A stretch of 64,000 nucleotides of DNA from Acidiphilium acidophilum (GTDB lineage: Bacteria; Pseudomonadota; Alphaproteobacteria; Acetobacterales; Acetobacteraceae), in the NCBI RefSeq assembly GCF_033842475.1, contig NZ_JAWXYB010000018.1, forward strand, positions 3,269,501-3,333,500, written 5' to 3'. Below, piece after piece: positions 1 to 64,000 of the stretch. Made by a program: the position numbers and the translations under genes. Numbering within the stretch: the first letter of the stretch is position 1; every line of letters begins with the position of its first letter. The notes under the pieces are model-generated. The model searched no databases. It worked only from the letters and a program-made list of their open reading frames with translations, and had not been told where the DNA came from.

Positions 1-2
1 CC

Positions 3-128
3 TCGGTGGCCGGCCTGCTGGTCACGACCGAAGCCATGGTCGCCGAACGCCCCGAGAAAAAGGCACCCCAGGGTGGCGGCGGCGGCGGAATGGGCGGCAT
101 GGGCGGCATGGGCGATATGGATTTCTGA
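3..128 (+). CDS. groL: Chaperonin GroEL, C-terminal end (partial)
   Basis: Only the last 41 codons are inside the window; the gene enters from the left edge. The peptide ends in the Gly-Gly-Met repeat tail ([14 protein letters not shown]) that marks the disordered C-terminus of bacterial 60-kDa chaperonins, preceded by the usual [14 protein letters not shown] helix. GroEL forms the tetradecameric folding chamber with GroES in the cytoplasm. The stop TGA is followed about 30 bases later by a strong intrinsic terminator, so the groESL transcript probably ends here. Confidence 0.97.
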
Positions 129-156
129 TCCAGCCCTCACCGCAGTTACGTCAAAG

Positions 157-188
157 AGGCCGTGGAGCAATCCACGGCCTTTCTTTTT
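157..188 (+). terminator. Rho-independent terminator of groL
   Basis: A perfect 10-bp stem (AGGCCGTGGA / TCCACGGCCT) closes a GCAA tetraloop and runs into a T-rich tract (TTCTTTTT). It lies 28 bases after the groL stop and before the next start codon on the same strand. Confidence 0.9.
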
Positions 189-239
189 GCCCGCCCCCTC
201 ACATTGCGCCGGTTCTCAAACCATGAAAGACTCCTCGCA

Positions 240-821
240 ATGGAAAAAGACCGCCTGACCGCCTTCTCCGATGGCGTCATCGCCGTCATCATCACCATCA
301 TGGTGCTCGACCTGAAACTCCCGCACGGCACCAGCCTCGCCGCGCTCGCCACCGCCGCCCCCACCTTCGTCAGCTACATCCTCAGCTTCATCTACGTCGC
401 CATCTACTGGAACAACCACCATCATTTCTTCCAGCTCGTCCCACGTGTCACCGGCGCCATCCTCTGGGCGAACCTGCACCTGCTGTTCTGGCTCTCCCTC
501 ATCCCCTTCGCCACTGCATGGGTCGGCACCCACCACACCGCCGCCATCCCCACCGCCCTCTACGGTACCGCCCTGCTGATGCCCGCCCTCGCCTGGTTCA
601 CCCTGCAAACCACCATCATCCGCGCCCAGGGCACCGGATCACCCCTCGCCAAAGCCATCGGGCGCGACCTCAAAGGCAAAACCTCCCCCCTCCTCTACAC
701 CACCGGCATCCTCCTCGCCTTCATCAACACCACCCTCGCCGACGGAACCTACGCCTTGGTCGCCCTCCTCTGGCTGATCCCGGACCGCCGGGTCGAACAA
801 GCACTCCCACACGAAGACTGA
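240..821 (+). CDS. TMEM175/DUF1211 family membrane protein
   Basis: A 193-residue protein beginning MEKDRLTAFSDGVIAVIIT. The FSDG motif in the first helix followed by a hydrophobic segment ending LDLKLP is the signature of the TMEM175 (DUF1211) family. Bacterial members form small potassium-permeable channels with six helices in the inner membrane. About six hydrophobic segments can be seen. An in-frame upstream start at 162 exists but would place the start inside the groL terminator, so the ATG at 240 is preferred. Physiological role in this organism is unknown. Confidence 0.85.
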   Translation: MEKDRLTAFSDGVIAVIITIMVLDLKLPHGTSLAALATAAPTFVSYILSFIYVAIYWNNHHHFFQLVPRVTGAILWANLHLLFWLSLIPFATAWVGTHHTAAIPTALYGTALLMPALAWFTLQTTIIRAQGTGSPLAKAIGRDLKGKTSPLLYTTGILLAFINTTLADGTYALVALLWLIPDRRVEQALPHED

Positions 822-854
822 TCGCCCTCCCCTTGCCTGAAACGAGCGGGTTCC

Positions 855-897
855 AAGGGCTCCGCCCTCAGTGGGGGTCGAGGTGGCAAAGTCCCCC
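855..897. repeat. Two small GC-rich inverted repeats
   Basis: Downstream of the TMEM175 gene there are two adjacent imperfect inverted repeats: AGGGC-TCC-GCCCT, then GGGGG and CCCCC separated by 15 bases. There is no T-tract, so this is not a standard terminator. It may be a short dispersed repeat, or a weak hairpin between the convergent TMEM175 and MFS genes. Confidence 0.3.
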
Positions 898-939
898 GTC
901 TGGCTTGCATAAGCGGCCACAACCCCCAGCCCTCCGATA

Positions 940-2094
940 TCATCCGCGCGCGGCGTGTCGTTCCAGCCGGAATGTCCAGAGTGCCACGATCAGTCCCAGT
1001 GCCGCCATTGCCGCTCCCACCAGCGGCAGGTCGAGGTAGCTCACCCCGATGCCCAGCGCCGCGCCGCCGATCCATGCCCCGGCGGCGTTACCCAGGTTGA
1101 ACGCGCCTTGATTGATGGTCGAGGCAAGGTTCGGCGCATCCCGCGCGAAATCGATCACCCGCGTCTGCAGCGGCGACACCATGGTGAACACGGCCACCCC
1201 CCACACCAGCAGCACGCCGATCGCCAGCACGCCACTGAAGCTCACCAGCCGCAGCACGCCCAGAATCACCGCCAGTGCAGCGAACGTGAGCACGATGGTC
1301 CGCGCCGAGTGCCGATCCGCCAGCCGCCCGCCCAGCAGCCCGCCGGCGGTCAGTCCCGCCCCGAAAATCAGCAAGGCCACGCTCACCCAATGTGGCGACA
1401 ACCCGCTGACGTGCTCCAGCAGGGGCGCGATATAGGTGAACACGCTGAACAGGCTCATCGAGCTCAGCACCGCCATCAGCATCGCGAGCAGCACCTGCGT
1501 CCGCCCCAGAATCCGCACCTCGTTCAGCAACCGCCCGGACCCTCCGGGCATCCCTTTCGGCAATAGCACCGCGATCGCCGCCATCGACACCAGCCCGATC
1601 GCCATCACCGCCCAGAACGTGGCGCGCCATCCCGCCGCCTGCCCCAGAATCGTCCCGGCCGGCACCCCGAGCACGTTGGCCATGGTCAGACCAAGAAACA
1701 CCAGCGCCACCGCCCGCGCCCGTTTCTCGCGCGGCACCAGATCCGCCGCGACGACCGACCCGATCCCGAAAAACGCCCCGTGCGACAATGCGGTGATGAT
1801 CCGCGCTGCCATCATCGTCCAATAACCGGGTGCCAGTGCGCACAGGGCATTGCCCAGCACGAACACGCCCATCAATGAAATCAGCGCGGTCCGCCGCTGC
1901 CACCGCCCCACCAGCACGGCGACGAAGGGCGAGCCGAACGTCACCCCCAGCGCGTAGGCGGTCACCAGATACCCCGCCTGCGGCACCGATACCGCGAAGT
2001 CCCGCGCCAGTTCCGGCACCAGGCCGACAATCACGAATTCGCTGGTGCCGATCGCGAAACTCGCGACGATCAGCGCAATCAAGGGTAAGGGCAT
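940..2094 (-). CDS. MFS transporter, DHA1/AraJ-like
   Basis: A polytopic protein of 384 residues with about 12 hydrophobic segments. It begins MPLPLIALIVASFAIGTSEF, and the GTSEF motif followed by GLVPELA is typical of the AraJ/YdhP/NepI branch of the DHA1 major facilitator family. These are proton-coupled inner-membrane exporters of drugs, sugars or nucleosides. The loop 2-3 motif appears as GSPFVAVLVGRWQRR. A TTG start 12 bases further upstream is possible; the ATG is preferred. The substrate cannot be inferred. Confidence 0.85.
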   Translation of the reverse strand: MPLPLIALIVASFAIGTSEFVIVGLVPELARDFAVSVPQAGYLVTAYALGVTFGSPFVAVLVGRWQRRTALISLMGVFVLGNALCALAPGYWTMMAARIITALSHGAFFGIGSVVAADLVPREKRARAVALVFLGLTMANVLGVPAGTILGQAAGWRATFWAVMAIGLVSMAAIAVLLPKGMPGGSGRLLNEVRILGRTQVLLAMLMAVLSSMSLFSVFTYIAPLLEHVSGLSPHWVSVALLIFGAGLTAGGLLGGRLADRHSARTIVLTFAALAVILGVLRLVSFSGVLAIGVLLVWGVAVFTMVSPLQTRVIDFARDAPNLASTINQGAFNLGNAAGAWIGGAALGIGVSYLDLPLVGAAMAALGLIVALWTFRLERHAARG

Positions 2095-2131
2095 ACACAA
2101 CCGCAAAAAGTGAAGCGCGCAGAAAGCGCCC

Positions 2132-2163
2132 GTTTCACGAAAAAAAGAAGCGGAAAACCTGTT
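2132..2163. repeat. Degenerate half-copy of the AT-rich palindromic element
   Basis: The stretch CACGAAAAAAAGAAGCGGAA followed by a degenerate AAACCTGTTCT resembles the GAAGCAAAAAACTTT part of the repeat family found from 33 to 62 kb, but the palindrome arm is largely lost. It lies between two minus-strand genes. Confidence 0.3.
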
Positions 2164-2682
2164 CTAATTTCGCGTCTGTGGGTTGTCGAAACGCGGGGAC
2201 CGCAGCCGCGCGAACGCCGCTTTCAACGCCTCCGCCAGATCCCGCCGCTCCGCCCCGCCCAGATCGGTGCCCACGATATGCTTCGCCTCGCGGTTGACGA
2301 TCGACAGCACCGGATTACTCCCCGCCGTCTCCTCAAGCTGCACCCGCAGCCACCCTGGCGCCATCGCAATCTGATTGCGCCGCCCGCGCGGCGAGGTCCG
2401 GGTGATCGTCAACCCGTCCTCGGTCAGCAAAATCACTTCCGAGGCCCGTCCGCCCCGCATGTTCATCGCATAGAGCATGATCGCGAGCAGCAGATCCACC
2501 ACGTCGAACCCGATCACCGGCAACGCGCCCAGATAATACATCAACCCGTTCACCAGCATCGAGCCCGCGGCCATCACCCCGAACACGATAAACATGCCGC
2601 GCCGGCTCATGCTCCGGTGCGGCGTCAGGATCGCCTCGAAAATCGGTCCCGGCGCCTCGATCGTGTCCGTCGTATCTGACAT
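2164..2682 (-). CDS. DUF2244 family integral membrane protein
   Basis: A 172-residue protein starting MSDTTDTIEAPGPIFEAILT, with an ATG preceded by a GGGGA ribosome-binding site. The N-terminal LTPHRSMSRRG segment leads into two membrane helices (about residues 30-75). A soluble part follows, with a TRTSPRG motif and a WLRVQLEE strand, and it ends near RRDLAEALKAAFA. This arrangement matches DUF2244, a widespread alphaproteobacterial inner-membrane family of unknown function that is often found near cytochrome oxidase genes. No function is assigned. Confidence 0.75.
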   Translation of the reverse strand: MSDTTDTIEAPGPIFEAILTPHRSMSRRGMFIVFGVMAAGSMLVNGLMYYLGALPVIGFDVVDLLLAIMLYAMNMRGGRASEVILLTEDGLTITRTSPRGRRNQIAMAPGWLRVQLEETAGSNPVLSIVNREAKHIVGTDLGGAERRDLAEALKAAFARLRSPRFDNPQTRN

Positions 2683-2751
2683 ATCCCCATTTTCGCATTT
2701 ATTTGCCGGATCGCAAGCAGAAATCCACCATCCCGGCACTGCAAAACGCCA

Positions 2752-3462
2752 TCACATGATCGACCTGAACCCCACGATATCCGGCGGCCCATCCGCAAAC
2801 CGAAATCGAACCTCGCCCGGCGCCAGCCCGACCAAACTCGAGCACACCGTGCCAAACCCCTCGTGTGGCCCGACATTGAGCGCGGTGTCCACCGGTGGTG
2901 TTCGCGCCGCCAGCAATGCCTGCCACTCCCGCCAGTCACCGCTCGCGGGATCGGGGCGCGCGGCCGCCTCGAACAACGGCTTGTAACGCGCAATCCTCGG
3001 GCTGCCCATATCGTTCGGATCGGAGGCTGTGATCATCGTGATCCCCGGTGCCAGCACCCTCGTCGCGATTGTCCCGGTGCCCTCACTGCGCAACACGCAG
3101 CCGCCGCTCGCATCAACCAGCACGAGGTTGAATGCGCGATACCGCTCCAGCTCTTCCCGCGCCACACGGTCGCGCGCCGCCGAAGCACTCCGTTCCTTCA
3201 AGGCCATGAGCGGCAACCCGCCCCGGCTCGCCTTGCCCGGCTGCGGCCCAAGACTGCCCGTCCGGTTCAGCAACGCCGCGACAACCCCGTCATCATTGAC
3301 CCCCAGCCAGGTTCCCCCGGCCAGACGATCCCGGCCTGCGGTAATTCCCGACCAGTATCGCGCCGGCGGGTCCCAGGCCCGGTCGATCCGTTCATCGCGA
3401 TTTGCAGCGATCACGACCGGCCATCGAGCCGAAGGATCGAAAGAAAGGATCAGGGAACACAT
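2752..3462 (-). CDS. NRDE family (TANGO2-like) protein
   Basis: A 236-residue protein starting MCSLILSF with Cys as the second residue. The hallmark NRDE appears in VVIAANRDERIDRAWDPPAR, and WLGVNDDGVVAALLNRTG and SRGGLP follow as in the family. Cys2 suggests an N-terminal-nucleophile hydrolase-like fold. The human homologue TANGO2 is linked to haem and lipid metabolism, but the bacterial role is not settled. The gene stands alone between a DUF2244 gene and a secreted protein, all on the minus strand. Confidence 0.85.
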   Translation of the reverse strand: MCSLILSFDPSARWPVVIAANRDERIDRAWDPPARYWSGITAGRDRLAGGTWLGVNDDGVVAALLNRTGSLGPQPGKASRGGLPLMALKERSASAARDRVAREELERYRAFNLVLVDASGGCVLRSEGTGTIATRVLAPGITMITASDPNDMGSPRIARYKPLFEAAARPDPASGDWREWQALLAARTPPVDTALNVGPHEGFGTVCSSLVGLAPGEVRFRFADGPPDIVGFRSIM

Positions 3463-3495
3463 CGCCGCCTCAATTCCACAATCGAAGCGGGCCGC

Positions 3496-3954
3496 TCATC
3501 GGCAGTTGGTTCGCGCCGCAAGATACGGTCTGGCCAGATCCCATATTCCATAGCGAAACGTCACCGTCAGCGAACGAACCGTCATTCCCGCAGGGAACGC
3601 AGGGAACCGCAGATTGCTGATCGTCGCGAGCAACCTCGCATTCACCGCAGTTAAACTCGGCTTCACGAGACGAGCCCCGCTCACCTTACCATCCGGCGCG
3701 ATCCGAAACCGCACGATCGCCGGGCCCTCGCAATAAAGATTGCGCCCCGTCCCGCCATGGCCGAACGTATCAAACAACACGCGATCCACCACGCCCCGAT
3801 ACTGCGAGCCCGGCGCGGGGCGGATAACGGTGGAGGAATACCAATCACCATGGCCGACCGACCCCGGATCGTCAGCGCCCGCCACCGAAAGACTGCAAAC
3901 CAGCAATCCGGTCCCAAGCAAAAGCCCTGCCGCAAAAGTCGAACCTGTCTTCAT
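3496..3954 (-). CDS. Exported protein with TonB C-terminal-like domain
   Basis: A 152-residue protein with a signal peptide (MKTGSTFAAGLLLGTGLLVC then SLSVAGA). The mature part contains VRFRIAPDGKVSGARLVKPS followed by LRFPAFPAGM and a final strand VTFRYGIWD. This order of strands is the one seen in the C-terminal domain of TonB/TolA-type energy transducers. There is no membrane anchor beyond the signal peptide and no proline-rich spacer, so it is not a classical TonB. A periplasmic TonB-C-like protein of unknown role is the safest reading. Confidence 0.6.
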   Translation of the reverse strand: MKTGSTFAAGLLLGTGLLVCSLSVAGADDPGSVGHGDWYSSTVIRPAPGSQYRGVVDRVLFDTFGHGGTGRNLYCEGPAIVRFRIAPDGKVSGARLVKPSLTAVNARLLATISNLRFPAFPAGMTVRSLTVTFRYGIWDLARPYLAARTNCR

Positions 3955-4496
3955 GACCCAACTCGTCTGCCGTGTTCGGTTTGGATAAAGCGATTACCCT
4001 CCGAGTTACAATCCCACGATCCCGCCTTGTATCGATACCGGCCTGACCTAGGGAGGGCCGCGCCAATCCCAAGCCCGATCACAATGCCTATTTTTCGAAC
4101 ATAAACGGTCACATCACAATCTAGTGAGCCTATTTACGCGCATTATTAACTGATCTCTCAGTTTACATCACACTGCACCAAATACACATGCATAATTTTT
4201 GGTCGTTTTTGCCAAATGAGGGGATTGGATGATCAGAACTCCGCCGATCGCCCCACAATGTCAGCACCGCGTCATTCGCGTCTCCCCGACGCCGCTTTGC
4301 CAGTGAAACGCCGCCGCGTCGCCGCCCTGTCACCGCACCGCCACACCCACCCCGAACGCGCCGCGATCCCCCCGGTTTCATCGAACTGCCGCGCCGCTGC
4401 AACGGAACCGTCACGACCCGAAGCTATAACGCCCCCCGGTCGAAGGGTCACGCCGTCGCACCTTTCGACACCGAACCCGTCATAAAGGTGAACCCC
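3955..4496. other. Gene-free stretch upstream of the TonB-dependent receptor
   Basis: About 540 bases between divergent genes. Positions 4085-4215 are clearly AT-rich for this genome and are the likely promoter zone. Positions 4215-4490 are GC-rich with no convincing ORF. I found no cobalamin or thiamine riboswitch motif and no convincing Fur box. Confidence 0.5.
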
Positions 4497-6803
4497 GTGC
4501 AGCCTCGCCCCACCCCATCGCGCGCAACCAAAATCCTGCTACTCTCGCTCTCCAGCACCATCGCCCTCACCGCCGCCGCCCACGCGCAGGTCGTCACCCC
4601 CGCATCCAGCGCCATCGACATCAAGCTGATCAAAAAAATCGAACGTGCCGAGCGCGGCACCGGCTCGGTCAGCAAGGAAGCCGTCCGCAACACCAGCCCG
4701 GTCCAGAGTTTCCAATCCGTGCTGAAAACCGTGCCGGGGTTCACCGTCCGCAACACCAACCCCGGCAACCTCACAGCGGGCGACACCACCTTCACCTATC
4801 AGGGCTTCAACAGCGATCAGGTCGGCATGGAGTTCGATGGCGTGCCGATCATCAACGCCTTTCGCGGCGGCACCAACGGCCAGGGCTCGGACCACGCCCT
4901 GTCACCGGTCGCCTCGGGCCAGTTCGACAGCGTCGTGATCTACAGCGGCGCCAACTCCCCGTCCGAAACCGGCATCAACGCACTCGGCGGCACGATCAAT
5001 TACCTGCCAAAACTGCCCACCCCGCAATTCTACGCCACCATCTCGGGCCACGGAGGTTCCTACGCCAGCAACCCTGAAGGCGGACTCGACAATGGCGGCA
5101 TCTCGATCAACTCCGGCGCGCTGAACAGTACAGGCACCGAACTCTACGGCAATTTCTATCACACCAACTATCAGAGCTACCTCAAGCACGTCTTCTCGAT
5201 CAACAACAACGCCTACCTCTCGGCCCTCCAGCCATACGACGAAGGCCGCTCGCAATTCTCCTTCATCCTGATCAACAACGCCGAACGCGCCCAGCAGCCC
5301 GAAACCATCCCTCTCGCACTGGTTCAACAATACGGCAGCGATTTTCAATATCCCCTGAACATCTCGAACAACCGCACCACGACGAAATCCTTCACCACCA
5401 TCGTCGGCTGGCGCTCGATCATCAACCAGTACGTCGTCGCCCGCGCCAAGCTGTTCTACACCCAGGACAATAACGACCGCACCGCCTATTCCAACGCGGC
5501 CTATGTCGGCGGTTTCGGCGGCTATCCCCTGCCGACCTCGCTCAAAAGCTATGCCAACCCCGCGCCCAACGGCATCCCGGACAACACCTACAACCCAACC
5601 GCCCTGTTCGGCAGCAGCTATAACGGCACTCAATATCAGCGCTATATCGACAATTTCAACAATATCGGCGTCACCCCGTCACTGTCCTTCCTCCTGCCGC
5701 ACAACACCATCACGGTCGGCGGCCTCTACATCCATTCGCAGGATCACAGCGCCGAATACTGGTACGGTGCCGGCAACGTCCCCACCACCGACGGCTATAA
5801 CGACGCGTGGGACGAACACGATCTGCGCAACTACGCCGATATCTACATCCAGGACCACATCCGCCTGCTCAACAACAAATTGAGCATCACACCCGGCCTC
5901 AAATACTACACGGTCCTGACAACATCCAACGATATCAGCGGCTATTACTATAATTATGCCGGCACAGTGAAAAACCGCTTCAATTACTCCGAACCCTCGT
6001 TCGGCGTCAGCTACGAGGCCCTGAAAAACCTCGACCTCTATGCCCATTACGGCCGCGTCTACAAAGTTCCCAATATCAGCGCCTATTATTCCGTGATCGG
6101 CAACGCCCCCACCCCCGGCCTCGAACTGGTGCGCCCGGAATATGTCGACGCGATCGACACCGGCGTGCGCTACGATATCGGCAAGATCAAAACCACCCTC
6201 GCCTATTTCCGCCGCAGCTTCAGCAATAAATTCGGCTATTACTACAACAATGCCACCGGCCAGACCATCCAGTACAATGTCGGCACCGCGCTCTACCAGG
6301 GTGCCACGGCATCGATCGATGCCGCCCTCACCCCGCAGCTCTCTGTTTACGTCAATTACGACTACACATCGGCGAAATACACCTCGAACTACCTCGCGAA
6401 CGATGGTGCCAGCGTCTACAATGGCGAACTGGTCGGCGGCGTGCCGCTCTACAACCTCAACTTCGGCGTCCAGTATAAAAAATCGGGCCTGACCACCAAA
6501 CTGACCGACAGTCTGGTCGGCCCCTGGCACATGAACACCGATCTCGGCTCCCCCGCCGCCCTGCCCGCCGTCCACCCCTACAACATCGTCGATCTCAACA
6601 TCGGCTACAGCTGGAAAACCCGGTCGCCCTATGTCCACAAATGGACCCTCAACGCCTATGTCGATAACCTGTTCGACACCAACTACAACCCCTACGAATA
6701 CCAGCAGATCGGCGGCGGTCCCAAGGGCAGCCCGAACTACATCGCGGTCGAAACCGGCGCCCCGGTCTTCATCGGCCTCGGCCTCAAGCTCAAGCTGAGT
6801 TGA
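4497..6803 (+). CDS. TonB-dependent outer-membrane receptor
   Basis: A protein of about 768 residues: signal peptide (KILLLSLSSTIALTAAAHAQ), plug domain (VQSFQSVLKTVPGFTVRNTN, FEFDG-like MEFDGVPII, ALGGTINYLP) and a long 22-strand barrel rich in Asn, Tyr and Gly. It ends with the typical aromatic/Leu terminal strand (FIGLGLKLKLS). A GTG at 4497 is chosen because AAGGTGA lies five bases upstream; an in-frame GTG at 4488 is too close to that site. No TonB box is obvious. The next two genes encode an exported phosphatase/beta-propeller and an MFS importer, so the substrate is probably a phosphorylated or esterified organic compound. That is inference from context. Confidence 0.9.
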   Translation: MQPRPTPSRATKILLLSLSSTIALTAAAHAQVVTPASSAIDIKLIKKIERAERGTGSVSKEAVRNTSPVQSFQSVLKTVPGFTVRNTNPGNLTAGDTTFTYQGFNSDQVGMEFDGVPIINAFRGGTNGQGSDHALSPVASGQFDSVVIYSGANSPSETGINALGGTINYLPKLPTPQFYATISGHGGSYASNPEGGLDNGGISINSGALNSTGTELYGNFYHTNYQSYLKHVFSINNNAYLSALQPYDEGRSQFSFILINNAERAQQPETIPLALVQQYGSDFQYPLNISNNRTTTKSFTTIVGWRSIINQYVVARAKLFYTQDNNDRTAYSNAAYVGGFGGYPLPTSLKSYANPAPNGIPDNTYNPTALFGSSYNGTQYQRYIDNFNNIGVTPSLSFLLPHNTITVGGLYIHSQDHSAEYWYGAGNVPTTDGYNDAWDEHDLRNYADIYIQDHIRLLNNKLSITPGLKYYTVLTTSNDISGYYYNYAGTVKNRFNYSEPSFGVSYEALKNLDLYAHYGRVYKVPNISAYYSVIGNAPTPGLELVRPEYVDAIDTGVRYDIGKIKTTLAYFRRSFSNKFGYYYNNATGQTIQYNVGTALYQGATASIDAALTPQLSVYVNYDYTSAKYTSNYLANDGASVYNGELVGGVPLYNLNFGVQYKKSGLTTKLTDSLVGPWHMNTDLGSPAALPAVHPYNIVDLNIGYSWKTRSPYVHKWTLNAYVDNLFDTNYNPYEYQQIGGGPKGSPNYIAVETGAPVFIGLGLKLKLS

Positions 6804-6901
6804 TCCCGAACCGCACGGACAATCCCCCGGTCGCGGGCACCGGCATTGCCGGGAGCGCCCGCTTCCGGCAGTCTCGAACTCATCCAAAGGGAGCACCCCG
6901 C

Positions 6902-9649
6902 GTGCCGGCATCCAGACCCTCGACCGGAATCGCCATCATAGCCCTCACCCTGACCGCGCTGGCCTGCGGCGCCTGGTCAGGCCCGCCCGACGCCCCGGTC
7001 ACGATCACCAGCGCCAATCAGGCCGCCTACACCCACACCCTCCCCGCCGGTCGTCTCGCCGCACCGGTCGGCACCATCGTCGCCACCCCGAATTTCCCGA
7101 CCGGCGTGGCGATTCTCGGTCATCGCATCGCCGTCCTCGCCAACGGTGCCTCCCGCGCGCAATCCATCGCCTTCTATGACCGCACCACCCTCACCGCCGA
7201 GACCTCGCTGATCGGCCTCGCCAAACCCCTGAAAACCCCGCTGCCCTCCGGTGCCCAGGTGCTCAAGCATCAGGATTTCTTCCAGGGCCTCGCAACCGGA
7301 CCGACCGGCACGCTCTACGCGGCGGGCGGCGCCTCGAACGACATCCTCGCGATCGACACTGCCGGTCCCACCCCGCGCGTCATCCACACCTACCGCCTCA
7401 TCTGGCAACCCTTCCCGCACAACCAGTACCCCTATGTCTATCAGGGCGCCCACCACGCGGACGTTCATAAACCCGCCGGTCTCGAAGCCGACAAACAGTC
7501 CCACCCCCGCTATTTCTTCCCCGATGCCGTGGCCGCCACCGCGCATCATGTATTCACCACCGGCCTGCTCGCCAACAGCCTCGCGCGGATCGATCTCGCC
7601 ACCGGTGCCACCACCTACCTCAACGTCGGCGCATACCCCAACGCCATCGCCTTCGCCGATCACGGCAAAATCCTCGCGGTCTCCCTCTGGGGCGACAACG
7701 CGGTCGCCCTGGTCGACCCGACCACGATGAAACTCCTCGCCAAAATCGCGGTCGGCCCCCACCTCACCGCCACCTCGATCGAAGCCGGACTCCACCCGAT
7801 CGCCCTCGCTGGCCGCCGCTCCACCCCACATCTCTACGTCGCCCTCGCCAACGGCGATCAAATCGTCGAAATCGACACCACCACCGGCAAAATCCTCCGC
7901 CGCATCTCGGTGTTGCCCTACCGCAACGCCGCCTCCGGCTCCTACCCCGACGCCCTGGCCCTCGACGGAACGCGCCTCTACGTCGCCAACGCCGGCAACG
8001 ACGACATCATGACCATCGATACCCGCACCGGCGCCGAACGCGGCCTCACCCCGACCGGCTGGTATCCCACCGCGCTGGCCGTCACCCCACATCACCTCTA
8101 CGCCGTCGCCGCCAAGGGCCTCGGCTCCGGCCCGAACCTCGACCATCAATGGGTCGGCGACATGATGCACGGCCTGCTCCAGCAGATCCCCCGCCATCCC
8201 GCGCCATCGGCCCAAACCGCCTTCACCCGGGCCGCCCTCGCCGACAACCACTTCCTGCCCGAACAGCGCGCCGCCCTCGCCGCCCGCAACGCCCGCGTCA
8301 CCCGTCGCCTCGACCGCCGCATCCACACCGTCGTCCTGATCCTGCGCGAGAACAAAACCTTCGACGAGGAATTCGGCCGCTATCCCGGCCTCGGCCACTG
8401 GGCCGACCCGCAGCTCGACCTTTACGACCGCAAGGAACTGCCCAACCTCTATCACATGGCCGCCACCGGCGCGCTCTTCGTCGATTTCGACGCCGACGGC
8501 GAAGTCACCGCCCAGGGCCATCAATGGACCACCGCCGCCAGCGATTCCGATTTCGTGCAGCGCACCTGGGGCCAGTATTATTCCAACCGCGGCCTGCAAG
8601 GTAATCCGGGCTGGACCCAACCCCTCTCGACGCCCGCGAAAAACACCGACCCGGACGATCCCTTCGCCGACGATATCGACCTCGCCAAACTCCGCCGCCC
8701 CGCCACCAACCCTTGGATTTCCTACCCCAACGGCCGCTTCCTGTTCGATGATCTCTCCCGCCACCATGTCGGTTTCGAGAATTTCGGCGAATTCATCGCC
8801 CGCGACCGCGCCGGCACTGTCCGCCCCGCGATCCTCGCCAGCACCGATGCCGGCTATCCCGGATGGGACCGCATGCTGCTCGACACCGTCCGCGCCCGCG
8901 TGGTCGACCGCTGGATCGCCGCCCACCGCACCGCCATGCCCCGCTTCATCTATATCTGGCTGCCCGACGACCACACCGCCGGGCGCAACCCCTGCTACTA
9001 CACGCCCGATTATTACGTCGCGAACAACGATGAAGCGACCGCGCAGATCGTCAGCGCCCTGTCGCACACCACAGCCTGGGCCCACATGGCGGTGTTCGTC
9101 ACCGAGGATGACGCGCAATCCGGCGCCGATCACATCAACGCCCACCGCACCTTCCTGGTCGCCTACGGCCCGTGGGTGAAGCCCGCCACCATCATGACCA
9201 AACCCTATTCCCAGGTCGATCTGATCCGCACCATCGAAGCGGTCACCCACATCCCGCCGCTCTCGCAATGGGACCAGAACGCAAGGGTCATCAGCGGCAT
9301 CTGGGCGCACCACCCCGACGATGCGCCGTTCACCCCCCTGCCGATGCAAACCGCCCGCGCGGTCAACCCCGGCACCTGCACCCTCGCAACCCGGCTCCGT
9401 TTCGATGCCGGCACCAGCGGCAAACTCCTTACCCCGGCCTTCGCCGCCGCCCACGGCAAAGCCGCCGCTCTCACCCCCGGCGACCGCTACACCCCGACCT
9501 CCCTGCTCAAGGTCGCGGGCGGCGAACAGATGCGCCAGGAATGGATCGCCTCGAAAGGCAAGGCGAGCTATCAACACGTCATGAATGCCCTCACCCGCTA
9601 TGCCGCCGCCAAAGGTGCTCCGCTCTCCGCGTTCCGCGCGAATGACTGA
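6902..9649 (+). CDS. Bifunctional YncE-like beta-propeller / alkaline phosphatase-superfamily phosphoesterase
   Basis: A protein of about 915 residues, exported (N-terminal hydrophobic segment IAIIALTLTALACG). Residues about 40-430 hold YVTN/YncE propeller repeats (LYVALANGDQIVEIDTTTGK, LYVANAGNDDIMTIDTRTGA). Residues about 460-830 hold a phosphoesterase domain with LILRENKTFDEEFGRYPGLG, GHQWTTAAS and VTEDDAQSGADHINAHRTF, which carry the metal-binding and catalytic positions of the phospholipase C/acid phosphatase-like branch (PF04185). The GTG at 6902 follows an AAGGGAG site. It is downstream of the receptor and overlaps the MFS gene by eight bases, so one operon. It probably dephosphorylates or de-esterifies a substrate in the periplasm. 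The exact substrate is unknown. Confidence 0.85.
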   Translation: MPASRPSTGIAIIALTLTALACGAWSGPPDAPVTITSANQAAYTHTLPAGRLAAPVGTIVATPNFPTGVAILGHRIAVLANGASRAQSIAFYDRTTLTAETSLIGLAKPLKTPLPSGAQVLKHQDFFQGLATGPTGTLYAAGGASNDILAIDTAGPTPRVIHTYRLIWQPFPHNQYPYVYQGAHHADVHKPAGLEADKQSHPRYFFPDAVAATAHHVFTTGLLANSLARIDLATGATTYLNVGAYPNAIAFADHGKILAVSLWGDNAVALVDPTTMKLLAKIAVGPHLTATSIEAGLHPIALAGRRSTPHLYVALANGDQIVEIDTTTGKILRRISVLPYRNAASGSYPDALALDGTRLYVANAGNDDIMTIDTRTGAERGLTPTGWYPTALAVTPHHLYAVAAKGLGSGPNLDHQWVGDMMHGLLQQIPRHPAPSAQTAFTRAALADNHFLPEQRAALAARNARVTRRLDRRIHTVVLILRENKTFDEEFGRYPGLGHWADPQLDLYDRKELPNLYHMAATGALFVDFDADGEVTAQGHQWTTAASDSDFVQRTWGQYYSNRGLQGNPGWTQPLSTPAKNTDPDDPFADDIDLAKLRRPATNPWISYPNGRFLFDDLSRHHVGFENFGEFIARDRAGTVRPAILASTDAGYPGWDRMLLDTVRARVVDRWIAAHRTAMPRFIYIWLPDDHTAGRNPCYYTPDYYVANNDEATAQIVSALSHTTAWAHMAVFVTEDDAQSGADHINAHRTFLVAYGPWVKPATIMTKPYSQVDLIRTIEAVTHIPPLSQWDQNARVISGIWAHHPDDAPFTPLPMQTARAVNPGTCTLATRLRFDAGTSGKLLTPAFAAAHGKAAALTPGDRYTPTSLLKVAGGEQMRQEWIASKGKASYQHVMNALTRYAAAKGAPLSAFRAND

Positions 9650-10988
9650 ACGCACCGCCGTCTCCGCCACCGGCATCACCTGGACCCGCACCGACACCTG
9701 GAATTTCCTCTCCTTCGCCATCGGCATGCTGGCGGAATCCTACGCGTTCGGCGTCGCCTCGGTCGCGACCGGCTGGGTCACCATCCCGAAATCCCTGCTC
9801 TCCCTGCTGCTCGCCTGGGCACCGATCTGGCTGATCATCGGCATCGCGATCTCCGGCAAACTGTCCGACCGGCTCGGCCGCAAAAAAATGTTCTACATCA
9901 CCATGGTGCTCTACGCGGTCGGCGCCCTCGGCCTCGCCTTCAGCCAGGGCTATGTGCTGATCCTGCTGTTCCTCGCGATCATGCTGCTCGCCTCGGGCGG
10001 TGAAATGAACACCATCCTGGTCGCCTCCCACGAACTGATGCCGCCGCGCCATCGCGGCAAGGCGACCATGGCGGCGGTCAATTTCGTCTCGATCGGCGGA
10101 TTGCTGCTCGCCATCGCGGCCTTCTCCTCATCCTACGGTGCGGTCCCGGTCCAGCGCGCCGTGGTCGGCGGCTTCGGCTTCGTCATCGTGATCCTGCTGC
10201 TCTACGTGCGCGGCCGCACACCGGAATCGATCCGCTGGCTCTACCGCATCGATCCTGCCCGCGCCGAGCGCGAAGCCCTGAAATTCTACCCCGATCAGGC
10301 CACCGCCCGCCTCGCCGCGATCGAGGCGGACATGCGCGGCCTCCCAAGCGCCCCGGTCTCGATCCGCGCGGTGCTGCGCGAGCCCGGCATGGTGCTGAAA
10401 CTCGTGTGCAGCGCCATGATGTCCTTCGGCAACGCCGCCGGCTACGGCATGATCACCTATGTCGTCGGCCCCTATTTCTTCAAGGCGCTGACCGACCAGA
10501 TCCTCCTCGCCGCCGGTCTCGCCGCCGTGCTCTCGGGCCTGATCTTCCTCTCGGGCGATCGCCTCAGCCGGCGCAGAACCCTCCTGTTCGGCTACATCGC
10601 CTGCACCGGCGTCAGCCTCGTGATCCTGCTCACCCGGCAATGGTGGCACACCGAAGCCATCCGGTTTCTCGCGCTCGTGTTCATCCTCAACATCTTCATC
10701 AACATCGCCTACATCACCGAAGACACGTTCAAGGCGGAAATCTGGCCCACCGCAATGCGCGGCACCATGACCGCGCTGGTCCGGTTCATCTCGATCGGCT
10801 TCTACGTCGTCACCATCTTCGCGACGCAAACCCTGAGCATCACCGAATACCTCGGCTTCAACCTCGCGGTCTGGGCGATCGGCCTGTGCGGGGCCTTCCT
10901 GTGGTCGATCTTCGGCATCGAAACCGGCAGCGGTGCCGATCTCGGGATCGCCTCGGGCGAAGTCAGCCCCCTCCGTCGCCGAGGCTGA
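9642..10988 (+). CDS. MFS transporter, sugar-porter-like
   Basis: A 448-residue protein with 12 predicted helices, starting MTERTAVSATGITWTRTDTW. The loop 2-3 motif GKLSDRLGRKKMF and the central RTPESIRWL motif place it with sugar/organic-solute major facilitators (compare PESPRWL of the sugar-porter family). The start overlaps the phosphoesterase stop, which implies translational coupling. Together with the receptor and the phosphatase this forms an outer-membrane to cytoplasm route: import, periplasmic hydrolysis, then inner-membrane uptake. Polyol, inositol or organic-acid substrates are all possible. Confidence 0.85.
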   Translation: MTERTAVSATGITWTRTDTWNFLSFAIGMLAESYAFGVASVATGWVTIPKSLLSLLLAWAPIWLIIGIAISGKLSDRLGRKKMFYITMVLYAVGALGLAFSQGYVLILLFLAIMLLASGGEMNTILVASHELMPPRHRGKATMAAVNFVSIGGLLLAIAAFSSSYGAVPVQRAVVGGFGFVIVILLLYVRGRTPESIRWLYRIDPARAEREALKFYPDQATARLAAIEADMRGLPSAPVSIRAVLREPGMVLKLVCSAMMSFGNAAGYGMITYVVGPYFFKALTDQILLAAGLAAVLSGLIFLSGDRLSRRRTLLFGYIACTGVSLVILLTRQWWHTEAIRFLALVFILNIFINIAYITEDTFKAEIWPTAMRGTMTALVRFISIGFYVVTIFATQTLSITEYLGFNLAVWAIGLCGAFLWSIFGIETGSGADLGIASGEVSPLRRRG

Positions 10989-11027
10989 ACGCGTCCCGCG
11001 CCACGCCCCCGCAACGACGGCCCGGCC

Positions 11028-12524
11028 TCAATCCCCGCCCGCCGTGGCGATCCCGATATGTCCCTGCATGCGCTGCCGCTCGGCCTCGCGCACCCCGCGC
11101 ATCAGAACGCCATAAACGACCGATGCGATCACGATGCCGACGAACCACGAATAGGTATAGATCGTCCTGAACACCGGCGCGACATCGGGAAACGCCGCCG
11201 GAAATGCCGCATTGAGAAACCCCGGCAGATTGGGCAGGATACTCAGTCCCAGCGCGATCACCGCCGCCATGTTCCAGCCGTTCCGATACGAATACCGGCC
11301 ATCCGCCTGATACATCTGCGCGACATCGAGCTGTCGGTTGCGGATGAACAGGTAATCCACGATCAATATTCCCGCGATCGGCCCGAGCAGCGCCGAATAC
11401 CCGATCAGCCAAGTAAAGATATATCCGTGGGTCGAGGCCAGAATCTTCCACGGCATCATCACCACCGCGATCCCCGCGGTAATGAACCCGCCGGTCCGGT
11501 ACGAAATATGGCGCGGGCTGAGCGATGAAAAATCATAGGCCGGTCCCACCAGATTCGCCGCCAGATTGACGCTGATGGTATCGACCAGCAGAAACACCAG
11601 CGCGAGCAGCACCGCCCCGCCGGTCATCCGGCTCGCAAGGCTCACCGGGTCCCAGATCGCGCTGCCATAGATCACCACGGTCCCCGACGTCACCAGCACC
11701 GAAAACAGCGCGAGCAGCCCCATCGGCACCGGCAGCCCGATCGTCTGGCCGATCAGCTGATCCCGCTGGGTCCGGGCAAACCGGGTGAAATCGGGAATAT
11801 TGAGCGCCAGCGTCGCCCAGAACCCGACCATGGCGGTCAGCGAGGGCCAGAAACTCGACCAGAACTGCCCGGCCTTCGGCCCCCCCGCCGCAAAGGCCGA
11901 AGGCTTGTCGAGCAACGGCCCGAACCCGCCGACCCGGTGATAGATCCAGCCGAGCAGCACCGCGCAGATCACGATCTTGGCGGGCGCGGTATAGGTCTCC
12001 AGCTTGCGGATCGCGTCCATCCCGTGGATCACATACCAGAGCTCCATCGCCCAGAACGCGAGGAAACACACAAGCTGCGCCGCATTGATCCCGATCCCCG
12101 GAATGATCGCCCCGCCGATCGGATGGCCGCGCAGCACCCCGATCAGCGTATAGATCATCTCCCCGCCGAACCAGGTCTGAATACCGTACCACCCGCAGGC
12201 GACCAGCGCGCGCATCATCGCGGGCAGCCGCGCCCCGGTCGTGCCGAACGAGGCCCGCGCCAACACCGCATAGGGAATCCCGAACCGCGCCCCGGCATGG
12301 CCGATCAGCAACATCGGGATCAGCACGATCAGATTGCCGAGGAACACGGTGAACACCGCCTCGCCCCACGACATTCCGACCCCGATCATGCTCGATGCGA
12401 GCGTGTAGGCCGGAATGCACATCACCATCCCGATCCACAGCGCAACGAAATGATACCACCGCCAAGTCCGCTGCGCGGCGGTGGTCGGGGCAAGATCGGC
12501 ATTGGTCAGCGCGGGATCGGTCAT
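11028..12524 (-). CDS. NCS1 family nucleobase/hydantoin:cation symporter
   Basis: A 498-residue, 12-helix protein of the nucleobase-cation-symport-1 family (Mhp1, PucI, CodB relatives). The N-terminal RTWRWYHFVALWIGMVMCIP segment, GMSWGEAVFTVFLGN in the second helix, and GIPYAVLARASFGTTGA are family motifs. It is the last gene of the minus-strand pyrimidine catabolic set, 75 bases after the ureidopropionase gene, so it most likely imports uracil, thymine, dihydropyrimidine or hydantoin. The exact ligand cannot be read from sequence alone. Confidence 0.92.
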   Translation of the reverse strand: MTDPALTNADLAPTTAAQRTWRWYHFVALWIGMVMCIPAYTLASSMIGVGMSWGEAVFTVFLGNLIVLIPMLLIGHAGARFGIPYAVLARASFGTTGARLPAMMRALVACGWYGIQTWFGGEMIYTLIGVLRGHPIGGAIIPGIGINAAQLVCFLAFWAMELWYVIHGMDAIRKLETYTAPAKIVICAVLLGWIYHRVGGFGPLLDKPSAFAAGGPKAGQFWSSFWPSLTAMVGFWATLALNIPDFTRFARTQRDQLIGQTIGLPVPMGLLALFSVLVTSGTVVIYGSAIWDPVSLASRMTGGAVLLALVFLLVDTISVNLAANLVGPAYDFSSLSPRHISYRTGGFITAGIAVVMMPWKILASTHGYIFTWLIGYSALLGPIAGILIVDYLFIRNRQLDVAQMYQADGRYSYRNGWNMAAVIALGLSILPNLPGFLNAAFPAAFPDVAPVFRTIYTYSWFVGIVIASVVYGVLMRGVREAERQRMQGHIGIATAGGD

Positions 12525-12599
12525 GATGACACCTCGAAAATACCTGAAACACCTGAAGCCACGGCCGGCACCGCGCCGATTATCGCGCGCCCGCCCATC

Positions 12600-13865
12600 T
12601 CAGCCCGGCTTGCGCGCGGCCAGCCGCTCGTCGGTCGCGAGCACCGCGCGAAGCAGCACATCGGCCCCGGCGGCGATATCGCCGGGTTCGGATTTTTCCG
12701 CCTCGTTATGACTGATCCCCTTTTCGCACGGCACGAAAACCATCGTGGTCGGTGCCACCCGCGCGATATAGGCGGCATCGTGCCCCGCCCCCGAAACCAT
12801 CCGCCGCGCGCCGAACCCGAGCGTCCGCGCCGCATCCTCGACCGCTTCGATACACCCGGCATCGAAATGCACCGATGGCGAATCCCAGATCCGCGTCAAC
12901 GCCATCGCAACGCCATCCTCGCGCGCAGCCGCCTCCAGCCGCTCCCGCAACGCCGCCTCCATCGCGGCCAGCACCGCATCGTCGGGATGACGCAGATCGA
13001 TCGTGAAGAACACCTCGCCGGGAATGACATTGCGGCTGTTCGGCCGCACCTCGACCAGACCCACCGTCGCCACCGCATCCGGCGCATGCGCCAGCCCGAC
13101 CGCCTGCACCGCCCCGATCATCCGCGCGGCGGCAACCAGCGCATCGGCACGCAGATGCATCGGCGTGCTCCCGGCGTGGCACTCCATTCCGGTCACCGTC
13201 ACCTCGTACCAGCGCATCCCCTGCACGCCGGTCACGATGCCGATGGTCTTGCCCTCCGCCTCAAGGATCGGCCCCTGTTCGATATGCAGCTCGAAAAACG
13301 CACCGAGCCGGCGCGCCCCGCAGATCTCGTCGCCGCGGTAGCCGATCCGTTCCAGCTCCGCCCCGAAACTCAACCCCTCCCGATCGGTGCGCGAATAGGC
13401 ATAATCCCGGTCGAACGCCCCGGCGAACACGCCGGAAGCCAGCATCGCCGGGGCAAAGCGCGAGCCTTCCTCATTGGTCCAGTCGATCACCTCGATCGGC
13501 GCATGGGTCTGGTAACCGGCATCGTTGAGCGTCCGCAGCACTTCCAGCCCGGCCAGCACACCGATCACCCCGTCGAACTTCCCCCCGGTCGGCTGGGTAT
13601 CCAGATGACTCCCGATCGCGATCGGCGGCAGCGAATTATCCCGCCCCGGCCGCCGCGCCGCGATATTGCCAAGCTCATCGACACTGATGCTGCACCCCGC
13701 CTCGGTGCACCGCGCCACGAACCAGTCCCGCACCGCCCGGTCGAGATCGGTCAGGGTCAGCCGCCGGATGCCCCCTTTTTCGGTCGCCCCGATCGCCGCG
13801 GTCTCCATGATACTCGCCCATAACCGCTCCGCATCGATCCGCAGATTACCCCCGATCCCGCTCAT
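12600..13865 (-). CDS. Zn-dependent amidohydrolase: beta-ureidopropionase / N-carbamoyl-amino-acid hydrolase
   Basis: A 421-residue M20-family hydrolase. Metal-ligand motifs are visible: GSHLDTQPTGGKFDGVIG (His, Asp) and NEEGSRFAPAM (Glu pair), with the lid-domain dimerisation segment GMECHAGSTPMHLRADALVA. Family members hydrolyse N-carbamoyl-beta-alanine or N-carbamoyl-amino acids to the amino acid, CO2 and ammonia. Its start overlaps the preA stop by four bases, and with dihydropyrimidinase and PreAT it completes the reductive pyrimidine pathway. Allantoate amidohydrolase is the main alternative; the PreAT context argues for ureidopropionase. Confidence 0.9.
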   Translation of the reverse strand: MSGIGGNLRIDAERLWASIMETAAIGATEKGGIRRLTLTDLDRAVRDWFVARCTEAGCSISVDELGNIAARRPGRDNSLPPIAIGSHLDTQPTGGKFDGVIGVLAGLEVLRTLNDAGYQTHAPIEVIDWTNEEGSRFAPAMLASGVFAGAFDRDYAYSRTDREGLSFGAELERIGYRGDEICGARRLGAFFELHIEQGPILEAEGKTIGIVTGVQGMRWYEVTVTGMECHAGSTPMHLRADALVAAARMIGAVQAVGLAHAPDAVATVGLVEVRPNSRNVIPGEVFFTIDLRHPDDAVLAAMEAALRERLEAAAREDGVAMALTRIWDSPSVHFDAGCIEAVEDAARTLGFGARRMVSGAGHDAAYIARVAPTTMVFVPCEKGISHNEAEKSEPGDIAAGADVLLRAVLATDERLAARKPG

Positions 13866-15145
13866 GATGCCACCACCTCCGCCCCCCGCAATGGATTATG
13901 CGGATGCTCCCGCCACGTCACCTTCGCCCCTGAAGCCGGTTGCGGGCACATCGTGATACATCCCCGCACCGGGCAGATATGAGCGCACAAATTGCAGCCG
14001 ACGCACGCGGCATCGACCACTGCATAAATGCGCCGATCGCCAAGGCGCTGCGCCGTGATCGCCTGATGCGCGGTATCCTCGCACGCGACATGGCACAGCC
14101 CGCAGCCGATGCAGGCAGCCGGATCGATCCGCGCCACCGTCGCCCATGCCAGGTTGAGGTCCTCCCAGTGCACGTAGCGCGGAATCGCCCGCCCCCGGAA
14201 CGCCGCGATATCGCCATAGGATTTCTCATCCATCCAGTTCGCCAGCCCATCGATCATGTCCTCGACGATCCGGAAGCCATGATGCATCGCCGCGGTGCAA
14301 ACCTGCACCGTCCCGGCCCCCAGCGCGATATATTCCGCCGCATCCCGCCAATTCCCGATCCCGCCGATCCCTGAAATCGGCAATCCGGCGGTCGCCCCAT
14401 CACGCGCGATATCCGCCACCATGCGCAGCGCGATCGGCTTGACCGCCGGGCCGCAATATCCGCCATGGGTGCCGATCCCCTCCACCGTCGGCATCGGTGC
14501 CATCGCATCGAGATCGACCCCGGCGATCGACAGCACGGTATTGATCAACGACACCGCATCCGCCCCCCCGCGCCGCGCCGCCGCCGCCGGGGCCAGAACA
14601 TCGGTCACATTCGGCGTCAGCTTCACGATCACCGGCAGCCGCGAATGCTGCTTGCACCAGCGGGTGACCATCTCGACATAGTCCGGCACCTGCCCGACCG
14701 CCGCCCCCATCCCGCGTTCGGACATGCCGTGGGGACAGCCGAAATTCAGCTCCACCCCATCCGCCCCGGTCTCCTCGACCCGTGCGAGAATCCCCTGCCA
14801 CGCCGCCTCGTTGCACGGCACCATCAGGCTCACCACCATCGCCCGATCCGGCCAGTCGCGCTTGACCTGCGTGATCTCGCGCAGATTGACCTCCAGCGGA
14901 CGGTCGCTGATCAGCTCGATATTGTTCATCCCCATCAGTCTCTCGCCGTTGAACGCGACCGCGCCATAACGGCTGCTCGCATTCACCACCGGCGGATCGT
15001 CGCCGAGGGTTTTCCACACCACTCCGCCCCACCCGGCGCGAAACGCCCGCTCGACATTATACGCCTTGTCGGTCGGCGGCGCGGACGCGAGCCAGAACGG
15101 GTTCGGCGCCCGGATTCCCGCGAAATCGACCCTCAGATCAGCCAT
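13862..15145 (-). CDS. preA: NAD-dependent dihydropyrimidine dehydrogenase subunit PreA
   Basis: A 427-residue protein with an FMN-binding dihydroorotate dehydrogenase-like barrel (MADLRVDFAGIRAPNPFWLA; GVELNFGCPHGMSERGMGAA; PVIVKLTPNVTD; SGIGGIGNWRDAAEYI) and a C-terminal ferredoxin domain with two 4Fe-4S motifs (CIGCGLCHVAC and CVGCNLCAHICPV). With PreT it reduces uracil and thymine to 5,6-dihydro forms using NADH. It is translationally coupled to the neighbouring genes: the start overlaps preT by eight bases and the stop overlaps the hydrolase start. Confidence 0.96.
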   Translation of the reverse strand: MADLRVDFAGIRAPNPFWLASAPPTDKAYNVERAFRAGWGGVVWKTLGDDPPVVNASSRYGAVAFNGERLMGMNNIELISDRPLEVNLREITQVKRDWPDRAMVVSLMVPCNEAAWQGILARVEETGADGVELNFGCPHGMSERGMGAAVGQVPDYVEMVTRWCKQHSRLPVIVKLTPNVTDVLAPAAAARRGGADAVSLINTVLSIAGVDLDAMAPMPTVEGIGTHGGYCGPAVKPIALRMVADIARDGATAGLPISGIGGIGNWRDAAEYIALGAGTVQVCTAAMHHGFRIVEDMIDGLANWMDEKSYGDIAAFRGRAIPRYVHWEDLNLAWATVARIDPAACIGCGLCHVACEDTAHQAITAQRLGDRRIYAVVDAACVGCNLCAHICPVRGCITMCPQPASGAKVTWREHPHNPLRGAEVVAS

Positions 15146-16526
15146 ATCCCGACCCCGCTCCGCCGAACCATGCCTCGATCCCCGCCGCCGCGCGCTTCCC
15201 GTCCTCGACCGCCTGCACCGTCAGATCGACCCCGGCGATGCAATCCCCCGCCGCGAACACCCCTGGCATCGAGGTCTCCCGGCTGATCCCGTCCACCACG
15301 ATCCGCCCGCCGGACAGGGCGGGCAGCAGGTCAGCCTCATCCGCCTGCAATGTCTGGCCCACCGCCTTGAGCACCATATCCGCCTCGATCGAAAACTCCT
15401 CCGCCCCGATCACCAGCCGCCCCGCCGCATCGAGCGACGTCCGGGCAAACCGCACCGCGCGCACGCCATCACCGCCCTCGATCTCCACCGGCATCGCCCA
15501 AAGCCGCAGCGCCACCCCGTTGGTCAGCGCCCACTCCTGCTCGGCCGGCGTCGCGGACATCTCGCCCCGCCCCCGCCGATACACGATGGTCACCACCTCC
15601 GCCCCCAGCCGCTTCGCCTGGGTCGCCGCATCGATCGCGGTATTGCCACCCCCGATCACCACGACCCGCCGCCCCACCGCCAGCCGCGACCGATCGCCGC
15701 TCTGACGCAACGCGGCGATGAAATCGACGGCATCGAGCACATGAACCCGCTCCTCGCCCGCTATCCCCAGCGCCTTGACCCCGGCCTGCCCGATCGCCAG
15801 CACCACCGCATCATGATCCCGCCGCAAAGCCACCAGATCGACCCCGCGCCCCAACCGCCGCCCCGGCACGATGGTGATACCCCCAATGCCGAGAACAAAC
15901 GCAACCTCGCGCGCTGCGAACTCATCCACCAGCTTGTAGGCGGCGATGCCGTATTCGTTCAGCCCGCCCGGCTTGCCGCGCGCCTCGAATATCGCAACCT
16001 CATGCCCGGCCCGCGCCAGCGCATGGGCGCACGCCAGCCCTGCGGGACCCGCGCCGACAATCGCCACACGCCGCCCGCTCGCCGCCGCGCGCGCAAACGG
16101 ATGAACCCCGCTCGCCGCCGCCCGCGCCATGACATGATCCGTCGCGACCCGCTGCAACGCCCCGATCGCGACCGCCTGCCCCTGCTGGGCGGTGCGAACG
16201 CAGGCGCCCTCGCACAGAATATCGGTCGGGCACACCCGCGCGCACGACCCGCCCATGATATTCGCCCGCAAAATCCGCATCCCCGCCCCGGTCAGATTCC
16301 CGGTGGCGATGCCCCGAATGAAGCCGGGAACATCGATCCCGGTCGGGCACGCCGTCACGCACGGTGCGTCGTGGCAAAAATAGCACCGCGCCGCCTCGAT
16401 CGCCGCTTGATCCAGCGACAAAGGCGGATGCGCCTCGCAGAACCCGGCGGCGATCCGTTCCGGCGGCAGGCGCCCCGCCGCAACATCCGGCACGTCAGCG
16501 CGATCACAAATGATGGTTTCGTTCAT
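15138..16526 (-). CDS. preT: NAD-dependent dihydropyrimidine dehydrogenase subunit PreT
   Basis: A 462-residue GltD-like flavoprotein. N-terminal Cys clusters CYFCHDAPCVTACPTG and CARVCPTDILCEGAC bind 4Fe-4S centres. They are followed by an FAD Rossmann motif (VAIVGAGPAGLACAHALARAG) and an NAD(P)H motif (VVVIGGGNTAIDAATQAKRLG). It delivers electrons from NADH to PreA. It is the first gene of the minus-strand operon, and its start is about 29 bases from the RutR-type inverted repeat that sits in the divergent promoter. Confidence 0.95.
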   Translation of the reverse strand: MNETIICDRADVPDVAAGRLPPERIAAGFCEAHPPLSLDQAAIEAARCYFCHDAPCVTACPTGIDVPGFIRGIATGNLTGAGMRILRANIMGGSCARVCPTDILCEGACVRTAQQGQAVAIGALQRVATDHVMARAAASGVHPFARAAASGRRVAIVGAGPAGLACAHALARAGHEVAIFEARGKPGGLNEYGIAAYKLVDEFAAREVAFVLGIGGITIVPGRRLGRGVDLVALRRDHDAVVLAIGQAGVKALGIAGEERVHVLDAVDFIAALRQSGDRSRLAVGRRVVVIGGGNTAIDAATQAKRLGAEVVTIVYRRGRGEMSATPAEQEWALTNGVALRLWAMPVEIEGGDGVRAVRFARTSLDAAGRLVIGAEEFSIEADMVLKAVGQTLQADEADLLPALSGGRIVVDGISRETSMPGVFAAGDCIAGVDLTVQAVEDGKRAAAGIEAWFGGAGSGYG

Positions 16527-16554
16527 CCCGACCCAACCCCGTCATCACATTCAG

Positions 16555-16582
16555 CTTGACCAGACCTGACCGGATGGTCAAG
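16555..16582. promoter_or_regulatory. RutR-type operator: TTGACCA inverted repeat with 12-base spacer
   Basis: CTTGACCA and TGGTCAAG form a perfect 8-bp inverted repeat separated by 12 bases, in the divergent region between preT and the RutR-like gene. The half-sites equal those of the described E. coli RutR consensus TTGACCA-N2-TGGTCAA, but the spacer is ten bases longer, almost exactly one helical turn. Autoregulation and control of preT are inferred. Confidence 0.75.
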
Positions 16583-16594
16583 TTATTTCTTGCA

Positions 16595-18782
<2,188 letters not shown>

Positions 18783-18836
18783 TCGAACCATCCGCCCCTC
18801 CTTGCCAAATCATCCGCCCGCCGACACAAATCCCCG

Positions 18837-19541
18837 ATGCCCACGCCCCGCACCCCAAAACCGATGAAGCGGGCCGATATCGCCCCCTTCCTCACCGCGA
18901 TCAGCCAGAACAATCCTACCCCGCAGACCGAACTGCTCTACACCACCCCCTTCACCCTGTTGGTCGCCGTCGTCCTGTCCGCCCAGACCACCGATGCCGC
19001 GGTCAACAAAGCCACCCCCGCCTTGTTCGCCGAAGCGCCGGACCCCGCCGCGATGGCCGCCCTCGGCGCCACCGGCATCGCCCGGCACATCCGCTCGATC
19101 GGCCTCTGGCAGGCCAAGGCGAAAAACGTCGCCGGCCTGTCCCACCTCCTGCTGGAACGCCACGGCGGCGAGGTCCCCGACAATCGCGAAGCGCTCGAAG
19201 CCCTCCCCGGCGTCGGCCGCAAGACCGCCAACGTCGTGCTCAACGAAGTCTTCGGCCAGCCCACCATGGCAGTCGACACCCACATCTTCCGCCTCGGCAA
19301 CCGCACCGGCCTTGCCCCCGGCGCCACTGTCCGCGCGGTCGAGGATGCCCTGATCGCCCGCATCCCCAAACCCATGCTCCGCCCCGCCCATCACTGGCTG
19401 ATCCTGCACGGGCGCTACATCTGCAAGGCCCGCAAACCCGAATGCTGGCGCTGCCCCGGCGCGTCCTGGTGCCGCTACCAGCCCAAGCCCACCGCCGCCG
19501 CCGCGCGGATCCCGACCGAACTCCCGAAAGATCCGTCATGA
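18837..19541 (+). CDS. nth: Endonuclease III
   Basis: A 234-residue DNA glycosylase/AP lyase for oxidised pyrimidines. The helix-hairpin-helix LPGVGRKTANVVL contains the catalytic Lys, and VDTHIFRLGNRTG contains the catalytic Asp. The C-terminal 4Fe-4S loop is intact: C-x6-C-x2-C-x5-C in CKARKPECWRCPGASWC. An internal ATG (MKRADIAPF) nine codons in is an alternative start. The stop overlaps the permease start by four bases. Confidence 0.95.
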   Translation: MPTPRTPKPMKRADIAPFLTAISQNNPTPQTELLYTTPFTLLVAVVLSAQTTDAAVNKATPALFAEAPDPAAMAALGATGIARHIRSIGLWQAKAKNVAGLSHLLLERHGGEVPDNREALEALPGVGRKTANVVLNEVFGQPTMAVDTHIFRLGNRTGLAPGATVRAVEDALIARIPKPMLRPAHHWLILHGRYICKARKPECWRCPGASWCRYQPKPTAAAARIPTELPKDPS

Positions 19542-21010
19542 CCGCACCGTCCCCCACCTACCGGCTCGACAAATCGCTCGGCCTGTTCGCCATCGTCGCC
19601 TCGGCGGTCACCCAGGAATACGGGGCGGGGATCAATTTCATCGTCCCCCAGAGCATCGGCGTCTATCCCGGCATCGCCAACCTCGTCCCGCTCGCCATGT
19701 TCGCCACCGGCATGGTCATCTTCCTGAAAGTCTTTCTCTACGCCCGCTTCTCCGAAGCCATGCCCCGCGCCGGTTCCTCCTATGTCTGGACCGTCCGCGC
19801 CCTCAACCTGCCCTTCGGTTTCATCCTCCATTTCGTCTGGTGGGCCAGCATCACCGCCGCGATGGGCTTCATCGCCTTCGCCTTCGGCACTTTCCTCGGC
19901 AACGCCCTGATCGCCGCCGGAATCGCAGGCGGCCACGCCATCCTCACCCCGCCCGGCCACCTGATCGCCGGCCTCGCCGCCCTCTGGATCATCTATGCCA
20001 TCCACGTCGCCGGTATCCGCGACTATGGCCGTCTCGTCACCATCCTGCTGATTCTGGTCGCCCTCACCGCCATCGCGGTCTGCGTCATCGGTTTCGCCAC
20101 CTCCCCGGCGGCCTTCGTCCGCGCCGCCAGCGCCCGCACCGGCCTCACCCTCGCCCCGCCCGCGCATCCCGCCCCGTTCGATCTCCACGCCTTCCTCGCG
20201 GTCTGCACCCTGTTCATCTTCGCCTATGGCGGATTATCCGGCGCACCCGCCCTCTCGGGGGAAGCGCGCGACGCCGCCCACACCATGCCGCGCGGCATCC
20301 TGTTCGCCTGGATCACCTCGGTCGTGCTGTTCACCCTGGTCAGCGCCGCCTTGCTGCACGCCGCCCCATGGTGGGCCGCCGCCGCCCTGATCGCGCAAAA
20401 ACACGCAGCCCTGGTCACCGCCCCCGGCATCCTCGGCCTCGCCGCCCCCCACGCGGTCGCCGCGATCATCGGCCTGGTCATCGCCCTGATCGTCGGCAAA
20501 ACCCTCGCCCCGCAAATGGTCGTCACCTCCCGCATGGTGTTCGCCTGGGCGGAAGACGGTCTGCTCCCGCCGGTCTTCGCCGAAACCTCCCACCGCCGCG
20601 CCCCGGTCGCCGCCCTCACCCTCACGGTGGTTCTCGCCTCGCTTTTCCTGATCCAGGCGACCTATATCGGCTGGGCTTTCGGCGTGGTCGCCCGCTCGAT
20701 CACCATCCTGCTGGTCTGGCTCGCCGTCGCCATCGCCGCCCTCAACCTCCGCCTCAACCCGCGCCTGCGGTCCAGCCCCTGGTCCGAGCCGTTCCGCCGC
20801 TCGCTCTTCACCATCCCGATCGCCCTCCTCTCCATCGTGGTGACCATCGCCTTCATCCGCTCGGTCATCATCCTGCCCCACACTCCGTTCTACGTGCAGC
20901 CGCTGTTCCAGGGCGGCGTGATGGCGCTGATCGGCGCGGCCCTCTACCTCCGCGCCCGCGCGATCCACCCCGACCTAGCCGCGACCACCGCAACCCTCCC
21001 TCTCGAATAG
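19538..21010 (+). CDS. APC family amino-acid permease
   Basis: A 490-residue, 12-helix inner-membrane protein starting [20 protein letters not shown]. Features of the amino acid-polyamine-organocation family include the first helix with [17 protein letters not shown], the [13 protein letters not shown] motif after helix 2, and [20 protein letters not shown] in helix 6. The start ATGA overlaps the nth stop, so translation is probably coupled, though no functional link with DNA repair is evident. The substrate is unknown. A much longer in-frame ORF extends upstream but lacks support. Confidence 0.88.
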
Positions 21011-21053
21011 CCACCCCTTCCACCCGGTAGCCCGACGCCATATACCCGCCGCA

Positions 21054-21887
21054 ATGGACAACGGCCTTCCCTTCCTCAAAATGCATGGTGCCGGCAACGA
21101 TTTCGTGGTGCTCGACGCCCGGACCGACCCGATCGCCCTGACCACCGCGCAATCCACCCTCCTCGCGGATCGCCGGCGCGGCATCGGCTGCGACCAGATC
21201 ATCCTGATCGAACCCTCCGCCAGCGCCGATGCCTTCATGCGCATCCTCAACGCCGACGGTTCGGAAGCCGGCGCCTGCGGCAACGCCACACGCTGCGTCG
21301 CCGCCCTGCTCGCCGCCGAGACCGGCGCGCGCGCCCTGACCATCGAAACCAATGCCGGCCACCTCGCCGCCATCATCAAAGGCCCCAACCTCGTCGAGAT
21401 CGACATGGGCGAACCAAGGCTAGACTGGCAGGACATCCCGCTGCTCGAAGCGATGGACACGCTCCACCTCCGCCTCGCCCTCGGCCCGGTCGAAGACCCC
21501 GCCGCCTGCTCGATGGGCAACCCCCACGCCACCTTCTTCGTCGATGATTTCAGGCATCTCGCGCTCGATACCATCGGCCCCCGCCTCGAATCCGCCCGCA
21601 TCTTCCCCGAACGCGCCAATATCGGCTTCGCCCGCATCGAGGCGAAGGACCGCATCCGCCTGCGGGTGTGGGAGCGCGGCGCCGGCCTCACCCTCGCCTG
21701 CGGCTCCGGCGCCTGTGCGGCCCTGGTCAACGCCAACCGCCGCGGCCTCGCCGACCGCCGCGCCGAGATCGAAATGGATGGCGGCATCCTCACCATCACC
21801 TGGCGCGAGGACAATCACGTCCTGATGGAAGGCCCGGTCGCCCTGACCTGTCAGGGCACCCTCGCCCCCGAGTTGCTTCCGGCATGA
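21054..21887 (+). CDS. dapF: Diaminopimelate epimerase
   Basis: A 277-residue enzyme converting LL- to meso-diaminopimelate for lysine and peptidoglycan synthesis. The start [20 protein letters not shown] is canonical. The two catalytic cysteines are in [16 protein letters not shown] and [16 protein letters not shown], and the [13 protein letters not shown] motif is also present. It is the first gene of a tight operon with mtaB (4-base overlap) and ftsY (1-base overlap), an order common in alphaproteobacteria. Confidence 0.97.
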
Positions 21888-23119
21888 GCATCGACATCCT
21901 CACCTTCGGCTGCCGCCTCAACGCCTTCGAATCCGAAGTCATGCGCGGTCACGCCGAGGCCGCCGGTCTTGCCGACACCATCATCGTCAACACCTGCGCC
22001 GTCACCGCCGAAGCCGAGCGTCAGGCCCGCCAATCCGTCCGCCGCGCCCACCGCGCCAACCCCGCCGCCCGCATCATCGTCACCGGCTGCGCCGCCCAGA
22101 TCGACCCGCACTCCTGGAGCCGTCTCGAAGGCGTCACCCGCGTGATCGGCAACGTCGAAAAACTCACCCCCGCCGCCTGGACCGCGCCCGAAGCGATTCA
22201 GGTCGCCGACATCATGCAGGTCCGCCAGACCGCCGCCCATCTGATCGAAGGCTTCGGCACCCGCGCACGCGCCTTCATCGAGGTTCAGCAGGGCTGCGAT
22301 CACCGCTGCACCTTCTGCATCATCCCCTACGGTCGCGGCCCGTCCCGCTCGATCCCGATGGGCGCGATCGCCGATCAGATCCGCACCCTGATCACCAACG
22401 GCTACCATGAAATCGTCCTGACCGGCGTGGACCTGACCTCCTACGGCACGGATCTCCCCGGCACGCCGCGTCTCGGCCAGCTCATCCGCCGCCTGCTCGC
22501 CGCCATCCCCGAACTCCCCCGCCTGCGCCTCTCCTCGATCGACCCCGCCGAAATCGACCCCGATCTCTGGCACGTCATCGAGCACGAACCCCGCCTGATG
22601 CCCCATCTCCACCTCTCGGTGCAGGCCGGATCGGACATGATCCTCAAGCGCATGAAGCGCCGCCACCTCCGCCATCACGTCATCGAAGCCACCGCCCGTG
22701 CCCGCGCGCTGCGCCCCGGTATCGCCTTCGGCGCCGACCTGATCGCCGGCTTCCCGACCGAGGATGAACCCATGTTCAACGACACGCTCCGCCTGATCGA
22801 CGAAGCCGGGCTCGACTACCTGCACGTCTTTCCCTACAGCGCCCGCAAACTCACCCCCGCCGCCCGGATTCCGGCCCTGCCGATGGCCGAACGCCGCGCC
22901 CGCGCCGCCACCTTGCGCGCAGCCGGGGCCCGCCGCGCCGCCGCGCGGTTCCAGTCCATGATCGGCAGCACCGTCATTGCGCTCGCGGAAGCCCCCACCA
23001 CCGGCCATGCCGAAAATTTCGCCCCGGTCCGTTTCACCCGCGCCGTCGCGCCGGGCAGCCTGATCACCGGGCGCGTGATCGGTGCGGACGCCACCACGAT
23101 CACCCTGGACGCGGCATAA
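21884..23119 (+). CDS. mtaB: tRNA (t6A37)-methylthiotransferase MtaB
   Basis: A 411-residue radical-SAM enzyme that adds a 2-methylthio group to t6A37 of tRNAs. The N-terminal UPF0004 domain carries three cluster cysteines ([33 protein letters not shown]). The radical-SAM motif [19 protein letters not shown] has the CxxxCxxC cysteines. A C-terminal TRAM-like segment follows. The CRLN signature (rather than the MiaB or RimO form) supports MtaB. The start ATGA overlaps the dapF stop. Confidence 0.94.
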
Positions 23120-24060
23120 TGGCGCTCGGTTTCTTCTCCCGCCTCAAAGCCGGTCTCACCCGCAGCACCACCAAACTCACCACCGGCATCACCGATACCT
23201 TCACCAAGCGCAAACTCGACGATTTCGCCCTCGAGGAACTCGAAGAACTCCTGATCGGCGCCGATCTCGGCCCCACCGTCGCGGCCAAGGTCATCCGCGC
23301 CTTCCGCCGCGCCCGCTTCGGTCAGGACGTCACCCCGCCGGAAATCCGCGCCGCCCTCGCCGATGAAATCGCGAAAATCCTCGCCCCGGTCGCCCAGCCT
23401 CTGACCATCGACGAAAGCCGAAAACCCTTCGTGATCCTGATGGTCGGCGTCAACGGCACCGGCAAGACCACCACGATCGGCAAGCTCGCCCAATCCTACG
23501 CCGATGCCGGGCACAAACCCATGATGGTCGCGGGCGACACCTTCCGCGCCGCCGCGGTCGAACAACTGCAAATCTGGGCCGAACGCGCCCGCGTCCCCAT
23601 CGTCACCGGCCCGCAGGATGCCGACCCCGCCGGCCTCGCCTTCGACGCCATGGTCCGCGCCAGCCGCGAAGGGGCCGACATCCTGCTGATCGACACCGCC
23701 GGACGCCTGCACAACAAGGCGGCGTTGATGGAGGAATTGCGGAAAATCATCCGGGTCATCCGCAAGCGCGACGACACCGCCCCCCACGCCATCCTGCTGA
23801 CGCTGGACGCGACAACAGGTCAGAACGCGCTGACCCAGGTCAAAACCTTCAAGGAAATGGTCGATCTCACCGGCCTGATCGTCACCAAGCTCGACGGCTC
23901 GGCCCGCGCCGGCGTGGTGGTGGCGCTCGCCGAGTCCTCGGCCCTGCCGATCCACGCAATCGGGGTGGGCGAACAAGCCGCCGATCTGCGCCCGTTCAGC
24001 GCCACCGATTTCGCGCGCGCCCTGACCGGAGCCGATGCCGATCCCGGCCCGCCGGCGTAA
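23119..24060 (+). CDS. ftsY: Signal recognition particle receptor FtsY
   Basis: A 313-residue SRP GTPase. The short basic N-terminus ([20 protein letters not shown]) leads into the four-helix N domain. The G domain has the P-loop GVNGTGKTTTIGKLAQSYAD, DTAGRLHNKAALMEEL and TKLDGSARAG. It lacks the long acidic A domain of E. coli FtsY, as is usual in alphaproteobacteria. It docks the SRP-ribosome complex at the inner membrane. The TAATG junction couples it to mtaB. Confidence 0.96.
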   Translation: MALGFFSRLKAGLTRSTTKLTTGITDTFTKRKLDDFALEELEELLIGADLGPTVAAKVIRAFRRARFGQDVTPPEIRAALADEIAKILAPVAQPLTIDESRKPFVILMVGVNGTGKTTTIGKLAQSYADAGHKPMMVAGDTFRAAAVEQLQIWAERARVPIVTGPQDADPAGLAFDAMVRASREGADILLIDTAGRLHNKAALMEELRKIIRVIRKRDDTAPHAILLTLDATTGQNALTQVKTFKEMVDLTGLIVTKLDGSARAGVVVALAESSALPIHAIGVGEQAADLRPFSATDFARALTGADADPGPPA

Positions 24061-24164
24061 TCAATCAAACTCTCGGTCGTGGGTTTTGGAGTGCTACCGG
24101 AACCCGCAGCCCGGCACCGGTATCCGGGTCACGCCGTCATGGCGCGTCCCGGACGAATTCAGTC

Positions 24165-24467
24165 TCAGTGCGAGTGCGAGCCGTTGATGTGAAGGTGGCT
24201 GGCCATCGACTTCAGAAAACCATCCTCGAAATGCTTCGCAACCGTCTGGTAGAGCGGCGCTGCGGCGAAGGCGGCGAGGATCAGGGCTGTAACAACGAAC
24301 ATGTGCGTCACCATCTGTGCGACCAGTCTGGATTGGCTGATCCGGTTCGACCGCCTAATGCCTGCGCGGCCATGAGTTTGGTAATCCCGAATCGATCGCG
24401 GCAGATAGTCCCATTTCGGGGTATCTGACCCGCAGATGTTGCATTGCACAATGCCCGATATCATCAC
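24165..24467 (-). CDS. Small hypothetical membrane protein
   Basis: A possible 100-residue protein with a CNICG (CxxC) motif near the N-terminus, one strong hydrophobic segment (VTHMFVVTALILAAFAAAPL) and a His-rich end (HLHINGSHSH). A shorter 49-residue version could start at 24314. I do not recognise the family, and the base composition is lower in GC than the neighbours. It could be a genuine small membrane protein or a chance ORF in a 650-base gene-poor gap. Confidence 0.35.
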   Translation of the reverse strand: MMISGIVQCNICGSDTPKWDYLPRSIRDYQTHGRAGIRRSNRISQSRLVAQMVTHMFVVTALILAAFAAAPLYQTVAKHFEDGFLKSMASHLHINGSHSH

Positions 24468-24614
24468 ACCCGGATGCCCTCGGACCCCAGTTCTGAAAAA
24501 TAATTACAAAATAACACTATATTTTTTTGCCAAGTATGATAATGTCTCATTTCGGCGAAACTTTCTTGTTTTGCCGATGTGGAGGCAGCCCCCACCGCCT
24601 CACACAAATGACTG

Positions 24615-24650
24615 AAAGCCAACGATCTACATGATCGTTGGCTTTTTTTT
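24615..24650 (+). terminator. Strong intrinsic terminator, possibly of a small RNA
   Basis: A perfect 10-bp stem (GCCAACGATC / GATCGTTGGC) with a 5-base loop is followed by eight T. AAA before the stem also makes it usable on the minus strand, where it lies upstream of the gap gene. No plus-strand CDS ends nearby (ftsY ends 555 bases earlier), so it may terminate a non-coding transcript arising in the AT-rich stretch 24490-24560. Confidence 0.8.
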
Positions 24651-24714
24651 GTCGATGTCGTTACGGCGTATTTTTTACGGCGGGGTGTCGCCACCCCACC
24701 GTGAGGTTGTAGAA

Positions 24715-25263
24715 TCAGGCCGCCTTGCGCGCCAGGCTACCCACCGGCAGCAACGCATGACCCATCACGGGATTGATGATGTGGACGGCGCCGAGATAGA
24801 ACCCGATGACCGCATCGACCATGAACAGCATCGCGGCGAGCTTGACGTCACCGACCACGAACAGAATGAACGCAGCCGCCAGCACCCCGAACATGATCAC
24901 AAGTGCGACATTCAGCCGGAACGCCGCGAGCATGAAAATCACCGTGATCACCGCCATCAGCGAAAACCACACCGACAGAAGCTGCGGCGAGGATTTCATG
25001 GTCATAGCGAGCGATCCGTCCGCACCGGTGATCCCGAGCGCCAGAAAAAACGCGCCATAGGTGAAAAACACCGTCGCGACATACGAATTGGGCATCTGAA
25101 ACGTCAGAAACCCCCCGACGAACATCGCCGCGGCACCAAACGAAAAGCAGATCGCCAATTCACTGCCCAGCCCGGCCATCGGCACCGAGCCATAGAACAT
25201 GGCACCCAATATGAATAACGGAACAGCGAACCCGAACAGGCCGATCGCAATCGGATCTCTCAT
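24715..25263 (-). CDS. GPR1/FUN34/YaaH (acetate transporter) family protein
   Basis: A 182-residue protein with six hydrophobic helices. The N-terminus DPIAIGLFGFAVPLFILG is a divergent form of the NPAPLGL motif. The middle segment NSYVATVFFTYGAFFLALG matches the NTF-x-T-F-x-SYG-x-FW pattern of SatP/YaaH. The C-terminus GHALLPVGS matches the family ending. These proteins take up acetate or succinate across the inner membrane as hexamers. A ribosome-binding site GGGAG lies just before the ATG. The divergent first motif makes the substrate uncertain. Confidence 0.75.
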   Translation of the reverse strand: MRDPIAIGLFGFAVPLFILGAMFYGSVPMAGLGSELAICFSFGAAAMFVGGFLTFQMPNSYVATVFFTYGAFFLALGITGADGSLAMTMKSSPQLLSVWFSLMAVITVIFMLAAFRLNVALVIMFGVLAAAFILFVVGDVKLAAMLFMVDAVIGFYLGAVHIINPVMGHALLPVGSLARKAA

Positions 25264-25390
25264 TTGTTTACTCCCTTGTGTATTGTTTTAGCGATCGCAG
25301 CCTTGATCTAATTTTTTACCAATTTCAAGTTTTTTTATTCGTCTCTCGGCATACACGGGACCGAAAACGTCTCCTCGCCGCCCGATCCGG

Positions 25391-26542
25391 TCATATCCGC
25401 AAAATCCGCGTCGCTGCGGGCCCGCGCGATGGTGGCACCCGGGTCCATTGCGCGGCGAGCCGCAGCAGCGCGGGCGACAGTCGCGCCGCCTGAAACAGCG
25501 CCGCCTGGCCAAACCCGAACCGCGCCATTCCCGCCAGCACCGAGGCACGCGCGATCTGCCCGCGCACATCCCGCCGCACCCGGACATGATGAGCCAGCGC
25601 CGGCTCCCCCGCCAGAATCGCCGCCACCGCCACCGCAGCGCTGTGCAGCGCGATCGCCATGCCATCCCCGGTAAAAGACGGGATCACCGCCATCTGATCC
25701 CCGAGCCGGAACAACCCCGGCACATCATCCCCGCCCGGCCGATGCACGAACCCGTACGGCACCCGGAAAATCGTCAGCGGCTGGTCGAGTACCGCCACCG
25801 CCCCCCGCAACCGCGCATCCAGCACCCCGCACGAGGCCCGCAGCGCCGCAAGCAACCCGGCCCAGGTGCCGCCAGCCGCCCGATAACGCGCCCGCTCGAT
25901 CAGCAGGGTGAAATTCGCCACCCCGTCCTCCACGAGCTGCAACCCGCCATACCCGTCCTGCCACAAATAGAGTTCGATATGCCGCGCCAGCACCGCCGTC
26001 TGCGCCGCATCCAGCCGGAAATACATCTTGAACCCGATCAGGTCCTCGACCGTCCCGACCCGCCGCCGCACCCCGCGCACCTCGTGCTTCCCGCTGGCCA
26101 GCACCACGATCGCGGGCCGCAGCGCCGCTTCCCCGGCCAGATCCACCCGAAGCCCGCCCTCGAACCCCACCTCACGCACCGCCACCCCGCGCCGCACCGT
26201 CACCCCCAGCGACTCCGCCCGCTCCAGCAACGCCGCATCCAGGGTCCGCCGCGTCACTCCCACCCCCTCGAACGGCAACCCGACCTCGACCACCCCCGCC
26301 CCGCGCACCAGCCGCAACCGCGATATCCGGTGCCCGCCGAGCGCAGCGACATCAAGCCCGATCGCCGCAAGCGAAGCCTGCGCCTCCACACTGAGAAACT
26401 CGCCACAAATCTTGTGAACCGGCGCCCGATCCCGCTCCAGCAGCGTCACCGCCCGCCCACCCGCAGCAAACCCGCCCAATGCCAGCCCGCACGCCGCCGC
26501 CCCGCCCGCCAGCCCCCCGCCGACCACGACGATTTCGCTCAC
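25391..26542 (-). CDS. FAD-dependent oxidoreductase of the type III PKS cluster
   Basis: A protein of about 383 residues starting with GTG at 26542, overlapping the methyltransferase stop by four bases. The N-terminal dinucleotide fold is EIVVVGGGLAGGAAACGLAL; KICGEFLSVEAQASL and the second FAD motif LFRLGDQMAVIPSFTGDGMA are typical of geranylgeranyl-reductase/aromatic-hydroxylase-like flavoproteins. In Streptomyces SrsC-type clusters the equivalent flavoprotein hydroxylates the polyketide ring. Here it probably oxidises the methylated PKS product, perhaps to a quinone. The gene order PKS-methyltransferase-flavoprotein supports this. Confidence 0.82.
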   Translation of the reverse strand: MSEIVVVGGGLAGGAAACGLALGGFAAGGRAVTLLERDRAPVHKICGEFLSVEAQASLAAIGLDVAALGGHRISRLRLVRGAGVVEVGLPFEGVGVTRRTLDAALLERAESLGVTVRRGVAVREVGFEGGLRVDLAGEAALRPAIVVLASGKHEVRGVRRRVGTVEDLIGFKMYFRLDAAQTAVLARHIELYLWQDGYGGLQLVEDGVANFTLLIERARYRAAGGTWAGLLAALRASCGVLDARLRGAVAVLDQPLTIFRVPYGFVHRPGGDDVPGLFRLGDQMAVIPSFTGDGMAIALHSAAVAVAAILAGEPALAHHVRVRRDVRGQIARASVLAGMARFGFGQAALFQAARLSPALLRLAAQWTRVPPSRGPAATRILRI

Positions 26543-27237
26543 TTGAGCCGCGCCACCGCATGACGAAACGGAAACCGCCACCCGACCCGCGCCGCCAGCC
26601 CGGCTTCATCGAGCCGCGCCCGCCACTCGCGGGCGGTAAACCCCCGCGCGATCGAAACCGTCCCGTCCAACGCCACGATCCGGTGCCACCCCGCCAGCCG
26701 CGCCAGATAGCGAAACCCGTAATAAGGGATCGCGTGCCGATGCAGGTCGGTAATGAACCAGCCCCGCCGCGCATGCCGGTCCATCCACCCGAGCAGCCGC
26801 ACCAGCGCCGCATCGTCGAGATGATGCGTGAATTGCGACGTCACGATGAAATCCGGCGCCACCTCGGGCTCGAAATCGAACACATCCCCGGTGACATAAT
26901 CGATCGCCATTCCCGCAGGCGTCGCCGCCCGCGCCGCCGCAGCACTGCGCGGATTGAGATCGATCCCGCCCAGCCGCACCGCAACCCCCCGCTTCGCCGC
27001 CCACCGCGAAATCGCCCGCAACAGATCGCCATCGCCGTAAGCGACATCGAGCACCGAAAACCCGTCATCCGGCGCCGCGGCCGCAAGCCACCGCAACACC
27101 GGACGATGCGTGAGCGTCACCCGGTTGAGCGTCGCCAGATCGCGGATGCACCGGTCATATACCGCCGGGTCCAGCGCCGGATCGTCCATCAGCTCGCCAG
27201 CCGTGCTGCGACGCGAAAGATCAGCCAAACCCGCCAT
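26539..27237 (-). CDS. Class I SAM-dependent methyltransferase of the type III PKS cluster
   Basis: A 232-residue protein starting MAGLADLSRRSTAGELMDDP. SAM-binding motif I is FSVLDVAYGDGDLLRAI, with acidic motif II VRLGGIDLNPRSAA and motif III DVFDFEPEVAPDFIVTSQF. The N-terminal ELMDDP segment is typical of methyltransferases next to type III polyketide synthases. The start is eight bases after the PKS stop with a GGGGG ribosome-binding sequence. Longer upstream in-frame ORF lies inside the PKS gene and is rejected. Likely an O- or C-methyltransferase acting on the PKS product. Confidence 0.85.
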   Translation of the reverse strand: MAGLADLSRRSTAGELMDDPALDPAVYDRCIRDLATLNRVTLTHRPVLRWLAAAAPDDGFSVLDVAYGDGDLLRAISRWAAKRGVAVRLGGIDLNPRSAAAARAATPAGMAIDYVTGDVFDFEPEVAPDFIVTSQFTHHLDDAALVRLLGWMDRHARRGWFITDLHRHAIPYYGFRYLARLAGWHRIVALDGTVSIARGFTAREWRARLDEAGLAARVGWRFPFRHAVARLK

Positions 27238-27245
27238 CGAACCCC

Positions 27246-28322
27246 CTAGACCTTGCGAAACCGGAACGTCTCCGCCACCATCCCCGGCCCGAACGCCATC
27301 GCCATCCCGCGCGCCCCCGCGACCGCATCCGCCATCATCCGCCTCAGCACGAACATCACCGTGGCGGAGGACATATTGCCATGCGCCGCCAGCACCGCGC
27401 GCGAGGGCGCCAACGCATCGGGCGCCAACCCGAACCCGGATTCCACCGCATCGAGCACGGTCCGCCCGCCGCCATGCACCGCCCATAAATCGACCGCCTG
27501 GGTCCCCTCGCCGCGCAACAGCCCGCCATCATCGCCCCGCGCCAGATCCTCGCGCAACGCCTGCGCGATCTTGCCCGGCACCCCGCCCGAAAGATGCATC
27601 AGAAACCCCTGCGCCCCGATATCCCAGGTGATCAGATCCTCGGTCTGTGGAATCGTCGCCGCCCGGAAATCCGCCATCGCGAACCCCTCCGGCTCGGCGG
27701 TCACCAGCGTCGCCGCACACCCGTCGCCGAACAGCATGAAGGTCAGCGCGGTCTCCAGATCCCCGGTTTCCTGCAGATGCAGCGTGCATAATTCCAGATT
27801 CACCACCAGCACCCGCGCCGCCGGATCGGCCAGCACCGCCGCCTGCGCGATCCGCAACGCCGGCACCGCCGCCGAGCATCCCATGAACCCCACCAGCGTC
27901 CGCTGGATATCGGGCCGCAAACCCAACCGCCACGCAATATGCTGATCCAGCCCCGGTGCGGTGAACCCGGTGCAGGAGGCCACCACCAGATGCGTGATCT
28001 CCGCCACCGACCCGTTCAGCCCGAGCGCCGCGATCGCCTCCTCGGCCAGACCCGGCGCGGTCTTCTCATACTGCGCCATCCGCCGTCCGATATCCGGAAA
28101 CGCCCCCCGCCGGTAGAAATCCTGCGCATCGACCTCGCCCTCGACCAGATCCCCCATGGCCAGATGCGAATACCGGTGCGTGATCGCCGCCCGCTCCGCC
28201 ATCCGCGAAAACACCGCCGCCTTTCGCGCATCCAGCATGGTCCGTGCGTAATCCACGAACCCGTGGTGAATATCATGCTCCGGCACCGCGGTACCGATCC
28301 GGTTGATATGAGCAACGGTCAT
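27246..28322 (-). CDS. Type III polyketide synthase (chalcone/alkylresorcinol synthase-like)
   Basis: A 358-residue chalcone-synthase fold enzyme. The catalytic triad is visible: Cys149 in LVGFMGCSAAV, His283 in AVHGGGRTVLDAV and Asn316 in AAHGNMSSATV. The C-terminal family motif is present as MAFGPGMVAETFRFRKV. The length is close to the 350-390 expected. The start MTVAHINRIGTAVP is chosen over a further upstream GTG/ATG extension that reads into the divergent intergenic region. Such enzymes condense malonyl-CoA onto a fatty or aromatic starter to give alkylresorcinols or pyrones. Its operon partners point to a methylated, oxidised phenolic lipid. Confidence 0.93.
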   Translation of the reverse strand: MTVAHINRIGTAVPEHDIHHGFVDYARTMLDARKAAVFSRMAERAAITHRYSHLAMGDLVEGEVDAQDFYRRGAFPDIGRRMAQYEKTAPGLAEEAIAALGLNGSVAEITHLVVASCTGFTAPGLDQHIAWRLGLRPDIQRTLVGFMGCSAAVPALRIAQAAVLADPAARVLVVNLELCTLHLQETGDLETALTFMLFGDGCAATLVTAEPEGFAMADFRAATIPQTEDLITWDIGAQGFLMHLSGGVPGKIAQALREDLARGDDGGLLRGEGTQAVDLWAVHGGGRTVLDAVESGFGLAPDALAPSRAVLAAHGNMSSATVMFVLRRMMADAVAGARGMAMAFGPGMVAETFRFRKV

Positions 28323-28429
28323 CAAACTCGCTTCCAGCAGAAGGGCACCTCGGCGGCGCACGTCACGGAACATGTGGACAAGCCGGAGCTCCACAAGCCA
28401 ACATGACCAAAACGATAGATGCCGGAAGC

Positions 28430-28969
28430 TCACCACGCCGGACTAGGCGCGGGCTGCCACGCCTCGTGCCACCGATGCGGCCGCGAATTGTCGGGATCGG
28501 GCCCGATATACCGCCGATACCCCGCGATCCAGTCGCGTGCCATCATCGCCTGCGCCCGGCGCAACCCCACCCGATGATCGCACACCAGCCGCACCATCAC
28601 CGCCTCAAGCCGATCCTTGGCATAGGACCCCCACGCCCCCGCCCCGAGATGCGGCTCCGGCCATAAATTCAGCGGCGATGCCGGCGATCCGCCCAGATCG
28701 AGCGGAATCAGATGATCCTCCTCGTAGTGCCAGGGCCGCCGGTCGGCATAGCCGAAGGTGCGGATCTGCCTCTTCTTCAAAGGCTCGGTATACGAAACCG
28801 GAGGCCGCACCGTCTGCGTCCATCCCCGCACGCAAATCGTCGTATCGATCGTCGCCGCCGTCACCGCCGGATTGATCGCCCCCGGCGTCCGCGCCCGATC
28901 GGGCAGCACCGATTGCGCCCACCCGAGGCCCGGAACCATCATCGCCAGAACGATCAATATCCACCGCAT
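28430..28969 (-). CDS. Secreted HNH-nuclease-like protein
   Basis: A 179-residue protein with a signal peptide (MRWILIVLAMMVPGLGWAQ). The mature part has conserved CVRGWTQTVRPP, then YEEDHLIPLDLGGSPASPLN and LWPEPH. The DH...N spacing recalls the beta-beta-alpha-metal active site of HNH nucleases. Similar exported proteins occur in many proteobacteria without a known function. Longer in-frame ORF upstream overlaps the aminotransferase and is rejected. Nuclease activity is inference from the motif only. Confidence 0.6.
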   Translation of the reverse strand: MRWILIVLAMMVPGLGWAQSVLPDRARTPGAINPAVTAATIDTTICVRGWTQTVRPPVSYTEPLKKRQIRTFGYADRRPWHYEEDHLIPLDLGGSPASPLNLWPEPHLGAGAWGSYAKDRLEAVMVRLVCDHRVGLRRAQAMMARDWIAGYRRYIGPDPDNSRPHRWHEAWQPAPSPAW

Positions 28970-28998
28970 GACCGGTCTATACCGGCAAATCATCAAGA

Positions 28999-30192
28999 TT
29001 ACGTTAACAACGCCAACCCGCGCCGCAATCTCTCCACCGCCAGCGCCAGTTTGGCCGGGCTCTGGGCAAAACATAGCCGCAAATACCCTTCCCCCGCCGC
29101 ACCGAACGCCACCCCCGGCGCCACCGCCACCTTGTGCTCGAGCGCCAGACGCCGCGCCAGCGCCAGACTGTCCGCCACCCCCTCGATCCGCGCGAACGCA
29201 TAGAAACTCGCGGCCGGCGCCCGCAGCCGCACCCGGTTCAACCCCGCCAGCCCCTCCAGCACGATCCCCCGCCCCTCGGCACAGAATGCGCGAAAATCCG
29301 CCACGAACGCTTCGCATCCCAGCGCGGCCAGCGCCGCGGCCTGCGAATAGGGCGCCACGGTCGAATGGGTCACCTCGGTCAACTCGCCGAGCGCATCGCG
29401 CACCCGCGCCGGCACCACCAGCCACCCCACCCGGAATCCGGTCATCGCCCAGGTCTTCGAAACCGAATTCGCCACCATCACGCAATCATCCGGTCCGGCA
29501 TGATCCAGCACCGAAGGCGCCGCCGCCGCGCCATCGAAGGTCAGGCGCGAATACACCTCATCGGAAAGCAGCCACACCCCGAGCCTGCGGCACAGCGCCA
29601 CCACAGCCGCGATCTCGGCATCGCTCGCCATCCACCCGGTCGGATTGTTCGGCGAATTCAGGCAGAACACCCGCGCCCCGACGAGCACCGTCTCCAGCCG
29701 CGCCAGATCCAGCCGAAACCCGCCCGCGCCATCCTCATCGAGCCCGAACCGCACCAGCTCGGCGCCCCGCGCCAGCGCCGCCGCAGCCAGGTTCGGCCAT
29801 TCCGGCTCATGGATCACCACCCGATCCCCCGCCCGGACCAGCGCGGCAAACGCCACCGCGATCGCCGCCATCCCCGAAGCGGTCACCACGATCCGCCCCT
29901 CATCGACCGGCAACCGGTGCAACCCGCTCAAATAGGAAGCCAACCCCGCCCGCAGCGCCGACTTGCCCCGGCTATCCACATAAAACGTCTCCCCCGCCGC
30001 CACGGCCCCCACCAGCGCCGCCGTCGCCGCCGCCGGCGGTGGATAATCCGATTCCCCGAACGCCAGATTGACAATCGCCGGGTCCCCGAACGCGATCCGC
30101 CCGATATCCCCGATCTTCGAGCGCGGCACCTCCGAAATCCCCATCGCGCCATGCATCGCCCCATGCATCATCCCGCTCGTCGCCCCACTCAT
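28999..30192 (-). CDS. PLP-dependent class I/II aminotransferase
   Basis: A 397-residue fold-type I enzyme. Visible motifs are VVTASGMAAIAVAF (PLP phosphate pocket), FCLNSPNNPTGWMAS (substrate/PLP Asn), LLSDEVYSRLTFDG (Asp) and SVSKTWAMTGFRVGWLV with the Schiff-base lysine. Aspartate/aromatic-type aminotransferase activity is likely, but the substrate cannot be fixed. The Met- and His-rich N-terminus (MMHGAMHGAMG) is unusual and one of the internal ATGs may be the true start. The gene overlaps the 5-FCL stop by four bases. Confidence 0.88.
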   Translation of the reverse strand: MSGATSGMMHGAMHGAMGISEVPRSKIGDIGRIAFGDPAIVNLAFGESDYPPPAAATAALVGAVAAGETFYVDSRGKSALRAGLASYLSGLHRLPVDEGRIVVTASGMAAIAVAFAALVRAGDRVVIHEPEWPNLAAAALARGAELVRFGLDEDGAGGFRLDLARLETVLVGARVFCLNSPNNPTGWMASDAEIAAVVALCRRLGVWLLSDEVYSRLTFDGAAAAPSVLDHAGPDDCVMVANSVSKTWAMTGFRVGWLVVPARVRDALGELTEVTHSTVAPYSQAAALAALGCEAFVADFRAFCAEGRGIVLEGLAGLNRVRLRAPAASFYAFARIEGVADSLALARRLALEHKVAVAPGVAFGAAGEGYLRLCFAQSPAKLALAVERLRRGLALLT

Positions 30193-30749
30193 CGCATCAT
30201 CCCGATCACCCCGATTTCGGTCGCCACGGCATCCAGCCGCTCATCATGGGGCCCCACCGGCACCGCCGCCACCTCTTGGCAGGCAAAGGCGCAGCCGAGC
30301 CGGAACGCCCCTGGCATCGCCGCCAGCGTCCGGTCATAATACCCCGCCCCATACCCGAGCCGATTACCCTTCCGGTCGAACGCCAGCAGCGGCACCAGCA
30401 CGAAATCCGGCACCACCACCTCCCCCACCGGGTGCGACGTCCCGAACCGGCCCGCCACCAGCGCCTCCCCCGGCATCCAGTGCCGAAACACCAGCGGCAG
30501 TCCCCGCTTCGGCGTCTCCGGCAGACACAATCGATGCCCCAGCGCCGACAAGGCCACCATCAGCGGCCGCACATCGATCTCATCCCCGATCGGCCAGAAC
30601 CCCGAAACCACCGCCCCCGCCGGCGGCGCACAATCGGCCAGAACATGCGCCGCCAGCCGCTCGCCGCGATCGCCGCAGGAACCCGCCCGCCGCGCCAGCG
30701 CCGCCGCCCGCGCCGCCACCTTCGCAACCGCAAGCCCCTCGTCACGCAT
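30189..30749 (-). CDS. 5-formyltetrahydrofolate cyclo-ligase
   Basis: A 186-residue enzyme converting 5-formyl-THF to 5,10-methenyl-THF with ATP. Family motifs include FWPIGDEIDVRPLM, LVPLLAFDRKGNRLGYGAGYYDRTLA (nucleotide-binding glycine-rich loop plus YYDR) and the VGPHDERLDAVATEIG ending. The 6S RNA gene lies immediately upstream, the same ssrS-ygfA arrangement seen across proteobacteria, so 5-FCL is probably cotranscribed with 6S RNA by read-through. Confidence 0.95.
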   Translation of the reverse strand: MRDEGLAVAKVAARAAALARRAGSCGDRGERLAAHVLADCAPPAGAVVSGFWPIGDEIDVRPLMVALSALGHRLCLPETPKRGLPLVFRHWMPGEALVAGRFGTSHPVGEVVVPDFVLVPLLAFDRKGNRLGYGAGYYDRTLAAMPGAFRLGCAFACQEVAAVPVGPHDERLDAVATEIGVIGMMR

Positions 30750-30775
30750 GGATCATCATCAGGATCGAAACTGGA

Positions 30776-30940
30776 AAGTGCGAAGCCGCCCTGGCCGTTG
30801 GCGATGTCATCCTCCCAAGGCCTGCAGAGCAGGTGGGCGCCGGAAATACCGGAACCACGGTTCCGACAGAGCCAGCTCCCTGGGAGTACTTATTGGCCCC
30901 GGGGATGAACGTGCCTGACGAACCGGGCAGCCTCGCCCGC
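30776..30940 (-). ncRNA. ssrS: 6S RNA
   Basis: Located between zapA and the 5-FCL gene, the classic position. Read on the minus strand, the ends pair (GCGAGGCTGCCCGG with CCAGGGCGGCTTCGC, allowing G-U), an inner stem pairs CTCCCAGG with CCTTGGGAG, and a large central bubble lies between TCATC/GATGA and that inner stem. This is the promoter-mimicking open-bubble architecture that binds sigma70-RNA polymerase. The ends are estimated from the closing stem, so boundaries may be off by about 10 bases. Confidence 0.88.
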
Positions 30941-30945
30941 ATAAC

Positions 30946-31269
30946 TTAAGGCTCCGCGAGGTCCGCTGCAATCTCTTCCGCACGCGCGGCGATGCGCCGC
31001 AGCCGCGCGTTATGCTCGGGCGAGGCCGCCCCGCCCGGCCTGGCATGCTTCGCCATCTCCAGCGACGCCTTGGTATCGTGCAACTCGTCGGCCAGGAGCA
31101 GCGCCGCCAGCACCAGCAGCCGCGATTCCCCCGACTGCCCGCCGATCGACTTGATGCTTCCCACCCGCCGATCGATCTCGGAAGCCATCTCCGCCAGATG
31201 CCCCTCCTGACCATCCTCGCAGCTCACCGCATAGGAATAGCCGTTGATCCGGATCGTCACCTGCGCCAT
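30946..31269 (-). CDS. zapA: Cell division protein ZapA
   Basis: A 107-residue FtsZ-ring-associated protein. The N-terminal globular part begins MAQVTIRINGYSYAVSCEDG with the HLAEMASEIDRRV helix. It is followed by a coiled-coil region (LLVLAALLLADELHDTKASL onward). It bundles FtsZ filaments at mid-cell. It directly abuts a small coiled-coil gene upstream (stop TAG adjacent to this ATG) and is followed by 6S RNA. Confidence 0.92.
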   Translation of the reverse strand: MAQVTIRINGYSYAVSCEDGQEGHLAEMASEIDRRVGSIKSIGGQSGESRLLVLAALLLADELHDTKASLEMAKHARPGGAASPEHNARLRRIAARAEEIAADLAEP

Positions 31270-31500
31270 CTAGCCGCCCTCCCCCTGCGCCGTATCGACC
31301 GGGGCGCCATCCCCGGCATCGTCCCCGGTCGCCGCCAGCGCCGCGCGCAGCTGCCCGATCATCCGGTCGAGCGCCTCCGCCACCTGCCGCCGCTGCTCAT
31401 CCGGGCGCGGTCGATCCGGCCTGCCCGCACTGGCGGCAATCCGTCCCAGCGCGGCTTCGAGGCGATCCAGCGTGTCGATTTCGGTTTCCGGCTCACTCAT
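31270..31500 (-). CDS. Small coiled-coil protein upstream of zapA (DUF4164-like)
   Basis: A 76-residue acidic protein (MSEPETEIDTLDRLEAALGR) with heptad-like Leu/Ala spacing over about residues 9-58. It has no signal peptide or membrane segment. Its stop codon touches the zapA start, so the two are almost certainly cotranscribed. Similar small coiled-coil proteins precede zapA in many alphaproteobacteria. A role in division is inferred only from position. Confidence 0.7.
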   Translation of the reverse strand: MSEPETEIDTLDRLEAALGRIAASAGRPDRPRPDEQRRQVAEALDRMIGQLRAALAATGDDAGDGAPVDTAQGEGG

Positions 31501-31584
31501 GGCATGGTTATCGGAGATTTTGCGTTACATGGGAAGTCGGGAAACCCGATCGCCCGCCCCACCGCATCACGGCACAAGGAAACG

Positions 31585-32223
31585 ATGCTCCATTTCTTCC
31601 ACCACGCCCTCGAACCCTGGATCACCTCCTACGGCAGCCTCGCGGTCGCGGTCCTCGTCATGCTCGAAAGCCTCGGCCTGCCGCTGCCCGGCGAAACCGC
31701 CCTGGTCTCCGCCGCGATCTATGCCGGCACCACCCATCACATCGATATCGTCGTCCTGATCGCCAGCGCCGCCGCCGGGGCAAGTCTCGGCGGCATCATC
31801 GGCTACTGGATCGGCCGCCGCGCCGGCTACCCGGCATTGCTGCGCCACGGCTCGCGCATCGGCCTCACCGAACGCCGCCTGCTCGCCGGTCACTGGCTGT
31901 TCGAAAACCACGGCGGCAAAATCGTGGTGTTCGGGCGGTTCTTCGCCGTCCTGCGCGCCCTCGCCGCCCTGCTCGCCGGGGTCACCCGCATGGACTGGCG
32001 CCGCTTCCTGATCTTCCAGATCGCGGCCAGCATCCTCTGGGCCGGGCTCTACGGCGGTGCCGCCGACATCTTCGGCAAACAGATCGAACACGTCGCCGGC
32101 CCGGTCGGCGTCGCGATCGGCGTCGCCATCGTCGCAGCCATCATCGTCGCCGCCGTGATGTTCCACCGCCACGGCGACCGCCTCGAACGCATCGCCGCCG
32201 CCCGCGCGCAAAGCAAGCAATGA
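31585..32223 (+). CDS. DedA family membrane protein
   Basis: A 212-residue inner-membrane protein. Motifs of the DedA/SNARE-associated family are clear: ESLGLPLPGETALV, GASLGGIIGYWIGRRAGYPA, and FGRFFAVLRALAALLAGVTRM with the essential Arg and Gly. DedA proteins are linked to membrane homeostasis and flipping of undecaprenyl phosphate or other lipids. The ATG at 31585 follows an AAGGAAACG site. The gene is divergent from the zapA operon. Confidence 0.9.
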   Translation: MLHFFHHALEPWITSYGSLAVAVLVMLESLGLPLPGETALVSAAIYAGTTHHIDIVVLIASAAAGASLGGIIGYWIGRRAGYPALLRHGSRIGLTERRLLAGHWLFENHGGKIVVFGRFFAVLRALAALLAGVTRMDWRRFLIFQIAASILWAGLYGGAADIFGKQIEHVAGPVGVAIGVAIVAAIIVAAVMFHRHGDRLERIAAARAQSKQ

Positions 32224-32248
32224 TGAATTCCGCGCGGAGCAAGCAATC

Positions 32249-33103
32249 ATGACCCCCCATCTGCTCATCGCCGGCCTCGGCTACAGCGGCACCGCCATCG
32301 CCCGCGCCGCCCGCGCCGCCGGCATGAGTATCACCGCCACCACGCGCGACCCCGCCGGAAAATCCCCGCCGGACGGCGTCACCCTGATCCCCTTCGCCGC
32401 CATCGGCGAGGTTTTGCCCACCGCCACCCACCTCGTCATCACCGCCGCCCCCACCGAAACCGGCGATCCCATCCTCACCGAGCACGAAGCGGGCCTGAAC
32501 CGCGCAACCAACCTCCGCTGGATCGGCTATTGCTCCACCACCGGCATCTACGGCGATCACGGCGGCGGCGCGGTCGATGAAACCACCCCGCCCGCCCCCG
32601 GCACCGACCGCACCCGCCGCCGCGTCGCCGCCGAAACCGCCTGGTCGCAACGCGCGGCACACCACGCGGTCGACATCCTCCGCCTCGCCGGCATCTACGG
32701 CCCGGGCCGCTCGGTGCTCGACGACCTCCGCCACGGCACCGCCCGCCGGATCGACAAGCCGGGCCACAAATTCAGCCGCATCCATGTGGACGACATCGCC
32801 CACGGCACCATGGCCGCCATCGCCACCGCCACCACCGGCACCCGCATCCTCAACTTTGGCGACGACGAACCCGCCCCCAGCGCCACCGTCATCACCTACG
32901 CCGCCACCCTGCTCGGCATCGCCCCACCCCCACCCATCCCCTTCGAAGACGCGAAACGCACCATGTCCCCCATGGCCCTGTCCTTCTGGAGCGAAAACCG
33001 CGTCGTCCTGAACCACGACACCAAAACCGCCCTCGGCCTCGCATGGCGCTATCCGAGCTATCGGGAGGGGCTTGCGGCGATTATGGAAGTAGAGGGGAAG
33101 TAA
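32249..33103 (+). CDS. NAD(P)-binding SDR/epimerase-like protein (YeeZ-type)
   Basis: A 284-residue Rossmann-fold protein beginning MTPHLLIAGLGYSGTAIARA, where the GLGYSG motif replaces the usual GATGFIG. The active-site region reads GYCSTTGIYGDHGGGAVDE, and LRLAGIYGPGRSVLDDL follows. This pattern matches the extended/atypical SDR group that includes E. coli YeeZ. No YxxxK catalytic pair is clear, so enzymatic activity is uncertain. A palindromic repeat element follows the stop within a few bases. Confidence 0.8.
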   Translation: MTPHLLIAGLGYSGTAIARAARAAGMSITATTRDPAGKSPPDGVTLIPFAAIGEVLPTATHLVITAAPTETGDPILTEHEAGLNRATNLRWIGYCSTTGIYGDHGGGAVDETTPPAPGTDRTRRRVAAETAWSQRAAHHAVDILRLAGIYGPGRSVLDDLRHGTARRIDKPGHKFSRIHVDDIAHGTMAAIATATTGTRILNFGDDEPAPSATVITYAATLLGIAPPPPIPFEDAKRTMSPMALSFWSENRVVLNHDTKTALGLAWRYPSYREGLAAIMEVEGK

Positions 33104-33110
33104 GGAAGCG

Positions 33111-33225
33111 CTTCTTTTTTGTAAAAAAGAAGCAAAAAACTTTTATTCCCTGGGGCAAGGGCGCTTAAACCGGCACGAACCCAATTAACAAAGTTTTTTT
33201 GCTTCTTTTTGTTCACAAAAAGAAG
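33111..33225 (-). repeat. Double-palindrome AT-rich element, copy 1
   Basis: A left palindrome with a TTTTTTGTAAAAAA centre, a CAAAAAACTTTT tract, about 45 bases of spacer, then AAAGTTTTTTTG and a right palindrome with a TTTTTGTTCACAAAAA centre. The right arm is the reverse complement of the left arm of copies 3-6, so this copy is inverted relative to them. It fills the gap between the convergent epimerase and FNT genes, ending two bases before the FNT stop. Confidence 0.9.
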
Positions 33226-33227
33226 TC

Positions 33228-34124
33228 TTACCCTTCCCTTACCGTACCTCCCTCGGCCTTCCGCCCACCCCGCTCATCGATCCCATCCTGAATTTCCTCC
33301 GCCACCGTGCCGTGGTTGAGCAGCGCGACCAGCGCCACCCCGCCCACGATGTTCCCCAGCAGGGTCGGGGCCAGAAATCCAGTCAGATATTGTCCGAACG
33401 AAGCGGTCCCGGTCAGCACGGCGTAGGCCGCTTCCGCCGATCCCGCGACGATGTGGGACAGTTTCGCGATAGCGACAACATAGGTGATCAGCAGCACCGT
33501 CAGCAACCGCGCCGAGCGCGCGCTCGGCAAAATCCACACCATCAGCGCGATCAGCCAGCCCGCGAACATCGCCCTGATAAAGGTCGCCGCGAACGCGTCA
33601 TGGATCGCCTCGCGCGCAATCACCCCGAGCGAGTCAACCACCGCATCCGAAAACACGCCATGAACCAGCAGCAGCGCGGCGAACGCCCAAGTTCCCACCA
33701 GATTCATCACCAGCACGATCGCCCATAACCGCCCGACCGCCAGCGCCGTCTCGCCGTTGCGCCGCGTCAGCAGCGGCAGAATCGCGGTCAGCGTGCTTTC
33801 GGTGAATAATTGCTGCCGCCCGAGCACGGCGATGATGAATCCGACGCTGTAGCCGAAACTCGCGATCAGATGCCGCCATTTGCTCGCCGGCAGATCCGCG
33901 CGGATCAACGCCTCGGTCAGAAACGAAAACCCCATCGACAATCCGGCGGCAAACCCCGAAAGCGTCAGCGCCCCATTCGACCTCTCGAGTTCGTCCTCGC
34001 CCTCCTCGCGGATGATCTCATGGATCACCAGCGGCCTCAGCCCGGAATGCTGCGCCGCCTGCGACTGTTCGCCCTCATCGAGATGCGGCGAGTCCGATCC
34101 CGCCGCCTTGCCATCCTCGTCCAT
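33228..34124 (-). CDS. Formate/nitrite transporter (FNT) family channel
   Basis: A 298-residue protein with a soluble N-terminal segment of about 60 residues, then six helices. Family hallmarks are LSGFAAGLSMGFSFLTEALI, GRQQLFTESTLTAILPLL and NLVGTWAFAALL. FNT channels conduct formate, nitrite, hydrosulfide or lactate. The long charged N-terminus resembles the YfdC subgroup, whose substrate is unknown. The start at 34124 has a GGGAG site six bases upstream; an ATG at 34136 is an alternative. Confidence 0.88.
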   Translation of the reverse strand: MDEDGKAAGSDSPHLDEGEQSQAAQHSGLRPLVIHEIIREEGEDELERSNGALTLSGFAAGLSMGFSFLTEALIRADLPASKWRHLIASFGYSVGFIIAVLGRQQLFTESTLTAILPLLTRRNGETALAVGRLWAIVLVMNLVGTWAFAALLLVHGVFSDAVVDSLGVIAREAIHDAFAATFIRAMFAGWLIALMVWILPSARSARLLTVLLITYVVAIAKLSHIVAGSAEAAYAVLTGTASFGQYLTGFLAPTLLGNIVGGVALVALLNHGTVAEEIQDGIDERGGRKAEGGTVREG

Positions 34125-34189
34125 TCCGACTCCCATGCACGTTGTCCGCACATGATGATCGCGCCCGGTCAAGAGAAGACGAGACAGCA

Positions 34190-34305
34190 CTGCTTTTTTG
34201 AAAAAAAGCAGCAAAAAACTCTTTTCAATCTGGTCTGCGGCTGTGGAACCGGCACCGCCCCGCGAATAGACGTTTTTTTGCTTCTTTTTTTACAAAAAAA
34301 ACAGC
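34190..34305. repeat. Double-palindrome AT-rich element, diverged copy 2
   Basis: The left palindrome is CTGCTTTTTTG-AAAAAAAGCAG, followed by CAAAAAACTC. After about 55 bases come GTTTTTTTG and a right arm with a TTTTTTTTACAAAAAAAA centre ending in CAGC. Both outer arms show matching CTTC to CTGC changes on one side. It lies between tandem minus-strand genes (FNT and pyrophosphatase). Confidence 0.8.
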
Positions 34306-34312
34306 GCTTCCC

Positions 34313-34834
34313 TCACTTCACCCGCGCCAAACTCTCCGCAATCGCCGCCTCGGCCGCCGCGCGTCCTTCCCAGCCGGTCACCTTCACCCATTTGCCCTTT
34401 TCCAGATCCTTGTAATGGGTGAAAAAATGTTCGATCGCATCGCGCGTGATCGCCGGCAGTTCCGAAACCTCGGTCACGCCGCTCCATTGCGGATGGATCT
34501 TGTCGTGCGGCACGCAAACGATCTTCTCGTCCATCCCCGCCTCGTCCTCCATCCGCAACACCCCGATCGGCCGCGCCCGGATCACCGCCCCCGGTACCAC
34601 CCCCGCCGGCGTCAGCACCAGCGCATCCGCCGGATCGCCGTCATCCGCCAGCGTTCCCGGAATGAACCCGTAAGCCGCCGGATACGCCATCGGCGTGAAC
34701 AGAAACCGGTCGACCATGATCGCCCCGCTTTCCTTGTCTACCTCATACTTCACCGCCGACCCCTGCGGGATCTCGATCACCACATGAATATCCGAAGGCG
34801 GCGCCTTGCCGGCTGAAAGCTTGCTCAGATCCAT
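34313..34834 (-). CDS. ppa: Inorganic pyrophosphatase
   Basis: A 173-residue family I soluble pyrophosphatase. The signature DGDPADALV (metal-binding Asp triad) is present, along with [33 protein letters not shown] and the C-terminal [14 protein letters not shown]. It hydrolyses PPi from biosynthetic reactions in the cytoplasm. The start [12 protein letters not shown] is canonical, and the upstream extension to 34912 is unlikely. Confidence 0.97.
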
Positions 34835-34925
34835 AAAAAATCTCCCGAAAAATCCTGCCCCGCCTTCTAGCCGCCGCACCGCATATTGCCAATCATGCCC
34901 GGCACTGGCCATACAGGCCCCGTGT

Positions 34926-35002
34926 GCGCCGGTAGCTCAACTGGTCAGAGCGGACCGCTCATAACGGTTTGGTTGCGGGTTCAAGTCCTGCCCGGCGCAC
35001 CA
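34926..35002 (+). tRNA. tRNA with CAT anticodon (elongator Met or Ile2)
   Basis: A 77-base cloverleaf. The acceptor is GCGCCGG/CCGGCGC, the D-loop is AGCTCAACTGGTCAGAGC, the anticodon arm is GACCG-CTCATAA-CGGTT and the T-arm is GCGGGTTCAAGTCCTGC. CCA is encoded. The G1-C72 pair excludes initiator tRNA. CAT could be elongator methionine or the lysidine-modified isoleucine tRNA; the sequence alone does not decide. Confidence 0.95.
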
Positions 35003-35156
35003 GGTCACCACCCCACCCGGACCCGCCCCGCTCAGAAAATTCTGGCGGGGCTTGCCTTTTCATTCTATAATTCGAATAAGCTCGCCAATCCGTGTCCGGC
35101 CCCACAGGCCGGCCATGACGACGAGAAAAAAGCTGCCGATAGTGGAGAGAACCGAC

Positions 35157-36020
35157 ATGCGTGCGCAAAACCCGTTCTTCTGGCCGTTCCAGATGGTCTT
35201 CAGCGGCTTTTCCTCGGTCGGAAAATCAGCCGACCAAACCTATTGGGACAGCGCCGCCGTCGCGCGCACCACCCCGGTCATCCAGCGCATCACCTATAGC
35301 GACCTGTTCGCCGTCCTGTCCGAAGGCGCGCAGGATTTCGCCAAAACCCGCGCCGATGCCATCCTCCTGGTCTTCATCCTGCCGATCATCGGCGTCGCCG
35401 CCATCGTCGCCGCCAGCGGCCCCGGCTATGCCGACCTGCTGTTTCCCCTCCTGTCCGGCTTCGTCCTGGTCAGCCCGATCGCCGCGTTCGGCTTCTACGA
35501 AATGAGCCGCCGCCTCGAGACCGATCAGCGCGCCGGCTGGACCGATGCGCTCGGCGTCCTCACCTCGCCCGCCATCGGCACCATCGCCCTGCTCAGCCTG
35601 ACCCTGATCTCCATCTTCATCCTCTGGATAGGTGCCGCCCATTTCCTGTTCGTCGCCTTCTCCGGCAAACAGCACCCGATCAGCCTCGGCGTCATGCTGG
35701 TCCACATCCTGACCCATCTGCGCGGTTGGGGCCTCATCATCAGCGGCTTCGCGGTCGGCTTCGTCTTCGCCGTCATCGTCCTCGCCCTCAGCGTGGTCTC
35801 CTTCCCGATGGTGCTCGATCGTCCCGAAGGCTTCGTCGGCGCCATCGGCACCTCGCTCAAGGCCTTCGCCTTCAATGTCGGCCCGCTGCTCGCCTGGGGC
35901 CTGATCGTCTCGCTCGGCCTGTTCGTCGGCGTCGCCTTCGCCCTGGTCGGCCTCGTGGTCGTCCTGCCCATCCTCAGCCACGCCACCTGGCACCTCTACC
36001 GCCGCCTCGTCCATTACTGA
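35157..36020 (+). CDS. DUF2189 family membrane protein
   Basis: A 287-residue integral membrane protein with about six helices. The N-terminal RITYSDLFAVLSEGAQDFAKT and the LLSGFVLVSPIAAFGFYEMS segment, with VSFPMVLDRP and ATSLKAF-like GTSLKAFAFN, are typical of DUF2189. Members are often encoded near cytochrome oxidase genes, as here, but their role is unknown. The ATG at 35157 follows a GGAGAG site; an earlier in-frame start at 35052 overlaps the region after the tRNA and is not favoured. Confidence 0.8.
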   Translation: MRAQNPFFWPFQMVFSGFSSVGKSADQTYWDSAAVARTTPVIQRITYSDLFAVLSEGAQDFAKTRADAILLVFILPIIGVAAIVAASGPGYADLLFPLLSGFVLVSPIAAFGFYEMSRRLETDQRAGWTDALGVLTSPAIGTIALLSLTLISIFILWIGAAHFLFVAFSGKQHPISLGVMLVHILTHLRGWGLIISGFAVGFVFAVIVLALSVVSFPMVLDRPEGFVGAIGTSLKAFAFNVGPLLAWGLIVSLGLFVGVAFALVGLVVVLPILSHATWHLYRRLVHY

Positions 36021-36288
36021 CACCCCACAGCGGCGCACCACCCATCCAACGCGCAGGGGAGCGCCGCCTCGCGGGAACTTGATCCCGAATCCGCCCGGCA
36101 AACCGGAACATCATCGTAATATCCCGGCCATAATGGCAGGCGAGGCAAAAACACCTCTTGCCTCGCCGTTACGGTTGATATATTCCAATTCAATAATGCG
36201 TGTTCTAAGCTAAATTCGTAACTGTTGCCGAACAACTCCATAAAACAACATCGTCGGGGACGCCCCATGATCTGCAAGGTGACGCTGG

Positions 36289-37149
36289 ATGACTGATCAC
36301 ACACTTCCCGATGCCGATGCGCATCATTACGGCCCGGCCACGGTCACCAGCCCGTTCACCCCGGTCGGCCTCAGCCCCTGGCCGCTCGCCATCGCTGTCT
36401 CCGCCATGGTCACCGCCGGCGGCGTGATCGCCTATACCTTCCACGAAGGCATCACCCTGCTCGCGGTCGGCCTGCTGATGTTCCTCGCCTCCATCGCCCT
36501 CTGGGCGCGCGATGCCCTGAACGACGGCCCCAACCTCATCAAAGCCGGCATCATCCCCCAAATCAGCTTCCGCTACGGCGTCACCCTGTTCATCGTCGCC
36601 GAGCTCATGCTGTTCGTCGCCTTCTTCTGGGGCTATTTCAACTTCTTCTTCTTCCCCGCGAAAATGGGCATCGGCCACGTCGCCGTCTGGCCGCCCGCCC
36701 ATATCCACACCATCAACCCGCTCGGCGAACCCCTGTTCGCTACCCTGGTCATGCTCCTCTCCAGCACCACCCTGACCGGCGCGTTCGACGGCATCCTGCA
36801 AGGCAACCGCACCAACGCCGCCCTCGGCATGGCCGCCACCACCCTCCTCGCCATCGTCTTCCTGCTCGGCCAGATCTGGGAATTCGCGAACCTGCCCTTC
36901 CCGGTCTACCACGGCGGCATCTACCCCTCGCTCTTCCTCATCCTCACCAGCTTCGACATGCTGCACGTGATCATGGGCGTCATCCTGCTCGCCATGGCCA
37001 CCATCCGCATCATGCGCGGCGCCTTCACCCCCGAGCGCTACGCCGGCTTCCAGACCATCGCCTGGTACTGGAACTTCGTCGACGTGCTGTGGCTGTTCAT
37101 GTTCGTGTCCGTTTACTGGATCGGCGCCAGCGCCGTGACCGCAGGCTGA
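36289..37149 (+). CDS. ctaE: Cytochrome c oxidase subunit III
   Basis: A 286-residue protein with seven helices. The motifs IAELMLF-like IVAELMLFVAFFWGYF, FATLVMLLSSTTLTGA, YHGGIYPSLFLILTSFDMLH and AWYWNFVDVLWLFMFVSVYW are characteristic of the COX3 core, including the conserved Glu of the proton-related site. The ribosome-binding site AAGGTGA is seven bases from the ATG. It precedes subunit I by 27 bases, an inverted order relative to the usual ctaC-ctaD-...-ctaE operon. Confidence 0.93.
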   Translation: MTDHTLPDADAHHYGPATVTSPFTPVGLSPWPLAIAVSAMVTAGGVIAYTFHEGITLLAVGLLMFLASIALWARDALNDGPNLIKAGIIPQISFRYGVTLFIVAELMLFVAFFWGYFNFFFFPAKMGIGHVAVWPPAHIHTINPLGEPLFATLVMLLSSTTLTGAFDGILQGNRTNAALGMAATTLLAIVFLLGQIWEFANLPFPVYHGGIYPSLFLILTSFDMLHVIMGVILLAMATIRIMRGAFTPERYAGFQTIAWYWNFVDVLWLFMFVSVYWIGASAVTAG

Positions 37150-37176
37150 CCCGTTTGACCCTCCGGAGACCAATCA

Positions 37177-38793
37177 ATGTCCGATAACACCTTCCAGGCG
37201 GCCCACGGCCACGCCGTGTCCGACCATCACCACCACACCGACCGGAAATCCTTCCTCGGCCGCTGGTTCCTCAGCACCAACCACAAGGATATCGGCACCC
37301 TCTACATGGTGTGGGCGCTGGTCGCCGGCATCGAAGGCGGCGTGCTCTCCTTCATCATGCGCGCCCAGCTCGCCGAACCCGGCAACACCGTCGTCGCCAA
37401 CGGTCAGGCCTGGAACGCCATCGTCACCGCCCACGGCCTCCTCATGATCTTCTTCCTGGTCATGCCCGCCCTGATCGGCGGCTTTGGCAACTGGATGGTC
37501 CCGATCATGATCGGCGCGCCGGACATGGCCTTCCCGCGCCTGAACAACATGAGCTTCTGGTTCCTGGTCATGGGCTTCTTCTTCGTCAACCTCGGCCTGC
37601 TGGTCGGCCCCGGCGCCGGTATCGGCTGGTCGCTCTACCCGCCCCTGTCCGATGCCCAGTACCAGCCCGGCCCCGCGGTCGACTTCACCCTGATGGGCCT
37701 CCAGCTCGCCGGCGTCTCCTCCCTCGCGGGCGCGGTCAACTTCATCGTCACCATCCTGAACATGCGCGCCCCCGGCATGAACATGTTCAAAATGCCCCTG
37801 TTCGTCTGGGCCATGCTGGTCACCTCCTTCATGCTCATGATGGCGGTCCCCGTCCTCTCGGGCGCCATCACCATGCTCACCATGGACCGCAGCTTCGGCA
37901 CCTCCTTCTTCGAACCCGCCGGCGGCGGCGACCCGGTCCTGTTCCAGCACCTGTTCTGGTTCTTCGGCCACCCCGAAGTCTACATCATGATCCTGCCCGC
38001 CTTCGGCATCATGAACCAGGTCATCCCCACCTTCTCGCGCAAACCCATCTTCGGCTACGCCGGCATGGTCTACGCCACCTGCGCCATCGGCTTCGTCGGC
38101 TTCCTGGTCTGGGGCCACCACATGTTCGTCTCCGGCATCAGCCACGACAGCAAAGCCTATTTCGAAGCCGCCACCCTGGTCATCGCAGTCCCGACCGGCG
38201 TTAAAATCTTCACCTGGATCGCAACGATGTGGGGCGGCTCGATCGACTTCAAAGTCCCGATGCTCTGGGCCTTCGGCTTCATCTTCATGTTCACCGTCGG
38301 CGGCGCCACCGGCGTCGTGCTCGCCAATGCCGGCCTCGATACCGACCTGCACAACACCTACTTCCTGATCGCCCACTTCCACTACGTGCTCTCGATGGGC
38401 GCCACCTTCGCCCTCTTCGCCGGCTTCTACTACTGGATCGGCAAAATGTCGGGCAAACCCTACCCGGAATTCTGGGGCAAAGTGCACTTCTGGACCTTCT
38501 TCATCGGCACCAACCTCACCTTCTTCCCCCAACACTTCCTCGGCCTCGCCGGCATGCCCCGCCGCTACCCGGACTACCCGACCGCCTTCGCCGGCTGGAA
38601 CTTCGTCTCCTCGGTCGGCGCCGCAGTCGATGCCCTCAGCATGCTGATCTTCTTCTACGTCATCGTGCGCATCTTCACCTCCAAGGAAGTCCTCGCCGAC
38701 AATTACTGGGGCGAAGGCGCCACCTCCCTCGAATGGATGATCCCCTCCCCGGCCCCCGAACACACCTTCTCGGAAATCCCGGTCATCCGCTGA
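37177..38793 (+). CDS. ctaD: Cytochrome c oxidase subunit I (A1-type haem-copper oxidase)
   Basis: A 538-residue catalytic subunit. Haem a and a3 and CuB ligands are visible in [36 protein letters not shown] (His-Tyr pair and the D-channel Glu), [10 protein letters not shown] and [10 protein letters not shown]. The D-channel entry Asp/Asn ([11 protein letters not shown]) and the K-channel Lys (PTGVKIFTW) are kept, so it is an A1-type proton pump. The His-rich N-terminus ([13 protein letters not shown]) is distinctive. No subunit II, haem-A or Cox11 gene is present in the window, so those parts must be encoded elsewhere. Confidence 0.96.
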
Positions 38794-38820
38794 GTCTCCC
38801 TACAACTCGGCCGACAAAGC

Positions 38821-38854
38821 CCCCTCCGCACGTCTGTGCGGAGGGGTTTTTTTT
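38821..38854 (+). terminator. Rho-independent terminator of the oxidase operon
   Basis: A perfect 11-bp GC-rich stem (CCCCTCCGCAC / GTGCGGAGGGG) with a GTCT loop is followed by eight T. It lies 28 bases after the ctaD stop. Confidence 0.95.
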
Positions 38855-38887
38855 GCCTCACTTGCGAAGGTGGCAGGGGAGTCAAGA

Positions 38888-39003
38888 CTTCTTTTTGTGA
38901 ACAAAAAGAAGCAAAAAAACTTCGCTCCTGTAGGACTGCGCCTTTGAAACCCCCCATGCCCCAGATCAAAAAAGTTTTTTGCTTCTTTTTTACAAAAAAG
39001 AAG
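38888..39003 (+). repeat. Double-palindrome AT-rich element, copy 3
   Basis: 116 bp. The left arm centre is TTTTTGTGAACAAAAA, then CAAAAAAACTT, a small TCC-TGTA-GGA hairpin, the conserved CATGCCCCAGATCAAAAAAG tract, and a right arm centred on TTTTTTACAAAAAA. It follows the ctaD terminator directly and is tandem with copy 4, 51 bases away. Confidence 0.93.
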
Positions 39004-39054
39004 CCCTTCCTTCCCTGCAATCCTCACCCCATCCCGCGCATAATCCAGCCAGCA

Positions 39055-39170
39055 CTTCTTTTTGTGAACAAAAAGAAGCAAAAAAACTTCGCTCCCGCAG
39101 GACTGCGCCTTCGAAACCCCCCATGCCCCAGATCAAAAAAGTTTTTTGCTTCTTTTTTACAAAAAAGAAG
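39055..39170 (+). repeat. Double-palindrome AT-rich element, copy 4
   Basis: Nearly identical in sequence and length to copy 3, differing at only a few internal positions (for example the mini-hairpin is TCC-CGCA-GGA, which keeps the pairing). It is a tandem direct repeat of copy 3 and lies upstream of the ABC permease gene. Confidence 0.93.
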
Positions 39171-39266
39171 CCCTTCCTTCCCGAACCGCCCCTCCCCAGC
39201 GCACCGCCACTCCACGCCGGCGCATTATTCTTGCATCGCAGCATGGCATGCGCGACAATCGGAATA

Positions 39267-40115
39267 ATGCCGAATTCCGATCAGGTCAGTGCGCAGCCTC
39301 CCCTCATCGAAGTGGACCCCCTCGCCGCCCGCGAGGTGCGCGGCACCTGGCATCATGTATCGCGTTTCACCACCCTGATTGCGGTCATCATCGCCCTGAT
39401 CCTGTGGCAGGCCGCGAGTGTCCTTCATATTTTCCCCCCGATTGCCTTGCCCTCACCGGTCGCGGTGTGGCGTGCCTTCATCCGGCTGCTGCTGCACGGT
39501 TATGGCGGCAATTCCCTGTTCGACGATATCTGGGTCAGTTCCGCCCGCATCGCGGTCGGTTTCGTCGCCGCGATCGTCCTCGGCGTGCCGATCGGCCTGC
39601 TGATGGCCCGCAACGCCTTCACCTTCCGCCTGATCGATCCGTTCCTGCAATTCGCCCGCCCCGTGCCGCCGCTGGCTTATATTCCGCTGCTGGTGGTCTG
39701 GTTCGGCATCGGTGAACTGCCGAAAATCCTGCTGATCCTGTTCGGCACCATTCCGGTCATCATCATCGGCACCATCTCCGGCGTCAAAGCCACCCCCGCC
39801 CTGCGCATCTCGGTCGCGAAAACCCTCGGCGCCACCGAAAGCCAGATCTTCCGCCACGTCATCCTGCCCTCCGCTCTGCCCGAAATCTTCACCGCCATGC
39901 GCGTCGGCATCGGCGTCGCCTGGACCTGTCTGGTCGCCGCCGAACTCATCGCAGCCGATAAAGGCCTCGGCTGGCTGGTCCAATATGCCGGTCAGGCCCT
40001 GCAGGTCGCCATCGTCATCGTCGGCATCATCGTCATCGGCCTGCTCGGCTACGCGATGGAACTGATCATCCGCCTGCTCGAACGCCGCGCCGTCCCCTGG
40101 CGCGGCCACAACTGA
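39267..40115 (+). CDS. ABC transporter permease, TauC/SsuC family
   Basis: A 282-residue inner-membrane permease with six helices. Typical parts are FPPIALPSPVAVWRAFIRLL, SARIAVGFVAAIVLGVPIGLLMA, and the ATPase-contacting EAA-like loop AKTLGATESQIFRHVILPSALPEIFTAMRVGIG. It belongs with sulfonate, nitrate, taurine or thiamine-precursor importers. The ATG at 39267 is favoured; another ATG lies eight codons upstream. A matching binding protein follows 17 bases downstream. The substrate could be a sulfonate, nitrate or pyrimidine precursor. Confidence 0.9.
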   Translation: MPNSDQVSAQPPLIEVDPLAAREVRGTWHHVSRFTTLIAVIIALILWQAASVLHIFPPIALPSPVAVWRAFIRLLLHGYGGNSLFDDIWVSSARIAVGFVAAIVLGVPIGLLMARNAFTFRLIDPFLQFARPVPPLAYIPLLVVWFGIGELPKILLILFGTIPVIIIGTISGVKATPALRISVAKTLGATESQIFRHVILPSALPEIFTAMRVGIGVAWTCLVAAELIAADKGLGWLVQYAGQALQVAIVIVGIIVIGLLGYAMELIIRLLERRAVPWRGHN

Positions 40116-40132
40116 CCCAACCGGAGCCCCCG

Positions 40133-41140
40133 ATGCGCAAAACCGCCCTCGCCGCCCTGATCCTCTCCACCGTCATCACCACCGTCACCACCACCCCGGC
40201 CTGGGCCAAACCCAGCGTCGTCATCGGCTACGAAAACAACGGCGCCGATCCGTGGATGGTCAGCCAGGCCCAACATCTGTTCCAGAAAACCATGCCCGCC
40301 AACGTCCAGCTCAAATTCTTCGATTCCGGCCCCGCCGCCATGAGCGCCCTCGCCTCGAACTCCCTGCAATTCATGTGCGGCCTCGGCGTGCCGCCCTTCG
40401 TCGCCGCCATCTCCCAGGGCGTCCCCCTCGGCATCATCTTCAATCAGGAACGCTACACCAGCGCCGCCGGCATCGTCGTCCGCCCCGGCGGCGGCATCAA
40501 AACCATCGCCGACCTCAAGGGCAAAAAAATCGCCATCGTCGAAGGCTCCCAATCCTCCTTCGAACTCGCCACCTTCCTCGCCGAAGCCCACATCCCCTTC
40601 AGCGCCGTCCACCAGCTCAACATGTCGCCGCCCGAAATGCGCGTCGCCTGGACCACCAAAAGCATCGACGCCGCCATCGTCTGGGACCCGGTATTCGACG
40701 CGCTGCACAGCATGGGCGGCAAAATCCTGAAAACCGACGCCGACCTCCCGCCCGACGCCTCCTCCTACAATATCTGCATCGCCGACACGCAATGGGCCAA
40801 AACCCACCCCAAACTGGTCACCGACTTCATTCGCGCCCTCGACCAGGGCGTCACCTTCACCCGCACCCACCCCCACCAGGCCCTCGCCCTCATGGCCAAA
40901 CAAGCCGGCATCACCATAGCCACCGCCAAAACCGAACTCGCCGGCTACCAGATCTTCTCCGCCAAAGACCAGACCACACCCCACGTCCTCGGCACACCCA
41001 AAACCGTCGCCACCTCGGCCACCACCAAAACCATCGAAAACACCGCCAAAACCCTCCTCAAAATCGGCCGCATCGACAAACTGCCCCCCCATCCCGCCAA
41101 CGCCGTGCTGCCGCAATATGCCGAAACCGCAGCACACTGA
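40133..41140 (+). CDS. ABC transporter periplasmic binding protein, TauA/SsuA-like
   Basis: A 335-residue protein with a signal peptide (MRKTALAALILSTVITTVTT then TPAWA). The fold motifs are VVIGYENNGADPWMVS, FDSGPAAMSALASNSLQFMC, LGIIFNQERYTSAAGIVVRP and DLKGKKIAIVEGSQSSF, as in taurine/alkanesulfonate binding proteins. It captures the ligand in the periplasm for the adjacent permease. Taurine is plausible from the GPAAMSAL region but not proven. The ATPase gene follows only after two repeat elements, a 325-base interruption. Confidence 0.88.
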   Translation: MRKTALAALILSTVITTVTTTPAWAKPSVVIGYENNGADPWMVSQAQHLFQKTMPANVQLKFFDSGPAAMSALASNSLQFMCGLGVPPFVAAISQGVPLGIIFNQERYTSAAGIVVRPGGGIKTIADLKGKKIAIVEGSQSSFELATFLAEAHIPFSAVHQLNMSPPEMRVAWTTKSIDAAIVWDPVFDALHSMGGKILKTDADLPPDASSYNICIADTQWAKTHPKLVTDFIRALDQGVTFTRTHPHQALALMAKQAGITIATAKTELAGYQIFSAKDQTTPHVLGTPKTVATSATTKTIENTAKTLLKIGRIDKLPPHPANAVLPQYAETAAH

Positions 41141-41162
41141 AATGAGGTCGGGGAAGTCTAGA

Positions 41163-41278
41163 CTTCTTTTTGTGAACAAAAAGAAGCAAAAAAACTTTGC
41201 TCCCTTGGGACTGCGCCGTTGAACACGCCCATGCCCCGGATCAAAAAAGTTTTTTGCTTCTTTTTTACAAAAAAGAAG
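41163..41278 (+). repeat. Double-palindrome AT-rich element, copy 5
   Basis: Same orientation and layout as copies 3 and 4: left arm centre TTTTTGTGAACAAAAA, mini-hairpin TCCC-TT-GGGA, conserved ATGCCCCGGATCAAAAAAG, right arm centre TTTTTTACAAAAAA. It starts 23 bases after the stop of the binding-protein gene, inside an ABC gene set. Confidence 0.93.
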
Positions 41279-41335
41279 CCCTTCCTTTTCTTCCAACAGC
41301 ACGATGCAGCGATATGAGGGCAAGACAGGGTAAGA

Positions 41336-41451
41336 CTTCTTTTTGTGAACAAAAAAAAGCAAAAAAACTTTGTTCCTTTGGGACTGTGCTGTTGAATACG
41401 CCCGTGCCCCGGATAAGGAAGGTTTTTTGCTTCTTTTTTACAAAAAAGAAG
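41336..41451 (+). repeat. Double-palindrome AT-rich element, copy 6
   Basis: Tandem direct repeat of copy 5, with more changes: left arm ACAAAAAAAAG loses one pair and the AAAAAAG tract before the right arm reads GGATAAGGAAGG. It ends 15 bases before the ATPase start codon. Confidence 0.9.
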
Positions 41452-41465
41452 TCCTTGCCTTTCTG

Positions 41466-42194
41466 ATGCCCATCACCCTCACCCGCGTCACCCGCGATTT
41501 CGCCTCCATTCGCGCCCTCGACGACATCAATCTCACCATCGAGGATGGCACGTTCCTGACCATTCTCGGCGCGTCCGGCTGCGGCAAATCGACATTGCTG
41601 AACCTCATTGCCGGGCTCGATGCGCCGAGTTCGGGCCGTCTTGCCATCGATGGTGTGCCGATCGCCAAGCCCGGCCCCGATCGTGTCGTGGTCTTCCAGC
41701 AACCCGGCCTGTATCCGTGGCTAACCTTGCGCGACAACATCGCCTTCGGCCAGCGCATGCGCGGCAGCATCGACTGGCCCCGCATCGACGAGGTCATCGG
41801 CATCATGGGTCTCGGCGGTTTCGAATCCCATCGCCCGTACGAACTTTCCGGCGGCATGCAGCAGCGTGCCGCCCTCGCCCGTGCCTTGGTGATGAACCCG
41901 AAGGTGCTACTGATGGACGAACCGTTCGCCGCGCTCGATGCCCAGACCCGTCACCGCATGCAGGCGTTTCTGCTCGAACTGTGGGACAAGATCGGCGCCA
42001 CCATCATCTTCATCACCCACGATATCGACGAGGCGATCATATTGGGCGATCGTCTGGTCGTCATGCAGGCCCGCCCCGGCCGCATCGCGATCGATCAGCC
42101 GATTCCCCTCGCCCGCCCCCGAAGCTGGGACATGACGCTGGAGCCCGACTTTCTCCATCTCAAGCGCAGGGTCATGTCGGTTCTGGCAGCGTAG
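41466..42194 (+). CDS. ABC transporter ATP-binding protein, TauB/SsuB family
   Basis: A 242-residue ATPase. Walker A is LGASGCGKSTLLNLIAGL, the Q-loop is VVVFQQPGLYPWLTLRDNI, the signature is YELSGGMQQRAALARAL, Walker B is VLLMDEPFAALDAQTR and the switch His is FITHDIDEAI. It energises the upstream permease. The ribosome-binding region falls in the right arm of repeat copy 6, so its translation may depend on folding of that repeat. Its 3' end overlaps the convergent MFS gene by 23 bases. Confidence 0.92.
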   Translation: MPITLTRVTRDFASIRALDDINLTIEDGTFLTILGASGCGKSTLLNLIAGLDAPSSGRLAIDGVPIAKPGPDRVVVFQQPGLYPWLTLRDNIAFGQRMRGSIDWPRIDEVIGIMGLGGFESHRPYELSGGMQQRAALARALVMNPKVLLMDEPFAALDAQTRHRMQAFLLELWDKIGATIIFITHDIDEAIILGDRLVVMQARPGRIAIDQPIPLARPRSWDMTLEPDFLHLKRRVMSVLAA

Positions 42195-43329
42195 TCCCGA
42201 CCTCATCGTCCATTCGCCCGGCCGGCTGGCGGCGCATCACCACCACTAGCGCAATGACGAACAGCGTCACCAGCATGGCGAACACCCCGGAATACCCCAG
42301 CCGCGCCATTGCGGCGGCGGCGATCAGCGGCCCGGTGCACGCGCCCGAAGCCCAGGCGAACAGCACCCCCGAACTCACCCCGAGCAATTGCTCCTGCGCC
42401 GCCCGGTCGGCGGTCAACCCCACGCCGAGCCCATAGAGCACCCCCGCCGTCGCGCCATACACCGCACCAAACGCCGCGAACCAGACCAGACCATGACTGA
42501 CGAACAACCCCGCGCACGCCGCCACCGCCACCGCGAGCACCAGCCGCACGATCACCACCCGCCGAATCCGGTCCGCCAGCATCCCCACCGGAAACTGCAT
42601 CGCCATCCCCGCGAGCAGGCTCAGCGACACTGCAACCGAAACCCCGTCCTGCCTGATCCCGGCGCGTTCCATCACTACCGGAAACATCGAGAAAAACATC
42701 CCGCTCGACATTCCGGCGGTAAAGCAGGTCACCACCCCGGCAGGCGAGAGCGCCCATAAATCCCGCAGCGACAGCCGCGCCCGCGCCGGCAGCGCCGGCC
42801 CTACCCTCGTCAATATCGTGGTCGGCAGCAACGCGGTCAGAAACGCCGCCACCCCGAGGCTCAGCAGCGACCCGGCGGACTTGAACAGCGAGAGCGAGGA
42901 CGCCCCCAACACGCTGCCGGTCCAGCTTGCGAACATGTAAAACCCGAACACCCGCCCCCGCACCCCGCGCCGCGCCGTGGCATTGAGCCAGCTTTCCACC
43001 ACGGTGAACACGCCGATGCTGCACATCCCGACGACGAAGCGGATGCCGATCCACGGCACCACCGATCCCACCCCGCGCGTCAGCAGCGTCGCATCCGCCG
43101 CCACCACGCAGAAAATCACCAGCGCCCGGATATGCCCGATCCGCATCAGCACCCACGGCACCACCAGGCTGCCCACCAGCGTCCCGCCATAATAGGCCGA
43201 CGCCACGATCCCGATCGCGAAGGTCGCAATCCCGTGGGAAAGCAGCAAAATCGGGGTCAGCGGCGTCAGCAGCCCCAGCGCGATCTGGGCGAACAGCACG
43301 GTCGCGTAGAGCGGCGCATATTTTATCAT
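42172..43329 (-). CDS. MFS transporter, YcaD-like
   Basis: A 385-residue, 12-helix protein. The N-terminal YAPLYATVLFAQIALGLLTP, the GIVASAYYGGTLVGSLVVP segment and VVESWLNATARRGVRGRVFG, with the ESWLN motif after helix 4-5, fit the YcaD/UMF-like major facilitators of unknown substrate. It converges on and overlaps the 3' end of the ABC ATPase gene. Divergent from it lies repeat copy 7 and then the peptide ABC operon. Confidence 0.8.
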   Translation of the reverse strand: MIKYAPLYATVLFAQIALGLLTPLTPILLLSHGIATFAIGIVASAYYGGTLVGSLVVPWVLMRIGHIRALVIFCVVAADATLLTRGVGSVVPWIGIRFVVGMCSIGVFTVVESWLNATARRGVRGRVFGFYMFASWTGSVLGASSLSLFKSAGSLLSLGVAAFLTALLPTTILTRVGPALPARARLSLRDLWALSPAGVVTCFTAGMSSGMFFSMFPVVMERAGIRQDGVSVAVSLSLLAGMAMQFPVGMLADRIRRVVIVRLVLAVAVAACAGLFVSHGLVWFAAFGAVYGATAGVLYGLGVGLTADRAAQEQLLGVSSGVLFAWASGACTGPLIAAAAMARLGYSGVFAMLVTLFVIALVVVMRRQPAGRMDDEVGTTLPEPT

Positions 43330-43503
43330 TGCAGTGAACGGACGACCCTGGCTGGAAGACCCGATTATCGCAGATCGCGCCTGCCCCCGAAAGCAGATCG
43401 ACGCCGTAGCGATATGACGAAATCAGATAGGCAAATCGCATTTTTGCGCTGGCCGGATGTTTCAGTTTGGCAGCATTGTGGTTTCCGCAGGCGAGAGGAA
43501 GCG

Positions 43504-43620
43504 CTTCTTTTTTGTAAAAAAGAAGCAAAAAACTTTTTTTGATCTGGGTCTCAAGTGGCTTAAACGCCCCAGTCCCAAAGGAACAAAGTTTTTCTGCTTC
43601 TTTTTGTTCACAAAAAGAAG
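43504..43620 (-). repeat. Double-palindrome AT-rich element, copy 7
   Basis: Orientation opposite to copies 3-6: left arm centre TTTTTTGTAAAAAA, right arm centre TTTTTGTTCACAAAAA. Its reverse complement aligns with copies 5 and 6, including CTTTGTTCCTTTGGGACTG and CCAGATCAAAAAAAGT. It lies between divergently transcribed genes, so it cannot serve merely as a terminator for either CDS. Confidence 0.92.
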
Positions 43621-43785
43621 TCTTCCCGCTTCCTGCCCGCTTTCACCCGCCCTGCACACAAATGATTTGATCTGACCGGAAAATCCCCCCACACTCGCTC
43701 CGGATCACATCACCCTGCCAAGCCGCCGGGCCCAAACCCAACCGGGTTCACGCCCAGACATGAACAAGCATCGGGAGACCAACAG

Positions 43786-45435
43786 GTGACGCGTCAATCC
43801 AACGATTTCGACCTTCTCCGCCGCAGCGCGAACGAGCTGCAGAGCCACGTCATCGACGAATACCTCGCCGGACATATCGACCGTCGCGGCCTGCTCCGCC
43901 ACGGCACCGCCTACGGTCTGTCCGCCGCCATGCTCGCCGGCCTTCTCGGCACCCCCGGCCTCGCCCGCGCCGCCGGCAAACCGGGTGCCACCATCCGCGT
44001 CGCCATGCTCGGCCCGACCGGCCCGATCAACCCGATCACCGTGGGCGACACCGGCGGCCTCTGCATGCTCCAGCAGGCCGGCGAATTCCTCTGCCTCGAC
44101 GATCCCACCCTCCATCTGAAACCCCAGCTCGCCACCTCCTGGTCGTCGGACAAAACCGGCGCGATCTGGACCTTCAAGCTCCGCAAAGGCGTGAAATTCC
44201 ACGGCGGCAAGCCGATGACCGCGGATGACGTGGTCTATTCCCTCGCCCGCCTCGCCGACCCCAAACTCGGCTCCAACGCCCTCTCGACCTTCAAGGGCGT
44301 GCTCAGCCCCAAAGGCGTCGTCAAGGTCGACGATCACACCGTCGCCTTCCATCTTGACGCCCCGAACGGCAACTTCCCCTATCTGGTCTCGTCGGACAAC
44401 TACAACGCCATCATCTGCCCCGCCGGGTCGGACGCCGCGAAATATCAGGAAAAATTCGAAGGCACCGGCCCCTTCATCCTCGATAAATACACGCCGGGTC
44501 GCGGCGCCAGCTTCCTGCCCAACCCCCACTGGTGGGGCGGCAAGGTCCTGCCCGCCCGCACCGAATTCAGCTTCTACACCAACCAGCAATCGCAAATCCT
44601 CGCCTTGCAGGGCAATCAGGTCGACGTCATCCAGCAAATCGCGGTGCAGGGCGCGCAGGGCCTGTTGAACAACCCGAGCGTCAAGATCCTCAACCTCCGC
44701 TCGTCGGCCCACCGTCAGGTCCACATGCGCTGCGACATGGCCCCCTTCACCGACAAACGGGTCCGCCGCGCCGTCGCCCTCACCCTCAACCGCCCCGGCA
44801 TCATCCAGGGCCTGTTCCGCGGCTATTCCGACCTCGGCAACGACAGTCCCTTCGCCCCCATCTTCCCCTCGACCAACAAATCCGTCCCCCAGCGCGCCAT
44901 GAACATCGCCGAGGCCAAGCACCTGATGGCGGAAGCCGGCATGTCCAAAGGTGCCACCGTCACCCTCACCACGGAACAGGTCCAGGAAATCCCCGACTAC
45001 GCCGTCCTGATCCAGAACGCCGCCGCCGAAATCGGCATCAAAATCAACCTGAAAATCGAAACCGGCGCCGCCTATTACGGTGCCGCCACCTTCGGAAATT
45101 CGGACTGGCTCGACAGCCAGATGGGCATCACCGATTACGGCGCGCGCGGCGTGCCCAATGTCTTCCTCGCCGCCCCCCTGCTCAGCAACGGCACCTGGAA
45201 CGCCGCCCATTTCAAAAACCCGACCTACGACAAGCTGGTCGCCGACTACATCGCCGACGTCGATCTCAGCCGCCAGCGCGTCACCTCCGGCAAGATCGAA
45301 CGCCTCCTGCTCGATGAAACCCCGATCATCTTCGCCTATTTCTACAACTACCTCGCCGCCACCGCCCCCAACGTCTCCGGCGTCGCGGTCACCGGCATGT
45401 CCCAGGTCTTCCTGCAACACGCAACCATCGCCTGA
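43786..45435 (+). CDS. ABC transporter substrate-binding protein (DppA/OppA, SBP_bac_5)
   Basis: A 549-residue family 5 binding protein. A Tat-type export signal is visible (HIDRRGLLRHGTAYGLSAAM then LAGLLGTPGLARA). Family motifs are WTFKLRKGVKFHGGKPMTAD and DVVYSLARLADP. The GTG start has a GGGAGA site seven bases upstream. It binds peptides, nickel chelates, or opine/glutathione-like ligands. The Tat signal is common for this branch in alphaproteobacteria. It is the first of four consecutive genes encoding a complete importer. Confidence 0.92.
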   Translation: MTRQSNDFDLLRRSANELQSHVIDEYLAGHIDRRGLLRHGTAYGLSAAMLAGLLGTPGLARAAGKPGATIRVAMLGPTGPINPITVGDTGGLCMLQQAGEFLCLDDPTLHLKPQLATSWSSDKTGAIWTFKLRKGVKFHGGKPMTADDVVYSLARLADPKLGSNALSTFKGVLSPKGVVKVDDHTVAFHLDAPNGNFPYLVSSDNYNAIICPAGSDAAKYQEKFEGTGPFILDKYTPGRGASFLPNPHWWGGKVLPARTEFSFYTNQQSQILALQGNQVDVIQQIAVQGAQGLLNNPSVKILNLRSSAHRQVHMRCDMAPFTDKRVRRAVALTLNRPGIIQGLFRGYSDLGNDSPFAPIFPSTNKSVPQRAMNIAEAKHLMAEAGMSKGATVTLTTEQVQEIPDYAVLIQNAAAEIGIKINLKIETGAAYYGAATFGNSDWLDSQMGITDYGARGVPNVFLAAPLLSNGTWNAAHFKNPTYDKLVADYIADVDLSRQRVTSGKIERLLLDETPIIFAYFYNYLAATAPNVSGVAVTGMSQVFLQHATIA

Positions 45436-45452
45436 CCATGGGCATCTGAACC

Positions 45453-46415
45453 ATGCCCGCCCGCCTCGCGACAATGCTGGCCCAGCGTCTCGGCCTCGCG
45501 CTGATCACGCTCTGGCTGCTCAGCATGGTGGTGTTCGCCGGCGCGCAACTCCTCCCCGGCAATGTCGGCCGCGCCATCCTCGGCCCACTCGCCAGCCCGG
45601 TCGCCGTCGCCACCCTCAACCGCCAGCTCGGCACCAACCTGCCCATCCCGGTCCAATACTGGCGCTGGATCAGCAATTTCGTCACCGGCAACATGGGTAT
45701 CTCCTACACCTACCGCACCCCGGTCGCCCCCTTCGTCATCGCCGCCCTGCTGAACTCCCTCAAACTCGCCGCCGTCGCCTTCGTCATCGTCGTCCCCCTC
45801 TCGATCATCGGCGGCGTCTACGCGGCGATGCACGCCCGCACCTGGATCGACAAAACCATCAGCATCGCCGGCCTCTCAATGACCGTGATCCCCGAATTCG
45901 TCTCCTCGATCATCCTCATCCTGATCCTCGGCATCTGGCTCCACTGGCTCCCCATCGCCGCCACACCCCCACCCCATGCCGGCCCGCTCGTGGTGATCGA
46001 CCACCTCATCCTCCCCGCTTTGCCGCTTGTCTTCATCCTGTTCGGCTACATCGCCCGCATGGCCCGCGCCGGCACCATCGACGCCCTCGATGCCGACTAC
46101 ACCCGCACCGCCATCCTCAAGGGCCTGCCCCGATCCGTGGTCATCCGCCGTCACGTCCTGCGCAACGCCCTGCTCCCCACCATCACCGTCGTCGCCACCC
46201 AGGTCGGCTACCTCGTCGGCGGCCTCGTCATCGTCGAAACCCTGTTCCGCTACCAGGGCATCGGCAGCCTCATCCTCACCGCCGCCCGCTCGAAAGACTT
46301 CCCCATGCTCGAAGGCGGCATCCTCACCATCGGCATCGTCTACGTCCTCGTCACCATGCTCGCCGACATCGCCCTGATCCTGCTCAACCCCCGCCTGCGC
46401 ACCGGAGGCCGCTGA
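45453..46415 (+). CDS. ABC transporter permease, DppB-like
   Basis: A 320-residue inner-membrane permease. The N-terminus MLAQRLGLALITLWLLSMVV with LPGNVG, the YIARMARAGTIDALDADYTR segment and the EAA-type loop AILKGLPRSVVIRRHVLRNALLPTI are typical of the first permease of peptide/nickel importers. It is 17 bases after the binding-protein gene and one base before the DppC-like gene. Confidence 0.93.
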   Translation: MPARLATMLAQRLGLALITLWLLSMVVFAGAQLLPGNVGRAILGPLASPVAVATLNRQLGTNLPIPVQYWRWISNFVTGNMGISYTYRTPVAPFVIAALLNSLKLAAVAFVIVVPLSIIGGVYAAMHARTWIDKTISIAGLSMTVIPEFVSSIILILILGIWLHWLPIAATPPPHAGPLVVIDHLILPALPLVFILFGYIARMARAGTIDALDADYTRTAILKGLPRSVVIRRHVLRNALLPTITVVATQVGYLVGGLVIVETLFRYQGIGSLILTAARSKDFPMLEGGILTIGIVYVLVTMLADIALILLNPRLRTGGR

Positions 46416-46416
46416 C

Positions 46417-47277
46417 ATGAGCCAGGCCCTCCCCATCCTCACCGACCCCACCACCCCCGGCACCAGCCACCTCCGCGCCGTCCTCACCGCGCCGATGTTC
46501 ATCGTCGGCGCCACCATCCTCACCTTCTGGATCGTCTGCGCCATCCTCGGCCCCGAAATCGCCCCCTACAGCCCCTACGCCGACGACCTCATGAACACCC
46601 TCGCCCCGCCCAGCGCCGCCCACTGGTTCGGCACCGACCAGCTCGGCCGCGACATCTTCTCCCGCGTCATCGTCGGCGCCCGTTCCATCCTCTCGGTCGC
46701 CCCCCTCGCCACCCTGCTCGGCACCCTCCTCGGCACCACCATCGGCCTGATCACCGGCTATTTCGGCGGCTTCATCGATACCGCGATCAGCCGCTTCATC
46801 GAGGTTCTCCTCGCACTGCCCCTCATCATCGTCGCCCTCCTCGCCCTCGTTGCCCTCGGCCCCTCCAACACCACCGTCATCGTCGTCATCGGCCTGATCT
46901 TCGCCCCCCTCATCGCCCGCACCGTCCGCGCCGCCGTCCTCTCCGAACGCGAACTCGATTACGTCGCCGCCGCCCAGCTCCGCGGCGAATCCTCCCTCCA
47001 CATCATGTTCGTCGAAATCCTCCCCAACGTCATGGGCCCCATCCTGGTCGAAACCACCGTCCGCCTCGGCTACGCCATCTTCACCGTCGCCTCCCTCAGC
47101 TTCCTCGGCTTCGGCATCCAGCCCCCCTCGCCCGACTGGGGCCTCGCCATCTCCGAAAACTACCAGCTCATCACCGGCGGCTACTGGTGGACCGTCACCT
47201 TCGACGCCATCGCCATCGCCTCCCTCGTCATCGCCGTGAACCTCATCGCGGACGGCATCCAGGGCGCGATCGAATGA
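46417..47277 (+). CDS. ABC transporter permease, DppC-like
   Basis: A 286-residue second permease. The periplasmic N-terminal motif reads LAPPSAAHWFGTDQLGRDIF, the common HPFGTDxLGRD signature. The EAA loop is YVAAAQLRGESSLHIMFVEI, followed by LPNVMGPILV, and the C-terminal region FLGFGIQPPSPDWG also matches the family. The stop overlaps the ATPase start by four bases. Confidence 0.94.
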   Translation: MSQALPILTDPTTPGTSHLRAVLTAPMFIVGATILTFWIVCAILGPEIAPYSPYADDLMNTLAPPSAAHWFGTDQLGRDIFSRVIVGARSILSVAPLATLLGTLLGTTIGLITGYFGGFIDTAISRFIEVLLALPLIIVALLALVALGPSNTTVIVVIGLIFAPLIARTVRAAVLSERELDYVAAAQLRGESSLHIMFVEILPNVMGPILVETTVRLGYAIFTVASLSFLGFGIQPPSPDWGLAISENYQLITGGYWWTVTFDAIAIASLVIAVNLIADGIQGAIE

Positions 47278-49367
47278 CCCAAACCACCCTCACCACCCCC
47301 ACCCTCGAAACCCTAACCCCCGCCGCCACACCCGCCGCCACAACCGCCTTGGCCCCCGCCTTGGCAATCGAAAACCTCGACGTCGCCTACCGCACCCGGG
47401 GCCGCGACCTCAAAGTCCTCCGCAACGTCTCCTTCACCATCGGCCCCGGCGAAAGCTACGGCCTCGTCGGCGAATCCGGCTGCGGCAAATCCACCGTCGC
47501 CCTCGCCGCCCTCGCCGCCCTGCCCCGCAACGGCTTCGTCCGCGCCGGCACCATCCGCGTCGCCGGCCAAACCCTCGCCAGCCTCACTCCCCACGCCCTC
47601 CGCCGCCTCCGCGCCGAACAGATCTCGATGGTCTATCAGGATGCCGGGCGCGCCCTGAACCCCTCGCTGACCATCCACCGCCAGATGGCCGAAGTCTTCG
47701 ACCTCCTCCCCCCCACCAGCGCCGACACCCGCGAGCGCTGCACCGCCATCCTCACCCGCGTCCAAATCTCCGCCCCCGCCCGCGTGCTCGACGCCTACCC
47801 CCACCAACTCTCCGGCGGCATGCTCCAACGCGTCGTCATCGCCATGGCCCTCGCCAAACAACCGAGCCTCCTCGTCCTCGACGAACCCACCACCGCCCTC
47901 GATGCCACCGTCGAAGCCGAAGTGCTCGACCTCATCGCAACCCTCCGCCACGAATTCTCAACCGCCATCCTCTTCATCAGCCACAATATCGGCGTCATCG
48001 AACGCATGTGCGACCGCGTGGGAATCCTCTACGCCGGCAGCCTGGTCGAAACCGGCCCCACCGAACCCCTGCTCCGCCGCCCGCTCCACCCCTACACCAC
48101 CCGCCTGCTCCGCTGCCTTCCCACCCCCGGACGCAGCAAAACCACCGCCCGGCTCGACACCATCAAAGGCTTCCTGCCACCCCCCGGCGCCACCCTCCCC
48201 GGCTGCGTCTTCACCGACCGCTGCGATCTCGCAACCGAACTCTGCCGAACCACCCCCCCACCCGAACACCACGCCCCCGCCAGCTCGCCCACCCCCCACA
48301 CCGCACGCTGCCACCACTGGCAACGCGCCGCCGAACTCCCCACCACCCCGCCCACCACCACAACCACACCCACCCCCACCAGCGTACCCACCCGCGCTCC
48401 GGCCGAACCCGTCCTCCGCGCCACCAACCTCTCCAAAACCTTCCACCTCGGCCCCCACCGCCTCCAGGCCGTCACCGACATCTCCCTCACCCTCGCCGCC
48501 GGCGAAACCATCGGCATCGTCGGCGAATCCGGCTCCGGCAAAACCACCCTCGCCCGCCTCCTCCTCGGCCTCATCCAGCCTGACCCCGGCGGCACCATCG
48601 AACTCACCGGCCACCCCACCGCCCCCACCGCCGCCGCCCGCACCCGGGCCCAGCAGAAATCCCTCCAAATCGTCTTCCAGAACCCCGATTCCGCCCTCAA
48701 CCGCGCCCACACCGTCCGCCACCTCATCACCCGCGCCCTCGCCCGCCTCGCCAACCTCTCCGGCCCCGCCCGAACCACCCGCCTCGCCGAACTCATCCAC
48801 GCCGTCCGCCTCACCGACCGCCACCTCCCCATGCGCCCCCGCCAACTCTCCGGCGGCCTCAAACAACGCGTCGCCATCGCCCGCGCCTTCGCCGGCTCCC
48901 CCGAAATCGTCATCTGCGACGAACCCACCTCCGCGCTCGACGTCTCGGTCCAGGCCGCCATCCTCAACCTCCTGGCCGACCTCCAGGCGCGCGAACACAC
49001 CAGCTACATCTTCATCAGCCACGACCTCGGCGTCGTCCGCTACCTCTCGGACCGCATCGCCGTCCTCTACCTCGGCCGCATCATGGAAATCGGCCCCGCC
49101 CACAGCGTCTTCGAAGGCCCCCACCACCCCTACACCGAAGCCCTCCTCTCCTCGATCCCAACCCCGCTCCAACCCAAAACCACCCGCATCCGCCTCCAGG
49201 GCGAAATCCCCAGCGCCCTCAACCCCCCCACCGGATGCCCATTCCACACCCGCTGCCCCCGCAAACTCGGCCCCATCTGCGAAACCACCACCCCCCCACC
49301 CGAAACCCTCGACAACCACACCATCGCCTGCCACATCCCCCGCCCCCAACTCGGCCGCCGCCCGTAA
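47274..49367 (+). CDS. Fused double ATP-binding protein of peptide ABC transporter (DppD-DppF)
   Basis: A 697-residue protein with two complete ABC domains. Domain 1 (about residues 30-300): Walker A GESGCGKSTVALAAL, signature QLSGGMLQRVVIAMAL, Walker B LLVLDEPTTALD, oligopeptide C-terminal Cys motif GCVFTDRCDLATELC. Domain 2 (about 370-690): Walker A GESGSGKTTLARLLLG, signature QLSGGLKQRVAIARAF, Walker B IVICDEPTSALD, and GCPFHTRCPRKLGPIC. A Thr/Pro-rich linker separates them. It powers the DppBC-like channel upstream. The ATGA start overlaps the DppC stop. Confidence 0.94.
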   Translation: MTQTTLTTPTLETLTPAATPAATTALAPALAIENLDVAYRTRGRDLKVLRNVSFTIGPGESYGLVGESGCGKSTVALAALAALPRNGFVRAGTIRVAGQTLASLTPHALRRLRAEQISMVYQDAGRALNPSLTIHRQMAEVFDLLPPTSADTRERCTAILTRVQISAPARVLDAYPHQLSGGMLQRVVIAMALAKQPSLLVLDEPTTALDATVEAEVLDLIATLRHEFSTAILFISHNIGVIERMCDRVGILYAGSLVETGPTEPLLRRPLHPYTTRLLRCLPTPGRSKTTARLDTIKGFLPPPGATLPGCVFTDRCDLATELCRTTPPPEHHAPASSPTPHTARCHHWQRAAELPTTPPTTTTTPTPTSVPTRAPAEPVLRATNLSKTFHLGPHRLQAVTDISLTLAAGETIGIVGESGSGKTTLARLLLGLIQPDPGGTIELTGHPTAPTAAARTRAQQKSLQIVFQNPDSALNRAHTVRHLITRALARLANLSGPARTTRLAELIHAVRLTDRHLPMRPRQLSGGLKQRVAIARAFAGSPEIVICDEPTSALDVSVQAAILNLLADLQAREHTSYIFISHDLGVVRYLSDRIAVLYLGRIMEIGPAHSVFEGPHHPYTEALLSSIPTPLQPKTTRIRLQGEIPSALNPPTGCPFHTRCPRKLGPICETTTPPPETLDNHTIACHIPRPQLGRRP

Positions 49368-49370
49368 GGC

Positions 49371-49420
49371 AAAAAGAAGCAAAGGCAAGGCTTCTTTTTT
49401 GCAAAAAAGAAGCAAAAAAC
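49371..49420. repeat. Half-copy of the AT-rich palindromic element (copy 8)
   Basis: An AAAAAGAAGC remnant, then a complete single palindrome centred on TTTTTTGCAAAAAA followed by CAAAAAACTC. The second arm is missing. It immediately follows the stop of the fused ATPase gene, so it could act as its transcription terminator. Confidence 0.85.
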
Positions 49421-49490
49421 TCCCATGAGTCGGGCCGAACGCCGCTGAAACGACCGAGCACGAACCAAATCGCACCCGCTGCAAAATACC

Positions 49491-49547
49491 CGTCATCGCG
49501 AGGAGCGCTCGCGACAAAGCAATCCATACCGAAGCATCCAACAGATG
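49491..49547. repeat. RPE/REP-like dispersed repeat fragment
   Basis: CGTCATCGCGAGGAGCGCTC then GCGACAAAGCAATCCA matches the widespread repeat with core GTCATTGCGAGGAGC...GAAGCAATCCA known in many alphaproteobacterial genomes. It is followed by a GCATC-CAACA-GATGC hairpin. Only one side of the usual inverted pair is present. Confidence 0.7.
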
Positions 49548-49549
49548 CG

Positions 49550-49970
49550 TCAATGGCAACGATTCTGGGTGTAAAGGGGTCCGCACATCTGACTGGGTAG
49601 CAGCCACGCAGCTTGGGATCAGCTACCCGTCGGGCTTGAGGACTGAAGCAGCCAACAGAACCACGACCTTGTGAATTTATGACAGTCGGCTGCCCATCGT
49701 CGCGCCCGACGGCGAAGACGCGGCCCTCCTGTGGACAAGCCCGGCACGAACTGTGTTCTCCCGGCCCGGCCCACAGGCCAGCGACTGCCAACAAGCTTCA
49801 CAACGCCACATCAACCGAAGGATTGGTGCCGAATTGGGTCCGGAGGATCATGTTTACCTGAAACTGTGACACCAGCCCAAGCTTACTCTCCCCCGGAACC
49901 TGTCGGGCCTCCTGGCACCACCGCGCCACAAAAGGCAGGGCAGCGCATCAACAGACGCAAGCGCCTGGTC
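49550..49970. other. Gene-free stretch with scrambled, possibly mobile-element-derived sequence
   Basis: About 420 bases with no ORF longer than about 80 codons that looks real. The composition is less GC-rich than the neighbours. There are fragmentary in-frame stretches on both strands, but none is recognisable as a protein domain. Together with the RPE-like repeat on its left and IS4 debris 1 kb to the right, it probably consists of decayed mobile DNA. Confidence 0.35.
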
Positions 49971-49972
49971 GG

Positions 49973-50695
49973 TTAGGCACGCTTCTGACGGGAGCGAACA
50001 ACAAGGCCCAGACCCAGAAGGCCAGTACCAAGCAACAGCAACGAGCCAGGTTCCGGAACCGGGATTTCCTGGGCGCTCGATGTCACAGCAGCGAATTCAA
50101 ACGAGACTTTCTGGCTTCCAGCGACAACCTCATTGAATCCGCCATCGACATTAATGTTGATGTAAGCTGATCCACCATACGTCCGGACACCGGTGGCAGG
50201 GACATTTGCCGCTGCTGCGACCTCGGCGCCTGTGATCGATCCGAGCAGCGTTGAACCATTATAAAAGGACAGAACATTTTCGTTATTAGGCTGACCATCG
50301 ACCGAACCCCAGAGCAGTCCGAGGTAGCTCTGCGAGGTCCCAAACGTGAAATCGATTGTTCCGTTCGATGTCGGGGATACGGAATAGCTTCCGGAGATCG
50401 ACGGATCGGATGTCAGCCCGGTCGAGAAATAAGGTCCGGAATAGGCTGTTCCGGCGGCGTCGGTGATCGGCGCAGCATACTTGTCCGCTACGCTACCGGT
50501 GACGATTGCACCCGGATAAGTAGCCGTGATTGTGACGTTACCCGTGGTGCCGGCCACAGCAGCGATCGGGGTTGTACCAGTTAGCAGGGCGCTCGGCGAT
50601 CCGTAGAAGTTGATGGCACCTGCATGAGCGATTCCAACAGTCGCAAATCCCGCTACAGCACTTGCGAGTAGTATTGATTTTAAGGATATTCTCAT
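49973..50695 (-). CDS. PEP-CTERM sorting-domain secreted protein
   Basis: A 240-residue protein. It has a signal peptide (MRISLKSILLASAVAGFATV then GIAHA), a beta-rich, Ser/Thr/Gly-rich, Cys-free mature part, and a C-terminal PEP-CTERM tripartite signal: VPEPGSLLLLGTGLLGLGLV then RSRQKRA. Such proteins are sorted by exosortase (EpsH/XrtA) and associate with extracellular polysaccharide or biofilm. No exosortase gene is in the window. The gene is clearly lower in GC than its surroundings and is flanked by repeat and transposase debris, suggesting transfer. The upstream region holds a sigma-54-type promoter. Confidence 0.9.
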   Translation of the reverse strand: MRISLKSILLASAVAGFATVGIAHAGAINFYGSPSALLTGTTPIAAVAGTTGNVTITATYPGAIVTGSVADKYAAPITDAAGTAYSGPYFSTGLTSDPSISGSYSVSPTSNGTIDFTFGTSQSYLGLLWGSVDGQPNNENVLSFYNGSTLLGSITGAEVAAAANVPATGVRTYGGSAYININVDGGFNEVVAGSQKVSFEFAAVTSSAQEIPVPEPGSLLLLGTGLLGLGLVVRSRQKRA

Positions 50696-50761
50696 TTTTT
50701 ACGATCCAATCTCATTTACGAAGTTGACGTTCTTGCCATTTCTAGCCCGGCCACTCTATAA

Positions 50762-50777
50762 AGCAAAAAACATGCCA
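50762..50777 (-). promoter_or_regulatory. Sigma-54 (-24/-12) promoter for the PEP-CTERM gene
   Basis: Read on the minus strand: TGGCATGTTTTTTGCT. This matches the RpoN consensus TGGCACG-N4-TTGCW at every fixed position except one, with the required ten bases between GG and GC. It lies 67 bases upstream of the ATG. Sigma-54 control is known for PEP-CTERM genes in PrsK/PrsR-type systems. Confidence 0.7.
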
Positions 50778-50883
50778 CAATGAAAAGTACTCGGAATACA
50801 GTCTATTAGCGAAAACGAAACATTAGGCATTGCTCGGAAGTGTAAAGAATTCTGACACACGATTTCTTGATCCATGAGACGCA

Positions 50884-51144
50884 TCACCATTCACACCCTC
50901 CCCTGTCTTGCCGACCAGTTTCACACATTGGCGGGGTCGCGAGGGCGAAGCCTGCGGCCATTGAGGCGAAACATGCCTATCCGGCACGCATGGTTTCTGG
51001 TCCCGGAGGCCTGTAGTAGCCGTTCCAGCCTCCGAGGCGTGCCACGATCCAGCAAAGCCATGCGAGAGAACGGGGCGGATGAGGGTGTTGCTGGCGCCGT
51101 GTTTTGCCGTCGAGCGTCGGGGCGATAGCCTCGGCAGCCGGCAT
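50884..51144 (-). pseudogene. IS4-family transposase, C-terminal fragment
   Basis: Read on the minus strand, the frame gives GKTRRQQHPHPPRSLAWLCW, IVARLGGWNGYYRPPGPETM and RAG, a TAG stop, then ACFASMAAGFALATPP. This is the C-terminal end of Tn5/IS4-like transposases (PHPPRSLAWxxWIxARLGGW...PPGPxTM). The internal TAG falls where the family usually has Trp. The N-terminal catalytic part is missing; its left side is replaced by unrelated sequence and repeat copy 9. Confidence 0.75.
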
Positions 51145-51206
51145 CAGCGTGGCGTCGATTGAAATGTGTGAGTGCCGTGGGGGCAGCGGGAAGGAGGAAG
51201 AAAGCG

Positions 51207-51320
51207 CTTCTTTTTTGAAAAAAAGAAGCAAAAAACTTTAATTCCCTGAGTCCGTGCCAGTCGAAACGCCCATGTCCCAGATTAAAGGAAGTTTTTTGCT
51301 TCTTTTTTCCAAAAAAGAAG
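51207..51320. repeat. Double-palindrome AT-rich element, copy 9
   Basis: Left palindrome with centre TTTTTTGAAAAAAA, CAAAAAACTTT, spacer with CGAAACGCCCATGTCCCAGA then TTAAAGGAAG, TTTTTTG and a right palindrome with centre TTTTTTCCAAAAAA. It lies between the IS4 remnant and hemB. Confidence 0.9.
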
Positions 51321-51483
51321 CCTTGCTCACTTCCCTGCCCCCACCAACGCCTTCCCGCCCACCCCGGCAGCCACGCGTCTCTCGTAGCCTGAGGAATAAC
51401 GGCCGGCCAGCAGCACGGGAACCTTGCGCCTCGCCCATGTTCGCGCGATGGCGATATCAGATCCAGCGTTTCAGGAGCATCCC

Positions 51484-52476
51484 ATGATCACCGGCAGTTT
51501 CCCCACCACCCGCCTGCGCCGCAACCGGCTCGATCCGTGGACCCGCCGCATGGTCGCCGAGACCACGCTTTCGGTGGACAATCTGATCTGGCCGATCTTC
51601 GTCCGCGCGGGCGAGGGCGAGCCGACTCCGGTTGCCACCATGCCCGGCGTGGTCCGTGTCGGGCTCGACCGGCTGGCGAGGCATGTCGAGGACGCGGCCC
51701 GCCTCGGCATCCCCGCCATCGCCCTGTTCCCCGCGACCCCCGCCGACCTCAAGACCGCCGAGGGCACCGAGGCGCTGAACCCGGAAAACCTGATCTGTCA
51801 GGCCGCGCGCCTGCTCAAGGCGGAATTCCCCGATCTCGGCCTGATCGGCGATGTCGCGCTCGACCCCTACACCGATCACGGGCATGACGGCGTGCTGCGT
51901 AATGGCTACGTCGCCAACGACGAATCGGTGGAGATTCTCGAACGTCAGGCGGTCAATCAGGCCCAGGCCGGCATCGACATCATCGCCCCCTCGGACATGA
52001 TGGACGGGCGGATCGGCAGCATCCGCACCGCACTCGATGCCGAGGGGCTGATCCACACCCGCATCATGAGCTACGCCGCAAAATACGCCTCCGCCTTTTA
52101 CGGCCCGTTCCGCGAGGCGCTCGGCTCGAACGCCGCCCTCAAGGGCGACAAGAAAACCTACCAGATGAACCCGGCCAATTCGGATGAAGCCCTGCGCGAA
52201 GTCGCGATGGATCTGGATGAAGGGGCGGACATGGTCATGGTCAAGCCCGGCATGCCCTATCTCGACATCGTCCGCCGCGTCCACGAGACGTTCCACGTCC
52301 CCACCTTCGCCTATCAGGTGTCCGGCGAATACGCGATGCTGGCCTCCGCGATGAATCTCGGCCTGATCGACCGCGAACGCGGCATTCTGGAAACATTGAT
52401 GGGATTTCGCCGGGCCGGCGCTTCGGGGGTGCTGACGTATTTCGCGGTCGAAGCGGCGCGGCTGCTCAGGGCGTAA
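51484..52476 (+). CDS. hemB: Delta-aminolevulinic acid dehydratase (porphobilinogen synthase)
   Basis: A 330-residue enzyme joining two 5-aminolevulinate molecules to porphobilinogen in tetrapyrrole synthesis. The metal-binding loop reads DVALDPYTDHGHDGVL, with Asp in place of the zinc-binding Cys triad. This is the magnesium/allosteric type usual in alphaproteobacteria. Active-site Lys residues are in MSYAAKYASAFYGPFREALG and MVKPGMPYLDIV. The ATG follows an AGGAG site; the preceding 20 in-frame codons are not needed. Confidence 0.97.
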   Translation: MITGSFPTTRLRRNRLDPWTRRMVAETTLSVDNLIWPIFVRAGEGEPTPVATMPGVVRVGLDRLARHVEDAARLGIPAIALFPATPADLKTAEGTEALNPENLICQAARLLKAEFPDLGLIGDVALDPYTDHGHDGVLRNGYVANDESVEILERQAVNQAQAGIDIIAPSDMMDGRIGSIRTALDAEGLIHTRIMSYAAKYASAFYGPFREALGSNAALKGDKKTYQMNPANSDEALREVAMDLDEGADMVMVKPGMPYLDIVRRVHETFHVPTFAYQVSGEYAMLASAMNLGLIDRERGILETLMGFRRAGASGVLTYFAVEAARLLRA

Positions 52477-52491
52477 AAGGGAACACAGCGT

Positions 52492-52530
52492 CTTCTTTTT
52501 TGTGAACAAAAAAGAAGCAAAAAAACTTCG
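52492..52530. repeat. Half-copy of the AT-rich palindromic element (copy 10)
   Basis: A single palindrome with centre TTTTTTGTGAACAAAAAA followed by CAAAAAAACTTCGG, which is the left half of the copy 3/4 type. No right arm follows. It lies 16 bases after the hemB stop and could terminate hemB. Confidence 0.88.
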
Positions 52531-52582
52531 GTGATCAGGGGTGGTGCGGGTGAAGCCGCTCACGCCCCTGATCGTCGAGCCT

Positions 52583-52843
52583 TTAAATCCGGCGGCGTCC
52601 GCCGACCAGCGCGTGGTAGATCACCAGCACCACGACCGCACCGATCACGGCCACGATCAGACTATATATGTTGAACCCGGTCACCCCCACGCTGCCGAAC
52701 GCGTTGAAGATGAACCCGCCGACGATCGCGCCGATGATGCCGAGCACCATGTCGAGAATCAGCCCCTCACCCTGCTTGTTCACAAGCTTGCTGGCGATGA
52801 AACCGGCGATCAGGCCCAGAACGAGCCATGCAATGATACCCAT
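52583..52843 (-). CDS. GlsB/YeaQ/YmgE family stress-response membrane protein
   Basis: An 86-residue, three-helix protein. The pattern MGIIAWLVLGLIAGFIASKL then ILDMVLGIIGAIVGGFIFNAFG is that of the transglycosylase-associated/GlsB family, Gly-rich small membrane proteins induced by acid and general stress. Their biochemical role is unknown. The CsbD-family gene 98 bases upstream on the same strand is also a typical stress gene. Confidence 0.9.
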   Translation of the reverse strand: MGIIAWLVLGLIAGFIASKLVNKQGEGLILDMVLGIIGAIVGGFIFNAFGSVGVTGFNIYSLIVAVIGAVVVLVIYHALVGGRRRI

Positions 52844-52893
52844 GTGAAGTCACCTCTTGTTGTTTGATATGATCCCGATGCCTCGAACACGCA

Positions 52894-52916
52894 CCGGCCC
52901 CCGGCATCGGGGCCGG
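52894..52916. terminator. GC-rich hairpin between csbD-like and glsB-like genes
   Basis: A perfect 8-bp stem (CCGGCCCC / GGGGCCGG) with a 7-base loop. There is no T-tract on either side, so it would be a weak terminator, a processing site or an mRNA-stabilising hairpin. Confidence 0.4.
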
Positions 52917-52941
52917 GAGCCGGGTCAAATCCCGTTGAAAC

Positions 52942-53127
52942 TCAGCGCTTGACGGCGTCGCGGACCTTGTCCTTCGCTTCGCCGACCTTGCTCTGAACCT
53001 TGCCGGCGGCCTGATCGGCCTTGCCTTCGGCCACGGTCCGGTCATTGCCGGTCACCTTGCCGACGGCTTCCTTGATATTGCCTTTGACCTGCTTGGCCGC
53101 GCCGTCGATACGATTATGGTCAACCAT
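52942..53127 (-). CDS. CsbD family stress protein
   Basis: A 61-residue hydrophilic protein (MVDHNRIDGAAKQVKGNIKE then AVGKVTGNDRT) rich in Lys, Ala and Glu. The AKQVKGNIKEAVGKVTG repeat-like motif followed by a second AAGKVQSKVGEAKDKVRDAV is the CsbD/YjbJ signature. These proteins accumulate in stress and stationary phase; their mechanism is unknown. Confidence 0.93.
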   Translation of the reverse strand: MVDHNRIDGAAKQVKGNIKEAVGKVTGNDRTVAEGKADQAAGKVQSKVGEAKDKVRDAVKR

Positions 53128-53254
53128 TGTTCCGCTCCGTGATGTGGATGGCGGCAATCGATACCGCCATGCCTCACAGATAGGAGAGACGAAATCACGG
53201 TTCGAGAGGTGGTTCGACCGGAATGGTCAATATTACGAAAACAACATGACCTGG

Positions 53255-53536
53255 TTAGACCATGCCGAGCGCACGACGATAGACGTCGATCAGCATTTCC
53301 TGTTCCTCGACTTCCGCGGGTTCCTGCTTGCGCATCCGGATCAGCTGGCGCAGCACTTTCACGTCGAACCCGGCTGATTTCGCCTCGGAATAAATGTCCT
53401 TGATGTCCGAAGCCAGCGCCTTGCGCTCCTCTTCCAACCGCTCGATCCGCTCGACGATGCTCTTGAGCCGGTCGGCCGCGATATTGCCGGTGGTCGCGTG
53501 GTCGGCGGTCGCCTGATCAGCGGTGTCGAGAGCCAT
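53255..53536 (-). CDS. gapR: GapR family (DUF2312) DNA-binding protein
   Basis: A 93-residue protein. After a short Ala/Thr-rich N-terminus comes AADRLKSIVERIERLEEERK, ALASDIKDIYSEAKSAGFDV and KVLRQLIRMRKQEP, the conserved coiled-coil and positively charged region of DUF2312/GapR. In Caulobacter GapR binds overtwisted DNA ahead of forks and stimulates topoisomerases. The start MALDTADQ is chosen at 53536; an upstream extension to 53638 would overlap the divergent HPP gene region. Confidence 0.93.
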   Translation of the reverse strand: MALDTADQATADHATTGNIAADRLKSIVERIERLEEERKALASDIKDIYSEAKSAGFDVKVLRQLIRMRKQEPAEVEEQEMLIDVYRRALGMV

Positions 53537-53651
53537 CGAAAATCTCCAGCCAGAGGGAGCGCGCGGGATAGAACCGCCCCGCCCGCCGGTCAATGCCCCC
53601 CGGTCAATGCCCAAGCTTGTCCTTTGTTCGCCCAGCACCTATTGCCGGGCG

Positions 53652-54140
53652 ATGGTATCGCGCATCATCACGCGCTGGGGCACGCCGTATCGCCCGGCCC
53701 TGTCCGGACTGCTCTGGATGGCCGTCCTGCTGGGCGCGCTGGTCTGGCTCGACGGTTTGCATGACGGCCTGTTCCTGGTGCCCCCTTTCGCCGCGACCAT
53801 GACCATCCTGATCTACCTCCCCGCCGTGTCGATCGCGCAGCCCTACGCGATCATCGCGGGCTCGACCTCCGGCGCGCTGATCGGCACCGCCCTCACCCTC
53901 GTCTTCGGCTTCGGCCCGGAAGTCGCCATGGCCGCCGCCCTGGTCGCGGTCATCGCCCTGCCCTTGCTGCGCGCCTACCACCCGCCCGGCATCGCGCTCG
54001 CCATGTATCCGGCCCTGCTGCACCCCGGCATCGCCTTCGCGCCCCGCGTGGTCCTGCCGTTCACCCTCCTCGCGGTGACCAGCGCGACCGCCATGAGCCG
54101 GCTGGTCCGCGCCTGGCCCCGCTACCCGGCAGCGTTGTAA
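53652..54140 (+). CDS. HPP family membrane protein
   Basis: A protein of about 162 residues (start uncertain; 53610 or 53523 are other in-frame ATGs) with four to five hydrophobic helices. FLVPPFAATMTILIYLP, SIAQPYAIIAGSTSGALIG and LRAYHPPGIALAMYPALLHP contain the HPP tripeptide region that names the family. Some HPP proteins transport nitrite; most are uncharacterised. It is divergent from gapR. Confidence 0.75.
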   Translation: MVSRIITRWGTPYRPALSGLLWMAVLLGALVWLDGLHDGLFLVPPFAATMTILIYLPAVSIAQPYAIIAGSTSGALIGTALTLVFGFGPEVAMAAALVAVIALPLLRAYHPPGIALAMYPALLHPGIAFAPRVVLPFTLLAVTSATAMSRLVRAWPRYPAAL

Positions 54141-54220
54141 CCCGATGCCGATGCGCTCACATATGCGTGACAGCCTATATGATTATGCCGGGGCAATTCC
54201 CCCGGTAGAATGAGGAAACG

Positions 54221-56251
54221 ATGAAACTGCTGCCCGCTTTGCTCGGCCTCCTCCTGCTGTTCGCCCTGTCGGCCCCGGCCCGGGCGGCGGAAAGCAACCG
54301 GGCGGTCTCCTCGCGCGCAACCGTCTCGCTGGTCTCCGCGACCACCGCTGCCGATACCACCAGCCTGAAACTCGGCCTGCTGTTCCGCCTCAAGCCCGAC
54401 TGGCACATCTACTGGTCCGATCCCGGCGATGCCGGCGAACCGCCCTCGATCAGCATCACCGCCCCGAAAGGTGCCACCGCCGGACCCTTCGCCTACCCCG
54501 CGCCGCACTGGCTGGTCGCCAGCGGTGTGGGCGACTACACCGAAACCGGCACGGTCCTGCTGCCCTTCACCCTCAAACTGCCGCAACCGGGGGCCACCAC
54601 CATCACCGCCAGCGCCAACTGGCTGGTCTGCGACCCGAAAATCTGCGTCCCCGAAAGCGGCACGTTCACCCTCGCTCTGCCCGGCGGCAGCGCGCACGCT
54701 TCGCCGCAGGCCCCGCTCTTCGCCGAAGCCGCCGCGCAGATGCCCCGCCCTTCGCCGTTCCACGCCACGATCGCCCCCGGCGGCCTGTTGGCGATCACCG
54801 GCAGCAGTCTGAACGATGCGGCGGTGAAATCGGCCCATTTCTACCCCGATGATCCCAGCGTCATCGCCAATGCCGCCCCGCAGAAACTCGGCTTCGTCCG
54901 GGGCGGCTTCACCCTCGCGCTCACTCCGGCGGATGCGAAAAAACCGCTCACCACCCTGTCCGGCGTGCTCGAAATCACCGATCCCGCGGGCCAGACCGAA
55001 GCCCTGACCCTCACCGCCACACCCGGCGCCGCCCCCGCGCCGCTGCACGTCACGCCCTGGTATGTCTGGATCGCCGGGGCCCTGCTCGGCGGGCTGATCC
55101 TCAACCTGATGCCCTGCGTGTTCCCGGTGCTCGCGATCAAGGCGATGGCGGTCGCCCGCCTCGGCCATGACGATCGCGCCCGCGCCCGCCACGAATCGCT
55201 GGCCTACACGCTCGGCGCGGTGATCGCGATGATGATCCTCGGCGGCATCCTGCTCGCCATCCGCGCCGGCGGCACCGCACTCGGCTGGGGCTTCCAGTTC
55301 CAGTCCCCGGTGTTCATCGCGATCATGGCGTGGCTGGTCTTCGCGATCGGGCTGAACTTCGCCGGGCTGTTCGCCATCTCGGGGATGGAAAACCTCGGCT
55401 CGGGTCTTGCCGCGCGCGGCGGCCTGCTCGGCAGTTTCGCCACCGGCCTGCTCGCCGTGGTGGTCGCAACCCCCTGCACCGCGCCCTTCATGGGCGGTGC
55501 GCTCGCCGCCGCCCTCGCGGCACCGCTCGCCCTCGGCCTGAGCATTTTCGCCGCCCTCGGCCTCGGCATCGCGCTGCCCTTCGTCCTGATCGCGATCATC
55601 CCGGCGGTCGCCCGCCTGCTGCCCCGTCCCGGCGCGTGGATGGACATCCTGCGCCAGATCCTCGCCTTCCCGATGTTTGCCACCGCGATCTGGCTGCTCT
55701 GGGTGATGGCGCTGGAAGCCGGCGCCTCGGGCGTGCTCATCGTCGGTGCCGGCGCGGTGCTGATCGCCTTCGCCCTTTGGCTGCTCCGGTTCCGGGGCGT
55801 GTTCACCAAAGGCCTCGCCGTCCTCGCGGTCGCCGCCGCCCTGTTCCTGCTGCCGCGCATCACCCCCGCCGATGCCGGGGCCGCGACCGGCAAGGCCACC
55901 GGAATCGCCGACAGCCAGCCCTTCTCGACCACCAAGCTCGCCGCCCTGCGCGCAGCGGGCAAGCCGGTGTTCGTCGACATGACGGCGGCGTGGTGCATCA
56001 CCTGCCAGGTCAACGAACGGGTCGCGCTGGAACCGGCCAGCGTCCAGCGCCTGTTCCGCACCCATCAGATCACCCTGATGATCGGCGACTGGACCCGCCG
56101 CAACCCCGCGATCACCCGGTTTCTCGCCGCCCATGGCCGCGACGGCGTGCCGATCTATGTCTATTACCCGCCCGATCATGCGAAACCGGTCGTGCTCCCG
56201 CAGATTTTAACCCCCTCGATCGTGACCGGTGCGATAAACGGGGCGACGTAA
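54221..56251 (+). CDS. Protein-disulfide reductase, DsbD/ScsB family
   Basis: A 676-residue three-part protein: signal peptide (MKLLPALLGLLLLFALSAPA), periplasmic alpha domain (about 25-270) with cysteines in WLVCDPKICVPESG, membrane domain (about 275-560) with redox Cys in NLMPCVFPVLAIKA and ATPCTAPFMGGAL, and a C-terminal thioredoxin domain with TAAWCITCQVN. It carries electrons from cytoplasmic thioredoxin to periplasmic substrates. A CCGGGG/CCCCGG hairpin lies 16 bases before the start codon. A dihaem cytochrome c follows downstream, compatible with a role in c-type cytochrome maturation. Confidence 0.93.
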   Translation: MKLLPALLGLLLLFALSAPARAAESNRAVSSRATVSLVSATTAADTTSLKLGLLFRLKPDWHIYWSDPGDAGEPPSISITAPKGATAGPFAYPAPHWLVASGVGDYTETGTVLLPFTLKLPQPGATTITASANWLVCDPKICVPESGTFTLALPGGSAHASPQAPLFAEAAAQMPRPSPFHATIAPGGLLAITGSSLNDAAVKSAHFYPDDPSVIANAAPQKLGFVRGGFTLALTPADAKKPLTTLSGVLEITDPAGQTEALTLTATPGAAPAPLHVTPWYVWIAGALLGGLILNLMPCVFPVLAIKAMAVARLGHDDRARARHESLAYTLGAVIAMMILGGILLAIRAGGTALGWGFQFQSPVFIAIMAWLVFAIGLNFAGLFAISGMENLGSGLAARGGLLGSFATGLLAVVVATPCTAPFMGGALAAALAAPLALGLSIFAALGLGIALPFVLIAIIPAVARLLPRPGAWMDILRQILAFPMFATAIWLLWVMALEAGASGVLIVGAGAVLIAFALWLLRFRGVFTKGLAVLAVAAALFLLPRITPADAGAATGKATGIADSQPFSTTKLAALRAAGKPVFVDMTAAWCITCQVNERVALEPASVQRLFRTHQITLMIGDWTRRNPAITRFLAAHGRDGVPIYVYYPPDHAKPVVLPQILTPSIVTGAINGAT

Positions 56252-56291
56252 CCATAGCGGAGCGCGACATGCCCCCCACATCGCAACAGCC

Positions 56292-56786
56292 ATGACCACG
56301 ATCTCCCGCATCCTCGCGCGCGCCGCACTCACGGGCCTCACCGCACTTACGGGCCTCACCTCGGGCACCGCCGCCGCCGCCATGCTCCCCCCGATCGGCC
56401 TGTGGCAGGGGCGCTACACCTGCGCCCAGGGCGACACCGCGCTGGCCCTGCAGATCACCGCGATCAGCCCGACACGGGTGACCGCGATCTTCTATTTCCA
56501 CGCTCTGGCGGCCAATCCCGCCGTGCCGCAAGGCTGCTTCGCGATGACCGGCTCGTTCAACCCCGCCACCCGCCATCTCGCCTTGCACCCGACCCACTGG
56601 CTCTCGCAGCCGCCCTTCTATGTCTGGACCGGCCTGTCCGGCACGGTCCGGCGCAGCGGCACCGCGATGACCGGCACGATCCAGGGCCCTGCCTGCACCG
56701 ATTTTTCACTGACCCCGAGCACCACCCTCCCGGTCCCGCCCGCACCGCCCGCCTGCCGGTTGGATCAGAACGGGCCGACAGTGTAG
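56292..56786 (+). CDS. Exported hypothetical protein
   Basis: A 164-residue protein with a signal peptide (ILARAALTGLTALTGLTSGT then AAAA). The mature part starts PPIGLWQGRYTCAQGDTALA and has three or four Cys; later segments GLSGTVRRSGTAMTGTIQGP and CTDFSLTP suggest a small beta-barrel or lipocalin-like fold. I do not recognise a family. It lies between the DsbD-like and cytochrome c genes, so a periplasmic Cys-containing protein is plausible. Confidence 0.7.
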   Translation: MTTISRILARAALTGLTALTGLTSGTAAAAMLPPIGLWQGRYTCAQGDTALALQITAISPTRVTAIFYFHALAANPAVPQGCFAMTGSFNPATRHLALHPTHWLSQPPFYVWTGLSGTVRRSGTAMTGTIQGPACTDFSLTPSTTLPVPPAPPACRLDQNGPTV

Positions 56787-56817
56787 AGCAGACCACGAAG
56801 CAGGACAGGGACCGACC

Positions 56818-57495
56818 ATGAAGAGCGCCGCACAACTACGCCACCTCGCCGCCACCATCGCCGCAGCCGCGATCATCGGCACCGCAGGCATCGCCACCGC
56901 CGCCACCACAACCGCACCCAGCGCAACGCCCGTGGCCCCGCCCCAGGTCGCCCAATGCGCGGGCTGCCACAGTGCCAACGGCATGGGCAATCCGGTCGCA
57001 GGCTTCCCCGCCCTCGCCGGCCAGCCCACCGCCTATCTCGAACACCAGCTCTACGCCTTCAAACACGGCACCCGCCGCAACGCGATCATGAAAAGCTTCG
57101 CCACCGGCCTCACCGCGGCGGACCGCAAGGCGATCGCCACCTATTACAACAGCCTGCCGGTGGTCGCACCCGCCTCGCTGCCCGCCGCCCCGAGCGATGA
57201 TCTCGGCAAAACCATCGCGCTGCACGGTGCGGGCGTCGGCACCGCGCACGTCATCCCGGCCTGCGCCTCCTGCCACGCCGCCGGCGGCCTCGGCCGCGCC
57301 CCGGCATTTCCCCGCCTCGCCGGCCAGCCCGAGCAATATCTCGAAGCCCAGCTGATCGACTGGCGGAAAGGCTCGCGCAACGAGAGCAACCTCCATCTGA
57401 TGCGCAACATCGCAAAAGACCTCACCGCCCAACAGATCAAGGCGGTCGCGCAATATTACGCCTCCCTGCCGCCCACCGGAACCTCCGGCTCCTGA
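56818..57495 (+). CDS. Dihaem c-type cytochrome
   Basis: A 225-residue exported protein with two CxxCH haem-binding motifs: CAGCHSANGMGNPVAGFPAL and CASCHAAGGLGRAPAFPRL. Each is followed by AGQPTAYLEHQL or AGQPEQYLEAQLIDWRKGSR, which hold the distal Met-like region of c4/c553-type cytochromes. The two halves are tandem duplicates, as in cytochrome c4. It could feed electrons to a terminal oxidase in the periplasm. It ends five bases before the convergent mltG stop. Confidence 0.9.
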   Translation: MKSAAQLRHLAATIAAAAIIGTAGIATAATTTAPSATPVAPPQVAQCAGCHSANGMGNPVAGFPALAGQPTAYLEHQLYAFKHGTRRNAIMKSFATGLTAADRKAIATYYNSLPVVAPASLPAAPSDDLGKTIALHGAGVGTAHVIPACASCHAAGGLGRAPAFPRLAGQPEQYLEAQLIDWRKGSRNESNLHLMRNIAKDLTAQQIKAVAQYYASLPPTGTSGS

Positions 57496-57499
57496 ACCA

Positions 57500-58474
57500 T
57501 CAGGGGTGGCGAACCCGGCTGGCCCGATAGCGCGCGATATTGGCCAGCTGCTCGCTGAATGTCCGCGCGAACATATGCCCGCCCGCTCCGTTCGCCACGA
57601 AATACAAATCCTTCGTCGCCGCCGGATGCAGCACCGCCTCGATCGCCCGCACCCCCGGTGCCGCGATCGGCCCCGGCGGCAATCCGTGATGCAGATAGGT
57701 ATTGTACGGGCTGTCCACCGCCAGATCATGGTCATCGACCCGATGGGTCAGCGCGGTCGCCCTGCCCTTGGTGACCGCGTAGATCACCGTCGGGTCCGCC
57801 TGCAATTTCATGTTCTGCTTCAGCCGGTTCTCATACACCCCGGCAATCCGGGGTAACTCCGACGCGACCGGCGTTTCGAGCTGCACGATCGACGCGAGAA
57901 TCACCGCCTGCCGGGGCGTATCCAGCGGCAATCCCGGCGCGCGCCCCGCCCACGCCTTCGCAAGCGCCTTCCGCATCGCCCGCTGCATCCGCGCGAGAAT
58001 CGCCTTGCGGCTGGCATCATAGATATAGTCATAGGTCTGCGGCAGCACGCTGCCTTCCGGCGGCGGCGCGACATGCCCGGTCGCGCGTGGCAGGGCGTTG
58101 ATGATGTCGGCAATCTGGGTCGCGGTCAGCCCATCCGGGATCGTCGCCTTGTGCTGCACCGCCGGGCCGAACCGCAGCGTATGCAGCACCCGCCGCAGGC
58201 TGCCATGCGCGACGAACGTATATTCACCGGCCTGCAACGGCCCCTGCCCCCGCGTCAGCCACGCCGCCATCTCGAAGATCAGCGGATATTCGATCACCCC
58301 GGCCCTGTGTAATGCTGCCGCAACCGTTGCGGTCCCGCCCGGCGGGATCACCACGTTGCGGGTCACGCGCAGCGCGCCCGGTCCGTCGTAACTTTCCTGA
58401 ACCGCCATCCGGCCGAGGTTCAGCGTCACCACCAGCGTCAGCAGCAGCAGGATCAGGCGGCCACGACCGAACAC
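57500..58474 (-). CDS. mltG: Endolytic murein transglycosylase MltG
   Basis: A 324-residue YceG-family protein with an N-terminal membrane anchor, a LysM-like segment (VIPPGGTATVAAALHRAGVI) and the catalytic domain with ILASIVQLETPVASELPRIA, YENRLKQNMKLQADPTVIYA and YNTYLHHGLPPGPIAAPG. The catalytic Glu (E in LETPVAS) is kept. The usual preceding Glu of the IVEKET motif is Gln here. It cuts nascent glycan strands at the inner membrane. It closes the fab operon, a typical alphaproteobacterial arrangement. Confidence 0.94.
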   Translation of the reverse strand: MFGRGRLILLLLTLVVTLNLGRMAVQESYDGPGALRVTRNVVIPPGGTATVAAALHRAGVIEYPLIFEMAAWLTRGQGPLQAGEYTFVAHGSLRRVLHTLRFGPAVQHKATIPDGLTATQIADIINALPRATGHVAPPPEGSVLPQTYDYIYDASRKAILARMQRAMRKALAKAWAGRAPGLPLDTPRQAVILASIVQLETPVASELPRIAGVYENRLKQNMKLQADPTVIYAVTKGRATALTHRVDDHDLAVDSPYNTYLHHGLPPGPIAAPGVRAIEAVLHPAATKDLYFVANGAGGHMFARTFSEQLANIARYRASRVRHP

Positions 58475-58487
58475 GGGCCCGCCGCGC

Positions 58488-59750
58488 TCAGCCCGCCTTG
58501 CGGAACAGGATCGATGCGTTGGTCCCGCCGAAGCCGAAACTGTTCGACAAGGCGATATCGATCCGCCGCCGCTGCGCCTCGTGCGCCACCCGGTCGATCA
58601 CGCTGGCCCGGCTCGGCTCGTCCAGATTAAGGGTCGGCGGTGCCACCCCGTCGCGGATCGCCAGAATCGAGAACACCGCCTCGATCGCCCCCGCCGCGCC
58701 GAGCAGATGCCCGGTCGCCGATTTGGTCGAGGACATCGCGACATGCTTCGCCGCATCCCCGAACATCGTCTCCACCGCCTCAAGCTCCAGATCGTCGCCC
58801 ATCGGGGTCGAGGTTCCGTGCGCATTGATATACTGCACGTCCGCCGGCACCAGACCGCCCGATTTCAGCGCCGCCTTCATCGCCCGGAACGCCCCGTCAT
58901 GATGATCCGCCGGGGCGGTGATGTGGTGGGCATCGCCGGACATGCCATAACCCGCGATCTCGGCATAAATCTTCGCCCCGCGCGCTTTGGCGTGCTCGTA
59001 TTCCTCAAGGAACAGCACACCCGCGCCCTCGCCCATCACGAACCCGTCGCGGTCCTTGTCCCACGGGCGCGAGGCCTTGGCCGGCGTGTCGTTGAACCCG
59101 GTCGAGAGCGCGCGCGACGCGCAGAACCCCGCGATCCCCAGCGCGCACACCGCCGCCTCGGCCCCGCCGGCGAGCATGATATCGGCATCGCCGAACGCGA
59201 TCAGCCGCGCCGCATCGCCGATCGCATGAACCCCGGTCGCGCACGCGGTCACGGCGGAATGGTTCGGCCCCTTGAGACCGAATTTGATCGAGACATTGCC
59301 GGAAACCAGATTGATCAGCGCGGACGGAATGAAAAAAGGCGACAACCGGCGCGACCGCCCCTCATGCACCAGCACCGAGGCCTCATAAATGGTCTGCAAC
59401 CCGCCGATCCCCGAGCCAATCATCACGCCCGCAGCGTAACGATCCTCCTCGGTCGCGGGGGTCCAGCCGGAATCCTCCATCGCCTCGGTGGCAGCCGCCA
59501 TGCCGAGCTGGATGAACCGGTCCATCTTCTTCTGGTCCTTGACCGGGACCCATTCGCCCAGATCGAACCCGCCCTCGGCGCGCGTCCCCGGCGGCATCTG
59601 CCCCGCCACCTTGCACGGCAGATCGGCCGGATCGAACACGGTGATCGCACCGATGCCCGAATGGCCCTCGATCAACCGCCGCCATACCGGTTCGACGCCC
59701 ACACCCAGAGGGCAGGCAATCCCCATACCGGTCACGACGACGCGCCGCAT
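58488..59750 (-). CDS. fabF: Beta-ketoacyl-ACP synthase II
   Basis: A 420-residue condensing enzyme beginning MRRVVVTGMGIACPLGVGVE. The Cys-His-His active site is visible: VTACATGVHAIGDA, YINAHGTSTPMGDDLE and KSATGHLLGAAGAIEAV. It elongates acyl-ACP with malonyl-ACP. ATG at 59756 and GTG at 59771 are alternative starts; 59750 gives the usual N-terminus and has GAGAGG nine bases upstream. It is 37 bases after acpP. Confidence 0.96.
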   Translation of the reverse strand: MRRVVVTGMGIACPLGVGVEPVWRRLIEGHSGIGAITVFDPADLPCKVAGQMPPGTRAEGGFDLGEWVPVKDQKKMDRFIQLGMAAATEAMEDSGWTPATEEDRYAAGVMIGSGIGGLQTIYEASVLVHEGRSRRLSPFFIPSALINLVSGNVSIKFGLKGPNHSAVTACATGVHAIGDAARLIAFGDADIMLAGGAEAAVCALGIAGFCASRALSTGFNDTPAKASRPWDKDRDGFVMGEGAGVLFLEEYEHAKARGAKIYAEIAGYGMSGDAHHITAPADHHDGAFRAMKAALKSGGLVPADVQYINAHGTSTPMGDDLELEAVETMFGDAAKHVAMSSTKSATGHLLGAAGAIEAVFSILAIRDGVAPPTLNLDEPSRASVIDRVAHEAQRRRIDIALSNSFGFGGTNASILFRKAG

Positions 59751-59787
59751 CCCCATGATCCTCTCGCTCACGCCAGGGCCGTACCGC

Positions 59788-60027
59788 TCACTCGGCCTTC
59801 TGCTTCTCGATGTAGTCGATCGCGTCCTTCACCGTGGTGATCTTTTCGGCCGCATCTTCCGGAATCTCGACGCCGAACGCCTCCTCGAACGCCATCACCA
59901 GTTCGACGGTATCGAGGCTGTCCGCGCCCAGATCGTCGATGAACGAGGCTTCCGGGGTCACTTTCGCTTCATCGACGCCGAGATGTTCGACAACGATCTT
60001 CTTAACCTTATCGGCGACTTCACTCAT
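59788..60027 (-). CDS. acpP: Acyl carrier protein
   Basis: A 79-residue acidic helical protein. The phosphopantetheine attachment Ser is in the [16 protein letters not shown] motif. The start [20 protein letters not shown] has an AGGAG ribosome-binding site. It carries growing acyl chains for fatty acid synthesis. A 139-base gap after fabG may contain its own promoter, as acpP is usually made in large excess. Confidence 0.98.
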
Positions 60028-60166
60028 TTTCTATCGTGCTCCTGTGACGAAATGATCGGGCGGTAACGGCAGTTGAACGGGCCGGAGCCGAAGCACAGGC
60101 CGTATTGCGAAAGTCCGGGGCGCTTAGCATGGTTCATGCAGCCGCGCCAACCATGCGCGCGCGCAT

Positions 60167-60916
60167 TCAGCTCATCGCCATCCCGCCATTCACATGAATG
60201 ACCGAACCGGTCACCCAGGCGGCGGCATCGGAGGCCAGATAAGCGACGGCGGCAGCCACATCCTCGGGCCGCCCCAACCGTCCGAGCGGAATTTTCCCGG
60301 CCAGCGCGCCACGCTGCTCCTCGCTCAGCGCATCGGTCATCGCGGTCTCGATAAACCCCGGCGCCACCAGATTGATGGTGACATGGCGCGACGCCACCTC
60401 CTGCGCCAGCGCCTTGGTCAACCCGATCAGCCCCGCCTTGGCCGAAGCGTAATTCGCCTGGCCCGGGTTCCCGGTCGTCCCCACGATGCTGCCGATATTG
60501 ATGATCCGCCCCGACCGCCTGCGCATCATGAACTTCAGCGCCGCGCGCGAAAGCCGGAACGGCGCCGCCAGATCGACATCGAGCACCTGCGCCCACGCCT
60601 CGTCGCTCATCCGCACCGCCAGCCCGTCGCGCGTCAGCCCGGCATTGTTGACCAGAATATCCACCCGCCCCATCGCCGCCTCGGCAGCCACCACCAGCGT
60701 CTCCGCCGCCTTCGGATCGGCCAGATCGGCGGGAATCACATGCGCCCGCTCGCCCAGTTCTCCAGCCAGCGCCGCGAGCGCCGCCTCGCGCGTGCCCGAC
60801 AACGTCACAACCGCCCCGAGCCCATGCAGCGTCCGCGCGATCGCCGCCCCGATGCCGCCCGAAGCCCCGGTAATCAGCGCGGTCCGCCCCGCCAGCGAAA
60901 ACAGATCAGCCGACAT
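60167..60916 (-). CDS. fabG: 3-oxoacyl-ACP reductase
   Basis: A 249-residue short-chain dehydrogenase. The cofactor motif is ALITGASGGIGAAIARTLHG, and VNNAGLTRDGLAVRMSDEAW is typical of FabG. The catalytic Ser and Tyr-x3-Lys are in NIGSIVGTTGNPGQ and ANYASAKAGLIGLTK. It performs the NADPH-dependent reduction in fatty-acid elongation. Its start overlaps the fabD stop by 11 bases. Confidence 0.96.
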   Translation of the reverse strand: MSADLFSLAGRTALITGASGGIGAAIARTLHGLGAVVTLSGTREAALAALAGELGERAHVIPADLADPKAAETLVVAAEAAMGRVDILVNNAGLTRDGLAVRMSDEAWAQVLDVDLAAPFRLSRAALKFMMRRRSGRIINIGSIVGTTGNPGQANYASAKAGLIGLTKALAQEVASRHVTINLVAPGFIETAMTDALSEEQRGALAGKIPLGRLGRPEDVAAAVAYLASDAAAWVTGSVIHVNGGMAMS

Positions 60917-61865
60917 GTTTGATCAAAGCCTCCAACTCCGCCGGGGTGCCGCAATTCAGGGTTTCCGCCTCGGGCGCAATCCGCCGGATCAACCCGGACA
61001 ACACCTTGCCCGACCCCAGTTCGATAAACCGCGTCACGCCCGAAGCCATCATCGCCTCGACCGATTCACGCCAGCGCACCGTCGCCGTCACCTGCTCGAC
61101 CAGCCGCGCCGAAATATCCTTGGGCACCGTCACCTTCGCCGCCGTCACGTTCGCAATCACCGGCACCGCAGGCGCGCGCGGCGGGGTCACCCCCAACGCC
61201 TCCTCCATCGCGATCGCCGCCGGATGCATCAACGCGCAATGAAACGGCGCGGATACCGGCAGCTTCATCGCCCGCTTCACCCCGCGCGCCTTCGCCCCCT
61301 CGATCGCCCGATCCACCGCCGCCGCAGCACCCGAAATCACCACCTGCCCGCCGCCATTATCGTTCGCGACCGAAACCACCTCGCGCCCTTCCGGCCCGGC
61401 TTCCGCCGCCGCGCAAATCTCGACCGCCACGGCAAGCTCGACCCCGAGCAACGCCGCCATCGCCCCCTCGCCCGCCGGCACCGCCTTCTGCATCGCCGTG
61501 CCGCGAACCCGCAGCAACCGCGCCGCCTCCGCCACACTGAAACTGCCCGCCGCCGCCAGCGCGGTATACTCCCCGAGCGAATGCCCCGCGAGCAACACCG
61601 CCCGCTCGCGCACCGTCACATTGCCCTCACGCTCCAGACACCGCAAAACCGCCATCGACATCGCCATCAACGCCGGCTGGGCATTCTCGGTCAGCGTCAA
61701 CTCCTCGACCGGCCCCTCGAACATCAGCCGCGACAGCTTCTGCTTCAGAACCTCGTCAACCTCCTCGAAAACCTCACGCGCGGGCGCAAACGCGGCAGCC
61801 AAATCCCGCCCCATGCCCACAGCCTGACTGCCCTGACCCGGAAAAATGAAGGCGCTGACCGCCAT
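60906..61865 (-). CDS. fabD: Malonyl-CoA:ACP transacylase
   Basis: A 319-residue acyltransferase beginning MAVSAFIFPGQGSQAVGMGR. The nucleophile Ser is in LLAGHSLGEYTALAAAG, the His in SAPFHCALM, and the GQGSQ oxyanion motif is present. The ATG at 61865 follows AGGAGA with a seven-base spacer; the in-frame extension to 62024 runs into repeat copy 11 and is rejected. It is the first gene of the fabD-fabG-acpP-fabF-mltG operon. Confidence 0.96.
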   Translation of the reverse strand: MAVSAFIFPGQGSQAVGMGRDLAAAFAPAREVFEEVDEVLKQKLSRLMFEGPVEELTLTENAQPALMAMSMAVLRCLEREGNVTVRERAVLLAGHSLGEYTALAAAGSFSVAEAARLLRVRGTAMQKAVPAGEGAMAALLGVELAVAVEICAAAEAGPEGREVVSVANDNGGGQVVISGAAAAVDRAIEGAKARGVKRAMKLPVSAPFHCALMHPAAIAMEEALGVTPPRAPAVPVIANVTAAKVTVPKDISARLVEQVTATVRWRESVEAMMASGVTRFIELGSGKVLSGLIRRIAPEAETLNCGTPAELEALIKHVG

Positions 61866-61960
61866 GGACCCGTCTCCTGTATTTCGGCGCGACGTAGAGG
61901 CGACAGCCCGGCAAGTCAATTCCCGCCATCCGGCAAGGGGACAGGCAAGGCAGGACAAGC

Positions 61961-62077
61961 ACTTTTTTTTTGTAAAAAAGAAGCAAAAAACTTCTTTGAA
62001 CTTGGCCTCATGCCATTCCACCACCCAAGCCCAAGATTACAAAAGTTTTTTTGTTTCTTTTTTTTCAAAAAAAGAAG
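61961..62077. repeat. Double-palindrome AT-rich element, copy 11
   Basis: Left arm degenerate (ACTTTTTTTTTGTAAAAAAG then AAG), CAAAAAACTTC, spacer, AAAAGTTTTTTTG and a right arm with centre TTTTTTTTTCAAAAAAA. It is tandem with copy 12, 60 bases away, in the divergent fabD/hrpB promoter interval. Confidence 0.85.
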
Positions 62078-62136
62078 AACTTACTTCCCTTGTTATTTTC
62101 AGCACTGTCCCCCAAACCCATCATCGCAATCAAGCA

Positions 62137-62253
62137 CTTCTTTTTTGTAGAAAAGAAGCAAAAAACTTCTTTGAGCTTGGCCCCATGCCTCTCCACAGCC
62201 CCAGTCCCAGATCAAAAAAAGTTTTTTTGCTTCTTTTTTTCCAAAAAAAGAAG
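62137..62253. repeat. Double-palindrome AT-rich element, copy 12
   Basis: Left arm centre TTTTTTGTAGAAAA, CAAAAAACTTC, a spacer with CCCAGTCCCAGATCAAAAAA, then AGTTTTTTTG and a right arm with centre TTTTTTTCCAAAAAAA. The CCCAGATCAAAAAA tract is shared with copies 3, 4 and 7. It sits 69 bases upstream of the hrpB start. Confidence 0.9.
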
Positions 62254-62322
62254 CGCTTGCTTCCCCGCATCCTCCAGCCCCGCATCACGACAAACCGCCT
62301 CTGCGCCTGTATAGGCGTCCGC

Positions 62323-64000
62323 ATGGACGAACTTCCCGTCGCCGCGATGCTGCCGGCGTTGCGCCGCTCGCTTGCCGCGACGTCGAATGCCATTCTGATC
62401 GCTCCGCCCGGTGCGGGCAAAACCACGCTGGTGCCTCAGGCTTTGCTTGACGATGCCTGGGTCGGCGGCGGCAAAATCCTCATGCTCGAACCGCGCCGCC
62501 TTGCCGCCCGCGCCGCCGCCGCGCGCATCGCGACCCTGATCGGCGAGGCTCCCGGCGGTCTGGTCGGCTATCGCACCCGGCTCGATTCCGTCATCGGCCC
62601 CCGCACCCGGATCGAGGTGATCACCGAGGGCCTGTTGACCCGCCGTCTCCTGACCGACCCGGGGCTGGATGGCGTCGCCTGCGTCATTTTCGATGAAATC
62701 CACGAACGCAGCCTCGAAGCCGATCTCGCCCTTGCGCTCACGCGCGATCTCCAGCGCGGCCTGCGCCCGGAACTGCGCCTGCTCGCCATGTCCGCCACGG
62801 CCGATGGTGCCCGCCTCGCCGATCTGCTCGCCGCGCCGGTCCTGCACAGCGAGGGCCGCGCCCATCCGGTGGACATCGAATACGCCGCGCGCGACCTCGC
62901 CGATCCGCGCGACCTGCCGGACGCCATCGCCCGCGCCATCCGCGCCGCCCTTGCCGCCCATCGCGGCGACATCCTCGCTTTCCTCCCCGGTGTGGGCGAA
63001 ATCCGCCGCGCCGAAGCCGCGCTCGCCAACCTCGCCGAAGCCCGCATCGCCGTCCTGCCCCTGTTCGGCGACATGCCACCAGCCGACCAGATCGCCATTC
63101 TCACCCCCGGCGAAACCCGCCGCGTCATCCTCGCCACCTCCATCGCCGAAACCTCGCTCACCGTCCCCGGCGTGCGGATCGTGGTCGATGGCGGGTTCCG
63201 CCGCGCCCCGCAATTCGATGCCGGACGCGCCCTGACCCGCCTGATCACGCGCCGGATCAGCAAGGCCGCCGCCACCCAGCGCGCCGGCCGCGCCGGTCGC
63301 GAAGCCCCCGGCATCGCCATCCGCCTCTGGACCGAAGCGCTCCATCGCGGCCTGCCCGAATTCGACCGCCCGGAAATCATGGACGCCGAACTCGCCCCGC
63401 TCGTCCTGTCCTGCACCGCCTGGGGCGAACACCCCGCCGACCTGCCCTTCCCCGATCCCCCGCCCGCCGCCGCGCTCAAAACCGCAACCACCCTGCTCGC
63501 CACCCTCGGCGCGCTCGATCCCGCCGGCAAACTCACCGCGCGCGGCCGCCGCATGGCGGAACTCGGTGCCACCCCGCGCCTCGCCGCCCTCATGCTCGCC
63601 GCCGAAACCCCCGGCGAACAAGCCCTCGCCGCCGATATCGCCGCCCTCCTCGAAGACCGCGACCCCTTGCGCGATTCAGGCACCGCCGACATCCACACAA
63701 GGCTCGACGCAATCGCCGGACGCCATCCCGGCGATCGCGGCAGCCTCGCCCGCCTCCGTCAGGCCGCCGCCACCTACCGCACCCGGCTCGGCCTGCGGCG
63801 CGACACCCCGGCTTCCGGCGATCCCGCTGCCCTGATCGCCGCCGGCTTCCCCGACCGCATCGCGCTGCGCCGCGGCGAACCCGGCAGCTTCCGCCTCGCG
63901 GATGGCGGCGGCGCGAAACTCCCCCTCACCGACCCGCTCTCCCGCGCCCCGATGCTCGCGGTCGCCGCCCTCGGCGGTCGCGGCGCCCCCACAATCGGCC
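62323..64000 (+). CDS. hrpB: ATP-dependent helicase HrpB (partial, runs off the window)
   Basis: 559 codons are present and the frame remains open at the right edge. DExH helicase motifs are visible: I LIAPPGAGKTTLVPQALL, II CVIFDEIHERSLEADLAL, III LLAMSATADGARLADLL, V VILATSIAETSLTVPGVRIV and VI KAAATQRAGRAGREAPG. The N-terminus MDELPVAAMLPALRRSLAAT and the post-helicase DAELAPLVLSCTAWGEHPAD segment match bacterial HrpB, an RNA/DNA helicase of ill-defined role. The full protein is about 820 residues in the family. Confidence 0.94.
   Translation, partial: MDELPVAAMLPALRRSLAATSNAILIAPPGAGKTTLVPQALLDDAWVGGGKILMLEPRRLAARAAAARIATLIGEAPGGLVGYRTRLDSVIGPRTRIEVITEGLLTRRLLTDPGLDGVACVIFDEIHERSLEADLALALTRDLQRGLRPELRLLAMSATADGARLADLLAAPVLHSEGRAHPVDIEYAARDLADPRDLPDAIARAIRAALAAHRGDILAFLPGVGEIRRAEAALANLAEARIAVLPLFGDMPPADQIAILTPGETRRVILATSIAETSLTVPGVRIVVDGGFRRAPQFDAGRALTRLITRRISKAAATQRAGRAGREAPGIAIRLWTEALHRGLPEFDRPEIMDAELAPLVLSCTAWGEHPADLPFPDPPPAAALKTATTLLATLGALDPAGKLTARGRRMAELGATPRLAALMLAAETPGEQALAADIAALLEDRDPLRDSGTADIHTRLDAIAGRHPGDRGSLARLRQAAATYRTRLGLRRDTPASGDPAALIAAGFPDRIALRRGEPGSFRLADGGGAKLPLTDPLSRAPMLAVAALGGRGAPTIG

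Follow-up and report, generated by a model that had tools for sequence, protein, structure and literature searches.

The window analyzed here (the whole stretch of Acidiphilium acidophilum DNA, 64 kb in length) carries the same palindromic element of about 115 bases again and again between its genes, and the question is whether such elements are transcription terminators, mobile repeats, or remnants without a function. The window count is ten full and two half copies, all of them placed by the original prediction to within a base or two:

33111..33224, minus strand: full element in a convergent gap (covariance E 2e-21)
34190..34303, minus strand: full element with a CTGC-type arm (covariance E 4.7e-14)
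38888..39003, plus strand: full element, first of a tandem pair (covariance model)
39055..39170, plus strand: full element, tandem partner of the 38888 copy and 98% identical with it (covariance model and BLAST)
41163..41278, plus strand: full element within an operon, in the gap between the ABC substrate-binding (NMT1-like) and ATPase genes
41336..41451, plus strand: full element, tandem partner of the 41163 copy in the same operon gap
43504..43619, minus strand: full element in the divergent gap between an MFS gene and an SBP_bac_5 gene, a gap without the element in genomes G003 and G007
49391..49421, plus strand: half copy, a solo right-type arm 24 bases past the stop codon of an ORF that ends at 49367
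51207..51320, no strand assigned: full element lying upstream of the ALAD gene, with six A on either side
52492..52528, plus strand: half copy, a solo left-type (GTGAAC) arm with no right arm, about 15 bases past the ALAD stop codon
61962..62076, minus strand: full element, first of a tandem pair in a divergent gap (covariance model)
62137..62252, minus strand: full element, tandem partner of the 61962 copy and 82% identical with it, in the divergent gap (covariance model)

A covariance model built from 34 copies recovers exactly these ten full copies from the window (E from 2.9e-22 to 4.7e-14). Since eight of these 34 are window copies, independent support comes from the inverted-pair scan and from an ordinary BLAST search of the genome with a single copy. 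The window is a local hot spot, with 10 copies vs. about 1.8 expected. Orientation can be read, as had been claimed, for the copies at 38888, 39055, 41163, and 41336 (plus) and at 33111 and 43504 (minus), and also for those at 61962 and 62137 (minus); the 51207 copy cannot be oriented, because six A stand on both sides. The element at 34190..34303 has a formate/nitrite transporter gene on one side and, presumably, an inorganic pyrophosphatase gene on the other.

Anatomy and fold of the element

The element has one hairpin at either end and no gene inside. Its order is a purine-rich flank, the left hairpin arm (4-base clamp, T-run, loop, A-run, clamp), the conserved CAAAAAAACTT, a variable core of about 46 bases, the conserved AAGTTTTTTG, the right hairpin arm, and a pyrimidine-rich flank. 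Inverted pairs of 105–130 nt, 70–78% complementary, span whole elements. The arm stems are AT-rich with 3 G–C pairs; the clamps are CTTC/GAAG in 115 of 186 arms and CTAC/GTAG, inside the stem, in 19.

Two exclusive folds had been proposed, separate local hairpins or one long stem joining the arms, and only the former is borne out by base changes across copies. Among the 70 arm bases with a substitution (a tally of arms rather than of independent events), the local pairing is preserved at 52, and a match to the opposite arm is seen at 6; hence, the long arm-to-arm stem is not the conserved fold, despite matched arm-to-arm changes in two strain pairs (L255 and L262). RNA folding of single copies favors the long stem in 7/7 cases. 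Between strains, divergence is 3.05% in the arms (62/2030 bases changed), 7.9% in the core (106/1348), 162/1740 in the near flanks, and 164/5800 in the far flanks, as taken from 29 of 32 pairs. The conservation of the arms could stem from template switching between them rather than from selection.

Two further pairings were rejected. The TCC/GGA mini-hairpin first described in the core is not general: among 53 oriented copies, cores self-pair no better than they pair with the cores of other copies. A specific outer stem formed by the purine- and pyrimidine-rich flanks is not seen either, as the left/right duplexes of 93 copies (mean –27.1) are no better than those with shuffled partners (–28.3, sd 0.6), so that the flanks have composition alone in common. 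Outer stems specific to the locus do occur in a separate GC-rich repeat of 200 bp (15 copies), one copy of which contains a run of N.

Distribution in the genome, in relatives, and in phages

A genome-wide count, as suggested with the original prediction, gives at least 103 sites, those listed being all on contig C18 (3.64 Mb). Hence, while the copies reported over 30 kb are there, this range was only the field of view of the first reading, and the family is genome-wide. Among 102 copies, 31 lie in convergent, 55 in tandem, and 16 in divergent gaps, and none inside predicted genes. There is a strong 3′-end bias, mostly just past stop codons: the median distance is 21 bases to a stop codon vs. 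93 to a start, convergent gaps are enriched (p = 7e-5), and the upstream stop is the nearer neighbor for 39 of 54 tandem copies (p = 0.0015). The orientation bias is weak (19 to 7, p = 0.03).

Copies are numerous in some Acidiphilium, Roseomonas, Gluconacetobacter, and other relatives, with 54 model hits in Gluconacetobacter dulcium, whereas further relatives have only scraps or nothing; no match was obtained in 24 genomes of other families. Within a single genus, full-model hits number 0, 0, 0, and 2 in G001, G004, G011, and G008, and at least 147 and at least 150 in the congeners G003 and G007 (hits on both strands, with scoring limited to 150 candidates per genome). So far, the family has been found only in Acetobacteraceae genomes and some phage contigs.

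Comparison of the same gaps in sister genomes, also suggested at the outset, reveals empty sites. In the gap between the substrate-binding and ATPase genes, the genome studied here (G000) has two elements, and G003 and G007 have one each; in G011, G005, G009, G010, and G001, this gap is 9–11 bases long. The convergent gap between the ATPase and MFS genes is filled in G003 and G007 but not in G000, and the divergent MFS/SBP2 gap is filled in G000 but not in G003 or G007. Between G007 and G000, 6 filled gaps are shared, 3 are filled in G007 only, and 5 in G000 only, some of the compared gaps being longer than 1 kb and not clean. One copy is shrunk to a half in G007. In phage L352, an element lies between the tail sheath gene and the next gene, where the related phage L354 has 12 bases; L354 has an element before the sheath gene instead.

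The element thus behaves like old mobile DNA with slow turnover. Two strains of the species share all 38 alignable copies with no insertion between them, so that this comparison gives no evidence of current mobility. (The strain alignment splits in places, with about 1.2–1.7 kb missing in G060, likely insertion sequences.) No target-site duplication is readable at sister-species gaps or phage junctions, filled and empty sites being too diverged. No insertion sequence with matching ends was found in the flanks (40–1500 bases) of 93 copies. These flanks form one shared group of 40 and one of 2; the pairs listed, not every one of which was identified, resemble neighboring elements and copies of a multi-copy gene (gene X, see below), and the identified pairs have no other flanking gene in common.

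Origin and role

We consider it probable that the elements are non-autonomous mobile repeats, MITE- or REPIN-like, whose hairpins serve as a 3′-end cap or partial attenuator. The MITE- or BIME-like character initially proposed agrees with the genome-wide copies, the empty sites in sister species, the insertion in an operon, and the phage copies. The family appears to be new, and, judging from their conservation, its hairpins probably cap or attenuate transcripts, with an effect on the ends or stability of the RNA. Once in place and transcribed, an element would form hairpins around an AT-rich stem, and would act in both directions as a 3′-end cap or partial attenuator rather than a full terminator, so that the upstream message would gain over the downstream one. 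In malE–malF of E. coli, REP hairpins between the binding-protein and transporter genes stabilize the upstream message. The family adds a repeat found in several Acetobacteraceae genera and phages, which has spread without a recognized transposase and whose hairpins persist as the remaining sequence decays. It is well suited to asking by what means such repeats move where RAYT is absent, and whether hairpin repeats in operons tune stoichiometry, of which the ABC transporter and phage tail genes could be examples.

It is unlikely that the elements are ordinary bidirectional terminators, recruited at 3′ ends and inherited. The strong 3′-end bias, with its short distance to stop codons and convergent enrichment, speaks for this, as do element sites common to different species and the fact that 6 of 19 terminator-like sites in 33000–52900 are in or at the edge of elements; however, the 19 sites are no excess over the 16.0 expected (sd 3.8), and those within arms have the 3 G–C pairs of the AT-rich stems, while an intrinsic terminator has a GC-rich stem followed by a U-tract. 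A canonical GC-rich terminator-like hairpin (38821–38846) already stands about 40 bases ahead of the 38888 copy, copies lie within the ABC operon and phage tail gene clusters, and full copies are absent from some congeners. The initial view that terminator function alone is insufficient therefore holds, given 16 of 102 copies in divergent gaps, the weak orientation bias, and the empty sites.

Equally unlikely, in our estimate, are functionless fossil repeats with arms repaired by template switching between the inverted arms and by copy-to-copy conversion. The fast-changing cores, the half copies, including the one reduced to a half in G007, and the matched arm changes in L255 and L262 fit this, and template switching is reported to homogenize inverted-repeat arms (excerpts of PMC8604942 and PMC8794818); but the arm changes, again counted by arms and not as independent events, mostly keep the local hairpin, and position and orientation are biased relative to genes.

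A bolder variant, which we hold to be quite doubtful, is a RAYT-free counterpart of REPINs, with arms moved by an undescribed enzyme, possibly the gene X protein, carried between genera by phages, and setting the relative levels of operon genes in hosts and phages.

Very unlikely is that the elements are satellites of gene X itself, which would move them or move with them. Its product has about 220 residues and a helical AlphaFold model (mean pLDDT 79). Seven copies in G000 (94–100% identity to the query) include six with an arm or element 83–112 bases upstream, an association inflated by G000 tiles having been chosen for holding elements; in both G007 and G003, one copy lies within an element core; two G003 copies share 852 bases at 94%, from an arm to the 3′ palindrome of the gene; and, among the matches listed, at least 7 of at least 35 in G003 have an element 92–97 bases downstream in the same orientation. 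However, copies of gene X are numerous in genomes poor in full elements (19 in G008, 17 in G001), G012 and G030 have elements and no gene X match, and neither Pfam nor NCBIfam nor, at E ≤ 0.001, the PDB fold search gives a match to its product.

Finally, REPINs moved by a RAYT (Y1 tyrosine transposase) are extremely improbable: the REPIN layout (PMC3116915, in excerpt) is matched by two inverted hairpin units that enclose a spacer, by a copy number near 100, and by extragenic location, but Y1_Tnp has no match in G000, G003, G006, G012, and G015, which carry at least 28 to about 150 model hits, and is present in G002, G005, and G009, which gave no element match, so that RAYT is rejected as the mobilizer in G000 and RAYT-driven REPIN membership fails, unless a diverged Y1 enzyme is present. 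G007 has one Y1_Tnp match (26.7 bits vs. a cut-off of 23).

Relation to known repeats

REPINs and REP doublets with RAYTs resemble the element in their inverted hairpin units around a spacer, many copies, and extragenic location (excerpts of PMC3116915), and differ from it in that the genome has no Y1 transposase match and the AT-rich arms carry their clamps, mostly GAAG, within the stem. Excerpts of PMC3733652 give the REP end tag as GTAG or CGTC and describe CGTC repeats as missing in Acetobacteraceae; our arms were scored for GTAG, which is found as the infrequent in-stem clamp and not as an end tag. MITEs, as characterized in parts of PMC10969869 and PMC3049150, are, like the 115-bp form, small, gene-less, patchy, and multi-copy, with inverted arms, and differ in the insertion sequences with matching ends and target-site duplications, neither of which was read here.

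The SPRITE, BOX, and RUP families of Streptococcus pneumoniae are likewise short hairpin repeats (PMC3049150, here and below in excerpt). SPRITE is terminator-like, has AAAA/TTTT ends, and is enriched near gene 3′ ends, as is our element; new insertions of the three families are slow and a SPRITE target duplication could not be established, which again parallels our results (PMC3049150). In contrast, SPRITE, from another phylum, is one stem with a U-rich tract, as excerpted, and the element places a core between two hairpin arms; the empty sites and the copies in phages seen here are further differences. Correia and ERIC-type repeats are small and affect transcripts when transcribed (PMC3049150); they have different hosts, and the likeness is by the excerpted description.

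That no named family has this form, as first suggested, is consistent with our searches: four arm strings are absent from the literature searched, the matches listed for Acetobacteraceae or Acidiphilium repeats include no description of the element, and Rfam gives no match to it at the gathering cut-off, the whole-window search yielding a tRNA and 6S RNA only. In 38700–43800, the best sub-threshold hit is the plastid psbA 3′UTR family (39.6 bits vs. 55.8, E 2.9e-5), a resemblance that we take as likeness between AT-rich hairpins.

Anatomy and number of the elements

The window contains ten full and two half copies (single hairpin arms) of one element, located where the original prediction had placed them. 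A full copy comprises about 115 bases. The left hairpin arm consists of CTTC, a T-run, a loop, an A-run, and GAAG, and is followed by C and seven A, CTT, and a core of variable sequence, about 46 bases long; 3' of the core stand AAG, six T, G, and the right hairpin arm. The inner motifs are spaced by 68–75 bases (39 copies measured). In asymmetric copies, the left arm shows seven A past the clamp, its loop often being GTGAAC, and the right arm six A and a short loop. This layout, from which the orientation can be read, is seen in 53 of the 93 copies (out of 102) parsed for arm anatomy, with 26 on the plus and 27 on the minus strand of the contig; no orientation can be assigned to the other 40, and 30 of these have six A on both sides. 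The flanks are purine-rich on the left and pyrimidine-rich on the right, this composition fading over approximately 30 bases. One further feature of the region is given here.

Window 30779–30936, minus strand: 6S RNA gene (Rfam, 67.1 bits)

The proposed genome-wide count, made with a covariance model trained on 34 copies, gives at least 150 matches, at no fewer than 103 distinct sites, in G000, the genome carrying the window (best 150 of 1144 candidates). All are on C18, the contig that includes the window (3.64 Mb of the 4.16-Mb genome); about 15 copies are expected on the other contigs (0.52 Mb) and none is among the matches listed, this bias being provisional. A second search, by sequence pattern, finds 102 copies in 1.26 Mb, that is, in the window and 60 tiles picked for containing matches. 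Tandem duplications of the element with its flank are observed, four neighbor distances being below 250 bases versus 0.7 expected.

Tandem duplication sites
L188:9780–10160 (DNA stretch), compared with stretch L245
Window 38888/39055
Window 41163/41336
Window 61962/62137

The three top BLAST matches of the 38888 copy (self-match excluded) are the copies at 39055 and 41163 and one that lies 28 kb off. In comparison genome G007 (C34, 1–151199), only 7 pairs among 26 half-element matches form full copies; half copies are common there, and some weak matches may be chance.

Two exclusive folds had been suggested, two local hairpins or one long arm-to-arm stem. In the 3' clamps of the 93 parsed copies, 70 bases deviate from GAAG; 52 of these retain the local pair through a change of the partner, and 6 agree with the opposite arm (arms are counted here, which need not be independent events). 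Comparison of the copies thus indicates the local hairpins, and not the long stem, as the structure kept. Against this reading count matched changes in both arms in two strain pairs (stretches L255 and L262), as template switching would give, and RNA folding of seven single copies, which prefers the long stem; DNA folding parameters split single copies between the folds. Between strains, the arms change by 3.05%, the core by 7.9%, the first 30 flanking bases by 9.3%, and the next 100 bases by 2.8% (29 of 32 pairs, three being left out as diverged blocks). Conservation of the arms is on a par with that of the more distant sequence, a good part of which is coding.

Position relative to genes and turnover

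None of the 102 copies is inside a gene predicted by a purpose-made hexamer-based caller (87% coding). As originally claimed, copies occupy convergent, tandem, and divergent gaps (31, 55, and 16; element-free gaps, 102, 489, and 142, respectively). The odds of carrying an element are 2.7-fold higher for convergent gaps (p = 7e-5); divergent gaps show no significant depletion (p = 0.42). Among 54 tandem copies, 39 are closer to the upstream stop codon (p = 0.0015), and the seven-A arm is turned toward it in 19 of 26 (p = 0.03). The elements are placed after stop codons and tolerated inside operons; their biased position and orientation could result from tolerance of insertions as readily as from function. 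Mere terminators had been expected to occur only at 3' ends, with no orientation bias and no empty sites; divergent copies, a weak orientation bias, and empty gaps are all seen.

The paired arms, when transcribed, probably act as barriers or partial terminators, which would shield the message 5' of them or bring it to an end, whichever way they are read. Transcription is unlikely to be terminated completely, because open genes for an ATPase and for phage tail proteins stand 3' of elements in the same direction, and because the 38888 element already has a canonical terminator-like hairpin in front of it. Some termination is possible, since 6 of 19 terminator-like sites in window 33000–52900 are at elements.

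In the PERM–SBP–ATPase operon, the SBP–ATPase gap is 9–11 bases long in G011, G005, G009, G010, and G001, and holds one element in G003 and G007, and two in G000. The ATPase–MFS gap holds an element in G003 and G007 and none in G000; the MFS–SBP2 gap holds one in G000, the others having unrelated sequence of similar length. Across six aligned stretches of G007 and G000, six gaps have the element in both genomes, three only in G007, and five only in G000 (G007 retaining a half copy in one of these five), some gaps exceeding 1 kb and not being clean. G007 and G003 (about 90–93% alike) share the element in four of four short gaps; three more differences, in gaps above 1.5 kb, reflect rearrangement. 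In G060, the second strain of the species, 38 of 40 copies are within aligned sequence, and all 38 are matched by a G000 copy, one shared copy having a 24-base deletion in the right arm. A tandem duplication of element and flank is the only full-length element difference among alignment gaps of at least 25 bases inside aligned pieces. Filled and empty gaps, a check proposed with the original prediction, therefore distinguish species but not the two strains: the element is mobile in evolutionary time, and its turnover is slow.

Around three elements (stretches L239/L212, L261/L234, and L263/L222), whole blocks differ between strains much more than other sequence does, a pattern that recombinational replacement would give. 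About 500 bases adjoining an element in G060 (L249:992–1496) are absent from G000 (L194:16133–16141), the ends overlapping by about 8 bases.

Distribution among genomes, plasmids, and phages

By BLAST, 15 of 60 genomes (G000 included), all within the family Acetobacteraceae, match the element, and none of 24 genomes of other families does. G001, G004, and G011 have scraps, 1–3 short arm-sized matches each, and no full-model match. The covariance model matches 11 of 14 chosen relatives, from 2 (G008) to about 150 times (G003, G007, G031; both strands counted), and 5 of 24 further genomes chosen via one protein-match list, in which the closest pyrophosphatase matches are from Acetobacteraceae.

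Model matches in the further genomes
Roseomonas sp. GC11: at least 150
Acetobacteraceae bog_899: 149
Acetobacteraceae KSS8: 97
Gluconacetobacter dulcium: 54
Roseomonas sp. KE0001: 1

The Acidocella, Acetobacter, and Gluconobacter genomes searched, as well as Roseomonas rosea, R. mucosa, and R. harenae, show no match at E <= 1e-4 among the best 150 candidates each. Among 72,556 plasmid records, one matches. A G008 contig and plasmid pACMV3 of Acidiphilium multivorum AIU301 have the element at the same coordinates.

Eight viral contigs match the pattern exactly, in four sequence contexts (by eye).

L348–L355: viral contigs bearing the element

In phage contig L352, 9 of 10 proteins match some PHROGs family, including head, tail sheath, baseplate, and tail fibre. 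Its element is directly 3' of the sheath gene, where the related L354 has 12 bases; in L354, the element precedes the sheath gene (63% identical to that of L352). Related phages thus have it at different tail-gene junctions; therefore, the family also enters phage late genes, and phages could be a vehicle for its patchy spread.

Repeats of this kind are already known (REPIN, MITE, SPRITE); the present family differs in its arms, in the lack of a RAYT in its genome (no Y1 transposase match in G000), and in being carried by phages. In agreement with the initial impression of no named family of such form, the element has no Rfam match, and four of its arm strings were not found in the literature searched.

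Gene X and a second repeat

The multi-copy gene X encodes R/P-rich proteins of about 220 residues with a helical predicted model and no Pfam or NCBIfam match. Its profile has 27 matches in G000, 35 in G003, 31 in G007, and up to 51 in one genome, G031.

Gene X copies (DNA stretches)
G000: L179, L198, L199, L200, L202, L204, L219
G003: L318, L320, L330
G007: L333

The gene often has a TTTCTCACCCCCC-like stretch upstream and a 3' palindrome around CGTTACGATATCGTAACG. An arm is found 83–112 bases upstream in 6 of 7 close G000 copies, and G007 and G003 each have one copy inside an element core. Gene X is more likely a fellow traveller of the elements, because its copies are numerous in element-poor genomes and two genomes that do bear elements give no profile match; a part for its protein in moving the elements is a more novel and less likely possibility.

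A second repeat, GC-rich and about 200 bases long, consists of nested hairpins.

L312:3080–3300 (G007:C34): second repeat, 15 copies in the G007, G003, and G000 stretches examined

Its outer stem is locus-specific (flank duplex mean -56 versus -34 for shuffled partners), with one perfect 19-bp outer stem, as if the repeat had been inserted into, or grown from, local palindromes.
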